This document shows, piece by piece, positions 1 to 64,000 of a stretch of DNA of 64,000 nucleotides; the stretch's first letter is position 1, and each line of letters opens with the position of its first letter. The translations under genes and the position numbers were made by a program. This DNA comes from Prorocentrum cordatum. Lineage: Eukaryota; Sar; Dinophyceae; Prorocentrales; Prorocentraceae. Under the pieces are notes generated by a model, which had not been told where the DNA came from, did not search any database, and worked only from the letters and a program-made list of their open reading frames with translations. The stretch is taken from contig CAUYUJ010001436.1 of the NCBI GenBank assembly GCA_963575745.1, forward strand, positions 551,795-615,794, written 5' to 3'.

Positions 1-1717
1 CGGACGCATGCGAGCGGTGCCACTGGGACCTTCGGTGGAGCTCCCTATGGGGCCACGAAACGCTGTAATGGGTGGGTGAAACGCAAGCAGGGGGCAAGGG
101 CTGCGCAGGGTGGTGGCGGACGCATGCGGGCGGTGCCGCTGGGACTTTCGGTGGAGCTCCCTATAGGGCTACGAAGCGCTGTTCTGGGTGGGTGAAGCGC
201 AGGGAACAAGGGCTGTGCTGCGTGGTGGCGGACGCAAGCGGGCAGTGCCACTGGGACCTTTCGTGGAGCCCCCTGTGGGGCCACGAAACGTGCGAGGGGT
301 GTGCCAGAATGGGGTGTGGAACCGCATGCCAGCGCAGCCACTGGGGCCTTCGGTGGAGCTCCCTATGGAGCCACGAAACGTGTGAGGGGTGTGCCGAAAT
401 GGGGGGTGGAACCGCATGCGAGCGCAGCCACTGGGGCCTTCGGTGGAGCTCCCTATGGGGCCACGAGACGTGTGAAGGGCGTGCCGAAAAAAGGGGTGGA
501 ACCGCATGCGAGCGCAGCCACTGGGGCCTTCGGTGGAGCTCTCTATGGGGCCACGAACCGTGTGAGGGGTGTGCCGAAATGGGGGGGGAACCACATGCGA
601 GCGCAGCCACTGGGGCGTTCGGTGGAGCTCCCCATGGAGCCACCCACGAAGCGTGTGAGGGGTGTGCCGAAATGGGGGGTGGAACCGCATGCGAGCGCAG
701 CCACTGGGCGTTCGGTGGAGCTCCCTATGGGGCCACGAAACGTGTGAGGGGTGTGCCAGAATGGGGGGTGGAACCGCATGCGGGCGCAGCCACTGGGGCC
801 TTCGGTGGAGCTCCCTATGGGGCCACGAAACGTGTGAGGGGTGTGCCAGAATGGGGGGTGGAACCGCATGCGGGCGCAGCCACTGGGGCCTTCGGTGGAG
901 CTCCCTATGGGGCCACGAAGCGTGTGAGGGGTGTGCCAGAATGGGGGTGGAACCGCATGCGGGCGCAGCCACTGGGGCCTTCGGTGGAGCTCCCTATGGG
1001 GCCACGAAACGTGTGAGGGGTGTGCCAGAATGGGGGGTGGAACCGCATGCGGGCGCAGCCACTGGGGCCTTCGGTGGAGCTCCCTATGGGGCCACGAAAC
1101 GTGTGAGGGGTGTGCCAGAATGGGGGGTGGAACCGCATGCGGGCGCAGCCACTGGGGCCTTCGGTGGAGCTCCCTATGGGGCCACGAAACGTGTGAGGGG
1201 TGTGCCAGAATGGGGGTGGAACCGCATGCGGGCGCAGCCACTGGGGCCTTCGGTGGAGCTCCCTATGGGGCCACGAAACGTGTGAGGGGTGTGCCAGAAT
1301 GGGGGGTGGAACCGCATGCGGGCGCAGCCACATTCCACGGTGGAGGGGTGTGCCAGAATGGGGGGTGGAACCGCATGCGGGCGCAGCCACTGGGGCCTTC
1401 GGTGGAGCTCCCTATGGGGCCACGAAACGTGTGAGGGGTGTGCCAGAATGGGGGGTGGAACCGCATGCGGGCGCAGCCACTGGGGCCTTCGGTGGAGCTC
1501 CCTATGGGGCCACGAAACGTGTGAGGGGTGTGCCAGAATGGGGGGTGGAACCGCATGCGGGCGCAGCCACTGGGGCCTTCGGTGGAGCTCCCTATGGGGC
1601 CACGAAGCGTGTGAGGGGTGTGCCAGAATGGGGGGTGGAACCGCACGCGGGCGCAGCCACTGGGGCCTTCGGGGGAGCTCCCTATGGGGCCACGAAACGT
1701 GTGAGGGGTGTGCCAGA
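1..1717. repeat. 90-bp tandem satellite array
   Basis: About 19 copies of a roughly 90-bp unit run head to tail; units can be aligned on GTGTGCCAGAATGGGG and on GGAGCTCCCTATGGGGCC. Copies 3' of about 740 are nearly identical, while those 5' of it are more diverged. One unit at about 1331-1350 is internally deleted. Because 90 is a multiple of three, long ORFs pass through in several frames on both strands, but all are repeat translations without a start or domain, so I call none of them genes. The array begins outside the window. Confidence 0.95.
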
Positions 1718-1859
1718 CTGGGTGTGGGAGGGAGAGGAGGGGGGAGGAAGGGGAGGAGGAGGAAGGAGGAGGATGAAGGAACGCGGGGCGACGTCTCTTC
1801 AAAACGAGGACCCAACACCACAGGATGGTTGGGAATAAAGGAATCGCAGCACAATTCTC

Positions 1860-2700
1860 CTTGGAGCTTCACTTCGGCACACCCCTCACGCACTTCGTGC
1901 ATTATGGGAGCTCGGCTGGCCCCAAAGACTGCTCCTTGGGCCAGGGGCGATCCGTTGGCCCTCCGGACGGATAAAGTGGGCTTCGATTCGGCACACTCCT
2001 CACGCACTTCAAGCCTCCTGCACTTTCAGGGGCCCTCAGCTGACCCCTCAGACACTTCGTGGCTCATGGGTCTCCAAAGGACCTCCGTTGGCTCAGGAGA
2101 CCGCCTGCCCCACCCCCCCCGAAAGGCGCCAAGACGGCCCAGTGAAGAATTGCAACGATTGGTACCGACCCTCGTCGAAGCCGCACCCCGAACACCCACT
2201 GATTGCAACATCTGCGTGCGCCTTTCCCTCTGGGGGTCCGCCGTGACTCCCGCTCTGCGGGCTCGCTTCGGCGGGCCCCCTGCGGGCCGTGGCCGTGTTG
2301 TAGGCGTGGAGGGCAGACGATGAGATGGAGGATGATGGAGGAGCGTGAGACGTATGCATGGATGCATGCTAGGAACGACCTCGCGCATTCCGCCGGCCGA
2401 CCTAATGCCGGCCGATTGTATGAATTCTCCTCAGGGCACGTCAAGATACAACTGACATGTGTTCCCAGGCCCACGAACGTGAAAGCTCCTGGGAGACTTA
2501 CAAACACGAGTGAGATGCGCCCTCAGGGCTGCGAAAGTTTTGTTTCGGCGCATCCCTCATGAATTTCCTCTCTGACATCATTCTGTGGAACGCGTAAGAA
2601 TACGAGTGAGCAACGCCTTCATGGCTACGACACTGCCATTTCGGCACACTCCTCACGCATGTTCTGCTCCACGCTCTACTTGGACACGTGAAAATACGGG
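1860..2700 (+). repeat. Degenerate, inverted-orientation copies of the 90-bp unit
   Basis: The phrase TTCGGCACACYCCTCACGCA, which is the reverse complement of part of the 90-bp unit, recurs at about 1873, 1987 and 2639, with weaker versions at about 2046 and 2545. The copies are separated by unrelated sequence. The array is therefore flanked by scattered decayed units in the opposite orientation. Confidence 0.7.
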
Positions 2701-3115
2701 TGATCTGCTGTCCGAGGCCGTTCCCCCCCCCCCCCACGGGACGCCAACATGGCCCCAAGAAACATTACTTGGGCGCCCGACTTATCCGGGGTAACTCGGG
2801 TCCGGGGTAACTCGGGTTTGGATTCCCGAAAAAGGAACCCGAGTTAGCCCTGACCCGAGTTACCCCTGATGATTCGGGGCCCTGGACGCCCGAGTTATCC
2901 GGGGTAACTCGGGTCCGGGGTAAGTCGGGTTCGGAATCCCGAAAAACGAACCCGAGTTATCCCTGACCCGAGTTACCCTGATGATTCGGGGCTCTGAATT
3001 ACAACGAATGGAGTACCGACCCCCTTCGGTGCAGTATCCCTAACGCCCACCGCTGGCAACATCTGCGTGCGGGCTTCCCCCATGGGGGGCCCGCCGTGGC
3101 TCCCCCACCGCGGAC
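2148..3115 (+). repeat. Diverged ~120-bp duplication flanking fold-back repeats
   Basis: 2148-2270 and 2994-3110 align: both contain a phrase like AATTGCAACGATTGGTACC followed by CAACATCTGCGTGCG and CCGCCGTGRCTCC. The two copies bracket the fold-back units at 2778-2998. No coding potential is evident. Confidence 0.65.
2778..2998. repeat. Two tandem copies of a ~110-bp fold-back unit
   Basis: Each copy contains GGGGTAACTCGGGT on the left and ACCCGAGTTACCC on the right around a centre with TTCCCGAAAAA. Each can therefore form a hairpin, and the copies at 2778-2887 and 2888-2998 differ at only a few positions. It looks like a small non-autonomous inverted-repeat element duplicated in tandem. 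Confidence 0.75.
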
Positions 3116-3201
3116 TCAGAACGCACCACCCCCAACCGGGCGAAGCCCTCTTGACGGCCCCCAGCGCCCCAGAAGAAGGAATCGAACAGTGCAGGGCCCA
3201 T

Positions 3202-3891
3202 CTAAGGGGAAAACAAACCTACCTCGCTTTTGAGCACCCTCGCTTCCAAGAGATACCAAACGATGCCAAATTGCAGCCTGTACTGGTCAGGCCGCTTGAC
3301 GAGGAGGCGCGTGGTATGGCTTGGTTTTGCCTGGAAGCGAAAGCGGGGTAGGTAATTCACGCTCTGACCATCAGCAAACGCCCAGGGTTGTTCAGCCAAC
3401 GCCGAGTGGGGGGGGGGTCGGGGTGTGCTTTCCCTCCCGCGCTCCTTGTGCTCCATCAGCAGCTCGATCTCCTCCGTGGTGGCGTTGCGGGCGACGGCCT
3501 CGGCGAGAGCGGCCGTGGCCGGGACGCACGCGTGCTTGCCGTCCTCGTCGGTCTCGGCCTTGTAGCCCCACTTGCACATGCACAGGCCCTTCTCGCAGAA
3601 CGACGTCGTGAGGCCGGCGCTGTAGCAGAAACGGGTCAGGTGGCACGTGGCGTCTGGCACGCGGGCCACGCAGTATCGCGACTTGATGTGCATGGTGCTG
3701 GCGGGGTACCTGCAGTAGCCTTCGTTGCAGTAGCAGCTGCCGAGCGTGCAGTGCGTTGGCCCGCGGCTCGCAGAGCACCCCCAGAACTTGCAGCTGCCCA
3801 CCGCGCCGGTGTTCATGGCCAGAGGGCACTCCAGGCCCGCAGCGCAGCCGAGGAGGCACAGGCCAGCGCAGCTCGCGATGAGGCTCGGCAT
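3202..3891 (-). CDS. Secreted cysteine-rich protein (dinoflagellate type), first exon or whole gene
   Basis: The frame opens with ATG at 3891 and encodes a short N-terminal signal peptide (MPSLIASCAGLCLLGC, then AAGLEC). About 75 residues follow with 14 cysteines, including C-x-C and C-x(4)-C spacings such as GSCYCNEGYC and GLCMCKWGY. A helical Ala/Glu-rich tail (ATAALAEAVARNATTEEIELLMEHKE) comes next. Disulfide-rich extracellular proteins of this general look, usually of unknown role, are common in dinoflagellates. After about 3430 the sequence becomes Pro-rich and probably leaves the exon; the in-frame stop is at 3202. The open frame continues upstream to 4587 but is unlike protein there, so I take the Met that starts the signal peptide. 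The function is not known to me. Confidence 0.7.
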   Translation of the reverse strand: MPSLIASCAGLCLLGCAAGLECPLAMNTGAVGSCKFWGCSASRGPTHCTLGSCYCNEGYCRYPASTMHIKSRYCVARVPDATCHLTRFCYSAGLTTSFCEKGLCMCKWGYKAETDEDGKHACVPATAALAEAVARNATTEEIELLMEHKERGRESTPRPPPHSALAEQPWAFADGQSVNYLPRFRFQAKPSHTTRLLVKRPDQYRLQFGIVWYLLEARVLKSEVGLFSP

Positions 3892-4844
3892 GGGTGCTCT
3901 GGGGGGCGGGGGGGGCGCGATGGACAGGGCCCACTCGAACGGCAGATGCTTGTACCTCGCTCGAGGAGAAGCGACGCTCCGGGGCAGGTCACCTCTCTTT
4001 GCGCTGCGCGCTGCGCGAGAGCGCAGCCGCGAAGGCGACGTGGCCAGAAGAACGCGGGTCAAGAGCACGAGCCTCAGTCGCTGGAGCCCGTGCCCCGTGG
4101 AGACCCCCCCCAAAAAACGAGGGGCACTCCAGGGCGGAAAGACCCCAGACGCGAAGAGCCTAGGAGGGTACCCATCTAAGTTCGGGGGCAAAGGAGAACA
4201 AACCTCAGCATAGAGCACAGGCATTAACTTTCCGAGGTTCGAGCAGATTCCCTGGATCGGCGCTGGCCCCCCCTCCCTGGCGCGCGGAGCGGCGGCGCGC
4301 CGCCACCAGTGCCCAGCGCGGGTCCAAGAGACCCGCGCGGAGCTCCAAATGTTTTTGCTGATGCAAAGGGGCCTTCTTCGAATGGCAAAGCAGCGCTCCG
4401 AGGCCGGGTCAGTCTTCAACCCTCGTGCTGGCTGAACTCTTCGGCTCTCGCTTGGGGGGCCCAGAACCATGTGGTGACAGACCGCGCGGTGTGATCGAAG
4501 CCCCCCAACAAAACCCACCGCACGGCCCGTCGCCGCACGGTTTTGGAACCCCGGAGGCCCCAATCGCCCGAGACGTCCTCGGAGCACGACCCGGGTCCCG
4601 ACAATGTGCGGCGACCTCGAAGCTCCACTGGCTCACCACGCGGTGTTGAAACACACCGCTGGGGGGCTCCCGATGCACCCCCCCCCCCCGGGCTTCCGTG
4701 CAACAGAGCTCCTGGAGCTCCAGCCCGGGGCCGCTTTCGGCGCGGCCCCCCCTCTGGGAGTTCTTCCGGGGGAGGCCCTGGAAGAGCTGAGGGGAACCCG
4801 CAGGGCGGGACCAGCCCAGGCCCTGATCTCAGAGGGTTATACAA
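3892..4844. other. Non-coding GC-rich spacer
   Basis: This stretch lies upstream of the Cys-rich gene and holds only repeat-like GC-rich sequence with no recognisable exon. A promoter cannot be called, since dinoflagellate promoters lack a consensus I can apply here. Confidence 0.5.
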
Positions 4845-5757
4845 TGATGTATACATACATCTGTATGTATGCATACATGCATGTATGTATGCATGAATGC
4901 ATGACCAGTATGTATGTATGTATGTATGTATGTATGTATGTATGTATGTATGTATGTATGTATGTATGTATATATACATGCATGCATGTATGTATGTATG
5001 TATGTGTGTATGAATGTATGTATGTATGTATGTATGGATGTATGTGTGTGTATGTATGTATGTATGCATGAATGCATGTATGTATGTATGTATGTATGTA
5101 TGGATGTATGTATGTGTGTATGCATATATGTATGTAGGTAGGTATGTAGGTATGCATGTGTGCATGCATGCATGCATGCATGCATGTATGTATGTATGGA
5201 CATATGCATCTATGTCTGTGTGTACGTATGCATGCATGCATGCATGCATGTATGTATGTATGTATGCATGGGTGTACGTATGTATGTAGGTATGTGTAGG
5301 TATGCAGGTATGCATGCATGCATGCATGTATGTATGTATGTATGCATGTATGTATGTATGTATGTATGTATGTATGTATGTATGTAGTGACATATGCATG
5401 TATGTATGTTTGTGTGTATGTATGGATGTATGTAGGTATATATGTAGGTATATATGTGGGTATGTGTATTTGCTTGTATGTATGTATGTATGCATGCATG
5501 CATGTATGGATGTATGTCTGTATGCATATGTATATGTATATGTATATGTATATGGATATGTATATGTATATGTATATGTATGTATGCATGCATGCATGCA
5601 TGCATGTATGCATGTATGTATGTATGCATGTTGTGTGTATGTATGTGTATGTAGGTCGATCGGTAGGTAGGTAGGTAGGTAGGTAGGCAGGTAGGTAGGT
5701 AGGCATGTTTGTATGTTTGTCTGTATATATGTAAATATGTATAGCTGTACATACATC
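4845..5757. repeat. (TATG)n microsatellite, ~0.9 kb
   Basis: Nearly pure TATG/CATG tetranucleotide repeats with interspersed TATA and TAGG variants. The Tyr/Met/Cys or His/Ile/Thr ORFs on both strands are translations of the microsatellite and are not genes. Confidence 0.97.
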
Positions 5758-5788
5758 AGACACACTGGGCGAGTTCCCTACCGCTCCT

Positions 5789-6060
5789 TCACTCCGCCAT
5801 CTGGGGCCAAGTATCGGGCACCAGGACAGCCAACAATGGATCCGGGATGGCAAAAACTGTTCCCTGGGGAAGGGGTCGGGACCCCTGCGAAGCACCGATT
5901 GAATCGGCGATACGCCGCCGATCGATCGCCGCTCCCTGGCGGGGTGGGGCACACCCGGCCCCCATCGGCGAGCGATGGGCGATCGGGGGTCGGCGCCTAC
6001 CTGGCGATCGGCCCTCCCCCTGACCCCGAAGAGCGTCCAAAAGCCGAAGCCCTCCTCGAT
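5789..6060. mobile_element. Diverged copy of mini-element family G
   Basis: The sequence contains TGGCGGGGTGGGGC followed by CCCCATCGGCGAGCGATGGG and GATCGGGGGTCG. These phrases recur at 33.65-33.73 kb and 53.04-53.08 kb. There is no ORF. It is probably a short non-autonomous element; its ends are unclear here. Confidence 0.5.
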
Positions 6061-6468
6061 CCTCGATCCTCGTCCTCGTCCCCCTGCTCCTCCCCCCCCT
6101 CCCGGACAGATTCCGCTCGACAGCGGTCCCAAGACCAGGGCCCGTCCTGGCCAGTGTCCACTGCCACGGGTCGACTCCTGGAACGTACGGTCCATGCTCC
6201 CCACCCGGACTGGAGGTCCTAGGATGGTTCGGCGGCCAAGCCGTCTTGCAAGCGGACTCTCGGGCCGTTCCCCGATGATTTCTGGGGTGCCAGGGGGAGG
6301 GAGGGAGAGAGGGAGTGAGGGAGTCAGTGGGGAGGGGGGGGAGTGAAGGGAGGAGGATTAGGAGGAGGAGGAAGAGGAGGCAGAAGAAACTAGACAATTA
6401 ACGGCAAGAGAACCGGGTGTTTCTGTCCAGCCAGCGAGCAGGTGAACGCGTTGACGCGGGTCTAACAT

Positions 6469-6498
6469 GGGCACGTAGTCTGGCCTGACTACGTGCCC
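6469..6498. other. Perfect 12-bp stem hairpin
   Basis: GGGCACGTAGTC, a 6-nt loop TGGCCT, and GACTACGTGCCC form a perfect inverted repeat. It lies close to the 3' side of the decayed minus-strand LINE. It may be a 3'-end structure or an independent fold-back. Confidence 0.7.
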
Positions 6499-8000
6499 CC
6501 GAACCAACAGGGCGGAAAAGGGTCAATCTTAGACAGTGCAAGGAGCAGGTAGGACTGGCGGGCTACCGTTCGAGTCTGGTGCTCAAGCGACTCTGCCTGT
6601 GCCTCGTCGGTGGCAGCACGCAAACCGTGCCGCAACCAACGAGGCCCCATAAACAGTTGCAGCAAGATGGGTAAGCCTGGGCGCGCTCCATGAATTGCCG
6701 GACTCACCTTGGCCCCCAAAGGTGTCAACCGCAAACAACTTCTACAGCACGCGAGGGGGGGCGCCAACTACTCCCGGAAGGGCTCCTAGAGCTAGCCGAA
6801 GAAGGCTGACGCACCTCGCGATGGGAGGTGAGTCGAACTAGGGGCCTTCCACTGACCAGGGTCCTCTTAAACGTTACAAGAGGAACGAGGAGAGCAGACA
6901 ATTGGAGGAGCACAATCATATGATGAACGTGCTGCACGCCAACTAATTCCCGTGGGTATGCGCTTCGCTGGGTATCTGAACGCGCTTTGGTGCCAACAGT
7001 CGACTGCGGGCTTGGAAGAAAGCCGGCACCCCCTTGGGTCCGTACGTCCCGCCAGCTCGCATGGAGTTATGCCGAGTAGATAAAGTCAGGTTGTCAGGTC
7101 TTTCAGCATGGCCAGCCACCATTCGGACACAGTCTCGGGGACTTCGTGCGCGATCACTCGCTGCAGGGAAGACACAAAGCGAGAAAGCAGGACGGCAGGG
7201 CAGGGACAAGAGAAGACAGCAGAAGCAGCAGGGACGGACAAGAAGAGAAGTGCATCACCTCATCTCCTCCGACCGCACAGCACCCGAACCTGGAGAGATC
7301 TGTTGCCTTTCGGAAGCTGCGGGCGGTGGGCCAGGCATTGCACGCAGTGCGGAGATAAGCGCTCCGGATTCACGGTGCAAGCTTACAGGATGCGATCAGC
7401 AGGTTTATCAGCGCACGATCACCGACAGGGGGAGGGGGCCTCAGGCCAAACGTACCTCACGCGCATCAGAGGATCAGGAGCAGGGGAAGGGCGAGGATGC
7501 CTCGGCCTAAGGGACTTGTATGTCTTTCTCTGTATCCCAATAGTGTCGGGGTCTCCAGGCGTAGGGGCGATCGCTGCAACATCTCTCCAACATTGCATCA
7601 GGTATTGTGTGGTCGACTGCTTCCACCATTTAGGGAATCGGGCGGGCCAAGAGGGCGTCCGCGTCGGAGACTCCATTGAACAGAAGGTAAACAAACACCA
7701 TGTCATCTCCAGGCTCACTTGAACCCGAAGCGGAACGAAACGTGGCAACACGGGCAGAACATATCAGATCCCTGTGCACCGTGGGCACTCCATGTTCCCG
7801 ATCCCCCGCAGACTGGCGCTGGGGATGGAAGGCGCGGCGTGCAGGAAAGCCGCTGCAGTGCCGAGTGATCAGTGGACATCACGTGCTTGGTGACAGGGTA
7901 GACTTGCCAGACGCGGGAGAGGGCAGGAATATTAAATATAACGTAGACGAGAAGGTTGTGGACGAGCGGGAGACGAAGCGAGCGAGCGTCGCATGCGCGA

Positions 8001-8423
8001 TCAAGCAGCTGAGCACACGGGGCTTTCCAACACCCGCCAGGGCCCGATTACAAACAAAGATCTTTCCCACATGGGAAGAACTTGCATTGCCGAACCTTCA
8101 GTCCCATGGTCCGAAAGATACGCGCAGCTTCCGCGGAGTCCCAGGGTACAGGAATAACAGAAAGACGCTTGTCGAGGTTCAGACACAACTCGGCGACCAC
8201 GGTACTCTGCAGCATCTACGCGACCGACAATGGCAAGCAAGGGGAGGTACACGTCGCGAAAGGCACATCCAACGTCATCGGCAGAAGACAAGAGGCAAGC
8301 ACGATGAACGGTAATCCAGTGGTCAAGCGCACGCATGACAAGGACAATCGCCAGGATGAACATAAACCCTGCAAGAGGACAACCTTTCGCACCTCTCTGA
8401 AGTGACCAGCGTGGAAACTCCAT
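8001..8423 (-). pseudogene. RT remnant with motifs B and C (part of decayed LINE 1)
   Basis: RGAKGCPLAGFMF resembles the RT motif B R-G-x-K-Q-G-C-P-L but lacks the Gln, and SADDVGCAF is motif C with the catalytic DD. The remnant is inactive because it is out of frame with motif A. Confidence 0.65.
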
Positions 8424-8487
8424 TCCTCAAAACGAGAGACCAACTTCGATATCGGAATACAGATGCACGACCGCCTGCACGGCGTGA

Positions 8488-9231
8488 TTAGAGAACCCCT
8501 ATCCCCTCGAGCATCTGGAAGATCCACTCATGGTTGAGGGAGGGGGGCGCCCCGGCAATGTCCAGGAACAGAGTTCCAGCATTGGGGCATCCACGCCAAA
8601 CGCGCCACTCCAGGATCCAGGATTCCAAACCGACGACGTTGTCCAGAACATGTCGCCCACGGATGAACCCCCGAGCAGACCTTGAGTCCCATGCTGAGCT
8701 TGCTGCGGAAAGATACTCGCCCAGGCACGACGCATCGGTCTTGCTCATGGTAATTATCGTAGTCTCCTGAGGCTCAAGGATGCCCCCCCCCGTCGTCATT
8801 GGCAGATGTCTAAAACAACATAACAACAATACCACCGTTAAAGCCGGCAGTGGGTTTCTGGTAGCCAAGGAGAGCTTCGTAACCACGACGACGCAGAGAC
8901 TGATGAGCACGATTGCTGCCAAACTTCCAGACACTATAGGGAACTCCGTCGGGACCAGGGGTCGAATCATGCTTGGCAGCCGCAACGCCAGTGAAGGTCC
9001 CAAAGACCGGTGCGAGATGGATCCCAGGAGCAAGAGGGGGAACATGCCGTTAAAGTGCTTCCAGAACCTGGGCGTGCAGAGCAGCGCCCGCAGTGGTCTG
9101 GTCATGCACTGAACCCCCGCGGCCGACGAGGTTCGCGACGGACTGTTCAATGGATATCGGGTCACAGCAACTAGTGTCACCAATAGCGAACTTGATAAGC
9201 TTCCGACGGCTGAGAGACCAAGCTTAATCAA
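8488..9231 (-). pseudogene. RT remnant with motif A (part of decayed LINE 1)
   Basis: The C-terminal part reads ARGFIRGRHVLDNVVGLE, then LFLDIAGAPPSLNHEWIF and QMLEGIGV, which corresponds to RT motifs 1-3 including the motif A aspartate. The continuation (motifs B and C) is in another frame at 8001-8423, showing a frameshift between them. Confidence 0.7.
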
Positions 9232-10332
9232 TTGGATGAACTTGGACGCTTGCGGGCCCGTCGCGTTGCCATCTCAGGGCAGGCAACACATCTGTCGACA
9301 AGATTGCTCTTATTGTTCTCCTTCCTTTTCTTGCCACGAGGACCCCAGCCTCCTCCCCGAGCGAGGCGGGCACGCGAATTCTTCGGACAAGACATCGGGC
9401 GTATCATGAAGCAAATCGTCTGGCATCTCATCAGGCAAGGCAACGAACGTGCCATCATGGAGGTCAAGGGTCAAGGGGCATAAGATCTGGGTCCGCTATG
9501 CCGCTCCCTCTCCGTGCTCATCAGTGTTCGGGCACAACGAGGCCAGCATTTTCGCAGCTCTGGAGCGGCACCGAGACGCAAGGAACCCATGGAACATGTC
9601 GTAATTGACGTGCGCCATTTGCTCCAAGTCATAACATTCACCCGAAATAGGCATCGCATCCATGCGCTGCCCCAGGATATCTCTCCGGCCAACACGGGCC
9701 GCGCGCATGAACTTCAGGAGAACGGCGATATCATGGGAAACGTTCTGCGGCCCGAACTTGAAAGACCGTTTTTTTGAGAATGCCTGTCATTGCGTACATC
9801 ACGTCTTCACATATGCTATGGCCTGTTTGGACCGGGGCAACATCTAGTTCGTCCAACGTCTGGTCTAGGAAGACAGAAAAGTGATGGTGTCGGGCACACC
9901 ACCGAGTGACACGGGGCGCGTGCGAAGTATTGTAGGCTATCTGCGCAAGCACAGGCACGTGTTCCGACGGGAAGGTGAGGTCGTGGGCATACCTGTTCAC
10001 TCCACTACGCGCGTGCCAATCCAGAACTTCACCAGTCGGCGCATTCACATACTGACGGCTGAGCCGAGCACGGGAATGAAACTGAGGGGTGCCATCGACA
10101 ATCCGCGCTGCACGATGTGTCGTCTCGATCTGCTCAATCTCAGCATACTGCTTGAAGAGAGCGGTAAACCGATCGAGCAAGGCAAAGTCATCGTCCGTGG
10201 TCGGGCTCCCCTCCACACAGTGACGCGTCTCACCCGGCTCGCGAAATTCCAGTCACCACCTGCGATACGGAAGGCGCGATGCTGCTGAGGAAGAGGCCGA
10301 GCTAGCATATGCAGTTCGAGCCTGGCTTCAGG

Positions 10333-10482
10333 TCGGGCATGTCCTCCTACAGGCGGATTTTGGACGCAAAGTAACAAATGTCAGAACATATTCCAACCTA
10401 CTCAAAAACATAATTATAAAAACGTCCCCAGACTATTTACTGATTAATTTTGAATTTTTCCCCTGTAGAGGGACGGGCCCGA
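10333..10482. mobile_element. Family A TIR mini-element, copy 1
   Basis: The element starts TCGGGCATGTCCTCCTACAG and ends CTGTAGAGGGACGGGCCCGA, i.e. imperfect terminal inverted repeats of about 30 bp around an AT-rich centre. A 12-bp direct repeat, CCTGGCTTCAGG, lies immediately left (10321-10332) and 6 bp to the right (10489-10500), possibly a target-site duplication. There is no ORF. Confidence 0.8.
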
Positions 10483-10492
10483 GTTAAGCCTG

Positions 10493-11157
10493 GCTTCAGG
10501 ACGTCCCAGGTCGGGTTCAAGATGGATGTTCACAATAAGCCAGGCCTCGCCAGGACCGCTCTCATGTGAGACACCATACACCGCCCCCCTGGGATGACAT
10601 CAGCACGGATACAGAGTTGAAGGATCGAAGAAAAAGATCTGGCAACGCTGATCACCCTCCCCCCTTGCACGGCTATCAGAACAAAAGGAACCGGCATGGA
10701 CACCTAAAGTGCTGAAATCGGCCATGGACCTATGAGCTTCCTGCAAGAGGACTGCATGAAGAGACGACGGGCGCACGCATGCTTCTTGCACTGACGGGTG
10801 TGATCATCCCACGCACTTCCAACGAGAGCCGCTGAATTCCAGCTTGCACGGCTTGAATTGCCCGAGACGTGCCAAGGCTGGAGCAACATTCGGGAGTCAG
10901 ACGAAAGCAGACGAGGAGGAGAAGGAGGAGGAGGGGGAAGAGATAGAAGCAAGCGAATCTCGAGGAGTCTCCGACATCTACATCAAGCTTCGTGATGCCA
11001 CTTACGGCTCTGAGAGGGTGGTCAGCCGCCAACGAAAAGGTGATGCGCTTAGCGGCGAGCTGCACTAACCCGCACATTGGCACTGGCCCTGACCTGCACC
11101 CTCCCAGGCACGCAACCCCAACGAGGGGCAGCCGAAAGGCACGATGCCCCTGGCTGG
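10493..11157. other. Non-coding, no recognisable gene
   Basis: Mixed unique sequence with a GGA-rich patch at 10913-10940. I see no exon or element in it. Confidence 0.5.
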
Positions 11158-11345
11158 GAAGAGGAGGAGGAGGAGGAGGAGGAGGAGGAGGAGGAGGAGG
11201 AGCAGGAGGAGGAGGAGAGGAGGAGGAGGAGGAGGAGGAGGAGGAGGAGGAGGAGGAGGAGGAGAGGAGGAGGAGGAGAGGAGGAGGAGGAGGAGGAGAG
11301 GAGAGAGAGAGAGAGAGAGAGGAAGGAGGGAGGGAGGGAGGGAGC
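11158..11345. repeat. (GGA)n / (GA)n microsatellite
   Basis: Long GAGGAG tract passing into GAGAGA and GGGAGGGA. The Glu/Arg/Gly-rich ORFs are artefacts. Confidence 0.95.
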
Positions 11346-12146
11346 AAGGCGCGAGAGGGCGCCCGGCGGGTCCTCGTTGCCGCCGGAGCCCGCGGCGTCC
11401 CCCGACTCCGACGGCGCGGCGGACGACCGCCGCGGCGCCGCCTCGGCGGTCGCCGCCGTCGGCGCTGGGCCGCCGTCGCCGCCGTCGCCGCCAGAGCCGT
11501 TCGGAGGACGGCCACCGCGGCGCAGTGCGCTGGGCAGGCCTCGGTGCTCTGGCGAGGGCCGCTGGCGCACAGGCGCCTCCAGTGGGGGGCTGGCTCGCTC
11601 GGCTGCGGGGCAGGGCACTCCGCGCGGGCAGTTTCAGCCAGGGCCCGCTCCCGCTGCTGGCGCGGCCCCCGCTGCTGGCGCGGCCCCCGCGGCTGGCGGT
11701 GCGCCGGGCGGCGCGCAGAGGGGGGTCGGGGGAGGGAGGAAGGCACCTCAGAAGGAGGCTGCTTCTTCGAAGGCGCCGGCCTTTACATATGATGGGGCCC
11801 GCGCCTTCTACGAGGCCAGGATGCTTCTGAGAAGCCTTCCCCCTCCCCCCGATCCCCCCCTTTGCACGTGGCCGAGACCCGGACGGGGACGCACGGATGA
11901 AAGCTATGACCGCGTGGAGGCGTGCGAGCTCAGAGGCTTCTTGTTTCGCCGTGCCCTCGCCGCGCACAACGGGGAGGCGGCCATCTCCGGTGGCGACGCT
12001 GCCTTCGACGCTGCGGTCTGTGGGATCTTGCCGGGTGCTCTCAGAAGGGGCCCCCTGGAGCCGTAAGGGGGCCCCGCCAGGGGCGCTCGAAAGAGGCCCG
12101 TGGGGGCCTCCCCGGAAGTCCAGGGGGCGCCCCGGGCCCGGGACCC
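11346..12146. other. GC-rich region, possible low-complexity exon
   Basis: Ala/Pro/Gly-rich frames are open on both strands, for example a GAAPAAGAAPAAGG repeat on the plus strand. No domain, start or credible splice pair decides between strands, so no gene is called. Confidence 0.3.
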
Positions 12147-12233
12147 TCCTCCTCCTCCTCCTCCTCCTCCTCCTCCTCCTCCTCCTCCTCCTCCTCCTCC
12201 TCCTCCTCCTCCTCCTCCTCCTCCTCCTCCTCT
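12147..12233. repeat. (TCC)n microsatellite
   Basis: About 29 perfect CTC repeats. Confidence 0.97.
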
Positions 12234-12902
12234 CTGGCAGCAGCCGGTCCTGGGGCCTGCGATCGGGCCCCGGGGAGGGGCCCTCAGGAGCGGATCCAGG
12301 GCGAGATGCTGGCCCCCCTGCGGGCGGGAGGGGGCCAGAGCCTCTGAGGCCGCGCAGATTTCAAGCGTCGCTTGTGGGCGGAGCGTTTGTTTCTGCGCCC
12401 TTCGAGGAGCTCCTCGGGAGGCGTCGGAGGTGCCAGCGGAGCGGATCGCGGCGGCCCTGCAGTGGCAGACGGCAGCAACAATAACGTTTTACAACAACTG
12501 TCATTGCACAGGCCTTGCAAGCGTGCTGCAGCGGACTTCTGCGTGGATTTCTGCGTGCATTTTGATTTGCGCCTGGTTCGGTGCTAGCTTGCCCGAAACG
12601 GCGAGCGAAAAACGGCGTGAATTTCGCGTATATCATTTTTGGTCTTTATTCCTAGCCAAGAAAAAGCCGCACGAAACTCACCTCGAAATCCGGAGCGAAA
12701 TTCTCCAGGACACTCCGGGCCCACCCGATCGTTTCCCGAGCGAACTCCGCTCTGCGATGTTGGCGCCATGACAACCGAGCAGCCAGGAAGAGCCAACGGG
12801 CAGCGCGCAGCAGAGGGGCGGCCGCAAGGCAAGCGGCAGCGAGCAGCAGCAAGCAGCGGCCACCAGGCGCAGCCGGGCGGGCAGGAGGAAGATGGGGAAG
12901 TG

Positions 12903-13063
12903 CTGGGATGACCGAGAGGGTGGATAGGGGGGTTAGAAGTGGACGCCGAGGTGGGTTATATCGGGCCCAACCTGGCTATGCAAGTGGGTTACAAGTGCCC
13001 CGAGTGGCCTGGCATCCACTTGTAGCCCCCCTGGCCACTTGGAACCCCCCACGGTCATCCCAG
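12903..13063. mobile_element. Family B TIR mini-element, copy 1
   Basis: Ends are CTGGGATGACC and GGTCATCCCAG. The interior has sub-terminal repeats such as CCCAACCTGGC and a CACTTG/CAAGTG pair. Related copies lie at 19609-19667 and 60389 onward, and a relative of the interior at 18568-18740. Non-coding. Confidence 0.75.
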
Positions 13064-13139
13064 TGGAGGGCCGGAGGCGAAGGCGGAGAGAGCAAAAGCA
13101 AGAGCGGGGCGGCAACGGTGGAGGAGGGGGGTGCCCGCC

Positions 13140-13482
13140 GGTCGGAAGAAGCTGGCAGAGCCACGCAGTCGGAAGGCGTCGCAAGCAGGTTGGGTTTCCG
13201 CCCGCCCCCTATTTACCAGCCTCGAACTTATCCCTATCCCTAAGATTGGCACGCCAAAAGGCGATGACAATCTTAGGGATTCGCCCTCCAAAAATAAGGG
13301 AATCCCTAAGATTGGCATCGTGATGAGGAGGTGCCCAGCATAGGGATAGGGATCTGTTCCAGGCTGGTAACCTATGAAGAGGAGGGCAGGGGGAAGACCA
13401 CTCGACTCTTGAAGTGGGAAGGCGGCTAAAGTAGATTGGGATCCGGGAATCCAGAGATGCCGACTTTCCACGACCAGCGTGC
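13140..13482. mobile_element. Family E mini-element, interrupted by element F
   Basis: 13140-13212 plus 13376-13482 align with 18207-18383; shared phrases include GGTCGGAAGA, CCGCCCCCTAT, ACCACTCGA/GCCACTCGA and GTAGATTGG. The copy is split by a 158-bp insertion at 13213-13370. The second copy is uninterrupted and serves as the empty-site comparison. Confidence 0.75.
13213..13370. mobile_element. Element F (158 bp) nested in element E, with 5-bp target duplication
   Basis: The insert has perfect 10-bp termini, TTACCAGCCT and AGGCTGGTAA, and internal inverted repeats ATCCCTATCCCTA / TAGGGATAGGGAT plus two copies of CCTAAGATTGGC. It is flanked by CCTAT on both sides (13208-13212 and 13371-13375), while the homologous site at about 18274 has CCTAT once. 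This is the hallmark of a TIR DNA-transposon insertion. There is no ORF, so it must be mobilised in trans. Confidence 0.85.
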
Positions 13483-14008
13483 AGGGGGGGAAGAGCAGGA
13501 GAAAGGATACGAAGAAGGGGCACGAGGAAGAGGAGACTGAGAGATGCCCCGGTCCCTGGGAGGGGCGCCACGAGCGACCGAGAAGAAACAGGTCGCCGGA
13601 TGGTGCGCACGACCTGCGCGCCGGCACCTTCGCACGAATGCTATGTTCTCTTGTGGTTGGCTTGGGCTGAAGGCTACTGGCATCGTGGGTTCAAGAGGCG
13701 GCTTCAGCTCTGGATGCCCATGGAGCCTGCAGACCTACGATGAGGAGCCTTTCAATACGGTCGGGCTCGATTGGACAGGACACGCGAGAGGACACAAGAC
13801 CCTTCCGAGGGCCACCTTGCCGCAGGAATGCGGGACGCATGGGTCGCGAGACGCAGGTCACGAGGGCACCCTTGACCTGGCAGGGTCGACCTGCTATAAT
13901 CTGGGCCGGCTGCAGCCCGGCGACACGCTGTGCCTTGCAGGCGGCCGGCGCCTCGCCCCGCTCCGTGTGGCGGGGAGCTGCGGAGGACCCGGGCTGGGCA
14001 GCGCGTAT

Positions 14009-14110
14009 CGGGCCAGGCGAAAGGGGGATAGCAAAGGGGGGGGGGTGAGAATCGGCTCACGTAGCTGATGTTCCCGGCGCTTCCCAGCGCCGGGAGGCGC
14101 CGGTACAGGG
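14009..14110. mobile_element. Family D mini-element, truncated copy
   Basis: Shares GGCGAAAGGGGGATAGCAAA, GAGAATCGGCTCACGTAGC and CCGGGAGGCGCCGG with copies at 21.55, 26.4 and 55.1 kb. The right half is missing. Confidence 0.65.
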
Positions 14111-14258
14111 CTGCTTTTGATGCATAGGATTTTGAAACATATAGGACTTGTAATGCATGAGTAGTTCAGGAATGAACTTATGCATGAACCCATCGTTGTT
14201 TTCAATGATTGAGTCCCTGCCTGCATTTTTGAGACAGGATCCGCACGCGGAGCATGTG

Positions 14259-14528
14259 TCAGAAACGGCACCGTAGCGCCTGGCGCCGAGGCACGGTGGG
14301 CCAGGAGCGGCAGAGCGACGCGCCGAGCCAGAGGACGCGACTGGAGCCCGGGGCGCGGGCGCGGGCGGTCCTCGGGGCGAAGGGGCCCGGCCGCGGCGGC
14401 GAGAGAGCCCTAAAAGGAGGCCCAGGACGGCGAGAGAGAGCGCAGGACCCAAAACTCGACCCCCGATGCCGGCGGCTTCTCCGGAAGCGCCACGGGCGTG
14501 TTGGCGTTCCCGGAGGAGAGGACGGCAC
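14259..14528 (-). CDS. Possible terminal exon of the EF-hand-like gene
   Basis: After an AG at 14530-14529 the frame starts in phase 0, as required by the preceding exon's end at 14849, and runs 89 codons to a TGA. The product is Arg/Pro/Ser-rich (VPSSPPGTPTRPWRFRR...) with no domain. It is accepted only because phase, strand and stop fit. A different end of the gene is possible. Confidence 0.3.
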   Translation of the reverse strand: MPSSPPGTPTRPWRFRRSRRHRGSSFGSCALSRRPGPPFRALSPPRPGPFAPRTARARAPGSSRVLWLGASLCRSWPTVPRRQALRCRF

Positions 14529-14671
14529 CTCAGAACGTGGGCGTCGGGGGGGCGGCATGGTGATCTCCGAAGGCATGCAGAGTCGCAGCGAGCAGGGCAG
14601 GAGAACGGGCTGTTGGGCCTCGCGCCCGATCCCGGACCCGCAAACGCAGCAGCCACAGGGCCCCAAGCGGA

Positions 14672-14835
14672 CAACCAATGTCGATCTTGACAGCGGGAAG
14701 GGAACGCCCTCAGCATCATCATTAACATTGAGGCCCTCCATCCTCCTATCTTCTCGGCGGATAACACATGCAGATCTTGACAATGGGAAGGGAACGCCCT
14801 CAGCATTGTTAATCACATTGAGACCCTCCTCCTCC
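14672..14835. repeat. Two tandem copies of an ~80-bp unit in an intron
   Basis: The phrases GGGAAGGGAACGCCCTCAGCA and AATGTTAA/GTTAATCAC...TGAGGCCCTCC/TGAGACCCTCC occur twice in tandem (about 14672-14752 and 14753-14835), just downstream of the last EF-hand exon. Confidence 0.7.
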
Positions 14836-14848
14836 ATCCTCGGGTCGC

Positions 14849-15025
14849 CTGGCCGCGGCTCAGCTGCTGCACCAGCACCAGAAGCTCCTGCACGGAGGTC
14901 ACCCTGACGGCGTGAGGCTTGGTCGCCATGTTGAACACGCTGGCCGCGTCGGCCGGCGAGAGGCCGACGTTGAAGAACGCACGCTTCACCTCATCGATGC
15001 CCAGCTCCTCGTCCGGATTCCTGAC
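14849..15025 (-). CDS. EF-hand-like gene, exon 13
   Basis: Acceptor TTTTCAG precedes VRNPDEELGIDEVKRAFF and continues NVGLSPADAASVFNMA...VQELLVLVQQLSRGQ. It is 59 codons with a phase-0 start and end, and the donor is CAG|GCGACC (GC type). It reads as a helix-loop-helix pair of EF-hand type. Confidence 0.65.
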
Positions 15026-15282
15026 CTGAAAAGATCTGGGATCGAGAACTGGTCCCTGGGAAGTCGTTGGGATCTCTAGGGCCCAATGGCCCCGGAAAAA
15101 AAAACGGCGCGGGAGGTATAGGTGCAACCGAATGTGCCTAAACAGCCCAGCGCGGCACGCCACTTTTGACAGCCCGCCTGTCCTCAGAAAGCATGCTTGT
15201 ACCTCTCACTAGTCTTTTGTTTGTTTTTTTGTTTGTTGTTTCTCTCTTCTTAGTTGTTATGGTTTCTATATATATATATATA

Positions 15283-15318
<36 letters not shown>

Positions 15319-18300
15319 GAAACTTACCCTGCAGACCTCCCCACGGGTGCGTGTTGGCAAGAAACCCAGAGGGAGTCCGGCCGTTGCGAAGCGAGGACTC
15401 CTGGAGGATCGTCAGAGGCTGGATGCACGTCCACAAACCTCGATGCCGGAACCTCGACCCTCCCTCCCCAGACATGCGACGCCCTGATTTTTCCAAGTAC
15501 GGCGCCGCCAGAACTCCCGACCCTCTCCCTGGGGCGGGCTCTTTCATCCCGAGTAGTTTTTGACGCTCCCGAGGCCCGGCGAGGGCCCCCCCGAGGCCGC
15601 AAGCTAGCAAGAACCTCCCGTCCGCTGCTTATTCTTATGATTATCCTTATTATCATTATTATCATCATTATCATTAGTATCATTATTATCATTATTGTTA
15701 TTCTTATCGTTGTTATTACTATTCTTACTAATTGCGACGCGAACATGTCTGCGTCTCACTCTCCCCCATCTGCCTCTCTCTGATTTCCCGGCCTGCAGCG
15801 CCGCGAGCAGCTTCCTGCCCCTCTCCTCCGCCAGCCTGCCGCGGAGGTGGGAGACCTCCCTCTTGTTGACCCTGCCCTCCACGGAGCTGCTGCGGCCCCG
15901 TGGCGTCGGGAGGGACTCGGAGAACATCCCGTCCTCGAATTACGCTGTTCACATCGTACTGATAAGGACCACATCTCAGAAATAAGATCGAGCACCCAGC
16001 AAATTATCGAAACAGTGTCGAGCCGAGTGTCGCCTCCCGGGGCCCGACACGCGAAAACCCTCCAGTTTCGGTACTTTCGTGGAGCTCGAACTTCTTTCTG
16101 GTGGTCAAGGCTAAAATAGGTTTGAACATGATAATCCTCGAACTGGTCCAGGCCAACTGACCCATCGCCCCGGGTGTCCATCAGCCGGAAGAGGCTCCTC
16201 GCGTCATCCTCGTGGATGCCGAAACCGTCCAGCCACCTTCTTGGGCAACTCAGGGGAGTCTCCCATACCATCTTGTTGGCTCTTGCGAGTCGTTGTTAAT
16301 CGACGCCAAATCGACGCTGAGTCGACGCTAACCGACGCCAAACCGACGCGCTCTCTTCGACTGCCAGACGCTAAGCGGCGCTAGTGCACTCCCACGGCGG
16401 AGTTGCGAGGATATAGACACAAGGCTCCCATGACTTGCTGCCGACAGCCACCTGCTCCACGCCTCGACGCTGACGGCGCCGTTCACGCCCAGGCTGCTCC
16501 GGAAGGCCAGGACCGGGTCCGTGCCGCCGGCGCCCCTGCGGCGCAGGAGGTGCCGCAGCTGCCTCAGCGTCTCCACTGGCCTCGCGCGCCGGGCGGCCTC
16601 GACCAGGTCCAGCAGTGAGCAGCTCCCCGTCTCCGCCTCGTCCACGGCCGCGAAGAGCTCCCTGCAGGCCTTGAGGCCGAGGTCCGCGCCCCTCTTGAGC
16701 GCGCCGGCGAACTCGGCGCACGTCATCTTCACGTGCGGCTCGACGCCGGTGGCCTCGAGCAGAGCGAGGGCCGACTGGGAGGACTGGAAGGCGGCGCTGC
16801 TGCCGAGCTTGCGCAGGCGCGCGAGGCCTCTCTGCCGCGTGGAGTCGATCACCTGTGCGGCATGGGGCGAGAGCAGGGAGCGGGTCCCGAAGGCCACGGG
16901 TCCTGGACCACATGCGTATATGCCTTCTCCCATGACCGGCTCTTCGTCCGGACGTCGCTGTTCGGCGGGGCCGGGGCCGGGGCCCGGGGAGGGCCCCATG
17001 GGGCCGGAGCGTGGCGGAGAGCCTCGGGACCCGCTGCCCTCAGGAGGGAGCCGCTTCCTGCATGGCGACGCCTGCGGCATCGGCACGGTGACGGCCTGGC
17101 CGGCTGCGGCGGCCAGCTGGGTGACCGCGAAGGCCACGCGCGCGTCGGCCTTCTCCGCGTGGGTCGGGGAGTCCAGCTCCAGGCCGCTGGGCTGGCCCTG
17201 CAGGCTCGAGCCCGGGCCCCCCCCCCTCGGGGAGCCGGGCCCCGGCGGGCGCTCGAGCGCGGCGCTGAGCTGGCTCAGGAAGGGCAGGCGCCCATCCTGT
17301 GTGGACCGGGCACCAAGCGACACCACCCGACCCACGGCCCCAGGGGGCTTCATACTAGCGCATGCCAGGGGATCTGGCGCGGGCTTGTGCGTGGTAGACG
17401 CTACGGCGCCCGATGGGCCGTAGCGCAACATGGAGGGCCGTGGGTGGGGTGGCGCCGTTTGTTCCCAGACATGCGACGTCCTGATTTTTTCAGGACGGCG
17501 TCCCTGGAAGTCCCGACCCTTTCCCCGGGACCGGCTTTTTGTCTTGAGTCGTTTTTGACGGTCCCGAGGCCTGGCGAGGGCCTCCCGAGGGCGAAAATAG
17601 CCAAAAACCTCCCGTCCTGATTTTTTTACGATGCGATCATGTCTGGGTCGGACGGGTCCTGAGGGAAACGGAACCTGGCCTCTGGGGCTTCCCCCTTGAC
17701 CACTTCATCCCGAATCGTTTTCTGACGGTCCCCAGGCCCGTGGAGGGCCCCGGGAGCCGAAAAGGGCGAATGGCCTCGGATCCCGTTTCCCTCCCCAGAC
17801 ATGCGACGTCCTGCTTTTTTCAGTGCGGCGTCCCGGAAGTCCCGACCCAGGGCCGGTTTTTCATCCTGAATCGTTTTTTGACGCTCCTGGGGGCCGGCGA
17901 GGGCCCCCAGAGGTCGAAAAACGCGAAAAGCTTGCCGTCCTGATCTTTTGTTATGCAACGCGATCGTGTCTGGGCCATGCAGGACCCAATTTCCCCCACG
18001 GCGAATCCTGCGCCCGCACCGCGGCGGCCAGCCGGTCGTGGGCCTTGCCTGGGGGGGGCGCCAGCCAGGCACACTGGCGCCAGGGGCGGGCACGTCCCGG
18101 GCCCAGGACCGGCGCATGTGCTGGGACGGCCGCGGGGGGGGGGGGGGCGTTGCGAGCGGGTGCGAAGCTGGCCCTATCTTCCTGGGCGGGAGAAGTACTG
18201 CCCATCGGTCGGAAGAGGTAGGCCGAATCACGGAGTAGGGAGGCGTTGACAGTAGCTTGGGCTCCGTCCGCCCCCTATATAAAAAGGAGGGGAAGGGTGA

Positions 18301-21300
18301 AAGCCACTCGATCATTGAAATAGGAAGGCAATTGAGGTAGATTGGAATCTGGGAATCCCAGCCGACCTACTTTCAACGACTGATGGCTATCCGTATCCGC
18401 GGCCTCGCGGGCCGGGCCTCTGGGCCTCGGCCCAGCAGATACGGGGCGTCTGCGTCGTGGATGCCCCGCGCGGAACGTATCCGTGCGACCGCGTGCCAAT
18501 GGGGTCGCACCCCGGAATGCAGACCACGAGGGCGCGGATACGGATGCTTATGTGCGCCGCTCGTGATAATTATCTGGCCCAGCCTGGCCTATGAGCGGGC
18601 TACGCATGCCCTCAGCGGCTTACGGGGGTTCGGGACCTGGGCGAAGTGGGCCCCACCGACTTGGCGGAGTCCCCCCCCCCTATACCCTATGAGCCACTCA
18701 AGGGCTTTTGTGCCCCACTTGGGAAACAGGTTGGGCCAGGAACCCTTCTCGTTGGGGAGGGGCTCGGTGTTCCTTGCTTGTTCTGCAGTGTACCCTCGGT
18801 TCTCCTGAGGTTTCCCATGGGAAGTCGAAGTTCAAGATTTGGGAGAAAGGGGCCTCGTTCCTTATTTAGGGTTCCTTAGGTCAACGCCCCGACTATAACC
18901 ACCTTGGCAGCCGCTTCTTGTCCCCCTCTCCCCTAGCAACCCTCGCGGGCACCCCGGTGCGCCCTCCTGGTCTGGCCAGGAGGGCACGCACGCCCAGCTC
19001 CTGGGCCAGGGATCGGCCAGGCCGTGACCCGTGTGGGTGTCGCACATCCTCCGATCTGAGTTTCCCCATCCGCGGCCCCAGACCTCCTCCTCCTCCTCCT
19101 CCTCCTGCTCCTCCTTCTCCTCCTGCTCCTCCTCCTCCTCCTCCTCCTCCTCCTCCTCGTCCTCCTCTCCTCCTCCTCCTCCTGCTCCTCCTGCTCCTCC
19201 TCCTCCTCCTCCTCCTCCTCCTCCTCCTCCTCCTCCTCGTCTCCTTCCCCAAGGGTAGTTGCGCATCCAGGATCCGTGTTTCGCGTCCCCGGGGCCCGAG
19301 AACGGGCCCCGGGGGTCGGAGTCGAGGGAGTGCGCGCGGAGCGGCAGAACCCACACCGCCGGAGATCTACAGGGCGTGTGCGGTTGGCGCCCTCCGGGCT
19401 GCCGACGCCCCCGAGGATGCGCAGGAGGACGTCCTCCAGCATGACGGTGGAGGTGTGGGCCTGCGGGTAGGTCACCCGGACGAGGCGCTCCGCGCCCCGC
19501 CTCGTGAGCGCGAGGTCGCGCAGCGCGTCCGCCAGCCGCGCGGGGTCCAGCGCCCTCTCCAAGTCCGCCACCGCGCCTGCAGCGGTCGGCGCGCGCTGGG
19601 CCCTCCTGCTGGGATGATTGTGGGAGTTTCGAGATGGACAGGGGAGAAACCCCCACGGTCATCCCAGTGCCTTCTGCGAGACAATGCTGAACGGGCGAAG
19701 AACGGTGTAGCATAAACTTTTCCCCTGTCGGGGGCGCCTGTCCAAGGGCGGCTGGAAAGTGTATACCCTGACGGGTGGCATCGTGAGGGTATAGGCTTTC
19801 CGGCCGCCCCCGACGGCGGAGCAGTTTGTATCTTTCATACCCTTCTTCGCCCGCTGAACTAATGAGTGCCCACCGACGCATCGAGCCAAAGATCCGTCGC
19901 GATTTGTTCATGGCCCGAAGGGGTCTGGCATGTTGGCCTGCCAAGCAGAAGCTGGCCCCCCAACGCACGAAGCCTGGGGAACGGGGGGGCCATGGCGTCT
20001 CCGCCCCCCCCCCCCCCGGCGCCCTCCGCCCCTCCGTCCCCCCCCCCGCTCGCCCGAGCGCGGTGGCGGCATCGCGCGGCAGCGCACTTGGATAGCTCTC
20101 GTCGATCTCCCGGAAGACCTCGACGGGGTCCCTGCTGATGGGCCTGCTTTCCACCACCACCATAAGCTGGAGGGGGGAAGGAGGAAGAGGACGAGGAGGA
20201 GGACGACGAAGAGGAGGACGAGGAGGAGGTGGACGAGGAGGAGGAGGAGGACGACGACGAGGAGGAGGAGGACGAGGAGGAGGAGGACAACGAAAAGGAG
20301 GAGGACCCACTCCCCCTCCAACTTATGATGGTGGTGGTGGAAAACAGGCCCACCACCTGCGGTTCCGGATGATCCTCTTGCGGACGAGCATGATCGTGTC
20401 GATGCCCTCCGCCAGACGCAGGGAGTTCGAGAACGCGTCGAGGGAGAAGCGCGCGTCTTCCGCCTCCGTCAGCTCGCCGTCGTACTCTGCAATCTGGTGG
20501 AAGAGCTGGCTCGCATCCTTCAGCGTGCCCCCGATGGAAATGCACAGGTGGGCGAACTGGCGGGTGTTCAATGCGCGGAGGCCGTCGGCATCGTGGGCGA
20601 GGAAGGCCGCCTGGTAGCTGCCGTACTTGCTCGTCAACCTCTTCCTCAAGTTTTCGAGTGAAGTGACCGGCTCGGTGCTCCTGGGGACACCACCAACCAG
20701 TGCTCCCCGGACCTCTCCTTGGGTGCGTTCTGGCCAGAGTTTCGAGGTGAAGCCAGCGGTGGCGACGAGGGCCTCCCAGGAGGCCCAGCAAGGGGAAACA
20801 AGGGAAGGGTAGCGGTATGGGCACCTTTTCCTCCTCTGAGCTCCGCAGCAGAGCCATGAAATCATGCCGGGTCAGCTCGCGAATGACGCTCAGGTGCACG
20901 CCGCGCAGGTGCAGCGCATACCGAACGACGGCGTCCGCGGCCTCGTGCCGAAAGCCGAGCTGCACGAGCGCCCTCGCCAGGCGCGGCTTCTGCAGCCGCT
21001 GGCGGTTGCCCCCGCCGTGGGTCAGGGCCTTTGAAGGGGCCCTGGGACACACAAATAAATACACACAACTAAAAAGATTCCCTATATTTTCCCATATGTC
21101 CTGGGTTTTTGTCTCCCCCCCACACATCCCATATTTTCGCACATTTTCCTGGGGATGGACGATTCGTTGTGTCTGTGTGTTTTTTCCCCTCCTGAGCCTT
21201 CCAGGCGTCCCCGTACGAGCCGTGCTCCAGCAGCAGGGCCTGCCGGACCTCCTGGACCAGCGCGCGGGCGCGGGCCGCCTCCAGGTGCTGCAGCCCGTGC

Positions 21301-22678
21301 CACGCCTCCGCGGGGGCCTGGATCGGGGGGGCGGACGGGCAAAGTGGCATAGCCAGGCGACGAGCCCAGGGGGGAAATGAGAAGGAGAAGGCCTTCTCAG
21401 AAGGCCGCGGGACTTCTTAGAAGTCCGGGGGACTTCTGAGAGGTCTCCTTAGCCTATTTCGAATACAGACTGAACTTCTCAGAAGCCCTCTCAGAAGTCC
21501 GGAAACTTCTCAGAAGCCTCGGAAGTCCCGCCCCTTCTCATTTCCCCCCCGCGCCCGCCGCCGAAAGCAAAGGGGTAGGGTATAGAGAATCAGGTCACGT
21601 GCCTGGCTTTCTTGGCACCTTCTGGCGCCGGGAGGCGCCCACGCACCGAGGACTGGGCACGGCGGCGGGGAGGAAACCAGCTGCATGCAGCAGCTTTCGT
21701 GACCCCCCCCTTTCCCGATCCTATCCTTTCGGCCGCCCAGACTAGTAGTAGAGATACCAGTGCCGCCACTCCACGGACCTCCTCTGAGGTGCGCTCTCTG
21801 GCGAGAATCCCGATGCGAATCGAGGGGAGGGCCTTCCAGGAGGCCCCCCCGAGGCGGAAACGAGGGGATGAGCATTGTTCAACCGATCCCTATCCCCACT
21901 GGCGTGGCCTGGGCCCCACTGGCCGAGTTTTCCCCCCGAGATGGGGGTATGGGCGGCTCCCTTCGGGCTTCGAGGGGATCGGCATGGGGACGGGCATGGG
22001 GGCGGGCATCGGCGAAACTCGACACGGCGGGGAGGGGCACCGGCATCCCGCACCTCTTCCTGCTCCGAGCCTCGTCCTCGCTGGGCGGGGCGTGCTCTGC
22101 AGCGCCTGCCTCGCCGGGCTCCCCCGCCGGCGCCCGGGGCGCGGTCCGCGAGCCGGGGCGCCCGGGGCCCTCAGCCCGCGGCCCGCCGCAGGACTCCTTG
22201 CTGCCGCGCCCGGAGGGGGCCCGCGAGCTCGCCTTGGACGACCCCCGCACCTGCAGCAGGCGCTGCCGCTGGGCGATGTCCTGGCTGTCGTTGACGGCCA
22301 TGTCGGACATGAAGGAGAACACGCCCTTTGTCTGGGAGGCGTATAAGACTCGGGTGCAGCGGGGGGCTCGGGCTGGCCTGCCGGGGGCCGTCATGAAAAA
22401 AGGACGAGGCCCAATCTGAAACCTGACGCAGGCTCCCGCTGCAGGCATTCCACGAAGACTGGACCGTCCAGATCCATGACGCGCTCGTCAAAAAAACCTC
22501 GGCAGACCCGAGTTCCGGCTTACTCGAGTCTTACGCTTCCCCGACCTTGGTCCGGGCGTAGCTCGAGCCAGTGCCGAGCCTCTTGAACAGGGCGTCGACC
22601 TCGTGGCTGCGCCACGACCTGTTGATCAGGTCCCGCAGGTGCGCGGCAGGGGCGCTGCCCCGCTGCGCGCCCTGCTGG
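14849..22678 (-). CDS. Multi-exon gene with tandem EF-hand-like segments (13 exons modelled)
   Basis: Minus-strand exons in order are 22546-22678, 22436-22483, 22041-22331, 21198-21317, 20825-21028, 20357-20640, about 19969-20134, 19371-19576, 16937-17296, 16446-16852, 16137-16236, 15793-15933 and 14849-15025. Nearly all adjoining ends are phase-compatible; the exon near 19.97 kb is the exception. Donors are mostly GT with some GC (21197, 15792, 14848) and GA (16136, 22435). The joined protein has EF-hand-like loops (HDADGLRALNTRQF, DTRGDGSVGLDQFED) separated by Pro/Gly/Arg-rich linkers. Many loop positions are non-canonical, so calcium binding is uncertain. The start lies upstream, probably in the 27.3-28.8 kb exons. 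Several introns carry or equal TIR mini-elements. No exact homologue is recognised. Confidence 0.6.
15284..15316. repeat. (CT)n microsatellite, intronic
   Basis: Preceded by (TA)n at 15271-15282; both lie in the intron between exons 12 and 13. Confidence 0.9.
15477..15625. mobile_element. Family C mini-element, copy 1 (right end truncated), intronic
   Basis: Starts CCCAGACATGCGACGCCCTG and shares CTCCCGACCCT, TTTTTGACGCTCCCGAGGC and ACCTCCCGTCC with the copies at 17.46 and 17.79 kb. The right TIR is lost against a (TTA/TCA)n tract at 15630-15720. Confidence 0.7.
15793..15933 (-). CDS. EF-hand-like gene, exon 12
   Basis: 47 codons, phase 0 at both ends: DGMFSESLPTPRGRSSSVEG, then RVNKREVSHLRGRLAEERGRKLLAALQ. 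The start completes the EF-hand helix of exon 11 (LDQFE joined to DGMFSE). The donor CAG|GCCGGG is of GC type. Confidence 0.65.
16137..16236 (-). CDS. EF-hand-like gene, exon 11 (EF-hand loop)
   Basis: Encodes WLDGFGIHEDDARSLFRLM followed by the loop DTRGDGSVGLDQF. Asp at loop positions 1 and 5 and Gly at 6 fit the EF-hand; Arg at 3 and Gln at 12 do not. The only in-phase donor is GAG|GATTAT, a GA donor as known in dinoflagellates. Confidence 0.65.
16290..16352. repeat. 11-bp tandem repeat, intronic
   Basis: Five to six degenerate copies of TCGACGCYAAA / CCGACGCCAAA. Confidence 0.8.
16446..16852 (-). CDS. EF-hand-like gene, exon 10
   Basis: Acceptor CCGCACAG precedes VIDSTRQRGLARLRKLGSS. 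The exon holds about 135 codons with helix-rich pairs such as LLEATGVEPHVKMTCAEFAG, AVDEAETGSCSLLDLVEA and SLGVNGAVSVEAW, resembling degenerate EF-hands. The end at CT|GTCGGC gives the phase needed by exon 11; a later GT is an alternative. Confidence 0.6.
16937..17296 (-). CDS. EF-hand-like gene, exon 9 (linker)
   Basis: Exactly 120 codons between CCACACAG| and |GTCATGGG, phase 0 at both ends. Pro/Gly/Arg-rich and probably disordered, with one helical stretch (ADARVAFAVTQLAAAAGQAV). Confidence 0.6.
17464..17647. mobile_element. Family C TIR mini-element, copy 2, intronic
   Basis: Ends are CCCAGACATG and CATGTCTGGG, a perfect 10-bp TIR. The interior carries GACGTCCTGATTTTTTCAGG and its counterpart CCTCCCGTCCTGATTTTTTT. 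It sits in the intron between exons 8 and 9. Confidence 0.85.
17794..17974. mobile_element. Family C TIR mini-element, copy 3, same intron
   Basis: CCCAGACATGCGACGTCCTG at the left and CGTGTCTGGG at the right. A partial family C stretch (CATCCCGAATCGTTTTCTGA) lies between copies 2 and 3. Confidence 0.85.
18207..18383. mobile_element. Family E mini-element, uninterrupted copy, intronic
   Basis: Homologous to 13140-13482 without the 158-bp insert. Contains GGTCGGAAGAGG, CCGCCCCCTATATAAAAAGG and GTAGATTGGAATCTGGGAAT. Confidence 0.75.
18566..18745. mobile_element. Relative of family B interior
   Basis: TATCTGGCCCAGCCTGGCCTATGAG at the left and AACAGGTTGGGCC at the right match parts of the element at 60.4-60.6 kb, including GGGCGAAGTGGGC. 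The CTGGGATGACC ends were not found here. Confidence 0.45.
19085..19245. repeat. (TCC)n microsatellite, intronic
   Basis: CTC repeats with TGC interruptions. Confidence 0.95.
19371..19576 (-). CDS. EF-hand-like gene, exon 8
   Basis: Acceptor CGCTGCAG; AVADLERALDPARLADALRD, then LALTRRGAERLVRVTYPQAHTSTVMLEDVLLRILGGVGSPEG. The donor CCT|GTAGAT is in phase 0 with exon 9. Confidence 0.6.
19609..19667. mobile_element. Minimal family B element (59 bp) next to a splice acceptor
   Basis: CTGGGATGATTGTGGGAGTTTC and GAAACCCCCACGGTCATCCCAG form 22-bp imperfect TIRs around a 15-nt centre. It lies about 30 bp upstream of the exon 8 acceptor in the gene's sense. Confidence 0.8.
19745..19816. mobile_element. 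Fold-back sequence in the same intron
   Basis: GGCGGCTGGAAAG...TATACCCT is mirrored by AGGGTATA...CTTTCCGGCCGCC. It is an imperfect inverted repeat of about 25 bp per arm and probably another mini-element. Confidence 0.6.
19969..20134 (-). CDS. EF-hand-like gene, exon 7
   Basis: Joined to exon 6 by a split Ser codon (AG|C). Encodes RDPVEVFREIDESYPSALPR, then DAATALGRAGGGTEGRRAPGGGG. The 3' boundary is uncertain: GTGCGT at 19968 is phase 0, whereas exon 8 wants one spare base, for which GTTCCC slightly upstream would serve. Confidence 0.5.
20135..20356 (-). mobile_element. Intron formed by a TIR element with a GGA/GAC-repeat core
   Basis: The whole intron between exons 6 and 7 is one element at 20140-20351. 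Its arms of about 30 bp, GGGCCTGCTTTCCACCACCA (left) and TGGTGGTGGAAAACAGGCCC (right), are complementary, and the core is a GAGGACGAC-type repeat. Donor GTGGT and acceptor ATCAG lie only 5 nt outside the arms. It fits the definition of an introner, a TIR element whose insertion created the intron. Confidence 0.8.
20357..20640 (-). CDS. EF-hand-like gene, exon 6 (two EF-hand-like loops)
   Basis: RLTSKYGSYQAAFLAHDADG, then LRALNTRQFAHLCISIGGTL, KDASQLFHQIAEYDGELTEA and EDARFSLDAFSNSLRLAEG, ending RKRIIRNR. The donor CGCAG|GTGGTG leaves AG, completed by the C of exon 7. The acceptor is set by phase at 20640; a better-looking AG at 20681 is out of phase. Confidence 0.65.
20825..21028 (-). CDS. 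EF-hand-like gene, exon 5
   Basis: 68 codons, phase 0 at both ends: ALTHGGGNRQRLQKPRLARA, then LVQLGFRHEAADAVVRYALHLRGVHLSVIRELTRHDFMALLRSSEEEK|GTGCCC. Alpha-helical. Confidence 0.65.
21029..21197 (-). mobile_element. Introner H: 169-bp intron identical in extent to a dispersed element
   Basis: The intron between exons 4 and 5, from AAG|GCTCAGGAGGGG to CCCCTTCAAAG|G, is homologous along its length to 25412-25578, which lies in the opposite orientation. Shared phrases include CAGGAGGGGAA, AACACACAGACACAA, AAAATATGGGA and TTATTTGTGTGTCC. The element ends essentially at the splice sites. Confidence 0.8.
21198..21317 (-). CDS. EF-hand-like gene, exon 4
   Basis: 40 codons, phase 0: APAEAWHGLQHLEAARARAL, then VQEVRQALLLEHGSYGDAWK. 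Acceptor CGATCCAG; the donor is AAG|GCTCAG (GC type). Confidence 0.6.
21385..21536. repeat. Array of short palindromes ACTTCTNAGAAGT, intronic
   Basis: At least six palindromic or near-palindromic units of the type GGACTTCTTAGAAGTCC / AACTTCTCAGAAG, in both phases. Confidence 0.8.
21553..21735. mobile_element. Family D mini-element, intronic copy
   Basis: Shares GGCGCCGGGAGGCGCC, ACGCACCGAGGACTGGGC, AAACCAGCTGCATGCAGCAG and CCCCCTTTCCC with the copies at 26.4 and 55.1 kb. Confidence 0.75.
22041..22331 (-). CDS. EF-hand-like gene, exon 3
   Basis: 97 codons: TKGVFSFMSDMAVNDSQDIA, then QRQRLLQVRGSSKASSRAPS and a Gly/Pro/Glu-rich linker ending EARSRKRCGMP|GTGCCC. Phase 0 at both ends. Confidence 0.6.
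22436..22483 (-). CDS. EF-hand-like gene, exon 2 (48 bp)
   Basis: RVMDLDGPVFVECLQR, an EF-hand-like loop and helix. The phase fits only with a GA donor (CGG|GAGCCT); a GT at 22422 would shift the frame. Confidence 0.45.
22546..22678 (-). CDS. EF-hand-like gene, exon 1 of the modelled part
   Basis: Acceptor CACCTCCAG; QQGAQRGSAPAAHLRDLINR, then SWRSHEVDALFKRLGTGSSYARTK|GTCGGG. It begins inside a codon, so at least one more exon lies upstream. Confidence 0.55.
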
Positions 22679-22979
22679 CTGGAGGTGGCCGGGGGGGGGG
22701 TCAGAGCTGGCAGAGTCCACGCGCAGAGTAAGGGGACGCGAGATAAGGACAAGGGACTGGTGCATTCCACGCGTGTTGGAAGCTGGGCGAGGGCTGGCAA
22801 ATCAGTGGCTGCTACAACGGTCTTCCCGGAAGGAAAAACACAAATCCCACCAGCCCTCTGGGCTCAGGCGGACTATGGCGCTTCTTTTTCCAACCTCCTT
22901 CCTTTCCCTGCTCGGGAGGTTTACCTCCCCCCCCTCCCTGGGTCTGGACGGCGGGGGCCCCGATGTGTCAGAGCGTTCT

Positions 22980-23480
22980 TTTTTGCCCAAGATGGCTACA
23001 AGAGGGCCCCAAACCCCAAGATGGCCTCCAAGATGGCTCAAGATAGCTCTAGATGGCCCATGATAGCCTCCGACACGCATCCAAGAGGCCTCAAGACGGC
23101 CCCAGAGGGTTTCAAGTGCCCTCCGCACCCTCCGAGGAATCCCCCAACAAGCCAAACTCCTTCAAAAACCTAAGGAATCAATGTTGTTTGCCTTCTCGCT
23201 TTTTCGCCTCCGATGGGTTCTTGAAGCCTCAATATGGAAGACGGCCCAAGAGAGCCCCAAGAGGAGCCCAAGAGGGCCCTACGACGGCCCCAAGAGCGCC
23301 CAGGATCGCTCCAATCGCGGCCCGAGAGGGCCTCACGACGGCATTCTTGAGCCTCCGAGGGGGCGATCCGAATTGCCCCCCCCCCTCTGTCCGAATAGCG
23401 GGGGTCAAGACGGCCCCAAGAGGCCTCCCAGACCCCCCCAAAGAGCCCCAAGAGGGCTCCAAAGACCCTGCAATGACCCT
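22980..23480. repeat. Degenerate ~10-bp repeat of CCCCAAGAGGGC type
   Basis: Many loose copies of GGCCCCAAGAGG / CCAAGATGGC. The same repeat and a similar middle segment (TTCTCGCTTTTTCGCC / TTCTCGCCATTTTAGC) occur at 60.79-61.36 kb, so both are copies of one larger unit. Confidence 0.7.
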
Positions 23481-23663
23481 GTAAAGACCCAGCAATGACC
23501 CTGCAAACACCCTGCAATATCCAACCTCCTTCCTCCTCTGCTTGGGAGGTGTACCTCCCCCCCTCCCTGGGCGTGACTCATAGCAGCGTACAAGATGGTC
23601 CAAGACGGCTTCAAGAGGGCCCTAGAAAGCCAAAGATGGCCTCCTCCTCGTTTTAAGTGTTTG

Positions 23664-23890
23664 CTCCTCCTCCTCCTCCTCCTCCTCCTCCTCCTCCTCA
23701 TCCTCCTCCTCCTTCTCTTGCTACCCCCAAGATGGTCCCAGCAGCGGCAGCACCACCAGCAGGAGCACCACAGCAGCAGCACCAGAAGCAGCAGCAGCAG
23801 CACCAGCAACAGCAGCAACATCATCAACAGCAGCAGAACCAGCAGCAGCATCAGCAGCAGCACCAGCAGCAGCACCAACACCTGAGAAAT
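23664..23890. repeat. (TCC)n followed by (CAG)n microsatellites
   Basis: TCC repeats to about 23727 and CAG/CAA repeats at 23740-23880. The Gln, Ser or Leu runs in the frames are not considered coding. Confidence 0.9.
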
Positions 23891-24739
23891 ATCGAAACGC
23901 ACACGAGCTTAAGATATACATAGGTGCAAGGGTTAAGATCAAAGATGCCCATCGAGATGCGACTCTAATCTGCGCAACATTGGCGTCGGCTCGTAGATAC
24001 AGCAACCTGCGCCAGAGACGCTTCCTACAGGGAACACCATGGCGCATCTTGCACTGATTTCTGTCTTCACCTTCACTGCGCGAAGCTATGTGCGGTCTTT
24101 GTTTTATGGCCCAGGGTACTGCCCACCCAGTTTTGACGTTTCCAAAACGGCTGTGCGACCACGTGCTTCCAGGAGTCCCTGATTAACCGACTCACCTGGT
24201 TATCGTTTCTAGATGGGCTGGTGGGGATACTTTTTTGGTTCGCGGCTCCAAGGCGGATGACAGGGAGCGAGCACGACGTCCGGGGCGCATGACGATGTAA
24301 ATTGGCCACCGAGGCGAATGCACGTGCAGTGGACAAAATGACCCTCATGAAAACGCAAGCTGCGACAGCAGGAGACCGGCCCAGACATCCCGGCAGGTGG
24401 GGACGCAGGCGCGGCGACCGGCGGTGGAACGAGGGGGAGAAGTCGCCCTTTCGGCGCCAAACTCCAGCTGAACCACATGCGGTGAGGCCAGGAGGCGGGG
24501 GGGGGAAGAAGAGAGCGAAAGCGAGCAACTACCACAGGCTCACTGCGGCACCCCGAGGCTGGTGGGGATTTTTTGATCTGCGGCCCAAAGGACGGTTCCA
24601 GAGGGCGGGTCAATGCTGGTGGGGAGACTTCTTTTTTTTAACAGCCGCAGGCGGAAGCGCCAGCGGCAGGCGGTCACGGTCGGGCTGCGGCCGCGACTAG
24701 GGGGCGGGCGCGCGCGGGGCCGCGGTCAGGCGGCAGGCA

Positions 24740-24955
24740 GCAGCGACCCAGGGCGTCTGAGCCAAGGCGTGCAAATCCAGGGAGTCTGCAGGGCAGCCCC
24801 TGAAAGAAACATGCAACGGCGCATCCAGGGAGTCTGACCACAGGCACCGAGGAAGCAGAGCGCAGCCAAAATGGCGCGTAAGGCGTTCCCAACAGTTCGA
24901 GTACGAACGGGTAGGAACGGTCCCGCGCGAGACGTCAATCCAGGGAGTCTGACGG
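24740..24955. repeat. Dispersed 14-mer ATCCAGGGAGTCTG
   Basis: Three exact copies (about 24775, 24824 and 24938) and one variant at 24744, embedded in otherwise unrelated sequence. A second phrase, CTGGTGGGGA, recurs at about 24213, 24560, 24610 and 24972. No gene is seen from 23.9 to 25.4 kb. Confidence 0.65.
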
Positions 24956-25411
24956 GTAGGCACAGACTGATCTGGTGGGGATACGCGAAGCGTCAAGAAT
25001 TCCCGGAATCAAGCTCAGCGCACTAAATCGTAAACGGGCTGCTTCCCAGAAGAAAAAAACAATTTCCCAAAGCTCCGTTTTAGCAACTACGGGTTTGCCA
25101 GCCTTCGCGCGGCTTCTGAGCCTAGAATCAAGATGTCGACACTGTTCGAGCGGGGCGCGGCCAGCAAAGCGGCCAAGGATGGGCCGCAGGGGAAAGATGC
25201 AAGGGCGACATTGAAAAATAGCTCATCCTTACTATCCGTGTTGCAACTCCAGGACATTTGTCATGAAGAGGGGGATGAAGCCAAGTCCGCTCAAAATCGG
25301 CCCCCAGACCCCTGGGCCCACCTGGTGAATTCTTCTAACCCAAGGGCTGTTTTTCACAAGCAGCTCCCAGGGCCCGACAAACGGCCCCCGGAGGCAGAAA
25401 CATACAAAAAT

Positions 25412-25578
25412 CAGGAGGGGAAGAAACACACAGACACAATGAATCGGCGATTCCCAGAAAATATGGGAAAATATGGGAAGTGGGAGGGAAGACAGAAACC
25501 CAGAAAATATAGAAGAATATGGGGAATATGTTTATTTGTGTGTATTTATTTGTGTGTCCTGGGGCCCCTTCCAAAAAG
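25412..25578 (+). mobile_element. Element H, second copy
   Basis: Homologous to the intron at 21029-21197 but in the opposite orientation. It is followed by GC-rich sequence that could be a minus-strand exon (PGGVLEVARHRTGGQARGAG at about 25591-25660). Confidence 0.75.
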
Positions 25579-25844
25579 CAATACCCAAAAACTTCCCCGA
25601 GCCCAGCGCCCCGAGCCTGCCCGCCCGTCCGGTGCCGGGCCACCTCGAGTACCCCCCCCGGCTGCACGTCGGAGTGACCCTCACCGGCAGGTTCGCGTCG
25701 CGCCGACCCCGGCGCTGGCTCCTGACGCCGCGGGGATCGTCCAACCTTGAGCGATCGGCCGTTCTCGAGACATCAGATCGTTCCACATCGACCGATCCTG
25801 GGTCGCCAGGGTCGGGGATCTGCTGACTCGCGGGTCAATCCAGA

Positions 25845-25990
25845 CCCGGGTCGATCAGGCCTCGCAGGATCCTGCAAGATCCTGCAAGATCCTGCCAGAC
25901 CCGGGTCAACGCGAAGGATCCTGCAAGATCCTGCACCCCAACCCGGGTCAGTGCGACCCTGGCCCTGCAGGATCCTGCAGGATCGGGCGC
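25845..25990. repeat. GATCCTGCA short-repeat cluster
   Basis: About ten copies of the 9-mer GATCCTGCA/GATCCTGCC and several palindromes such as GGATCCTGCAGGATC, mixed with ACCCGGGTC. Confidence 0.8.
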
Positions 25991-26100
25991 TCTGGCTGAC
26001 CCCCGCCCGCCTCGACACCCGTCCCGAGGCTCCCGACTCGGGGGCGTTCCCCCTTGAACGCTGGCGGCGGGGTCCCCGCCCGTCGACGCGACGCGAACCT

Positions 26101-26246
26101 GCTCCTCCTCATCTCCTCCTCCTCCTCCTCCTCCTCCTCCTCCTCCTCCCCTCCTCCTCCTCCTCCTCCTCCTCCTCCTCCTCCTCCTCCTCCTCCTCCT
26201 CTTCCTCCTCCTCCTCCTCCTCCTCCTCCTCCTCCTGCTGCTCCTC
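26101..26246. repeat. (TCC)n microsatellite
   Basis: Long CTC tract with few interruptions. Confidence 0.97.
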
Positions 26247-26390
26247 CTTGCTGTGGGCAGGAGTGACCCCTGGGAGATGCGCGGCGCTCGGGGAGGCCGC
26301 GGGGGGAGACCGCACGCGGAGCCCCAAAGGCCGCTGCGACTGCATCGCCTGCTCAGCACCACATGGGAGCCCCCGTGCGCCCGCCCCAAT

Positions 26391-26590
26391 CGGGTCGGGC
26401 GAAAGGGGGGCATAGCAAAGGGGAGGGTTGAGAATCAGCTCACGTAAACGCTGATTGCCGCCTCGGCGCCTCCCGGCGCCGGAGGCGGCAATGCATCGAG
26501 GAATGGGCCCCTCGGTGAGGCCGAAACCAGCTGCATGCAGCAAATTCCGTAACCCCCCCTTTTCCCAATTCCCCCATTTCGTCCGGCCCG
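26391..26590. mobile_element. Family D mini-element
   Basis: Left end CGGGTCGGGCGAAAGGGGGG; right end mirrored as CCCCCATTTCGTCCGGCCCG. Internal CGGCGCCTCCCGGCGCCGG palindrome and GAAACCAGCTGCATGCAGCA. A family C element follows directly. Confidence 0.8.
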
Positions 26591-26598
26591 CACCAAGA

Positions 26599-26786
26599 CC
26601 CAGACATGATCCCGTCGTGAAAAAAATCAGGACGGGAGGGTTTGGGCTATTCTCGGCCTCGGGGAGTCCTCGCCGGGCCTCGGGACCGTCGAAAACCAGC
26701 TGAGGATGAAAAACCCATCCCGGGGAAAGGGTCGGGACTTCCTGGGACGCCGTCCTGGCAAAAATCAGGACGTCGCATGTCCGGGG
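26599..26786. mobile_element. Family C mini-element, inverted copy
   Basis: Begins CCCAGACATG and ends CGCATGTCCGGGG. Its interior is the reverse complement of the 17.46-kb copy (GGAAAGGGTCGGGACTTCC, AAAATCAGGACG). Confidence 0.8.
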
Positions 26787-26987
26787 AATTACTCGAGGCG
26801 AAACATCCCCCCACTCCTGCGTATATCGGGGGTGGACAAACCTCCCTTTAGTAAACCCCCAAGACCGAAACCGACGGAGCTGGACCCGCAAAAATGACGG
26901 CCGCGACGCCTTCTCGCGAACCGAAAATGGCCAATTCGCTCCCCGACGGTGCCACGGCAGGATGTCTCTCTCAACCTCCGACTACCT

Positions 26988-27113
26988 GGCCATCGCTCGG
27001 ACGTCCATTCCCTGTGCTTTTTTCGGTTTCGTGTGTGGTTCTTTCGCCAAATGATCAAGCATGCTCTTCAATGGTCCTCGCCGAAGGAAAAAAACGCACG
27101 TCCGAGCGATGCC
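26988..27113. mobile_element. Fold-back element with CATCGCTCGGACGT termini
   Basis: Arms are GGCCATCGCTCGGACGTCC and ACGTCCGAGCGATGCC around a unique centre of about 90 bp. Confidence 0.7.
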
Positions 27114-27128
27114 AAGATTCGGCTAGCC

Positions 27129-27292
27129 GTAAGAGTGACCCTGGGTAAGAGTGACCTTTGGTGCGCAGCTTTTGGGGGCGCGAGGGAGCCAAACCCAAGG
27201 GCGCGGGCCGCTATCATCGCTTCGCGCTCGGCGATCGGGGGGAACCCGATGAGCCCGCACCAAAGGTCACTCCAGCGAAAGGCCACTCTTAC
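27129..27292. mobile_element. Fold-back element with GTAAGAGTGACC termini
   Basis: Left GTAAGAGTGACC...GACCTTTGGTGCG is mirrored by CGCACCAAAGGTC...GGCCACTCTTAC on the right. It lies 16 bp from the donor of the neighbouring exon. Confidence 0.75.
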
Positions 27293-27308
27293 ATGTAGTC
27301 TAAGATAC

Positions 27309-27609
27309 GTGGCCGGCCCCCAGCCGGCTCCGGGCCTTCTGGAACCGCTGGTAGCCCAGGAGGCTGTCGTCCCTCGCCCCCCAGGCGGGCGCCGGCTCGC
27401 TCCTGCAGCCGTCGTCGGACGCGGACGCGGCGCCGCCGCGGCCGCGCCACCGGGGCCTCCCCCGCGGCTGCCTCCGCCTCCGCCTCGCGCTTCGCGGCGC
27501 CCGCTCCCCGTCCGAGGCCGCCAGGAAGGCCAGCGGCGGCGGCGCGCCCGAGCGCGAGGAGGCCTTCGAGGCTGCGCGCTTCGGGGACCGCGTGCGGAAC
27601 TGGGCCGTG
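27309..27609 (-). CDS. Exon, Ser/Arg-rich; probably upstream part of the EF-hand-like gene
   Basis: Acceptor CTCCGAACAG; TAQFRTRSPKRAASKASSRS, then a basic Ala/Arg-rich segment and SLLGYQRFQKARSRLGAGH|GTATCT. It starts with one spare base, which joins the AG left by the exon at 27812-28762. If the GTATCT is not used, a TAG follows two codons later. Confidence 0.5.
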
Positions 27610-27811
27610 CTGTTCGGAGAACAAGGCAAGGACAGGAACATGAGCTTTCGGAGGTCCGCGCGGCTCTCCCGGAGCCGCGCTGGAGCCCCCCGGGCGGCGC
27701 CTCCGGCGCCGCCCCCGGCGCGCTCCGCGCGCTATAGGGAGGGGGGTCCAGCGGCGATCCGAGAAATCAGCGCGAACCTCCGAAAGCCGATGCTTCTGCC
27801 ATTATCTGTTC

Positions 27812-28762
27812 CTCGAGCTGTGCTGCTGCTGCTCCCCGCCCGACAGCGCCCTCTTCGACACGGCCTCCGGCGACCAGCCGAGGGTTGTCGCCGCCTCCAT
27901 GAGCTCTTCAAGGTTTCTGCCCGACCTGGGCAGCGAGCCGTCGCCGCCCGGCACGGCGAGCCGCCCGCGGGCCGTGCCCTCGTAGGAGAAGGATGTGGAG
28001 GCCACGCCCCACGCCCCAGGATCGTGTACGCCGCTGGCCGCCTCCAGGACCTGGCCGAGGGCCCGCATCGCCTCTTTGGGTAGCTCCGCGCCGCGCTTGA
28101 CGTTATGGTACTCCTTGCGTATGCTGCCGCGGCGGTCCCAGAGGGTTCGGACCTGCACGTCATCCTCCGCCGGCGCCGCCGCCACGGCGCCGCGGCGGGC
28201 ATTGCCGCCGCGGCCTACGGCCGCGAACTCCCTGTCCGCCTCGACAGCCTGGGCCTCCACGCCCTTCCACCGCTGCCTGAAGTACTCGAGGACCACGGGG
28301 TTCGACGGCGGCTCCTGCTGCGGGAGCTCCTCCTCCTCGAGGTCGCTGGCCTCGCCGTCCTCCTCGTGCCCCCGCCGCGCGGGCACCTCCGCCCGCTCCC
28401 CCGGGGCCTGTGAGACGGCGACCACCATGCTCGCCAGCTCCGCGACGGCGCCGGCCTGCAGCGCCTGCGCGGGCGGCCGGCGCGACCGCTGCACCCGCGC
28501 CGCGACCGCCGCCGCGGCGGCGTCGGCCCTGCTCGCGGAGCCCTTCGAGCCGGCCCTGCTCGCGGAGCCCGCCGCCTGCGGCGGGAGGGCGGCGGGCTCC
28601 TCGGGCGCTGCGGCGCCCAGGCTCCCCGCGGTGGCGATGCCGCCCTGCGGCGCCGCGCTGACGCCGCCCGACGGGCGAGGCGGCGCGCCGGGCGGCCGCT
28701 GCGCCGCGCCCGTCGGGGGCGGCGCCGCGCTGACGGCGATGGCGCCCTCCAAGTCCTGGGTG
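27812..28762 (-). CDS. Long Ala/Pro-rich exon, probably same gene
   Basis: Acceptor CAGCACAG. It runs TQDLEGAIAVSAAPPPTG and a long Ala-rich segment, then ELASMVVAVSQAPGERAEVP, an acidic stretch (EEDGEASDLEEEELPQQE), VVLEYFRQRWKGVEAQAVEA, RTLWDRRGSIRKEYHNVKRG and NLEELMEAATTLGWSPEAVS. An in-phase GA donor follows TCGAG; without it the frame stops at 27802. No domain is recognised. Confidence 0.5.
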
Positions 28763-29029
28763 CTGTGCTGGCCTGGCGGCCGGCCGGGATGGAGACAGGC
28801 ACGGCCCATGGGAGGCGCCACGGGCAGGCAAGGCAGGAGGGAGAATCCTGAGCAGCGCACTTCTCACTGCAGCCGTCTGGGCTCCAGTCTGGAGGACCGG
28901 CGACAGCCATGGTAGTGGTTCCAAAGCCTGTGGGAGCCACAGTATACCAGGCGACTCCGCGAAGCCCACGAGAAGAAGGGGGGGAGAAGGCACCTGACAG
29001 AGCTACGAGCCCCGACCTTTGAGCACATG

Positions 29030-29211
29030 GGGGCACACACACACACGCACACACACACACACACACGGGAGGCGTGGAAGGGGTAGGTGGAGAGGGGAAG
29101 AGCGGGAGGAGTGAGGCAGCAACAGGGAAGAGCGAGGAAGACGAACTGCAGTAGGAGACAGGCGGAAAGTGTCATGTTGGTTACCACGTTAAGTGTGTGT
29201 GTGTGCATGCT

Positions 29212-29242
<31 letters not shown>

Positions 29243-29260
29243 CGTTGTTTCTGGGTAGTC
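29030..29260. repeat. CA/GT microsatellites
   Basis: ACACAC at 29035-29066 and GTGTGT at 29193-29240. Confidence 0.9.
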
Positions 29261-29716
29261 GAAGCCATTCTGGCGCCAATATGGCGGGCCCAATCTCTGG
29301 CGAGGGAGCCACTGTGAATCCAGCCTGGCGAACAACAAACAAACCCAACCTGGTCGAGCCAAATTGGCCCCAGGAGCCCAATCCAATCTGCCAGTCTGGC
29401 CTTCGACTACCCAGTGTTTGTGTGTCTTCACTTAACGAGGAAGGCGTCCTGGGGCCTTGGAGGCCCTCTTGGGAGTTCCGGGGGGAGAAGAAACAATAGC
29501 AGTACCACACTGGTCCGAACAATTTGTGGACGGTCCCAGGGTCCAATGAGGGCCCCAAAATGCCGAATACGAATTACGGAAAACGTTCGTCCTGAATGTT
29601 TAAAACGACGCGAACACGTCTGGGCACGAAACGCCCGACTTCCTTAGACAAGCGCGTTCCACTACTCGCAAAGTAGCTGCTCGCAGATGGCCTGGATCCG
29701 CCGCAGGGGACCTCCT

Positions 29717-29757
<41 letters not shown>
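29717..29757. repeat. (AT)n microsatellite
   Basis: About 20 AT units. Confidence 0.97.
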
Positions 29758-29759
<2 letters not shown>

Positions 29760-29969
29760 CCGGCCCCCTTGTGGGGCCACCAGGCTGTAGGCACGTGATT
29801 CGCAGTTTCCTGTACCAGTTGTAGCTTGTAGTTTCCAGTGTTGCAGTTCTGCCTCTTGCTGGATACTGTAACTAGTTGATTGACCGCGCGAGGGGGGGGA
29901 GGCCCAAACGGGATTTTTAGCGTCTCCTGGGCGCGTTGTCTGAATTGCTGGGGGGGCTCGAAATCGACA

Positions 29970-30712
29970 CACCTCACGCAGATCCGCGGGGTCAGGGTCC
30001 AAAAACACAGGGGATTTGCCACATTTCTGAAATTCGGTGCCACCCCTCACGCAGATCCGCGGGGTCAGGGTCCAAAAACACAGGGGATTTGCCACATTTC
30101 TGAAATTCGGTGCCACCCCTCACGCAGATCCGCGGGGTCAGGGTCCAAAAACACAGGGATTTGCCACATTTCTGAAATTCGGTGCCACCCCTCACGCAGA
30201 TCCGCGGGGTCAGGGTCCAAAAACACAAGGGATTTGCCACATTTCTGAAATTCGGTGCCACCCCTCACGCAGATCCGCGGGGTCAGGGTCCAAAAACACA
30301 GGGGATTTGCCACATTTCTGAAATTCGGTGCCACCCCTCACGCAGATCCGCGGGGTCAGGGTCCAAAAACACAAGGGATTTGCCACATTTCTGAAATTCG
30401 GTGCCACCCCTCACGCAGATCCGCGGGGTCAGGGTCCAAAAACACATGGGATTTGCCACATTTCTGAAATTCGGTGCCACCCCTCACGCAGATCCGCGGG
30501 GTCAGGGTCCAAAAACACAGGGGATTTGCCACATTTCTGAAATTCGGTGCCACCCCTCACGCAGATCCGCGGGGTCAGGGTCCAAAAACACAGAGGATTT
30601 GCCACATTTCTGAAATCCGGTGCCACCCCTCACGCAGATCCGCGGGGTCAGGGTCCAAAACCACAGGGGATTTGCTACATTTCTGAAATTCGGTGCCACC
30701 CTTCACGCACAT
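29970..30712. repeat. 73-bp tandem satellite array
   Basis: About ten copies of a 73-bp unit (one of 72) that are almost identical, aligned on CACGCAGATCCGCGGGGTCA and GATTTGCCACATTTCTGAAA. Its phrase TTCGGTGCCACCCCTCACGCA resembles the core of the 90-bp satellite at the window start. The short ORFs spaced by 73 are artefacts. Confidence 0.97.
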
Positions 30713-30714
30713 CC

Positions 30715-30832
30715 ATCGCAAGGCGTGGTAACCCAAACTGCGAGAACTCCCTCGGCCCTTTAATCGCAAGGTGTGGTAACCAAGCCCGTAAACCATACAC
30801 GTCTTACCAATCGCCAGGTGTGGTAACCCCTC
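30715..30832. repeat. Three copies of ATCGCAAGGTGTGGTAACC
   Basis: Copies at about 30716, 30765 and 30809, directly after the 73-bp array, with different spacers. Confidence 0.8.
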
Positions 30833-31189
30833 TTGTGATCAGTTGGTTTTGCTGATTGCGAATCGGCTTCGCATGAAGTTTCGATACTGCTTCACGACAG
30901 CGCCAAGGCCTCATGACTTAGCTTTTCCATGGCCCATTCTCCGAGAGAGGGGGCCGGCGGCAGGGGGCGAAGCCCTTACGGAGATACATATATATATATA
31001 CATATATACATATATACATATATATATATATATGGAGACACCCCCCAGCACTCCGTCCTCATAGTTTTTCTGGTATTCTTCATACATATCTCCCTGTATG
31101 TCTGTATCCAAGAGTTACAATTTGATTCTTGTACGAATTCAGTAGTACAGAGCAGTTTCCAGACCCAGGAGATATCAATTATATTTGAA

Positions 31190-32025
31190 TGAGAATCAAA
31201 TGAAGAATCAAGCGGACTGGAGCAGATCGCAATGCCAGAGGATTTTGATTTGAATTGAATATGAACCAAACAAGAATTCAATCGGACTGGAGCAGACTCC
31301 AGATCCTGAGGACTTCAATTGGATTCGATTAGATTCCAAATCGGAGTTTCAAAGAGATTGCCCAAACCCCAGTTCCAATGGATTTCAATTGGATTTCAAT
31401 AAGAATCAAATAAGGATTCAATCGGACTGGAGCAGATCCCAGATCCAGAGGATTTTAATTGGAATTGAATAGGAACCAAGCAAGAATTCAATCGGACTGG
31501 AGCAGACTCCAGATCCAGAGGGTTTCAATTGGATTCAATTAGATTTCAAATAGAAATTGCAAAGAAATGGCCCAGACCCCAGTTCCGATAGATTTCACTT
31601 GGGGTTCAAGAAGAATCAAGTAAGCATTCAATCGGACTGGAGCAGATCCCAGTTCCAAAGGATTTTGATTAGAATTGAATAGGAACCAAACAAAAAATCA
31701 ATCGGACTGGAGCAGGCTCCAGATCCAGAGGATTTCAATCGGATTCAATTACACTCCAAATAGGAGTTTCAAACATAAATGGCCCAGACCCGAGTTACAA
31801 TGGATTTCAATTGAATTTCAATAAAAATCAAATAAGGATTCAATCGGACTGAAGCAGATCCCAAGTCCAAAAGACTGTGATTGGAATTGAATAGGAACCA
31901 AACGAGAATTCAATCGGACTGCAGCAGGCTCCAGATCCAGTGGGTTTCAATTGGATTTGATTCAAATCGTAACTTCAAGGAGATTGACCAGTTCCCAAGT
32001 CCAATGGATTCCAATTTGGTTCAGG
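31190..32025. repeat. AT-rich tandem repeat, ~212-bp higher-order period
   Basis: TTCAATCGGACTGGAGCAGA recurs about every 105 bp, with alternating half-units giving a period near 212 bp (about 31273, 31485, 31696, 31909). It is strongly AT-rich against a GC-rich background. Confidence 0.85.
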
Positions 32026-32039
32026 AGGTCAAGAGTGCA

Positions 32040-32905
32040 GCTTTCCTTTATGAAAACACCATGTTTTTGCATCCAAAACCAATTCCCCATGTGAAAACGC
32101 AAGGCTTTTGCATCCAAAACCAATTTTCCATGTGAAAACACAATGTTTTGGCATTCGAAACAAATTTTACATGTGAGAACACAATGTTTTTGCATCCAGA
32201 ATCAAGTTTCCTTATAAAAACACAATGTTTTTTCATTTAAAACCACTTTTTCCTTGTGCAAGCAAAATGTTGTTGCATCCGAAGCCAACTTTGCATGTGA
32301 AAACACAATGTTTTTGAGCTCGGGTATCACAAAACCTTGGCATTTTTTGTTATATATATATATATACACATATCTGTTTTGTTTATGATGTCACGAAACC
32401 CGGGCAGGTTTTTTTTTTTTTTGTCTTTTTTTTTGGCCCCACGAAAATTCCGGGCCGCCGCCAGCTCAGTCTGACTGGCCAAATTCCGCTTGGCCGAAAA
32501 AAACAAAAAAATACAAAAAAAGACAAAAAACCTGCCAGGGTTTCGTGACATCATAAACAAAAAAAAAACAAAAAAGACAAAGCCTGCCAAGGTTTCGTGA
32601 TATCCGAGCTCAAAAACATTGTGTTTTCACATGCAAAGTTGGTTTTTGATATAAAAAACATTGTGTTTTCAAAGGGGAAACTGGTTTTGGATGCAAAAAC
32701 ATTGTGTTTTCATGCGTAAAGTTGTTTTTGGATGCAAAAACATTGTGTTTCCACAAAGAAAATTAATTGGTTTTGGATTTAAAAAACATTTTGTTTTCAA
32801 ATGGAAAATTGGTTTCGGATGCAAAAACATTGTGTTCTCACAGGGAAAATTGGTTTGGGATGCAAAAATGTTGTGTTTTCATACGGCAAATTGGTTTTGG
32901 ATGCA
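32040..32905. repeat. Large nested inverted repeat made of ~42-bp units
   Basis: The left arm (32050-32320) holds units with AAAACACAATGTTTTTGCATCC. The right arm (32600-32905) holds the same units inverted (GGATGCAAAAACATTGTGTTTT). The centre is itself inverted: GAGCTCGGGTATCAC and CCTTGGCA at the left, TGCCAAGG and ATATCCGAGCTC at the right. It could form a giant cruciform or hairpin. Confidence 0.85.
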
Positions 32906-32908
32906 ATT

Positions 32909-33002
<94 letters not shown>

Positions 33003-33265
33003 TCGTCGTGGTCATCATCATCATCATCACCATTATCATCATCATCATCATCATCACAATCACCGTCACCATCATCACCATAATCATCATAATCATTATT
33101 ATCATCATCATCATCATCACCGTCATCACCGTCATCACCATCATCACCGTGATCACTACCATGATCATCATCGGTATCATCATCATCAGCAGCAGCATCA
33201 TCATCATCGTCGTCATCATCATTATCATAATCGTACTCGTACTCGTAATCGTACTCATTATTACA
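32906..33265. repeat. (GTC)n passing into (ATC)n microsatellite
   Basis: GTC repeats at 32908-33005, then CATCAT repeats with interruptions. Confidence 0.97.
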
Positions 33266-33419
33266 CCCAGCATAGATTATTGAGAGGGGGTAGCTTAGGA
33301 GGAGGAGTAGGAGGATAAGCCTGGAAAGGATGAGCGTGATGAGGGAGGATGTTCAATGCGAGAGTAAGGAAAGAAGCAATCACGGCCATTCAACACGGAG
33401 TGCTGGAGGGGGGTGTGGG

Positions 33420-33420
<1 letters not shown>

Positions 33421-33461
<41 letters not shown>
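33421..33461. repeat. (AT)n microsatellite
   Basis: About 20 AT units. Confidence 0.97.
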
Positions 33462-33465
<4 letters not shown>

Positions 33466-33565
33466 ACAAGGGCAGACGTATGGTTCTTGGGACGCTTGCG
33501 AGTAGGTCCTTTGCGAGTAGTGGGACGCGCTCGGCGATTCCTCCTCCCCCGTCAGGCTTGGTGAA

Positions 33566-33962
33566 GGGCAACGATAGGGGGGGATAGGCAAGGGGGGGGA
33601 TGCATCGACCTGGTACATCGCGGATAGATCGGCGATAGGCTCCCGATCGTGAATCCGCGCCTCCCTGGGCGGGGTGGGGCTATCGGGCCCCTATCGGCGA
33701 TCAATGGGTGATTGGGGATCGATGCATCCCCCCTATGCTTAAGTCGGGCGTGTCCCCCTACAGGGGGATTTTCGACGAAAAAGACAATACCCCAAAACTA
33801 CCCCAAAAAGGTCTAACAATATTAAAAAAAATAGTCCCCAGACTATTTTTGGATTTGTTTTTGACTATTTTTGGGGTATTTTTTATTTTTCGTCGAAAAT
33901 CCCCCTGTAGGGGGACAGGCCCGACCTAACCCTGTGCATATCCCCCCCCCTATCGTTGCCCC
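33566..33962. mobile_element. Family G TIR element interrupted by a family A element
   Basis: Left end GGGCAACGATAGGGGGGGAT and right end ATCCCCCCCCCTATCGTTGCC are mirror images. Inside are CCTCCCTGGGCGGGGTGGGG and ATGCATCGA/TCGATGCAT. The right terminal repeat is split by the family A copy at 33744-33924. Confidence 0.8.
33744..33924. mobile_element. Family A TIR mini-element, best copy
   Basis: TCGGGCGTGTCCCCCTACAG through GGGGATTTTCGACGAAAAA is mirrored by TTTTTCGTCGAAAATCCCC and CTGTAGGGGGACAGGCCCGA. The TIRs are about 45 bp and nearly perfect; the centre is AT-rich and contains no ORF. Confidence 0.9.
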
Positions 33963-34117
33963 TGACTTGGGGGGCCGAGCCGACCGCGCCGCCTGGCCCC
34001 AGGCTGGTGCTGGCGCCGGCCCGCCCCGGGCGCAGCGACTCGCGCGGCTGCCCCACGTCGGGCCCCAGGATGGAGCTGGCGCTGGGCTGGCCTCGTGAGC
34101 ATCGTGTATCCGACCCC

Positions 34118-34289
34118 TGTCTCCTCCTCCTCCTCCTCCCTCCTCCTCCTCCTCCTCCTCCCTCCTCCTCCTCACCTCCTCCTGCTCCTCCTCCTCCTCC
34201 TCCTCCTCCTCCTCCTCCTCCTCCTCCTCCTTCCTCTCCTCCTCCTCCTCCTCCTCCTCCTCCTCCTCCTCCTCCTCCTCCTCCTCCTC
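34118..34289. repeat. (TCC)n microsatellite
   Basis: CTC repeats with short interruptions. Confidence 0.97.
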
Positions 34290-34969
34290 ATTGGCGTGGC
34301 CTGGGCCCAACTGGCCGACTGGCCCCCCTAGATGGGGATACAGGCAGTGTCCTTCGGGTTTCGAGCGGCATATCCCCAACTAGTGTGCTGAGATGGTGGG
34401 GGTCTGGATATGGATGGGGATGGGGGTCGGTTGAACGATGCTGACCTCGGGCGTTGCTTCAGGGAGGGTGGGGGGGGGGGGGGCGATCCACGGAGGGGGA
34501 AGGAGCAAGACGCACCTGCCGCGCCCCTCTCGTGCCCCAAGGGGGCCCCCTCGCGGGCAGGAGGATGTCACCTGTCTTCCCTGCCCCCCTTTGCAAGCGC
34601 GCCCCTAATCGAATCGATAAGTCGGATCGGCGAGCATCGGATCGGCGGAAAGCAGCAGGCTGGCAGGCCTGCGTTGAGAAACCGGAGCCCGGCTCGGACG
34701 CCGGAGCCGAATCGGATCGGCATCGGAGGCCACCGAAATCGAGCCGAATCCAGTCGGATCGCACGGGAACCCGGAGTCAAGATCGAGCCGAATCGACTCC
34801 GAGGAACCGAGAGGATGCCGTGCGCTTGCCACCCATTGCACAGCACACCCGGCGGCCGAGGCGCAGCGACGGGCTGGGCGCCGCGGCGTGCCGCGGCAGC
34901 CCCGCGGCCCGGGGCGAGGCGGCCTCGGAGGGCGCTGCTGCGGTGGCCGCGAGTCCCTCGTTCCCCATC

Positions 34970-35084
34970 GCTATCCCTCGCTCCCTCCCTCTCGCTCTCT
35001 CTCTTCCTGCCTCGCTCTCCCTCTCTCTCTCTCCCTCTCCCCCTCTCTCTCTCTCTCCCTCCCTCTTCATCGCTCTCTCCATCA

Positions 35085-35115
<31 letters not shown>

Positions 35116-35371
35116 CCTCTGTCTCTGCATCGCTCCCTCGCTCCATCCCTCTCCCACTCTCCCTCTCCCTCATAATCCCTCGCGCTCGCTCTCTCTCTCT
35201 CTCTCTCTCGCTCTCTCTAGTCTCGGCTCGAGAGTGCTCTGCACTCAGACCGCAGCCACGACGCGAAGCGCCCCGCCTCGGAGTCAGACTCCCAGGCCTC
35301 GCGAGACCGGAGGGGTCCCAGCAGGACCCTACTGATTCGCGTCACCTCTCCGCACCGGAGTGCCCGCAGCA
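34970..35371 (+). other. 5' leader of the giant LINE, with CT microsatellite
   Basis: CT-rich sequence from 34972 to 35219, then about 150 nt of unique leader to the ORF1 ATG at 35372. The true 5' end of the element was not identified; no LTR is present. Confidence 0.45.
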
Positions 35372-37945
35372 ATGGCCCCCAAGAAGCCGGAGCGCCGTCG
35401 CTCTTCAAAGCAGCCTCCGAGCTCCCGCCCCACGCGCCCTGCTGCTGAAGGGCCCCTCCTTCAACGCAAGCAGGACTGCATCGCAGCGTTCAGGCAAGCG
35501 GGGTCTGACCGCCCCACGGCCGCCTATAACGGGCTAGCCGAACTGAACGCGGACGAGCTCCAGGCAAAGTACGACATGCACAAGTCCAACACGAAGAAGC
35601 TTGGCAGCGCCCTTATCCGCATGTGCGCCGCCAACCAGATCAGCTACACGCTCGACCACTACCAGCGCAGCAAGCCTAAGCGCACTGGCGGTGACACATC
35701 GCACCCACCATCGGGCTCCGCACGTCTTCAGGCTGCGGACACCCAATTCATTGCCTTGGACCCTGCCTTTTGGAAGGTCCCTGTTCTTGCCGAACCCACC
35801 TCGCCTGACGACGGCAAGACGTACAAGCCCAGCATCAGCCTCCACGACTTCGAGAGTGGCGAACGGCTGCTGCAACACCACCTCGGGCAGGGCAAGCGAG
35901 CCACGGGCCAGCTCGCGATTGCTGTCATGGGCCCGAAAAACGACAACTACGTCGGTACCGAGCTCGCCGTCCCCGTCCTGAAGCGCCACCCCAAGGCGCC
36001 CAAAGTGGTCCACACGCACGTCCCCGTGATCGTGTACCAGCTGGGCACCAAGGAGGTCGCCTGCACGGAAAAGGTAGCCGTCGCCACCATCGACCCCGCC
36101 GACCACGTCTGCTGGATTCGGGCGACCATACACGAGACCGAGGCCATTGCCGCAGTCCCCTCCATGCACCAGGCCTTCGAGGACCAGTTCTCGGGAGGTG
36201 CCCCCGTGAACGGTGGTCCACGCGCCAAGGGCCCTTTTCGAGGCGACTCCGCTCCACAGGACAAGGCGCGCCAAAAGCACAAGGAGTCCAAGAAAGACGC
36301 TCGCCGCCAGGAGCTCGATGGCCAGCTCCAGGACACCTTCAAGGCCCTCTTCCACGGCAACTTTAAAGCCGTCACCATCCTCGAACCCTGCAAAAGCCTA
36401 GGCAGGTTTGGATCGGGCGTCGGAAAGAGGTCCCTGGCTGCCACCTTCGGCGTCAGTCTCCAAGCGGTCGACAAGGTCCTGGCGGGATCAGGGCAACTCG
36501 GTGCCACCTACGACTTCAGCAACGTAGGTGCAGACGAGCCCACCGCCGACAAGTATCAGACCGTGTGGTTCCCTGAGGACCAGCCCATCACGATGGCAGA
36601 CGCGTTCCAGAAGTCGGTGGCGCTCAAGGCCCTGGGAGTCGTCAGGCACGGCAAGTCAGGCCTGCTGGGGATCCGTGCTCCGCGGGGGTCTGACGTCGCC
36701 AAGGCCGCCGCTGTCAGCATCCGCGGCTGCGAGGCCACCCTCGCCAAGACGCGCTACCGCATTACTGGCATTGCGTCACGCCACGCCACGCTGACCCAGC
36801 TCGCCAAGACTCTCACGGGCCCGTCCGTCAAATGGGACTGTGAGGTCTACCACACCGCCTGGGACCCAGCCACTGCGGCCCAGTTTGCCCTAGTGCGCGC
36901 CCATCGGCCCCCACTCACCTATACGGTGCAGGTCGCGGGGTGCTCCATCCCGTGGAGCATCGCCGAGGCCCCGCTGGCTGAGGTGGCGCCGAAGCGGGAC
37001 AACGTTACCATCGTCACGCCTACCACCATCACAGAGCCTGCGACGCCGCCAGCCGGTGGTGGCGGCTTCAGCCCCGCCACCGGCACACTCCTCACCAAAG
37101 CGGCCCAGAGCCCCTACCTCCACGACCTCATGACTGCCACGCCCAAAGGCAAGGGCGTCGCACCGCTCCTGACCCCCAAGGAGGAGCCTTTAGCCAAGCG
37201 CCACCGCTCCTCCAGCGGGAAACGTGACGCCACGCCGCCCGCAAGGCCACCCCGCGCCCCAGGCCGCAGCTCTTCTGCGCCCCCTCACGGCACGGACGGA
37301 GCCGCTGAACCGACGGCCGCCCCAGGACCAGGTGGCCACGACCCCTGGCTTGGCACGGCCGCGGCGGAAGGAGGGGGCCACACCGAAGGCGCCGCTGCCA
37401 CAGCCGCCGAAGTACCAGGTGACGTCGTTGACGTCGAGATCCTCTCATCAGGCGATGAATACAGCGAGGCCTCCCACGAACTCAACACCTTCGGCGAGCG
37501 CTTCGCATCGGCCTCTAAACCGCCCGATGCTGCCACGACCCGCATCCAGCACATGGAACAGCAGCACGAGCTACTAGCCACCACGGTGGATAACATGCAG
37601 ATGCAGCTTGCGGGCGTTCTCTCCTCCCAGGCCACACTCACGGAGCACGTTTCAGGGCTGGAACGGGGGCTTGCCACCGTCGTCACCCAGCAACAGACGG
37701 CAACCGCCGACGCCGCTGCACTGCGCGGCGACATCCAGACCCTCCTCGGGCACCTCACGGGAGGCACCATCCACCTGCCACAAGCGGCCACTCTGGAAGT
37801 TAAGAAGGAGGAAGCCGCAGCGGCCGCCGAGCCCGCGGCAGCCTGCAGTGCGACCGACCAGCCAGGCCAGGCCACCCCAGGGACGGGGCCCCCAGGGGCC
37901 GACAAAGGCAAGGACAAGGGTCGGGCCACCCAGGACCCGCATTGA
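35372..37945 (+). CDS. LINE ORF1: RNA-binding/gag-like protein (857 aa)
   Basis: I choose ATG at 35372 (MAPKKPERRRSSKQPPSSRP); the open frame extends slightly upstream through a GTG. The basic N-terminus is followed by a folded region. Around residues 390-540 are beta-alpha-beta-like segments (KTRYRITGIASRHATLTQLA, WDCEVYHTAW) reminiscent of the RRM-like modules of LINE ORF1 proteins. A Pro/Ala-rich linker follows, and then a coiled coil near residues 725-800 (IQHMEQQHELLATTVDNMQM). No CCHC knuckle is seen. The expected role is RNP formation with the element RNA. The ORF is intact and ends in TGA immediately before a hairpin. It contains three of the TTCA-type hairpins (35717, 36505, 37052). 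The family-level function is inferred from position and composition. Confidence 0.8.
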   Translation: MAPKKPERRRSSKQPPSSRPTRPAAEGPLLQRKQDCIAAFRQAGSDRPTAAYNGLAELNADELQAKYDMHKSNTKKLGSALIRMCAANQISYTLDHYQRSKPKRTGGDTSHPPSGSARLQAADTQFIALDPAFWKVPVLAEPTSPDDGKTYKPSISLHDFESGERLLQHHLGQGKRATGQLAIAVMGPKNDNYVGTELAVPVLKRHPKAPKVVHTHVPVIVYQLGTKEVACTEKVAVATIDPADHVCWIRATIHETEAIAAVPSMHQAFEDQFSGGAPVNGGPRAKGPFRGDSAPQDKARQKHKESKKDARRQELDGQLQDTFKALFHGNFKAVTILEPCKSLGRFGSGVGKRSLAATFGVSLQAVDKVLAGSGQLGATYDFSNVGADEPTADKYQTVWFPEDQPITMADAFQKSVALKALGVVRHGKSGLLGIRAPRGSDVAKAAAVSIRGCEATLAKTRYRITGIASRHATLTQLAKTLTGPSVKWDCEVYHTAWDPATAAQFALVRAHRPPLTYTVQVAGCSIPWSIAEAPLAEVAPKRDNVTIVTPTTITEPATPPAGGGGFSPATGTLLTKAAQSPYLHDLMTATPKGKGVAPLLTPKEEPLAKRHRSSSGKRDATPPARPPRAPGRSSSAPPHGTDGAAEPTAAPGPGGHDPWLGTAAAEGGGHTEGAAATAAEVPGDVVDVEILSSGDEYSEASHELNTFGERFASASKPPDAATTRIQHMEQQHELLATTVDNMQMQLAGVLSSQATLTEHVSGLERGLATVVTQQQTATADAAALRGDIQTLLGHLTGGTIHLPQAATLEVKKEEAAAAAEPAAACSATDQPGQATPGTGPPGADKGKDKGRATQDPH
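35717..35739 (+). repeat. TTCA hairpin 1 (ORF1)
   Basis: Arms TCCGCA/TGCGGA, bulged C, inner stem GTC/GGC (one U-G pair), loop TTCA. Confidence 0.8.
36505..36530 (+). repeat. TTCA hairpin 2, variant (ORF1)
   Basis: Perfect 8-bp arms CACCTACG/CGTAGGTG around a loop that contains CTTCAG; the bulge/inner-stem layout differs from the others. Confidence 0.55.
37052..37084 (+). repeat. TTCA hairpin 3 (ORF1), longest arms
   Basis: Eleven-bp arms GCCGGTGGTGG / CCGCCACCGGC with one G-U pair, bulged C, inner stem GGC/GCC, loop TTCA. Confidence 0.85.
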
Positions 37946-37946
37946 A

Positions 37947-37999
37947 GGTGCCTCAGAGAGCCAGCCTCAGCCCTCCGAGGAAGCGCCTTCAGAGGCACC
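37947..37999 (+). promoter_or_regulatory. Hairpin directly after the ORF1 stop codon
   Basis: GGTGCCTC and GAGGCACC pair across 37 nt. The stem starts one base after the ORF1 TGA and precedes ORF2 by about 120 nt. It could influence termination/reinitiation or be a further relative of the ORF hairpins; the loop contains GCCTTCAG. Confidence 0.55.
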
Positions 38000-38116
38000 G
38001 CTCCCCTCTTCGCGTCGTATCTCTTTCTTGTTACCTCATGTCTGTTTTGGCAGCAGCACGCGCAAGCTCTCTGGTGTAGGGACACCCGTAGTCTTGCAGG
38101 GGGCGTGATTGTAGCG

Positions 38117-41100
38117 ATGTACATGAGCATTCAGGGGTGTATGAGGACGTGTGCTGCCACGCAGCTTTCGGCTCATCGCTCGCGCCGCCCGCCAGGCCTC
38201 GCCATCATGCGGCGCCTCGCCTGCGGCCTGGCCCTCCCCTCGCTGGCTGGAGCACACCCGTCTTCAGGCGGTGCGCCCCAGCACGGAGGAGAGGCTTTCC
38301 TGCGACATGCGGAGCGTAGGACGTTCTTCTACCTTTACGATGACAGCATCTACAAATACGATCACAGCGCCATTTTGGACCCGATCGTGAACAGCACCGC
38401 CGCCGCTGGTCCGTGCGGCACCGGGCTGCTGGGCGCCCCCGCGAGCGCCTGGCCTGAGCAGCACCAGGGGCCCTGCCCCACGCGCTGCCCCCCTGGGACT
38501 TCGACGGCTACTACTATGCCTACGCCGAGTACCAGCACGTCTCCTACGAGCACGCCCTCGTCAACTACGACACATGCATCGCAGTCGACCGCCGATTTTG
38601 CCGCAGCTGAGCTGACTCCTGCGTCCTCCGGCCACGCCTCGCACCGCATGCAAGTTCAGCTACGAGGGCTACCATCACTCAATACGACGCCTGCGGTCGA
38701 CCGTCGTACAGCATATCCTCGATGGCACCCTGTCTTCAGCTTGTCCACGACCGTCGTGCAGCATATCCTCGACAGGGCCGCTGGCAAGGCCCAGGCACGC
38801 AGTGGCGGCTTCAGCCCCGCTGCAGTGCCCTGGCTGCCACCGCCCCCGCATGAGGCAACGCACGCCGCGCACGACCACCTGCGAGAGTTACCACCGACCA
38901 CGACGCCTGCCGCCGTACGTCGCACCGTGTACCCTCCAGAGTGTCGCACCCCCACAGCGTGCCGACCTGACAGCTTCGACATTACTGACAGCGGTGGGTC
39001 GTGCCACGCTGGAAACCACGCCGATGAGCCAGCGCCGCAGACGGCTCCACCGTGGCCCCCACAGACCACAGGCGCCTCGCTGCGAGCCATCTGGCTCCTC
39101 GTGCCCTACCTGTGCATCACCGTGGAGCCCAACACGCTATGTGGGCTGCTAATTATGGCCGTGCTTAGCACCCACGCACACGGCCTGACTACCAGCAACA
39201 CAGAGAGTCCCGCTTCCCCTCTGTGCGCCAGGGGTGAACCTGATGAGGACCCCGCCTTCTGGCACCTGATGAACATCCGAGCACGGCTCATCCCGTGCGC
39301 CGCGGCGTGGGCACCAGGGGAGGACCATCAGGACGTTTACTGGGCATGGCTCGAGGACTGCGTCCCGCACGTCCTGGCGACGCTCCATCTGCCACAGTAC
39401 GACCACCTTTTCCAGGAGGACTCCGCGGAGAAAAACGACGCCCTGCGCCACCGCACCGCGGTCGACATGTGCGAGGATATCTGGCACAGAGCGGGCCCCG
39501 ACAGACAGCGCACCAACCGCAACCTCACTCGTATTCAGGGCAGCCACGAGTACCCCACCCGCTACCTTGGCCTCCTTCTGGAATACCAGGGCGCTCGTGC
39601 CCAGCTCGTCGGCCCTGAGGCTTTCGCGGCACCACTGCCGCCATACCTCTCACGGGCCCACGCCTTGCTGCCAAGAGGCCTCCCTCCGCCCGACCAAGAC
39701 GCCCTGGCGTATCTCGTGGATGCGATCCCGCACCACCCGCCAGACCTGCAGCCGCTTGTCGAGGCGGAGCTCGCCGCGGCACCGATGGAACCGCTAAACC
39801 TACCACCGCCCGCTGGCCCCCCCGCCCAAAACGCCGCGTGTGACCAGCCCGCGGCCGACGCTGAACCGCTTCTGCTCCAGCACGCAGCTGCCAGCGATAT
39901 CAGCAACATATCCCTGGACTCGTTCCACGTGTCGGACGATAGCCAGAACGACTCCATCCACGACACGGAAACCCAGGACCCCGACGGCACGCCACCGCCA
40001 AGTGACGCTGCCCAGCGCGACCGTGACAGCGATCCCCACACAGGGCGCTCCCGGTCGCGCAGCAGTGCGCCCAACAACTCGGCCCAGGCCGACCCCAGCG
40101 CACAGCTCAGCGACGCCGAAGGTGCCACCGCCGCCGACGAGCCAGGCCATGCCACCGCACCGCCAGCTCCCACCAGCCCGCGCAGTGGCGGCTTCAGCCC
40201 CGCTGCAGCACTGGCTGGACCTGGGCGTCTTCAGACCTCAGGTGGCAGGACCCCGTCCCGCACCCTTGTCCGCCGAGCTAACTCGACTGACTCCAACTCC
40301 AGCCCCGTCGACCACTGGCAGGCTGGCCTCGACAACGATCCCATCGAGGACGCGGACCCCGACGCCAGCGGCTCCCATGAGGCCCCGCACAGCGCAGCGG
40401 CCTCTCGACGCTGCGGCTGTCTCATCTGCCTCTTCGCGGTCACGTACGCCATCTTGGTAGCCATGCCGTACCAGGACCAGATCGACGGGTACCTGCCGAC
40501 ACCGAGCCGAGACCCCAGCTACCGGCAGCGACGACGCCGTGAAGCTGCGGCACCAGGCCCATCCGTGTCCACTACGCCCCGACGCACAATAGCATACGAC
40601 GCCGCGCCCGCCCTGTGGGGTCTTCTCAGGTGGACCAGCGCCAAACTCAGGGACACTGTCTCGGGCGGAGCCAGCGCAGTCGGGTCTGGCCTCTGGGGCG
40701 CCCTGAAATGGGCCAGCGGCAAACTCGGAGCTATCGCCACAGGCGGAGTGGTTTGCGGTCTCCTCCTGGTCGGCGCCAAACTTCTCGCTCAAGGAGCCGT
40801 CGGACACGTAGGAGCCCGCATCTGTGCGCGCGTCCTGGACTCACCCACGGCCCAGTGGTGCCTCCGCTGTTGCCAACCGATCAGGAGCCCGCGCGATGAG
40901 GCCCCACACACGCTTCCGCGCACGCATCCCGACGACCCCGAGAGCCAGCACGTGCATCCCCTTCGACACCCGCTGCTACAGGAACACTACGCCGCTGCAG
41001 TTGCCGCCGCAGTCGCCGATGTCACCACCGCCACCACCGCCGCCATCGTTGAAGTCACTGCCGCGGTATCGCGAGCCTCGTCTGTCACGCCACGGTCGAC

Positions 41101-43981
41101 CAGCCCGTCCCCGCGAGACGGCCCCACAAGCGGCGCGGCCTCTGGCAACCCGCCGACTCACGAAGCCGACGCAGCTCAGGCCACCGACGCCGAGGCAAGC
41201 GAAGCACGTGAGCGCACCCTCGACGGCGACGGCGTGCACGGAGCGCCCGACGACGAAGCGGATGCAAGCAACGCCCGTGGTTCCTCTTCCGACATGGACA
41301 CCCAACCACCACGACGGCGAGCACGCTACGCATCACCCGCCAGGCCCCAGGCGCCTTCAGGCCCTGGTACGCCCCACCCAGCCCTCTGGCCACCGACGCG
41401 CAACTTACGCAGCACCATCCAGCGCGACCCAGCGGTCCCCGTCCCGCCGACGAGCATCCTCACCTCCCTGTACCAGAACGGCTTTGCGCTTGGTAACAGT
41501 GGCGTGACCACGGAGGACATCGAAGACGCCCTGCGACTCCACGACCATCCTCGATTCACCCATGACCCAACGCTCCAAGCGCTGGTGCCGTGGACTGACA
41601 TCATGCAGAGGCCCCCGAACCGACTCACTTGGGTGCTGGAAGACTCGGGCGGGAACTCAGGCGAGACGATCTTCCCCTACCTCACGTGGGACCTCCGTGC
41701 TCCTACCACTGACACGCCCACGGTCTTCTGGCACGGGACCCGCGGCGACCTTGCGGCCCGTCTTGCTTTCAACGGAGGTCACCTCCTGCCGGGCCCCCGC
41801 CGTGAAGCGAAGGGCCGAACCGCCACAAATGTCGACCGCACGTACGTGGGTGTGCACCCGTCGCTGGCCGCGTGGTACGCGGTGCCGCCTCACCCGCCCC
41901 GCAGCCTCGAAGACGACACCCTCGCCTGGGGACCCATCGCGCTCTGGATGTGCGAGGCTACCAAACCGCCGCGCGGTGAGAACTGGCACAACTTCGTGAA
42001 CGGGGAGGCTCACGGAGCGCGCCTCATCTACCCACGGGTCCTGGGCCTCCTCATCCGCATGGACTGGTGTGCCCCCACCGAAGCTGCCTCCAGGTGCCGT
42101 GCCCTCCCGCACACCTGTGGCATGGGCGACTGCACGCACGCCCTCCACATTGCCGGCTTCGATCACCCAGACCTCCGCGAGGCGGCTGAAGCCCGCGACC
42201 AGGAGGCAAAGATCTGGCGCCGGCTGGACACCGCGGCAGCGTGGCCACCGCCACAGGCACTATACTCGCCAGAGGCAGCGCGAGCATGGGCTACACAGCA
42301 CTACGACACCGAAGCAGCCACCAGGGCCGACCCCAACCAGCCCCGTCCGCGTGCCTCGCTTCGCAAGCTCCAGCTGGACCCGCAGCCACTGATCGACCTG
42401 GTGTACACTGCCACGGCGCAGGCTGTACCCGAGCGGGGGCAGTCTGACGTACGAACGCCGCGCCCCAGCGGCTCCAGCCCTGGGGCCGCGTCTGGCCCAT
42501 CGCACACCTCTCAGCCAGGTGCCGCCTCGGGACACAGTCCAGACCGCTCACCGACGGCATCGGGAGCCGACGACCGCCGTACGCCGTCCCTTATCAGCGC
42601 GGCCGCCGCCCTCGCCCGAGGCCATGCTCGCTCACGGCGCTCCGCCTCACGTTCGTCACGGCAGAGCGGCGGCAACTCCGCCTCTGACAGCAGCGACATC
42701 GATACGTGGGAGCACATCGAGACGGAAGAGGAGCCGACCGCCTACCACGTCCTCGCCTTCCACGTCCGCGATGTGCGGTCCCGTGTGAACGCCCCTGGCG
42801 TCGAGGTCTGGCTCGACCCAGGCGAGCATCACGATGGCGCCTACCTACCGTGGGGGGCGACCGTTGTGGGCCACCGCGTTACTGACCCTGCGGTTGCGGG
42901 TCGCGATGGCTGGGTCATCCTTCACCACGACCACGGCGACACCACCACCAGGCTCTGGGCACCGACCCAAGTCCACGTCAAGGCGGACGACACTTGGCGC
43001 ACGGTCATGATCGCAGCGGACCTGGGGCCCCAGTGGATCCAGCGCCATGCTGACGACGCTCGCCTCCCCGCGGAGGCGGTCCGCACTACAGGCCAGTCCT
43101 GGTTCGCCGACGTCTGGCCTTTGTGGGATCGACCCCGACCCCACCCAGACGACGCAGTCACCGACGAGCAAGCGTTCCCGCCCCTACCAGGACGCTGGAT
43201 TTGCCTACAGTGCCGATTCCAATGCTGCCAGTATTGTGCTGCCCGCCGCAACACGCAGCTCGGCACCTCGGGCCAACCGACGTGCCCTGACTGCTCCCTC
43301 AGCGGACTGCGTGCACCTATGGACTGGTCCACGGACTACTCTTGCAACAGCTGGACGTGCGTGTACAGCACCGACGACAGGGCCGCCGACACATGCTGCC
43401 TCTCCAGCAGATGCCCACATCCGCCTCGTCCGCACAGCCTGTTCGACGTCCGTGCCACAGGGATGCCTCCGCACATCCTCGCCCGCCAATACGGCAACGC
43501 GCCAGCCCAGCACGACCTCATGGAGCCCCCCCGAGCGCCTTCAGGCCCCGGGGGGGAGCCTCCGCAACCAGGCCAAGCAGGATACCAGGGCCAATGGTAT
43601 CTACCACCGAGGCCGCGTCGCGTCCCCAAGCAGGGATTGCCCGACGGCACGAGGCGGCCACCAGGGTTCACAGGGACGGGGATGCCTGAAGACCCGTCTC
43701 CCGACCAACCGCTGTGGAAGGAAGGCTACGTGCTCTTCGGCCCGCACCAGGCCCTCAAGGAGGATTTCATCTTCAACAAAGCGGTGCGCCGACCTTACTC
43801 CCTAGCCATCACCAACATGTACAGGGATCGTGTCACAGTCAGGACCGTCTGCGAGTCTATCGCCGAGCGCATCCACACTACCCGCACGCGCTGGCGGGAT
43901 GTGGTACTGTACTGGGATGCCGAGGGCGGCCCTGGGCCTCAAGCTCTCGACTACGACATGCGCCTCTGTGACGCCATGTGA
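38117..43981 (+). CDS. LINE ORF2: giant protein with ADP-ribosyltransferase-like domain and Cys-rich segment (1954 aa)
   Basis: The first ATG is 38117; the frame opens a little earlier through GTG at 38105. Not a standard LINE protein. Visible parts, from ATG: a hydrophobic start (MRRLACGLALPSLAGA, ~31-46); hydrophobic segments near 324-352, 766-785 (CLICLFAVTYAILVAM) and 876-891; a helical domain near 380-560; an ADP-ribosyltransferase-like segment near 1195-1270 (VFWHGTR, GGHLLPG, YVGVHPSLAAWYA); and a zinc-binding-like Cys cluster near 1694-1770 (CLQCRFQCCQYC, CPDC). Long Ser/Pro/Ala linkers separate them and carry most of the seven TTCA hairpins. It ends in ATGTGA, overlapping ORF3 in the -1 frame. 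Membrane association and ADP-ribosylation are inference; the exact role is unknown to me. Confidence 0.7.
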   Translation: MYMSIQGCMRTCAATQLSAHRSRRPPGLAIMRRLACGLALPSLAGAHPSSGGAPQHGGEAFLRHAERRTFFYLYDDSIYKYDHSAILDPIVNSTAAAGPCGTGLLGAPASAWPEQHQGPCPTRCPPGTSTATTMPTPSTSTSPTSTPSSTTTHASQSTADFAAAELTPASSGHASHRMQVQLRGLPSLNTTPAVDRRTAYPRWHPVFSLSTTVVQHILDRAAGKAQARSGGFSPAAVPWLPPPPHEATHAAHDHLRELPPTTTPAAVRRTVYPPECRTPTACRPDSFDITDSGGSCHAGNHADEPAPQTAPPWPPQTTGASLRAIWLLVPYLCITVEPNTLCGLLIMAVLSTHAHGLTTSNTESPASPLCARGEPDEDPAFWHLMNIRARLIPCAAAWAPGEDHQDVYWAWLEDCVPHVLATLHLPQYDHLFQEDSAEKNDALRHRTAVDMCEDIWHRAGPDRQRTNRNLTRIQGSHEYPTRYLGLLLEYQGARAQLVGPEAFAAPLPPYLSRAHALLPRGLPPPDQDALAYLVDAIPHHPPDLQPLVEAELAAAPMEPLNLPPPAGPPAQNAACDQPAADAEPLLLQHAAASDISNISLDSFHVSDDSQNDSIHDTETQDPDGTPPPSDAAQRDRDSDPHTGRSRSRSSAPNNSAQADPSAQLSDAEGATAADEPGHATAPPAPTSPRSGGFSPAAALAGPGRLQTSGGRTPSRTLVRRANSTDSNSSPVDHWQAGLDNDPIEDADPDASGSHEAPHSAAASRRCGCLICLFAVTYAILVAMPYQDQIDGYLPTPSRDPSYRQRRRREAAAPGPSVSTTPRRTIAYDAAPALWGLLRWTSAKLRDTVSGGASAVGSGLWGALKWASGKLGAIATGGVVCGLLLVGAKLLAQGAVGHVGARICARVLDSPTAQWCLRCCQPIRSPRDEAPHTLPRTHPDDPESQHVHPLRHPLLQEHYAAAVAAAVADVTTATTAAIVEVTAAVSRASSVTPRSTSPSPRDGPTSGAASGNPPTHEADAAQATDAEASEARERTLDGDGVHGAPDDEADASNARGSSSDMDTQPPRRRARYASPARPQAPSGPGTPHPALWPPTRNLRSTIQRDPAVPVPPTSILTSLYQNGFALGNSGVTTEDIEDALRLHDHPRFTHDPTLQALVPWTDIMQRPPNRLTWVLEDSGGNSGETIFPYLTWDLRAPTTDTPTVFWHGTRGDLAARLAFNGGHLLPGPRREAKGRTATNVDRTYVGVHPSLAAWYAVPPHPPRSLEDDTLAWGPIALWMCEATKPPRGENWHNFVNGEAHGARLIYPRVLGLLIRMDWCAPTEAASRCRALPHTCGMGDCTHALHIAGFDHPDLREAAEARDQEAKIWRRLDTAAAWPPPQALYSPEAARAWATQHYDTEAATRADPNQPRPRASLRKLQLDPQPLIDLVYTATAQAVPERGQSDVRTPRPSGSSPGAASGPSHTSQPGAASGHSPDRSPTASGADDRRTPSLISAAAALARGHARSRRSASRSSRQSGGNSASDSSDIDTWEHIETEEEPTAYHVLAFHVRDVRSRVNAPGVEVWLDPGEHHDGAYLPWGATVVGHRVTDPAVAGRDGWVILHHDHGDTTTRLWAPTQVHVKADDTWRTVMIAADLGPQWIQRHADDARLPAEAVRTTGQSWFADVWPLWDRPRPHPDDAVTDEQAFPPLPGRWICLQCRFQCCQYCAARRNTQLGTSGQPTCPDCSLSGLRAPMDWSTDYSCNSWTCVYSTDDRAADTCCLSSRCPHPPRPHSLFDVRATGMPPHILARQYGNAPAQHDLMEPPRAPSGPGGEPPQPGQAGYQGQWYLPPRPRRVPKQGLPDGTRRPPGFTGTGMPEDPSPDQPLWKEGYVLFGPHQALKEDFIFNKAVRRPYSLAITNMYRDRVTVRTVCESIAERIHTTRTRWRDVVLYWDAEGGPGPQALDYDMRLCDAM
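38252..38276 (+). repeat. TTCA hairpin 4 (ORF2)
   Basis: Arms GCACACC/GGTGCGC with one mismatch, bulged C, inner GTC/GGC, loop TTCA. Confidence 0.7.
38799..38823 (+). repeat. TTCA hairpin 5 (ORF2)
   Basis: Arms GCAGTGG/CCGCTGC (one G-U), bulged C, inner GGC/GCC, loop TTCA. Identical to hairpin 6. Confidence 0.85.
40182..40206 (+). repeat. TTCA hairpin 6 (ORF2)
   Basis: Same 25 nt as hairpin 5, 1383 bp away, in the same reading frame (GGFSPAA). Confidence 0.85.
40219..40243 (+). repeat. TTCA hairpin 7 (ORF2)
   Basis: Arms ACCTGGG/CTCAGGT (one G-U), bulged C, inner GTC/GAC, loop TTCA. Only 12 nt after hairpin 6. Confidence 0.8.
41347..41367 (+). repeat. TTCA hairpin 8 (ORF2)
   Basis: Arms CCAGG/CCTGG, bulged C, inner GCC/GGC (swapped pairs), loop TTCA. 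Confidence 0.8.
42462..42486 (+). repeat. TTCA-type hairpin 9 (ORF2), loop TCCA
   Basis: Arms GCCCCAG/CTGGGGC perfect, bulged C, inner GGC/GCC, loop TCCA. Confidence 0.8.
43526..43556 (+). repeat. TTCA hairpin 10 (ORF2)
   Basis: Ten-bp arms of C/G with one mismatch, bulged C, inner GCC/GGC, loop TTCA. Confidence 0.75.
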
Positions 43982-46900
43982 GTCGTGCCACGACCGAAGC
44001 CGAGTTGAACCACGACCGCAGCAACCGTGGTAGCTTCTGTCTCTATGGACCAGCGCACCAGCGGGCTGTGAACATCACGGTGCTCCCCGAGCCGCAGAAC
44101 ATTGACTTCGTGGAGCATGTACGGCGCTACTCACCTGACGGGGAGACTTACCCAGACCACGCCTTCGAGCACGTCTACCAGGGCTGGCGGCGGCCCGACG
44201 TGCCGCCCATCCTCCCCGACACCCGCCCGCTCTCGAGAGCCGACCAACAGCGCTACCAGCAGCGCCAGCAGCGCACCCAGCAGCGCGACCAACGCGACGC
44301 AGGTCAGCCGAGCACGCCACGCAACCGCTCTCCCGCGCGCGTCCCGACAGGCGACAGAGCGGTGTACGGCGGAGGCGCCGCCTACCACCGTGGCCCCATT
44401 GGTGCCAGGCCCGCGGCGGCAGGGGCAGCCGCCTCCAGCTACGGCCACGTCCCCCACGCCAGGGTGCACCCAGCGGTCGTCGGCTACCCGCGCGCACTCG
44501 CGCAGGCTCCCCCACGGGCCACCTCGCCCGCGCCAGGGTCCACGCGTGCCTGGGGCCATTACCCAGGCCGCCACGACAGCACCGCCAGCAACCAGTCCGC
44601 AGCGGCACCCCCTGCGGCTTCAGCCCAGGGGGCTGCACCAAGCCGCGGCAGGACAGGGCGCCCCGAAGGATGGCGCGAGGCGAACGTGCGCGCCTGGCAA
44701 CCGCGCCAACACACGCCCCCGCCAAACGTGGCCGCAGCGCAGCGCCCTGCCCAGGCAAAGCCCGCCCCCCCTGAGCGCGAGCGGCAGCCGCTCGTCCCGC
44801 TCGTCCTCACGCACACCCAGGCACACCACAGCGCCTCCCCGCGGCACAGCGAGGGTAGTGCCCACCGCGTCAGCCCCCGGCCTGACGCCGCCGACCCTGA
44901 CCAGGCTGCAGCCTCGGCGGCGGGCGGCACAGGCGGCTCCCGCCCGCCCAGCCCAGCACCCAGCGCAGCGCCGATCCGCTCCCCGAGCAGGGCGGACTCT
45001 GCGCGCGCCAACGCCCAGGCGGCCTCGCCACGTGACCGCCACACGGGCGGGCGCGTCCCGCGCAGCCGGCCCAGCAGCCGCCACAGCTCGCGCAAGCCCC
45101 CTGGGAGTTCCACGAGCTCGCCGCCCCGCGAGACTCAGGCTGACGCCCAAGCCCCCGAGGTGGTGCCACGTTTCGGTGCCGGCGCCAAAGACCCTAACGA
45201 GGTCGACCTCGAGCCGACGCCGTCCACGGACCAGGAGCTGCCACCGCTCACCCGCGTCGTCGCCCCCGACGAGGCGCCGACCTTCGACCCCTACAAGCAC
45301 AAGTACTCCGTCAAGGACCTCGCGGCGGGCTTCGGCGGCGGCTCACCGCTGTCTCCTCAGAGCCACGGCGGCGCCCCCGCCACCTCTGCCGCTGCCGCGG
45401 CAGCGGCGGCCCCGCGTGGAGTCAGCCCTGTCCGCAACGCGAGCCTCGCGGCAGCGGGCATGGACGAGGCCCAGCGCCAGGCCACCGACCGCGCCGCTCG
45501 CCACGCCCAGCTAGTGGCTGACGCGCTGGCAGGGCGGGCGCCGCCGCAGCCACAGGGCCCACCGCCCGAGGCGAGCGCGGAGGGCGCACACGAACAAGCT
45601 GTTCCAGCTGATGCTGCTCATCACGGCACTGACGGGGCGGGCGCGCCGCCGCAGGACGGACCAGCGGTGTCGCGTGCGCAGTATTCGCGCGCGCGCTGCG
45701 CCGCTGCCGCGCCGCGCTGCCGCCGCTGGTTTGCTTTTGCTCTTGCGCTCGGCAGGATGGATCGAGGAGTCGCCTCCCTCTCCCCCTGCCGCCGTCTCAC
45801 CTCTCCTCCCTCCGCCCCCCACGGTACAGGAGTGAGGAGGTTTTTTCGAGGCATTTTTGCAGATGTTTATGAACCCCCCCCGGCGCAGCGTCGACCATGC
45901 CTTGCCTACACTTTTGGCCCGACGGCGGCTTCAGCCCCGTCCAAGCCAATCTGCTGCGACGCCATGAGCTCCCACTGTGGCCAGGCCTCCTACCTGGGTG
46001 ACGGCCAGGCCGCCCTCCACCGTGCGGGGCGTGCTAACCCCAGCTCCACCGACGGAGATGGGCCAGGTCGCTCCATCCATCTCGTCAGCCTCAACATCAC
46101 GAGTCTTCCAGCGAACTGGCCAACCATTACCGCCCTAGGTGTCGACCACAACGCCGCGGTCATAGCGCTGCAGGAGACCCGTCATGCCAAGACTACCAGG
46201 CAAGCCATCGCCACCAACGCCGCCAATCCACACCACGGAGGATACCAGGCCAGTCTGGGACCTGACCTGGACCTGGCGCGTGCCCAGCGCAAAGCTGCCC
46301 ACGGTGGCACGGACCACACGGTCGAGGGCAACACCGGCGCCTCGGGCGGGGTTGCCATCCTCTCTAAGGACGCCATCGTCGACTCCACCGTCGACGACAT
46401 TGCGACCTGTATCGCCACCCTCAAGGCCAAGAAACGATGGCACGAGGTCTTCCTCCCGCTCTGCACCCAGCACCGCCGCAGGCGGCGACGAAACAACCAC
46501 GGTCCCGCTGGGATCTACATTGCGAGCCTCTACGGGGTCGCTGGAGGGGACAGCACCGATATATTTCGGCTTGCTGATTGCGCCGCCGCGAGGGTCGGCT
46601 CAGCCCCGTATTTCATTTGTATGGACGCCAACACGAACATCGACGACAATCCACACCTGCTGCACATGATGCAGCACGGATGGTCCAACGTCGCTGAAGG
46701 CACACCAGACCACACCATGCACACATATGGCAATATCCCTGACTGGGACCGCGTCACCAAGTGCCCCCGCACTTCGCGCATCGACTATGTCATCGCCAAC
46801 CAAGCTGCGCGATCCCTTGTCACCGACTTCTGCTATCTGCGTGACTTGCCAGCGAAGTCCCATGTTGGCCTGCAGGTCACACTCGACCTAAGCCGCCTCG

Positions 46901-49900
46901 ATCACACGGCCCCACGCCTTTTGGCCCCCACGCCATACCCTCCAAACGACGGAGCTCATGAGGACCACGAACTCCAGGCACTAGGGACCCACATCGCCGG
47001 ACGATACCACGACCGCATGGAGCAGGCTGACGCACGCGACGATGTGGAACGCATGTTCGCCCTGGCAAACGAGGCCAGCCATGAGTACCATCTCACCCGG
47101 CTGCGGGACCTGCCGCCCCCACCGCCAGACCACCCAAAAAAGAAGGCCCCTACCATGCACGGGCTCACACCCACGTTCGAGGAGCGACCCGCCGTCCCCC
47201 GCGCCTTTCCCACCTACGGAGCTTCCACGATTCACATGAACCGCCTTCGCAAGCTCCATCGGCAACTTTGCGAGCTTCGCTTCATCGGACTGCACCATCA
47301 TATAGACTGCCGTGCTATCCCGCCGCACCTGGCGCAACGCATCGACTGCACGTGGGCCGCGGCCCGCCTTCTCTGCCACAAGCTGCGCCCCACGGCCCTC
47401 CTGGCTTTTCCTGACGCCTGGACCCCCGACGTGCCAGCGCCACGCGGAGAGCAGCTCGATCGTCTGATCCAAAATCTAGACTCGGAGCTGGCGCGACGTG
47501 CAAACCGAGCCAAAGCTGAACGCATCAAGATCTGGTCTGAGGGCGTCCGCGAGCCAAGCGGGCGAAAGGCGGCCATATACGCACGGGCTGCCGACTGCTC
47601 GCCCACGGCGTATCTCCGCACGCCTACCACTCCCGACGACGCACAGCTCCACTGCGACATCACCGCCTTCAGCCCTGACCAAGCTAGCACGGGCGACAGT
47701 GGCGCCGACACCGACGCCGGCGGCTTCAGCCCCGGCGACGGTAGCTCGCCCGACACGGACAACGACGACGGCCCCATACGTGGCCCACTACCAGCCCAGG
47801 TCCCCGACGCCCTCCCCGCCAACGCTATCGTTGCCAACACCAAAGACATGCTCAAGCTTATGGTCGACACCTGGGAGCCCATCCTGGGCACGTACCGCGC
47901 TCGCGCGGGCCATGACGCCGAAGCTATGCCGACGTGGGCGGACTTCTACGACGAATACCGCCAAGAGCTGCCTACGCCATCACCAGCAGCCCCCTTCCAC
48001 CTTACCGACGACCAACTCATCCACTTCATTCGCACCCGTTCACCGCGCCGCGCGGGGGGACTCGACGGCTGGACGACCAAGGAGGCAAAGGAGTTACCCG
48101 ACGACATCCTTCGCCTCTTCGCCAGCGTCTTACGTGCTATGCAACGCACTGGCACCATCCCCGAGCCCCTCCTGCACGTGCCAAACCCGTGCCTCCGAAA
48201 AGGCCGAGGGGAACTCCCGACGGACCAACGGCTTCTCTCGGTTCTTTCCGTGTGGATGTATGCGTGGGAGGCGCCGGCCTACCGTAGCCTCACGACCTGG
48301 CGGCAAGGATGGACCCATGCCACGAGCTTCGGCGCCGTTCCCAAAGCCACCATTGGGGATGTCAGCACTTCTCTCGCCCTGCGCATCGAACACGCCAGGA
48401 CTTTACTCCTCCCCTTAGCTGGAGCAGCCCTTGACCGACAGAAGTGCTTCGACTACCTCATCACGGACATCTGTCTAAACCTTGCGCTGCACGCGGGGTG
48501 CCCACAAGACATCGTTACTGTCCGCCGAAACTTCTACAGACACCACAAACGCTACATCCGCATGAACGGAGCGTACTCCAGGGACCTGGCCAGGACAAAC
48601 GGTCACCTCCAGGGCAGCTCGTGGTCCCTGGATGACATCAAGCTGCTCATGTGCGTGTGGACAAAGAGGCAGCACCGATACGTTCCTCGATCACTCAGCA
48701 CTACCTTCGTTGACGACAGCAACTCCACTACCCACACCGCTCCTGAGCTGCAGAAATCTCTCGACGAAACCGCCAAGTTTGACCGATTCTCCGGTCAACG
48801 CATTCACCCTGGTAAAGTGGCAGGGTGGGCGCTCACCGATGAGCTGCACGCCGCCGTCACCCAGCTCACACTGGCGGATCGCCCCCTCCGAGTGGTCGAT
48901 TCCTTCAAGCTCGTCGGGAGTTACATCAACGCCGAGGCAGCGCCGGCTCCAGCCGCGCTTAACCTCACGGCCACCGCAGACGCCCGTGTGCGGAGGGCGA
49001 CTATCCGCCTGCCGCGCATTGGCAAGCTCCCGTCGCCGATGCTAATAAAGGCGCGGCACGTCCGATCCCTGGCCGCCAGCGTCTGCACCACGGGCACCGA
49101 CATCCAAGCACCATCAGGCCCAGCCAAGACTGCCTACAACCACGCCCTCAAGGCGGCTATCCGCCCCAAGGGGAACAAGTGGGTCGAGTTCTGGACTCTC
49201 ATGGCCGTGTGCGTGCCGGGACACGCCCTTGAGATCGACGCCATCACGCAGCGTGAAGCATTCCTGTGCCTGCGGCGGCAGGTTAACCGCGACGCCACAC
49301 TCTGCGGGCTCGCCAGAGACCTCCATCACCACGTCCAGACCCTGTTTGGTGGAGGACCCGTCGGGCGACTCGTCCAGTCACTCCAGCAGCTCCGATGGAC
49401 CTGGCCCACATTTGGCATCATGTACGATGACTGGGGCTGCCCGATCAGCTGGCTGAATCTACCCCAAAACGCCTTCCTGCACATGCTGCGGGCCTCACAA
49501 CGCAGGGCATTTCTGCGGAAGATCAAGCCACGGCGACACGACCTTGGCTACCTCGCCTCGGTCAGACAGGGCCTTGACCTCTTCGCCAGCACGTGGCTCG
49601 CGCGAACCAAAGGAGCAGCCAAATGCACTGCCTGGCAGCTGGCGCTCCTCCTGAACTACCTGTCGGGCGGGGACCACACCCAACAGCGACGATCCCGATC
49701 CAACACGTCGGCAGACCCCAGCCCCATGTGCCGCTACTGCGACGAGGAAGAGGAAACTCAGGAGCACACTGTCCGCGACTGTAAGTGCTGGGCCCGAGAA
49801 AGAGTTCCTCTCACCACCCTCATCAGTGACGACCAGTGGGCCCGTCTTCCGCCGCACACAAGACACTGCGGGCTCTTCGACGAAGACCCAGCCCTCCTCG

Positions 49901-51630
49901 ACCTGCAGGCCGACCTCGCGAGGGACCCGCTGCCACAGCCCATCCCGCGGCCCCCCCCTGAGGGTGATCCTGCGGCTTCAGCCCAGGACACCTACACCAC
50001 CTACCTTGACAACGACACTGGATGGACATGGGTCTATGCTGCCACGGACGGTGCGTGCACCAACCAAGCCATCCCACTCCTAGCACGAGCGGGCTACGGC
50101 GTCTACTACGGCATCGACCACCGCATGAACTACAGTGCACGCGTTCACGGCCTAACGCAGAACGCCCAGGTTGCGGAGACCCTTGCCATCGTCCACCTTA
50201 CGGCGTGTGCCGAACGGCCCGTGCACGTCTTCGTGGACAACCAGGCGGTGGTCGATGGGTTCCAAAGCATCATCGACGGACATCCAGCGCCGCAGGGCAC
50301 GCACGCGGAGCTCTGGGCAATGATTCACCGATGTGTCATGGCCAAGCCCGACATGTTTCGCGTCGAAAAAGTCGCCAGCCACCTGGGAGACCTGGGCATC
50401 GACCTTGGGCTCATCGGGCCCATCGCGGAGGAGTTCAACCGTCAGGCCGACGCCCTTGCCACAGCGGCGGCACGCACGCACAACCTCCCCGACGACATCG
50501 TTGAAGCTGCCAAAACACGACATCGCCAAGCGACCGTGCTTCACGGGGTCGCTGTCGCCATCTACGAGCGCAGACACCGTACTCTGCCGCTCCCACACCG
50601 CAGGGCTGGGTTTACAGCGGCTGAACTCAGCAAAATGGAACCGAACCCCCTGCTGTCGGACCAGGCACCACCCGCGGCTGGACCAGACATCCCGCAGAAC
50701 CCGGACGAGCTCTGGGCCGAGGCCCAACGTGCGATGTACGACGAACAGGAGGACGACCCGTTCGGCTTCGGCGGGGGACTAGACTTCCTGGACGACGGGC
50801 CAGCCAGCTCCAACCTTGCCCCGTCGGGCATCCGCACGATGCCCACCTCGACTCCGCCACCGAGAGCGGCACCGCACCCACATGATGACGTCGCTCACCT
50901 CCAAGACGCCGACGAGGACTTTTATGATCCCCTCGGATTGGGTGGCAGCATAGACGACGTCCCGCCGACACCCCACGCTGCCGACGATGCCGCTTCATCG
51001 AGTCGCCACCCGGTCACGCGGCCGACCTCTGAGCCCTCGCACGGCATCATGATTGTTCCCCCCGTGCCACCAACCCCTCCCCCCCACCAGCGCCAACCCG
51101 TGGGGGCGGCTTCAGCCCCCCCGCAGGGCACTGAGCCAGTTAGGCCGTCGCGCCCCGTCCACGCTCCTACCGTTGCAGGCTGCGAGGCTGCGGCTCCTCC
51201 GTCCTCAAGGGGCGTGGCCCCAGCGGCTTCAGCCCTGGGACCGCGCGACACCCTCCAGACGCCTCGCCACGGCGACGGCCGCCAGCGCACGGACCGCCGC
51301 ACCGCGCTGGTCCACCACCTGGCCAGGCGCACCGATGACCTCGTCCCCGCCGCGAGGCCCGCGACCGCGGGCACAGAGCAGCCGCCCCGCACCGACCGCG
51401 AAGCCGAGCTGTCCCAGTCTACGGCCGCTCTCCAGCAGAGGTGCGCAGCTCTCGCCGCCGACCTTGCCGCTGCCCAAGCCCGTCAAGGCCCTTTGCTCCA
51501 GCGCCTCCACCGCGCCGGTCGTGCCTTCGCCGAGCTGCTTACACCCCCGTCCGATGGTGCTGCGCCGCCACTCACCCTCCATGCTATGCTGTCATCGCTC
51601 CGCGGCGCTCCGCCTGGAGCCCCGCGCTAA
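43978..51630 (+). CDS. LINE ORF3: APE endonuclease - reverse transcriptase - RNase H polyprotein (2550 aa)
   Basis: The frame opens after TGA 43969-43971 and has no ATG until 45460, so it probably depends on a -1 shift, stop-start reinitiation or the GTG at 43978. Order: disordered Pro/Ser/Ala-rich region (to ~690); APE-type endonuclease (~700-975: SLNITSL, LQETR, MDANTN, SRIDYVIAN, SHVGL); linker; reverse transcriptase (~1340-1740: LDGWT, motif A ALDRQKCFDYL, motif B NGHLQGSS, motif C TTFVDDSN, FKLVGSYIN); C-x2-C-x8-H-x4-C knuckle (~1919-1937); RNase H (~2017-2170: ATDGAC, AETLAI, VFVDNQAV, NRQADALA). A disordered tail ends in a short coiled coil. All catalytic residues are present, so the copy may be active by target-primed reverse transcription. 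Six TTCA hairpins lie in the linkers. Confidence 0.92.
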   Translation: MSRATTEAELNHDRSNRGSFCLYGPAHQRAVNITVLPEPQNIDFVEHVRRYSPDGETYPDHAFEHVYQGWRRPDVPPILPDTRPLSRADQQRYQQRQQRTQQRDQRDAGQPSTPRNRSPARVPTGDRAVYGGGAAYHRGPIGARPAAAGAAASSYGHVPHARVHPAVVGYPRALAQAPPRATSPAPGSTRAWGHYPGRHDSTASNQSAAAPPAASAQGAAPSRGRTGRPEGWREANVRAWQPRQHTPPPNVAAAQRPAQAKPAPPERERQPLVPLVLTHTQAHHSASPRHSEGSAHRVSPRPDAADPDQAAASAAGGTGGSRPPSPAPSAAPIRSPSRADSARANAQAASPRDRHTGGRVPRSRPSSRHSSRKPPGSSTSSPPRETQADAQAPEVVPRFGAGAKDPNEVDLEPTPSTDQELPPLTRVVAPDEAPTFDPYKHKYSVKDLAAGFGGGSPLSPQSHGGAPATSAAAAAAAAPRGVSPVRNASLAAAGMDEAQRQATDRAARHAQLVADALAGRAPPQPQGPPPEASAEGAHEQAVPADAAHHGTDGAGAPPQDGPAVSRAQYSRARCAAAAPRCRRWFAFALALGRMDRGVASLSPCRRLTSPPSAPHGTGVRRFFRGIFADVYEPPPAQRRPCLAYTFGPTAASAPSKPICCDAMSSHCGQASYLGDGQAALHRAGRANPSSTDGDGPGRSIHLVSLNITSLPANWPTITALGVDHNAAVIALQETRHAKTTRQAIATNAANPHHGGYQASLGPDLDLARAQRKAAHGGTDHTVEGNTGASGGVAILSKDAIVDSTVDDIATCIATLKAKKRWHEVFLPLCTQHRRRRRRNNHGPAGIYIASLYGVAGGDSTDIFRLADCAAARVGSAPYFICMDANTNIDDNPHLLHMMQHGWSNVAEGTPDHTMHTYGNIPDWDRVTKCPRTSRIDYVIANQAARSLVTDFCYLRDLPAKSHVGLQVTLDLSRLDHTAPRLLAPTPYPPNDGAHEDHELQALGTHIAGRYHDRMEQADARDDVERMFALANEASHEYHLTRLRDLPPPPPDHPKKKAPTMHGLTPTFEERPAVPRAFPTYGASTIHMNRLRKLHRQLCELRFIGLHHHIDCRAIPPHLAQRIDCTWAAARLLCHKLRPTALLAFPDAWTPDVPAPRGEQLDRLIQNLDSELARRANRAKAERIKIWSEGVREPSGRKAAIYARAADCSPTAYLRTPTTPDDAQLHCDITAFSPDQASTGDSGADTDAGGFSPGDGSSPDTDNDDGPIRGPLPAQVPDALPANAIVANTKDMLKLMVDTWEPILGTYRARAGHDAEAMPTWADFYDEYRQELPTPSPAAPFHLTDDQLIHFIRTRSPRRAGGLDGWTTKEAKELPDDILRLFASVLRAMQRTGTIPEPLLHVPNPCLRKGRGELPTDQRLLSVLSVWMYAWEAPAYRSLTTWRQGWTHATSFGAVPKATIGDVSTSLALRIEHARTLLLPLAGAALDRQKCFDYLITDICLNLALHAGCPQDIVTVRRNFYRHHKRYIRMNGAYSRDLARTNGHLQGSSWSLDDIKLLMCVWTKRQHRYVPRSLSTTFVDDSNSTTHTAPELQKSLDETAKFDRFSGQRIHPGKVAGWALTDELHAAVTQLTLADRPLRVVDSFKLVGSYINAEAAPAPAALNLTATADARVRRATIRLPRIGKLPSPMLIKARHVRSLAASVCTTGTDIQAPSGPAKTAYNHALKAAIRPKGNKWVEFWTLMAVCVPGHALEIDAITQREAFLCLRRQVNRDATLCGLARDLHHHVQTLFGGGPVGRLVQSLQQLRWTWPTFGIMYDDWGCPISWLNLPQNAFLHMLRASQRRAFLRKIKPRRHDLGYLASVRQGLDLFASTWLARTKGAAKCTAWQLALLLNYLSGGDHTQQRRSRSNTSADPSPMCRYCDEEEETQEHTVRDCKCWARERVPLTTLISDDQWARLPPHTRHCGLFDEDPALLDLQADLARDPLPQPIPRPPPEGDPAASAQDTYTTYLDNDTGWTWVYAATDGACTNQAIPLLARAGYGVYYGIDHRMNYSARVHGLTQNAQVAETLAIVHLTACAERPVHVFVDNQAVVDGFQSIIDGHPAPQGTHAELWAMIHRCVMAKPDMFRVEKVASHLGDLGIDLGLIGPIAEEFNRQADALATAAARTHNLPDDIVEAAKTRHRQATVLHGVAVAIYERRHRTLPLPHRRAGFTAAELSKMEPNPLLSDQAPPAAGPDIPQNPDELWAEAQRAMYDEQEDDPFGFGGGLDFLDDGPASSNLAPSGIRTMPTSTPPPRAAPHPHDDVAHLQDADEDFYDPLGLGGSIDDVPPTPHAADDAASSSRHPVTRPTSEPSHGIMIVPPVPPTPPPHQRQPVGAASAPPQGTEPVRPSRPVHAPTVAGCEAAAPPSSRGVAPAASALGPRDTLQTPRHGDGRQRTDRRTALVHHLARRTDDLVPAARPATAGTEQPPRTDREAELSQSTAALQQRCAALAADLAAAQARQGPLLQRLHRAGRAFAELLTPPSDGAAPPLTLHAMLSSLRGAPPGAPR
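44608..44632 (+). repeat. TTCA hairpin 11 (ORF3)
   Basis: Arms CCCCCTG/CAGGGGG perfect, bulged C, inner GGC/GCC, loop TTCA; frame gives PAASAQ instead of GGFSP. Confidence 0.85.
45921..45941 (+). repeat. TTCA hairpin 12 (ORF3)
   Basis: Arms GACGG/CCGTC, bulged C, inner GGC/GCC, loop TTCA; lies just before the endonuclease domain. Confidence 0.8.
46078..46905 (+). other. APE-type endonuclease domain in ORF3
   Basis: Asn of SLNITSL, Glu of LQETR, the YGVAGG strand, Asp/Asn of MDANTN, the RIDYVI strand and the His of KSHVGL match the family order. The usual SDH triad reads SHV. The domain nicks target DNA. Free of TTCA hairpins. Confidence 0.85.
47715..47737 (+). repeat. TTCA hairpin 13 (ORF3)
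   Basis: Arms CGCCGG/CCGGCG, bulged C, inner GGC/GCC, loop TTCA; in the endonuclease-RT linker. A degenerate GCCTTCAGCCC lies 50 bp upstream. Confidence 0.85.
47990..49200 (+). other. Reverse transcriptase domain in ORF3
   Basis: Motif A at about 48424-48460, motif B at 48598-48621 and motif C (FVDD) at 48706-48717. Free of TTCA hairpins. Confidence 0.9.
49968..49988 (+). repeat. TTCA hairpin 14 (ORF3)
   Basis: Arms TCCTG/CAGGA, bulged C, inner GGC/GCC, loop TTCA; between the zinc knuckle and RNase H. Confidence 0.85.
50025..50490 (+). other. RNase H domain in ORF3
   Basis: The D-E-D-D residues (TDGAC, AETLAI, VDNQAV, RQADALA) are all present, with the basic/His stretch VEKVASHLG before the last Asp. 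It degrades RNA in the RNA:DNA hybrid. Confidence 0.85.
51100..51124 (+). repeat. TTCA hairpin 15 (ORF3)
   Basis: Arms GTGGGGG/CCCCCGC (one U-G), bulged C, inner GGC/GCC, loop TTCA; in the C-terminal linker. Confidence 0.8.
51219..51239 (+). repeat. TTCA hairpin 16 (ORF3)
   Basis: Arms CCCAG/CTGGG, bulged C, inner GGC/GCC, loop TTCA. Confidence 0.85.
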
Positions 51631-51996
51631 TCTCCGCCTTTCTGCCTGCCCGTGTGCACGCGTGGCCCCGCGTCCACGGTGTCAGGGCGTGGGGGCGGGG
51701 GGTGCCCCGTCCCTGCGCGCCGCGCTGCGGCCAAGCGCCCAACTGGCGGCCTGCCAAGCCGCCTAGCCACGTGTCCGCACGTCGCCTTTCTTGTTGGGGC
51801 CTTCTTCGTCACGCGGTCTGACACGTGAGATCTTCACAGTCTGTCCGCCGTCCGTAGCTTCAGACGCAATGCGCCGGGGGAGGGGGTCTGTTGCCCGCCC
51901 TCGTATCTTAAGGCTGCACCGCCGCAAATAGTGTTTTGCGGGTTGTCGCACCGCAGTGCGCCTCGCGGACGGACCCTGGTCCGCCTACTTGTCCGG

Positions 51997-52046
<50 letters not shown>

Positions 52047-52080
52047 GCTCTCGCTCTCCCTCTCTCTCTATCTATCCCTG
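51631..52080 (+). other. 3' untranslated region and (CT)n end of the giant LINE
   Basis: About 365 nt of 3' UTR with a small stem (CGCAC/GTGCG at about 51947), then a pure (CT)n tract at 51994-52045. No poly(A) is seen. Ending at a microsatellite is common for some LINEs, but the exact 3' end is inferred. Confidence 0.5.
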
Positions 52081-52249
52081 CTTAACTTTCCATTCGTCAC
52101 AGCACTGATTCAAGCTCCTGCCCCCCCCCCAAAGAGGCAGAGGTATTCGGAGGGCTGTGGAGGCCCCTCGAGGCCCGCCCCCCAAAAAAAAGACATGCAC
52201 GCAGACAGACGCACCCAGACAAACAAACCCAGACAAACACAGACAAACA

Positions 52250-52310
52250 CAGACAAACACACACACACACACACACGGACACATACCTGCACACACGGAC
52301 ATGCACACAC
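52250..52310. repeat. CA-rich microsatellite
   Basis: ACACAC and AGACAAACAC repeats. Confidence 0.9.
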
Positions 52311-52739
52311 ACAGCCCGTGCCACTTTCAAGACGTTTCGCCCCTCTGGTGGGCGATCGTCGTGCAGCGTTGATCGCGGACACGAGCCAGCAGGGCGGGCG
52401 ACCCCCCCCGAGCCCCCCCCCCGCGCTTGGGCGAAACGGAGGGGGGGGGGGGGGGGGGCGCCGCGCGGCGCGCCGGAGGCGCGGGACGACGCGAGGCCGA
52501 GCGTTGGAGGCGCGCCCTCCCTCCCTCGTCCCTGCCCAGCGGCTGCACGACGGCGGGGGCGGCGGCGACCACCACCGCGACGAGGCCGACGGCGCCGACG
52601 CGACGGCGCCGACGCGACGGCGACGATCGGGTCGGAGCAAAGGGTGGGAACAGGGTCCCCCCCTCTCGCTCGAGACATCCCCAGTCTCCCGCTCGGGGAG
52701 GCATTGAGGGCCTCCTCGCTGGAGGTGGGCCCCCTGGTG

Positions 52740-53110
52740 GTGTTGGTATCACTTCTCTCCCCTCCGAAAAGGAGGGGGCAGCAGAAGGGGTCTGCGGATC
52801 AGCCCGCGTGACTGGCCTCCGCGGCGCCTCCGGGCGCCCGAGGCGCCAGTGTGTCGAGCAAAGGCGCTCGGTGGCGGGGCCGACAAAACAACTGCACGCG
52901 GCAGACGTCTCAATCCGCGAAGGTAACGCCAAATGGGAGACCGGCCCGGGTGGGGAAACGGAAAGCTGGAAGGGGCGGCACGTCTCCGATGATTCGGCGG
53001 TAGGCCCCCAAGGTAGGGGATCTTCGAGCTCCCGGGCGATGAGTGGGAGATCAATGGGCGATCGGGGGTCGATGCAGCCCCACCTGTGCCTATTCCACCC
53101 TGAACGGTGC
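52740..53110. mobile_element. Remnants of family D and family G mini-elements
   Basis: 52800-52930 resembles family D (GGCGCCTCCGGGCGCC, GGTGGCGGGGCCGA, ACTGCACGCGGCAG). 52985-53100 resembles family G (GGGCGATGAGTGGGAGATCA, GCGATCGGGGGTCGATGCAG). Both are diverged. The rest of 52.1-53.5 kb is GC-rich with no gene seen. Confidence 0.5.
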
Positions 53111-53536
53111 CCATGACGTAAGGGATGACGATTCATAAAAAATGGGAGAGAACGATTAAAACATAGTTTTCTGCTATCTCTGCACAATTTTCCGACTGGA
53201 CGAGACCGATTAAAAAAATAGTTTTCCAGCCCGCGGCCGATTTTTCCTAATCGTCATCCCGGGCGCCACCGCGTGAACACGACCCCCGGTCATTTATTCA
53301 TCGTCATCCTCCATTAGCCACCCCTCTCGCGGTCCGTCCCGCCTGCAATCCTCCGGTATCTTTGTTTCCGTCTGCGGCCCCGAGGAGGTCCCGACGCTTT
53401 TCCTTCCTCGGGGGTGCATTTCCGCCCCAGAGGGCCCCGGGGCCCGATGACGGGTCCCAGACGCCGAACTCGAGGGGGCTCGCCTGGACTGGAAGACAAA
53501 AATAGATCGTAGGAGATTTGGGCCCCTTGCCTTCGG

Positions 53537-53690
53537 TCGGGCATGTCCTCTCACAGACGGATCCTAGGAAGAACCCCCAAACATGGTACACAACAGTCAC
53601 AAATGGTCAGAAAGAACACGACACCTCGTCCCCAGACGATTTTCTACGACTCTCGAATCTGAATGCTCCTCCTGTAGACGGACGTGGAGG
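53537..53690. mobile_element. Family A mini-element, diverged copy
   Basis: Left TCGGGCATGTCCTCTCACAG, middle CGTCCCCAGACGATTTT, right CTCCTGTAGACGGACGTGGA. Confidence 0.65.
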
Positions 53691-54094
53691 CCTGGAAATG
53701 GGCACCAACACCAACACGGGGGGGTGCCTTCCTAGATGATCCTGGATTCCGGCGTTGGTGGTAATATTTCGGCCACCTGGGAAACCAGAATATTGCCCCC
53801 ATCGCCGAGATCGGGATCTTCTTCCCTCGGTGGAGGCACGCCGCCGATATTGGTGTTGGTGTCAACCTCTAGGCCTGCGAACCTGCCCGACTTCCCCCCT
53901 GCCCGCCACGAGACGTCGGCAGCGGCCACGAAGGAGCGGCGGCCACGCAGCGGCCTGCTGGGGGCCGTCGGGCCGGAACTCGCCCCGGGCAGTGGCCCAG
54001 CCGCGCGCGAGGGAGCCCCTCGGGGCGGCAAAGGGCCCCTGCACCTGCGTCGGGGGCGGCGAGGGCGGGTCCTCCTCGCCGGCTTCCTCTTGAT

Positions 54095-54310
54095 CCTCCT
54101 CCGCCTCCGCCTCCGCCTCCTCCTCCTCCTCCTCCTCCTCCTCCTCCTCCGCGTTCGGCCGACGAGGGCCTTGGACGCCCTTTGGGTTTCCCCAGATCGA
54201 AAAGAAACGGATTCTGGGGCAGGAGGGAGGAGGGAGGAGGAGGGAGGAGGGAGGAGGGAGGGAGGGAGGAAGGAGGAGGGAGGAGGGAGGGGGGAGGGAG
54301 GAGGGTCCCG
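54095..54310. repeat. (TCC)n and GGGAGGA repeats
   Basis: CTC tract at 54106-54150; GGAGGGAGGA tract at 54220-54305. The Arg/Gly or Pro/Ser ORFs here are not trusted. Confidence 0.9.
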
Positions 54311-54391
54311 GACCCTGGGGCTCCGGCTGTGAGCCCCGAGCCTTTTTTTGGACGATCCCAGGGCCCCGACCAAGGCCGGGCTAATGTTAAG

Positions 54392-54538
54392 TCGGGCATG
54401 TCCCCCATACAGGCAATTTTTGGGCGACAAATGAAACATAGTCGAACAGATTCCAAAGTTGGTGAAAAAAATGAAGATCGTCCCCAGATTTGTTTTAAAC
54501 TATTTTTGGATGTCCCTCCTGTAGGGGGACGTGCCCGA
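54392..54538. mobile_element. Family A mini-element
   Basis: TCGGGCATGTCCCCCATACAG at the left, CTGTAGGGGGACGTGCCCGA at the right, CGTCCCCAGATTTGTTTT inside. Confidence 0.85.
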
Positions 54539-55075
54539 CTTCAGGCTAACGGCGATGTTGCTTCACGGTGATGCTGGGTACCAAACTGTAGGAAAGCGCG
54601 AGCCACGCGTTTCCCCATCACCGAAACCGACATCGCCGTTACCTGCATCGCCGTGAGCCCGTCGAGGCCCCGAGCGGGCCCAACGTCTGGATCACATCGG
54701 GCACGCAGCTGTCCTGCGGACCCTCCGGCAAATTCACCGCCTGCCTTCGCAGACCCTTCGTCGCACAAAGGTCATTAGGTTCCCCTCGCCGGAACAGCAC
54801 CAGAAGGCCCCGAGAGCCCGAGCATGGGCCCAACCTTCCAGGGCCCGCTCGCCCCAGGACCCGTCCCCGTCATGGCGACACGGGCACCCGCGGCACCGGC
54901 GGGGAGGGAGGAGAGGACACCCTCTTCCTCGGCAGTCCCTGGCGGCAGGCCCAGCGGATCCTTCTCCGCAGCAGTCCCTGACGGCCGGAGCAGTGCCATC
55001 TGTCTCGCTGCTGCGGGCGATACGGGTGCCGCTGCCCTGGACGCCGCCGTCCTGCTCCCGAGCACGTGCCAGGAC

Positions 55076-55253
55076 CGGGCTGGGCGAAAGGGGGGGATAG
55101 CGAAGGGGGGGGGGGAGAATCAGCTCACGTAGCGAGGCGCCGGAAGGCGTCCATGCATCGAGGACTGGGCCCGGCGGCGGGGCCGAAACCAGCTGCACGC
55201 AGCAGATTTCGTAAACCTCCCCTTTCCCTGTCCCCGCCTCTCGTTCGGCCCGA
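55076..55253. mobile_element. Family D mini-element
   Basis: CGGGCTGGGCGAAAGGGGGG at the left, CGTTCGGCCCGACAG at the right; GAATCAGCTCACGTAGC, TGCATCGAGGACTGGGCC and GAAACCAGCTGCACGCAGCA inside. Confidence 0.8.
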
Positions 55254-55684
55254 CAGGAGCGCTGGCATGCCTGACGTCTGCCGCCGGGCCCCTGGCCCTC
55301 TGGCGGGGCCTGGCTGGCCTCGGGGTGCGGCGGAGGCGTGGCCGCTCCGCGCCGAGAAGACCGGCTTCAACGAGCACCCTCTTCACGATGCAGTAGGGGG
55401 CTCGGCCACAAGCAACCTGCCACAAGAAACCCAACCCTGAGGCCCCAGAACGTCCATTGATGTTCTGCGTGGGAACATCACCTTGTCCATACCAAAACCA
55501 TCGACATCTGGGAAACCCAGGGCACCCTGGAGGCAAGCAGGGTGTTTCTTGGCATGGGCCCCCACTGTAATGGGTACGCAGCCTATCATATATGTGACGA
55601 GGGGTCGTCGGGGCTCCCAGAATCCTACGCAATGGGCAATCCCTGCCAAGAAAAATGATACCGGAGGAAAAACCCAATTGACAA

Positions 55685-55905
55685 TCTTTTTAGGGCTATG
55701 GGCTATGGGGCTATGGGGCTATAGGGCTACAAGGCTCTGGGGCTATAAGACTATAGGGCTATCGGGCTACAGGCCTATAGGGCTATAAGGCGATAGTGCG
55801 AAAGGGCTATAGGACTATAGAGCTACAAGGCTATTATGGCATTATGGCTAAGGGCTATAAGGCTATCAAGCTATAGAACTAAAGGGCTATAGGGCTACCG
55901 GGCAC
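55685..55905. repeat. GGGCTATA 8-9-bp tandem repeat
   Basis: More than twenty degenerate copies of GGGCTATAG / GGCTATGG. Confidence 0.9.
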
Positions 55906-56049
55906 CCAGGCGTGCTGCCGAAATCGGCGCCACTGCTAACCTAACCATATGAATCCGCTGGGACCCGTACAGAGACAAGCTCTGAGTGGGGAGTAAACAG
56001 CACGATGTGTAAGCTCTGCACGTGGTGCAACACATGATTTCGATTCAAC

Positions 56050-58620
56050 GTCATGTTCAATTACACGCGTGTGGGCCAAAGTATGGCCCTTTCTGAAATC
56101 GAACACTCCCTGCCAGGTTTTACTTGGCCCAGCCCATCCAATCATGGGCCTGTTCTCAGGATCCTCCTTCGGGGCCAGCCATCTACGACAACGCGCTCTG
56201 CCTTCCTCCAGGGCTTCCCTCCCAATGGTGCCACTGGACTTCAAGAAACGGCCCTCTTTGACCGTAATTTTGGTCTCGACTTAAGCTCCACTGTCAGAGT
56301 CTAGATGCTGCCACGATCAAGCAGAGAAAGCTGAGGATGGAGAGACAAGGAATACTTGGCAAGGGAGTCCGCGTTCCAATTACCTATCGCAAGTCTCCTC
56401 TCCTCAGCGGCAAGAGTGTCGATGGCCTCCCGAGACATGTGAGCTGGGGTGTGCTGCGCAATAGTATCGTGACCACGCTTCTCGTGCAGTATCGCACCTC
56501 TCCCCATGCCAGCATATCTGTGCGTGCGGGCGGTTTGGTTCTACTCGCTAGTCTGGCACAGCTTGACCACAGCCACGCAGTCCGAAAAACGCATGCCCGA
56601 AGATTCGGCAACAAAAAAACAAGCAGGACATCGCTTGGTGCTCAGCCACCTGCGGCGTTTGAGGCAACCCATTCCGCACAGCTCCTACAGCGTAGTCAGT
56701 CATATCCGCAGAGATGTCAGCAACAAAAGCACCCTGGTGTACGAGGCGCGGCTGAGTTCGCGCGTTTCATGGCGCACGCAGGATCCATATGCACACATCG
56801 AAACCCTTGAGACCGATGGAGTCCAACCCATGCGCCTCCCCCTGGGCATAGAACAGGGCGGAATTGGGATCATCCGAAGGGGGGGGGTGCAAATCTTCAG
56901 GGTGCTCGCGCTGAAGCTCGCCCCGCCAAAAAAACGTTCCTTGCCAGTGATGGCCCCCTGCAGCTGAACCGGCAGGTCGCCGACAGCTTCTCGGCGCGCG
57001 CAGCGCATGCGCAGTGCTGTAGGACTGGCCGCACCAGAGACACGTGCCATCGCTATGAGATTCAACAGCCCTCGCGCGAGCACGGGTCCAGGAACCCCCA
57101 CACGAAGGTGGTAATAGCCATGTATTTCTCCCTGGGAGGCAAACCGTTGGCCCTGGGTCCCAAAGTCTTCAGGAGAGGGTCGATGGTGGCTCGCTGACCC
57201 GACAGAATCACAGCGTGCTTGGTCAGGTTGCACCCGGAACTATGCTGAGCGGCGAGGCTAAGAAGGTGCACCACCAAGTTGGGTGAATTCGAACCTAAGT
57301 TGGCTGCACGTCCGTACTCATCCTGCCACGTGGGAGCGGACGTCGCATGCCAGCCCACCTGATGCAGACACAGATGCGTTCTCTGGATGGGCCCACGCGA
57401 GCTATTCTAAGTAACCCCTTCGTTGAACGGGACGGGGGATCACACCTGCCAGCAGATGCCTGAACGTTGTAGTAAGAGACGCCGTGAGAAGAGTGAGGGC
57501 GGTCCAAACGATGTGCCTAATGCAGGGTAGGGGTGAAGCTGGCCCTGGCAACAACGCCACCCGAGACAACCAGCACAGCCGTGAGGGAGCAACCTTTGTG
57601 ATGCGGTGGCCTTTGCGATGACAACAGCCACCTGGCCTGCGTGAGCTCGCTGTCCCCACTGCCAACAACCCATGTGTCCCTTCTGGCGGGGAAGGCGATG
57701 CCTATACTTTCGAGGGGCCGTGCGTCTCTTATGCATCTGGTCAAACTCTTTCCTGCGCTTCCAAAAAGCTCGCCTGGACGACCTCCTTTGATCAGGAACG
57801 AAATCCGTGCCTAAACCAACCGTAGAAACCTGGCCGGCCATCTTGCCTGACAGGGGGCCGAGCTTCCGGGCGAGGCTCAGGGCACGCCCGAACGTGATCA
57901 ACTCATCGGCCTGGCGTCCGACTTTAGAGTCGCCCCGAAAAATCGAAGACATGCCGGCACAAGCTGGGACCGTCTGAGACAAGGCAACTTCCTCAGTCTC
58001 AGCTTCGGTGGTCAAAACGTCATCGTCTACATCGGATGAGAGGAAGGCGCTGGGATTCTCAGCAGTGTATCTGACGAGCGACTCGAAAGATGTCTCCAGC
58101 TGGCAGGCCACAGGTCGTAGCATACGGTATTGTGCCGTACATACTGCCCATCCTGAGGATGCGAGGGCCTCTCCAAAAGATGTAGGCAAAGTCGAATCCA
58201 AACCTCAGAGCCCTATCTGTGAGGAGGTCCAGGCCAAAGCTCTCGTAGTAACTCGTGCCGTCCCACATGACTCCCAGGGGAACCTTACCAGAGTGAGCAG
58301 AAATCTCAGATCGAACAGCTTAGTGCCACACGGCATCTTCAGCACTTCGGCCAGGACCTAAAGCCCAGAAACGTCTAGGATGCAACTCGTTGAACTCGGT
58401 CAGCATAGGCCCCCTGAGGCGATCCCTGACATGGCCGGGGCCCACAACAGAATGGGTCTCTGACCTCCTGCAGTTTTTCGCTACGAGAGGGGGCAACTTC
58501 CAGAACAGCTGTTTCGGAAACGAATCCCAAAGACTCGATAGCCTGGATGATGGCTCCGAAGACTCTAGGTCTTCGTGGGAAGCCAACGAGAGCTGCCTAC
58601 GATGAAGGCCGTCCCAAGAG
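56050..58620 (-). pseudogene. Decayed retroelement with RT and RNase H remnants (lineage 2)
   Basis: Minus-strand fragments in several frames. 58059-58268 has GLDLLTDRALRFGFDFAYIF, then GPRILRMGSMYGTIPYATTC and GLPAGD, resembling the RT region with a GLPxG motif B. 56301-56507 has THMS/AHMSREAIDTLAAEERRLA and GNWNADSLAKYSLSLHP, which resembles the C-terminal part of an RNase H with the final Asp. Frameshifts and stops break it throughout. It differs from both other LINEs in the window. Confidence 0.55.
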
Positions 58621-58879
58621 AAGGCGGAGGAGGAGGAGGGGCAGGAGAAAAGAAGGAGTGTCGCGGGGCGCTGCTGATTCAAATAGAGGACCCAGCACCA
58701 CAGCATGATTGGGGGAAACAGCGAGAGGGCCTCGAGAGCCCAAGAGCGGGTCCAAACCTCCAGGGCGCGTCTGCCCCAGGACCCTCCCCTCATCGCAATT
58801 TACCGCGCGCGCGTACTTCATTCTCGAAACAAGCTTGCCCTATAGGAGTCCTAGCTCAAACCCTACTAATTGGTCCGAG

Positions 58880-59135
58880 ACCTTGCCGGCAGAGGGGGGG
58901 GGGGGCTCGCCGGGCGGAGGCCTCCCGGCCCCGAGGCCCGCGGGCCGCAGCTGGCACCGCCGCGGGCGCCTCCTGTGGAGGGACAGGCTCCGCTTCACCC
59001 TAGGCAGGGACGCCGCCCCCCGAGACCTTGCCGGGGGAGGGGGGGGGCCCTCGAGGGCTCCCCAGGCGGAGGCCTCCCGGCCCCGAGGCCCGAGGGCCGC
59101 AGCTCGCACCGCCGCGGGCGCCTCCGCCCAGCGTC
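58880..59135. repeat. Tandem duplication of a ~150-bp GC-rich segment
   Basis: 58880-58975 and 59027-59125 share GGCGGAGGCCTCCCGGCCCC, GAGGCCCG(C/A)GGGCCGCAGCT and CACCGCCGCGGGCGCCTCC. It may be a duplicated exon (Arg/Ala/Gly-rich minus-strand frame), but no start or splice evidence is decisive. Confidence 0.7.
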
Positions 59136-59298
59136 TCGGGCCGCGGGGCCCCGCCCTCGCGGACGCAGCGGCCTGGCCCCGGAGCTCTGGCCGCGGTGCT
59201 GCGCCCTGTGGCGCGCGCCCGGGCCTCGGCCGCCGGGCCTCGGGCCGGGCGCCCCCGGGGCCCAGAGGCCTCCGAAACAGGGCGGGCCTTCTGGGGAG

Positions 59299-59395
59299 GA
59301 GGAGGAGGAGGAGGAGGAGGAGGAGGAGGAGGAGGAGGAGGAGGAGGAGGAGGAGGAGGAGGAGGAGGAGGGGGAGGAGGAGGAGGAGGAGGAGG
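59299..59395. repeat. (GGA)n microsatellite
   Basis: Perfect GAG repeats with one GGG. Confidence 0.97.
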
Positions 59396-59399
59396 CGAG

Positions 59400-59700
59400 A
59401 GGAGGACCCGCGAGGCCCCGAGCGGCGCGCCGAGGAGGCCGTGGCGACGGGTGGGCCCGCGAGGGCGGCGCCTCGACGGCCAGGAACTGCTGGAAGTCCT
59501 CCTGGCTGGCCCGGCGGCACAGCCGCCGCAGGGACACCACCTCCTCCTCGTGGGCGCGGGGGGGCCCGGAGGACGCGGGCGCGGGGGGACACCACCTCCT
59601 CCTCGTGGGCGCGGGGGGACACCACCTCCTCCTCGTGGACACCACCTCCTCCTCGTGGGCGCGGGGCGACACCACCTCCTCCTCGTGGGCGCGTGTCTCC
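59400..59700 (-). CDS. Possible exon with HEEEVVS repeats
   Basis: The minus strand reads AHEEEVVSLRRLCRRASQED, FQQFLAVEAPP. Upstream is a tandem of a roughly 30-bp unit (CACCTCCTCCTCGTGGGCGC, five copies) that translates as AHEEEVVSPR in part and then slips frame. The Leu/Arg stretch looks like protein; boundaries are unknown. Confidence 0.3.
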
Positions 59701-60031
59701 GAGACCTCCGGAGGACCGAAGTCTCCAAGCTCGGACAGTTTCCCAGTTCGGCCTCCGGGGCCGCTCCCGTGCCCCTGGACCAGGAAGGACGGATCCGCCG
59801 TGAAGCGCTGCCCCCCTGGGGAGACGTGGGTGGCCCCAAAGGGGGCCCAGCTGGAAGAGGGTGGTGCATTAGACTTGGGGCAATCGTATTGCAGATGTAC
59901 TGCGCCAGTGATTTGTCTTGCCTTGCATTGCAACTAATGTATTGCACTTGCACCAGATCTATTGCACCACCCCCTTGTAGCTGGACCTCCTTTTGGGTCA
60001 ACCAGGGTAAAAAAAAGGGGCAATAATTAAG

Positions 60032-60184
60032 TCGGTCGTGTCCCCTTACAGGCGGATTTTTTGAACGAGAACTGCAAAAGAGTCCAGAACATATTCCGAA
60101 ATAGTCAAAATATATTCGAAACGTCGTCCCCATACTACTCTTTCACCATTTGTAAATTTTCCCCCTGTAGAGGGACAGGCCCGA
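60032..60184. mobile_element. Family A mini-element
   Basis: TCGGTCGTGTCCCCTTACAG at the left, CTGTAGAGGGACAGGCCCGA at the right, GTCCCCATACTACT inside. Confidence 0.8.
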
Positions 60185-60388
60185 CGTGAGGCAAGACGTC
60201 GGGGGCTCTGCGGCCGCGGACTCTACGACGTCACCTCGGCAGAAGGCCCGGCGCGGGGTCCCGACAGGACGGGCGCTGCAGCCCGACGGCAAGGACCCCC
60301 TGGACGGGCCAGCAGGAGGCTCAAGACACGGCCCCCCTGCCGGGGCCCCTGCCAGAAACGCCGTGACGTTTTGAAGGCGCGGGTCCTG

Positions 60389-60614
60389 CTGGGATGACCG
60401 TGGGGGGTTCTACGTGGCTAGGGAGGCTACAAGTGGGTGCCGAGGGGGGTACTATCTGGCCCAACCTGGCTTATGAATGGGGTACTAGTGCCGCGAGTGG
60501 CTTATGGGGGGAGTCAGGGATCCGGGCGAAGTGGGCTCCGCCCACTTAGCGGAATGATCGAGCCCCCCTAAGTCACTCGGGGCCCTCGTAACCCACTTAT
60601 AAGCCAGGTTGGGC

Positions 60615-60618
<4 letters not shown>
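60389..60618. mobile_element. Family B element, right end not intact
   Basis: Starts CTGGGATGACCGTGGGGGGT. Contains CCCAACCTGGCTTATGA and the mirrored TTATAAGCCAGGTTGGGCC, which ends against an (AT)n tract at 60625-60664. Confidence 0.65.
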
Positions 60619-60669
<51 letters not shown>

Positions 60670-60789
60670 CGCTCGCACACTCATGTAATATTCCTCTTCC
60701 TATATTTTTACAAGCCCGGGCGGCCGCAAAACCCCGCACCCCCCCCCCCAAACCGGACTCCTGGGATCCTGGGACTTTGGGACCCTCCG

Positions 60790-61365
60790 GACGCCCATTG
60801 AAGCGGTCCCGAGTGCCTCAAGAGCGCTCCAAGACAGGCACAAAGCGCTCCAAGACGCCAAAGATAGCCCCAAGACAGCCTCAGGAGCCCCCAAGACGCC
60901 CCAAGCGGCCCCAAAGAAGCCCCCCAAGACGGCCCCGGGAGGCCGAAATGGTCAATTTTCCAATGTGTTTTTCATGTTTTCTGCTTTCTCGCCATTTTAG
61001 CTTTCCGACGCTCCAAGACAGAACTAGAGGCCCTCAAGAGCGCCCCAAGATGGCCCGGGGGGCCCCAAAACGGCCCCAACACGGCCCCAAGACGGCTCTG
61101 GAGCGCCCCGAAACAGCCCAAGAGGCGCCCAAGAAGGCCCAAGAGGGCCCCGAGAAAGCTTCAAACGAGCCCCCACAGGGCGATCAAAAGTTCAAACATC
61201 TAACTTTCCGCCCAAAGTGGGCCCCAGGAGGCCCCAGGAGGGCCCCAAGAGGCCCCAAGAGGCTTCCAAAGGCCCCGAGGACTCCCAAAAAGAACCCACG
61301 AGGCCCCAAAATGGCTCTCCAAAAGGCAGCCAAAACGGCCCCCCAAGAGGCTTCCAAACTGCTGA
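60790..61365. repeat. Degenerate GGCCCCAAGA repeat, second copy
   Basis: Same repeat type as 22.98-23.48 kb, including a non-repetitive insert with TTCTCGCCATTTTAGC. Confidence 0.7.
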
Positions 61366-62094
61366 ATCGCCCCACTTGACCGCCACCTCCGGAACGGCTT
61401 CGCTGCGCTGCTCCGTTGTTTGCCAGACAGTGGCATCCCACGCAAAACACCAAAATGCTTGAAATCCCGGGTTCGCAACCAAATTCACGGGAAATCGGCT
61501 GCGAACCCGGGATTCGGCACATTTCCCCGGAATTCGGTATATGTCCTTAGCATTTCCAGGATCCGGTACGTTGCCTGCATGCTTGCTGCCCTATGCCCTA
61601 TCGCATCCCAGAATAATCGTTCCATGGAGGTTTCACGAGGGCAGCCGCAGCCCCCTGGTCTGTTTCCATATGTGATCGCAAGGCATCTCCGTTTGTCTCA
61701 CCCCCATGCGCAAGTCGAGACAGCACGCCGCCCCAATGCGTGCCTTACCTTACTTTACCTCATGATATTCCTCCCTTCGCCGCGCCTCCCCAAATCGTCC
61801 TCCACTTCTTTCCCGCCCCTTCTGTCCGACGTTTTGTATTTCCGGAGCCTCCACGGCCGCTCTCATCGCCGCTGATCGGTCCGCTGGGACATTCTCATGG
61901 AGTCCCAGTGGCGCGCGGACAAGCAAAGCGAGGGCGCGAGCAAGTAAGGTGCAGGTCCGGGAACTGGACGCGAACCAACCGCGGTTCCAAGACCGCGGAG
62001 GGCCGCGCTAGACGCCAACGCGCGCAAGGGTTGAAGGACCAAGGTGCATGGCGCGAAGCGCCAATGCAGTCTTGTATACATATATGTATATATC

Positions 62095-62100
62095 GAGAGA

Positions 62101-62150
<50 letters not shown>

Positions 62151-62180
62151 AAGAGAGAGAGAGAGAAAGAAAGAGAGAGA
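62095..62180. repeat. (GA)n microsatellite
   Basis: GAGAGA with few interruptions. Confidence 0.97.
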
Positions 62181-62639
62181 ATTGCAAGTCGCAAGCAAGG
62201 GGGCACTGCTGTCCGCGCGAGGCAGTTCGAAGGCATATTTCAAATCAAATTGCGTGGCGCGCTTGCCTCGGCAAGCAATGTGCCGCGACGCCAGGAGCTG
62301 CTCTGACGGCGCTTCCCGCGTCGCGGTGCACTGGCCCCCTCGGCGAGGCAATGTGAAATTTTGCAGTGGGCACTGATCGATAGGATGGGGATTCTGCGCC
62401 GCGCCCACGCGAGAAATATACAGATCTGGGGCGGGGTCCCGGAAATCGAAATAATGCACATTCGGTTGGCGAAGGGGAGCGGGCCAGGGTTCTGCGGGAG
62501 AGCCAATTGGAAATACGCAAATCCTGCAAAGGGCCCAGAGAGATCACATAACAATACGATGAAAGGCCTGGAAGGCAAAACTAATATGCTTCAAGGAAAC
62601 GAGAGTGCACGCACCAGCGTCCAGAGACGGGGCGCCGGA

Positions 62640-64000
62640 GGGGCGGGGTGCGAGCGGCGGCCCCAGGCCCCTTGCCCTGCGCTTGCGAAGCGGGCTCGCT
62701 GACCCCCGCAATGTCCCTGGGCCGCATGCGCAATGGATCAAGGACCTGGCGGGCCGCCGCGCGCGCTGCGGCGCTGGCCGAGGCCGCGCGGGGGAGAGAA
62801 CCAATGCGCGAGGGGGGCGCGGCGCCGCGCGCGCGCGACGGCCTTGGCCGATTCGGCGCGTCGAAATAAAATGCGCGACGCGCCAAGGCAGCCGCGGGCT
62901 CGTCAGCCTCCGCCCACCGCGCGCGGGGAATAACACATTTGCACGGAGTGGTGGGTGGGTGGGGGGGGGGGGCTGCCCAACTCTGCGCGACAAGAAACAG
63001 CGCGCGGCGGGCCGGGAGCGCCGCGCGCGGGGCGGCTCAAGCGAATCGCGGAGGGAACGACGCCGCGCGCGAGGGGCCTGGGCCGCCGCCATGGAGGCCC
63101 TTGCCCATGCGAACAGGATGCGGCAACGCGCGCGGGGGGCCAGGGAAGCCGCTTGCGCGGCGCCCTGGCCAACTCCGACCAAAGCAAACCAGATAGCGAA
63201 GGGGCGAGGCCGACGCGCCCAAGGCGCGGGGGGCGGTGTCGCCGCGGGCGGCGGCGGCCACCGAGCGCGCGGCAACGCTGGCCCGGTCTGCGCGGGGAAC
63301 GCAACGCGCGCAGTGGCAGGGCCACGGCGCGCGACGACGCTGGCCGCTTCTGGAGGAGAGCATGCCACGCGCGCGGTGACTCGGCCGCCGCGCCCACAGC
63401 GGCCTTGCCCAATTCTGCAAGCTGAAACGCAGCGCGCGACAGGCAGGCCGCCGCGCTCCAAGCCCCCGTGCTCATTTTGAACGCATGGAGGAACCATGCG
63501 GCAGAGAGGGGGGGGGGGGGGGGGGGGGCGGCCGCCGCGCGCGCAGCGCCCCTGGCCAATCGCGCGCGACAGGACACCGCGCGCGCAGGAGCGTCTTCGC
63601 CGCTCGCAATGGGGCAAAGCGGGGGGGAAAGAAAAGGAGGCAAGGCGGCCGCTCGCGCGGCGGCCCTGGCCCATTCTGAACGGGCCAGCGCTATGCGCGA
63701 AGGGGCGGAGAAGGTCGCCGCGTGGCCGGCGGACCTGCTCCTTCCCAAATGGAACGCCCGAGCGCGGGAACGGGCATAGCCGCCGCCCGCGCGACAGCCC
63801 CAGCCAATTCTGGGTTTAAAAACGCGGCAGCGCGTCAGAAAGCTGCGCCGCCGCGCTCGCGGTGGCTCTTGCCAGTTCTGCACGGCAATGTAATCCAATG
63901 CGCGCAGGGGCGGGGCCGCACCTCGCGTGGCGGCCAAGCGTTGCAAAAACATCGCGGGCGAGCGGCGGTCGCGCGCGCGGCGGCTCTGGTCGATGCGCGC
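62640..64000. repeat. Degenerate GC-rich satellite (GCGCGC / CTGGCCAATTCTG)
   Basis: Irregular units of roughly 80-110 bp, each with a phrase like TGGCCAATTCTG and a GCGCGCGGCGG tract, continue to the window edge. The Ala/Arg-rich ORFs on both strands are not credible genes. Confidence 0.7.

Follow-up and report, generated by a model that had tools for sequence, protein, structure and literature searches.

A giant LINE of Prorocentrum cordatum carries 16 hairpins that share one plan and lie within positions 35717–51246 of the window, the 64-kb stretch of contig CAUYUJ010001436.1 that was analyzed (all positions are window-relative; Table 1). Each comprises an outer stem, a single bulged C on the 5′ side, an inner GNC/GNC stem and a TTCA or TCCA loop. 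All 16 are on the sense strand, and all three reading frames are used. The hairpins had been noticed in a sequence-only reading of this DNA; the observation is confirmed here and is stronger than that reading stated. On balance, we favor the view that they form a dispersed array of candidate protein-recognition sites on the LINE sense RNA that would act in RNP assembly or template choice.

Table 1. The giant LINE, its ORFs and its hairpins; every hairpin was scored by covariance model R1.
Feature	Positions	Strand	ORF	Structure or content	Other loci
Giant LINE (approximate extent)	35222–52010	+		(CT)n flanking on either side
ORF1	35372–37945 (frame open from 35360)	+		2 hairpins	relatives P0006–P0012
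ORF2	38105–43981	+		open frame; 7 hairpins
ORF3	43978–51630	+		endonuclease, reverse transcriptase and RNase H regions; 7 hairpins
Hairpin 1	35717–35739	+	ORF1	TCCGCA-C-GTC-TTCA-GGC-TGCGGA	21-nt footprint identical 9/9
Hairpin 2 (37067)	37052–37084	+	ORF1, GGFSP frame	11-bp outer stem, C bulge, GGC-TTCA-GCC	identical 8/9; L025 loop changed
Hairpin 3	38246–38282	+	ORF2	GTC-TTCA-GGC, outer stem interrupted	footprint identical 10/10
Hairpin 4 (38810)	38799–38823	+	ORF2	GCAGTGG-C-GGC-TTCA-GCC-CCGCTGC	present in 10; no alignment row past footprint filter
Hairpin 5 (40193)	40182–40206	+	ORF2	near-identical to hairpin 4	identical 8/9; L013 loop changed
Hairpin 6 (40230)	40219–40243	+	ORF2	GTC-TTCA-GAC	in 1/8 other aligned loci (L024)
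Hairpin 7 (41356)	41347–41367	+	ORF2	CCAGG-C-GCC-TTCA-GGC-CCTGG	identical 7/9; L024 TCCA loop, L013 without 5′ half
Hairpin 8	42462–42486	+	ORF2	GCCCCAG-C-GGC-TCCA-GCC-CTGGGGC	footprint identical 9/9
Hairpin 9 (43540)	43526–43556	+	ORF2	GCC-TTCA-GGC, one outer-stem mismatch	identical 7/8; L015 loop changed
Hairpin 10	44608–44632	+	ORF3	CCCCCTG-C-GGC-TTCA-GCC-CAGGGGG	identical 9/9
Hairpin 11 (45930)	45921–45941	+	ORF3	GACGG-C-GGC-TTCA-GCC-CCGTC	outer pair broken 8/9; loop changed in one
Hairpin 12 (47725)	47710–47742	+	ORF3	one outer pair C-G in window	same pair U-A in 8, U·G in L026, broken in L024
Hairpin 13 (48948)	48939–48959	+	ORF3, reverse-transcriptase region	AGCGC-C-GGC-TCCA-GCC-GCGCT	identical 7/9; inner pair broken in 2
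Hairpin 14	49968–49988	+	ORF3	TCCTG-C-GGC-TTCA-GCC-CAGGA	identical 9/9
Hairpin 15 (51111)	51097–51127	+	ORF3	GGGGG-C-GGC-TTCA-GCC-CCCCC	identical 9/9; flanks 78%
Hairpin 16	51212–51246	+	ORF3	CCCAG-C-GGC-TTCA-GCC-CTGGG	TCCA loop and U·G pair in 9/9 aligned

An unbiased scan was run for at least 5 bp, a 1-nt 5′ bulge, 3 bp and a 4-nt loop, with perfect Watson–Crick pairing. The + strand of positions 34400–52000 yielded nine hairpins, all with a C bulge (seven TTCA and two TCCA loops), and the − strand yielded none; positions 1–34400 gave six over both strands, none of the C-bulged TTCA/TCCA type. Hairpins of this type were likewise absent from 100 dinucleotide shuffles. When G·U pairs and mismatches were permitted across the whole window, 16 C-bulged members were recovered, all on the + strand with scores of at least 10; the only other C-bulged match listed (3335, − strand) has a 3-bp stem and a score of 6. 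Covariance model R1, built from the same 16 hairpins that it scores, gave them 29.0–37.1 bits, versus 15.2 for the best other match on either strand of the 64 kb. Covariation among the members scored 0.681 versus 0.149 when shuffled (39 versus 11.6 double-changed cells), a comparison that favors structure in that members were picked for pairing. Folding in sequence context showed pairing to be favored or stable at most sites, and G·U pairs are tolerated in several stems.

The sequence-only reading had listed 15 bulged hairpins and an unbulged one at 36505. The bulged family stands, with 16 members; 36505 was rejected, as it lacks the bulge and lies in a peptide, GATYD[FL]SNVGAD, that is kept in P0006–P0009. 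Its statement that the outer arms differ completely holds for most members and fails for 38810 and 40193, which match each other in 18 of the 20 positions of the arms (null P = 0.0115). It was right that the core is read in several frames, though the number is three rather than “at least two”, and right that a peptide motif cannot explain the core: each of 300 synonymous codon permutations left at most one hairpin, versus 14 in the real sequence. A peptide-repeat explanation is rejected on these two grounds. The refuting checks named with that reading, namely shuffling, covariation and one-frame peptide repeats, all left the RNA-structural claim in place; it is further borne out by conservation at third positions and by the series C-G, U·G and U-A found among copies at one pair. 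Rfam gave no match at or above the gathering cut-off in the 64 kb, and its three matches with E ≤ 5 in 35300–51900 overlap no hairpin. No description of such hairpins was found in the literature searched, a coverage that takes in few subscription journals; the portions of PMC11453091 available do not describe them.

By its sequence the carrier is a LINE, a non-LTR retrotransposon. Endonuclease and reverse transcriptase lie within a single ORF: P0001 (labelled PF00078 and PF03372) aligns to ORF3 at 45982–46893 and 47812–49884 (E = 4e-12 and 4e-16), and ORF3 of the window itself has no Pfam match above the cut-off. Long terminal repeats are absent, a self-blastn comparison with low-complexity filtering having found no end-pairing repeat longer than 60 nt, and the copies have a common 3′ end. 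Searches of PDB and Pfam with ORF1–3 returned weak matches only; for ORF2 these amount to YbeY in Pfam, below cut-off, and nothing in PDB. The structure model of ORF1 is poor (mean pLDDT 42), so that no RNA-binding domain is demonstrable there; residues 399–471, by their strand-helix order, could be an RRM candidate at a model confidence too low for a claim. A genome search with a reverse-transcriptase piece gave 8,577 first-look candidates. The best 123 of them, when scored, showed 99–100% identity, and in the P. cordatum genome the family appears to be both abundant and young. Copies are partly arranged head to tail. Viral and bacterial contig collections contained no relatives by the patterns applied.

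The hairpins occupy the same places in other LINE copies. The copies compared come from the same 4.13-Gb genome; they were selected, out of the first 100 places listed, for carrying runs of the CGGCTTCAGCC core, so that only copies bearing this core are represented and sites with it are favored; site alignments were kept only if they covered the footprint and 20 bases on either side, and 38810 has no row for that reason. Pieces from blastn shorter than 300 bases were left out of the copy-end comparison and the window-conservation scan. Footprint identity is 96.3% (2730/2835) versus 86.3% in the flanks (34221/39645); at third codon positions it is 97.0% (913/941) versus 79.5% (10444/13139), indicating nucleotide selection apart from the peptide. 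Among the seven sites whose core is other than CGGCTTCAGCC, six have footprint identities of 0.94–1.00 versus 0.83–0.91 in the flanks. Third positions are perfect at 10 of 15 sites versus ∼8.4% of windows (binomial 3.5e-8, an approximate value as windows overlap and copies are related), and many non-hairpin windows of the LINE are as conserved as the hairpins. The bulge base in the retrieved stretches is C in 111, A in two and T in two. Five sampled core matches outside the LINE (L001–L005) include no hairpin.

Spacing is ∼1.1 kb (∼370 codons) and more even than chance (CV 0.435; P = 0.0005 versus uniform placement and 0.0002 when matched for predicted disorder). Predicted disorder is above the median at 15 of 16 hairpins, and doublets occur 37, 114, 117 and 129 nt apart in the LINE and a second element taken together. 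The sequence-only reading had placed all ORF3 copies outside the endonuclease, reverse-transcriptase and RNase H regions, which is inexact for reverse transcriptase: 48948 lies ∼75 residues downstream of FVDD, which we take to be a reverse-transcriptase motif, and P0005 has a 6-residue gap there.

The second element (one copy) has LINE-like ends and an unrelated interior that does not match ORF1–3. It bears six hairpins on the sense strand and none on the antisense strand; one is downstream of the stop codon of the listed ORF, and the bulge base is A in two of the six. It is apparently non-autonomous, without reverse-transcriptase coding. This element and the even ∼1.1-kb spacing are new here.

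Under the recognition-site reading, the constant parts (5′ bulged C, inner-stem G-C and C-G pairs, UYCA loop) would be read by a putative protein, and the outer stem would be required only to pair. Sites placed about every 1.1 kb could allow an RNA-binding protein, encoded by the element or by the host, to coat the 17-kb RNA or compact it, and the bound array may tag that RNA as template for the LINE's own machinery; the second element, lacking reverse-transcriptase coding, would bear the same signal. We infer both the binding and its outcome, be it RNP assembly or template choice. More tentatively, a virus-like dispersed packaging code running through all three frames might load protein on the 17-kb RNA, with the non-autonomous partner using the same machinery; this sharing is proposed because that partner's interior, though unrelated, has gained the same hairpins with a comparable spacing. 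Several sites count against a recognition array: 40230 is absent in seven of eight loci, an outer pair of 45930 is broken in eight of nine, pairs are broken at 47725 (L024) and 48948 (two loci), loops are changed in single loci at 37067, 40193, 43540 and 45930, and L013 lacks half of 41356.

A host-directed role, in which a host factor rather than an element protein binds the hairpins for RNA stability, export, trans-splicing or silencing escape, seems unlikely. It would accommodate a hairpin-bearing second element with no match to ORF1–3 and Pfam/PDB searches of ORF1–3 that revealed no RNA-binding domain; against this, hairpins in the window are confined to the LINE and none of the five sampled core matches elsewhere is one. 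Still less probable are stems linked to translation, slowing ribosomes between protein domains or acting in expression of the overlapping ORFs. For this any stable stem would suffice, but the family shows hardly any variation in bulge C, closing pairs and loop; in the second element, one hairpin is located past the listed stop, and the doublets match no domain boundary. The disorder at 15 of 16 sites agrees with such a role, as does a ∼370-codon spacing that may be comparable to the size of a large domain. Least credible is action at the DNA level, on a single strand of cDNA or DNA while target-primed reverse transcription proceeds or tandem arrays form: G·U pairs are tolerated, as in RNA, although strand specificity would suit a structure in either sense RNA or sense DNA and some copies do lie head to tail.

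Rickettsia palindromic elements are palindromes read within ORFs in more than one frame, a trait that the LINE hairpins share; the latter differ in having mostly unrelated arms, one strand only and no signs of insertion. The sequence-only reading had suggested mobile palindromes of this kind; that palindromes inserted into the reading frames, as those elements or GC clusters do, we now regard as very improbable. Apart from 38810 and 40193, the one significantly alike pair, the arms are unrelated, and similar pairs are about as numerous as expected (3 versus 1.96, P = 0.31). Orientation is single (16/16 and, in the second element, 6/6), spacing is even, places are shared among copies, ORF1 sites are kept at 59% protein identity, and 5/5 sampled core matches outside the LINE are not hairpins. 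At 40230, loci that have the hairpin and loci that lack it can be aligned with no indel, which already weakens this reading; together with footprint conservation and the C-G, U·G and U-A states of one stem, it argues against a mobile palindrome and for selection on RNA. Leaning toward mobility nevertheless are the near-identity of 38810 and 40193, a 28–30-nt match that links 51111 to the second element and is confined to the hairpin, gaps in P0005 at three sites, which may reflect insertion at sites other than 40230, and the predicted disorder at 15/16.

For the recognition-site reading, the nearest model is the MS2-type coat-protein operator, which has a lower stem and a short upper stem around a bulge. 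The resemblance appears to be one of working and not of kinship. As described in the available part of PMC6281560, operator/packaging signals of this type have an xxYA loop and an A in the 5′ bulge and occur in many dispersed copies; the LINE hairpins share the loop (16/16 fit xxYA), the single unpaired 5′ base and the dispersal of one motif, but their bulge is C in 16/16. They differ also in an upper stem of 3 bp and in a carrier that is a retrotransposon, for which a coat protein is not known. The iron-responsive element, according to the part of PMC8466369 available, resides in UTRs and combines an upper helix of five bp with a six-base AGU loop, whereas the LINE hairpins have 3 bp and UYCA in 16/16 and lie in coding sequence. 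A bulged stem-loop on LINE RNA is also found in LINE 3′ UTRs, where recognition by the element's reverse transcriptase has been proposed (PMC5135761, in part); the giant LINE differs in bearing 16 copies of one motif across three ORFs. Dinoflagellate LINEs carrying DNMT in ORF1 resemble it in their extra coding capacity, and the word “hairpin” does not occur in the main text of that report as available (PMC5890265).

The array bears on cis preference, the question of how the protein of a LINE selects and covers the element's own RNA, and the candidate signal is short, repeated, visible by eye and testable with a single 25-base RNA bait. If the proposal is true, retrotransposons would share with small RNA viruses a logic of dispersed packaging, and a bulge-plus-loop code would be added to the known hairpin–protein pairs.

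Among more distant relatives, both ORF1 sites are hairpin-compatible in P0006, P0007 and P0009 (down to 59% identity), whose shuffled versions have 0–0.4 compatible sites each. Such elements can also exist without hairpins, since P0010–P0012 (41–48%) and P0005 (45%) show no compatible site. Note also that compatible sites occur where the window has no hairpin: one each in ORF1, P0007, P0001 and P0004, and two in P0006.

All 16 hairpins share one form (outer stem, C, GNC, T[T/C]CA, GNC, outer stem), in which the bulged C, the first (G-C) and third (C-G) inner pairs and the T-Y-C-A loop are invariant. G-C, C-G, U-G and U-A all occur as the middle inner pair, and the outer pairs also vary. In a scan that left the bulge base and the loop free, 9/9 perfect cases on the element's + strand were of this type, and 100 shuffles yielded 0. 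The opposite strand gave 0 in the same scan. With a covariance model, the 16 members scored 29.0-37.1 bits, and nothing else in the 64 kb exceeded 15.2 bits. Local folding in windows of 120-600 nt gave a mean pair probability of at least 0.87 at most sites (five-digit numbers below denote single sites), with 42473 as one exception (0.26-0.95 across window sizes). Outer pairs fold less surely at 38263 and 43540 (0.53-0.71), and the 600-nt fold lowers the pair probability at 40230 (0.26/0.23) and 45930 (0.53/0.52).

The sequence-only reading had the hairpin core translated in more than one frame, and all three frames are in fact used. A peptide cause of the hairpins was rejected by permuting synonymous codons while preserving the protein and codon usage, which left 0.04 hairpins on average, and never more than 1, in 300 runs versus 14 observed by the same counting rule. 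Gaps among the 16 hairpins have a CV of 0.435, and equal evenness was reached in 0.0005 of 20,000 random placements; the evenness persists with placements matched for predicted disorder (0.0002 of 5,000 draws). Eleven of the 15 gaps measure 900-1400 nt, a bin picked after the data were seen.

Coordinates of the elements and neighboring repeats
Feature	Position	Strand	Remarks
LINE element	about 35,222-52,010	+	(CT)n at either side, three long ORFs inside
Second element	C2:406.7-413.6 kb		one copy seen
Large repeat upstream of LINE	29968-30714
Large repeat upstream of LINE	31131-32906

The element, ∼17 kb long, was taken as a divergent LINE because proteins that align to ORF3 bear reverse transcriptase and endonuclease labels; RNase H1 aligns to it weakly as well (E 0.13). 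Its protein relatives, which include one from Symbiodinium sp. KB8, point to a dinoflagellate source. The open frames of ORF2 and ORF3 share four bases (window 43970-43984), which suggests coupled translation. Right behind the ORF1 stop lies a long inverted repeat, GGTGCCTC...GAGGCACC, which contains CGCCTTCAG (37940-38000). The structure model of ORF1 was of poor quality (mean pLDDT 42). An ORF2 stretch (HGTRGD..., 41720-41900) resembles ADP-ribosyl or RNA 2'-phosphotransferase folds by eye; no Pfam match was found there.

The genome that holds the window comprises 21,875 contigs and 4,128,499,153 bases. In it the core CGGCTTCAGCC was counted 15,054 times and its reversed control 7,418 times. 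Many of the first 100 places listed line up on one strand at intervals like those of the element, and from these runs twenty stretches on seven contigs were chosen. They carry LINE copies that are 80-97% identical, some head to tail. At the 15 of 16 sites compared, with 8-10 loci per site, identity was 2730/2835 in the 21-nt footprints versus 34221/39645 in the flanks, counts that are not independent events, the loci being related to each other. Third codon positions were identical in 913/941 versus 10444/13139 cases (811/822 versus 9107/11462 without 40230 and 45930). Because the stretches were chosen by CGGCTTCAGCC, a fairer comparison comes from the seven sites whose core differs. Footprint versus flank identity was 1.000 versus 0.905 at 35727, 1.000 versus 0.888 at 38263, 0.942 versus 0.874 at 41356, 1.000 versus 0.833 at 42473, 0.994 versus 0.888 at 43540 and 0.989 versus 0.897 at 48948, with 40230 opposing the trend (0.780 versus 0.818). 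Sites free of this selection give the same answer as the whole set. Conservation at 11 of 15 sites ranks above the 95th percentile for 21-nt windows overall; three sites (45930, 47725 and 51228) have mid-range ranks, and 40230 is down at the 8th percentile. A hairpin is present in 6 of the element's 52 perfectly conserved runs and absent from the other 46.

Across the sampled stretches the bulged base is C in 111 cases, A in 2 and T in 2, and the loop is TTCA in 86 and TCCA in 29. Outer pair 3 of 47725 is C-G in the window, U-A in 8 loci, U.G in one (L026) and broken (C.A) in another (L024). Site 51228 has a U.G pair and a TCCA loop in 9/9 loci; an outer pair of 45930 is broken in 8/9, and the middle inner pair of 48948 in 2/9. 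Single loci have altered loops at 37067, 40193, 43540 and 45930. The 40230 hairpin is absent from 7/8 loci and, since these align without indels, was gained or lost by substitution. In most aligned loci an 800-bp stretch (38420-39218) is swapped for a much shorter one; hairpin 38810 is retained despite the replacement, and one locus (L025) has an intermediate form.

Seven relatives of ORF1 (41-94% identity) were scored for stretches that such a hairpin could encode, an indirect measure judged at the protein level, for which block-shuffled proteins averaged 0-0.8 compatible sites each. P0006, P0007 and P0009 (91, 72 and 59% identity) are compatible at both ORF1 sites, as is P0008 at the single site it covers; P0010-P0012 contain no compatible stretch anywhere, and neither does P0005, a relative outside these seven. 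Note that the stretch at ORF1 residue 473 is compatible though no hairpin lies there, and that 158/642 single missense changes preserve compatibility. In P0009, 9/10 footprint columns are kept at site 2 versus 4/15 upstream, with a weaker contrast at site 1 (6/8 versus 6/15). P0008, named as a Myxococcales MAG protein, is 94% identical to ORF1, suggesting eukaryotic contamination of that MAG.

An invariant bulge and loop on free stems would fit the look of protein-bound hairpins. Among published systems, dispersed packaging signals come closest in logic: the MS2 motif combines an xxYA loop with a bulged A on the 5' side (PMC6281560). Kinship of the LINE hairpins with phage signals is not claimed. 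A protein encoded by the element or the host may bind the array and, once bound, would cover and mark the LINE RNA.

Neither ORF1-3 nor P0001-P0012 match the second element at E≤1e-5. Its 3' part is 88.7% identical to that of the LINE over 434 nt, and at the 5' start the two share (CT)n together with a short leader sequence, TAGTCTCGGCTCGAGAGT. Because these ends are shared, the second element, seen in one copy, is probably mobilised by the LINE. Its sense strand carries six hairpins (two A-bulged, three C-bulged with TTCA and one with TCCA, the last downstream of the listed ORF's stop) and its antisense strand 0. The junction on C2 passes through (CT)n. Head-to-tail LINE copies were seen at C21:8000-44000 (L013-L016) and C102:1-30000 (L026-L028), and on C102 equivalent hairpin cores repeat ∼16.1 kb apart.
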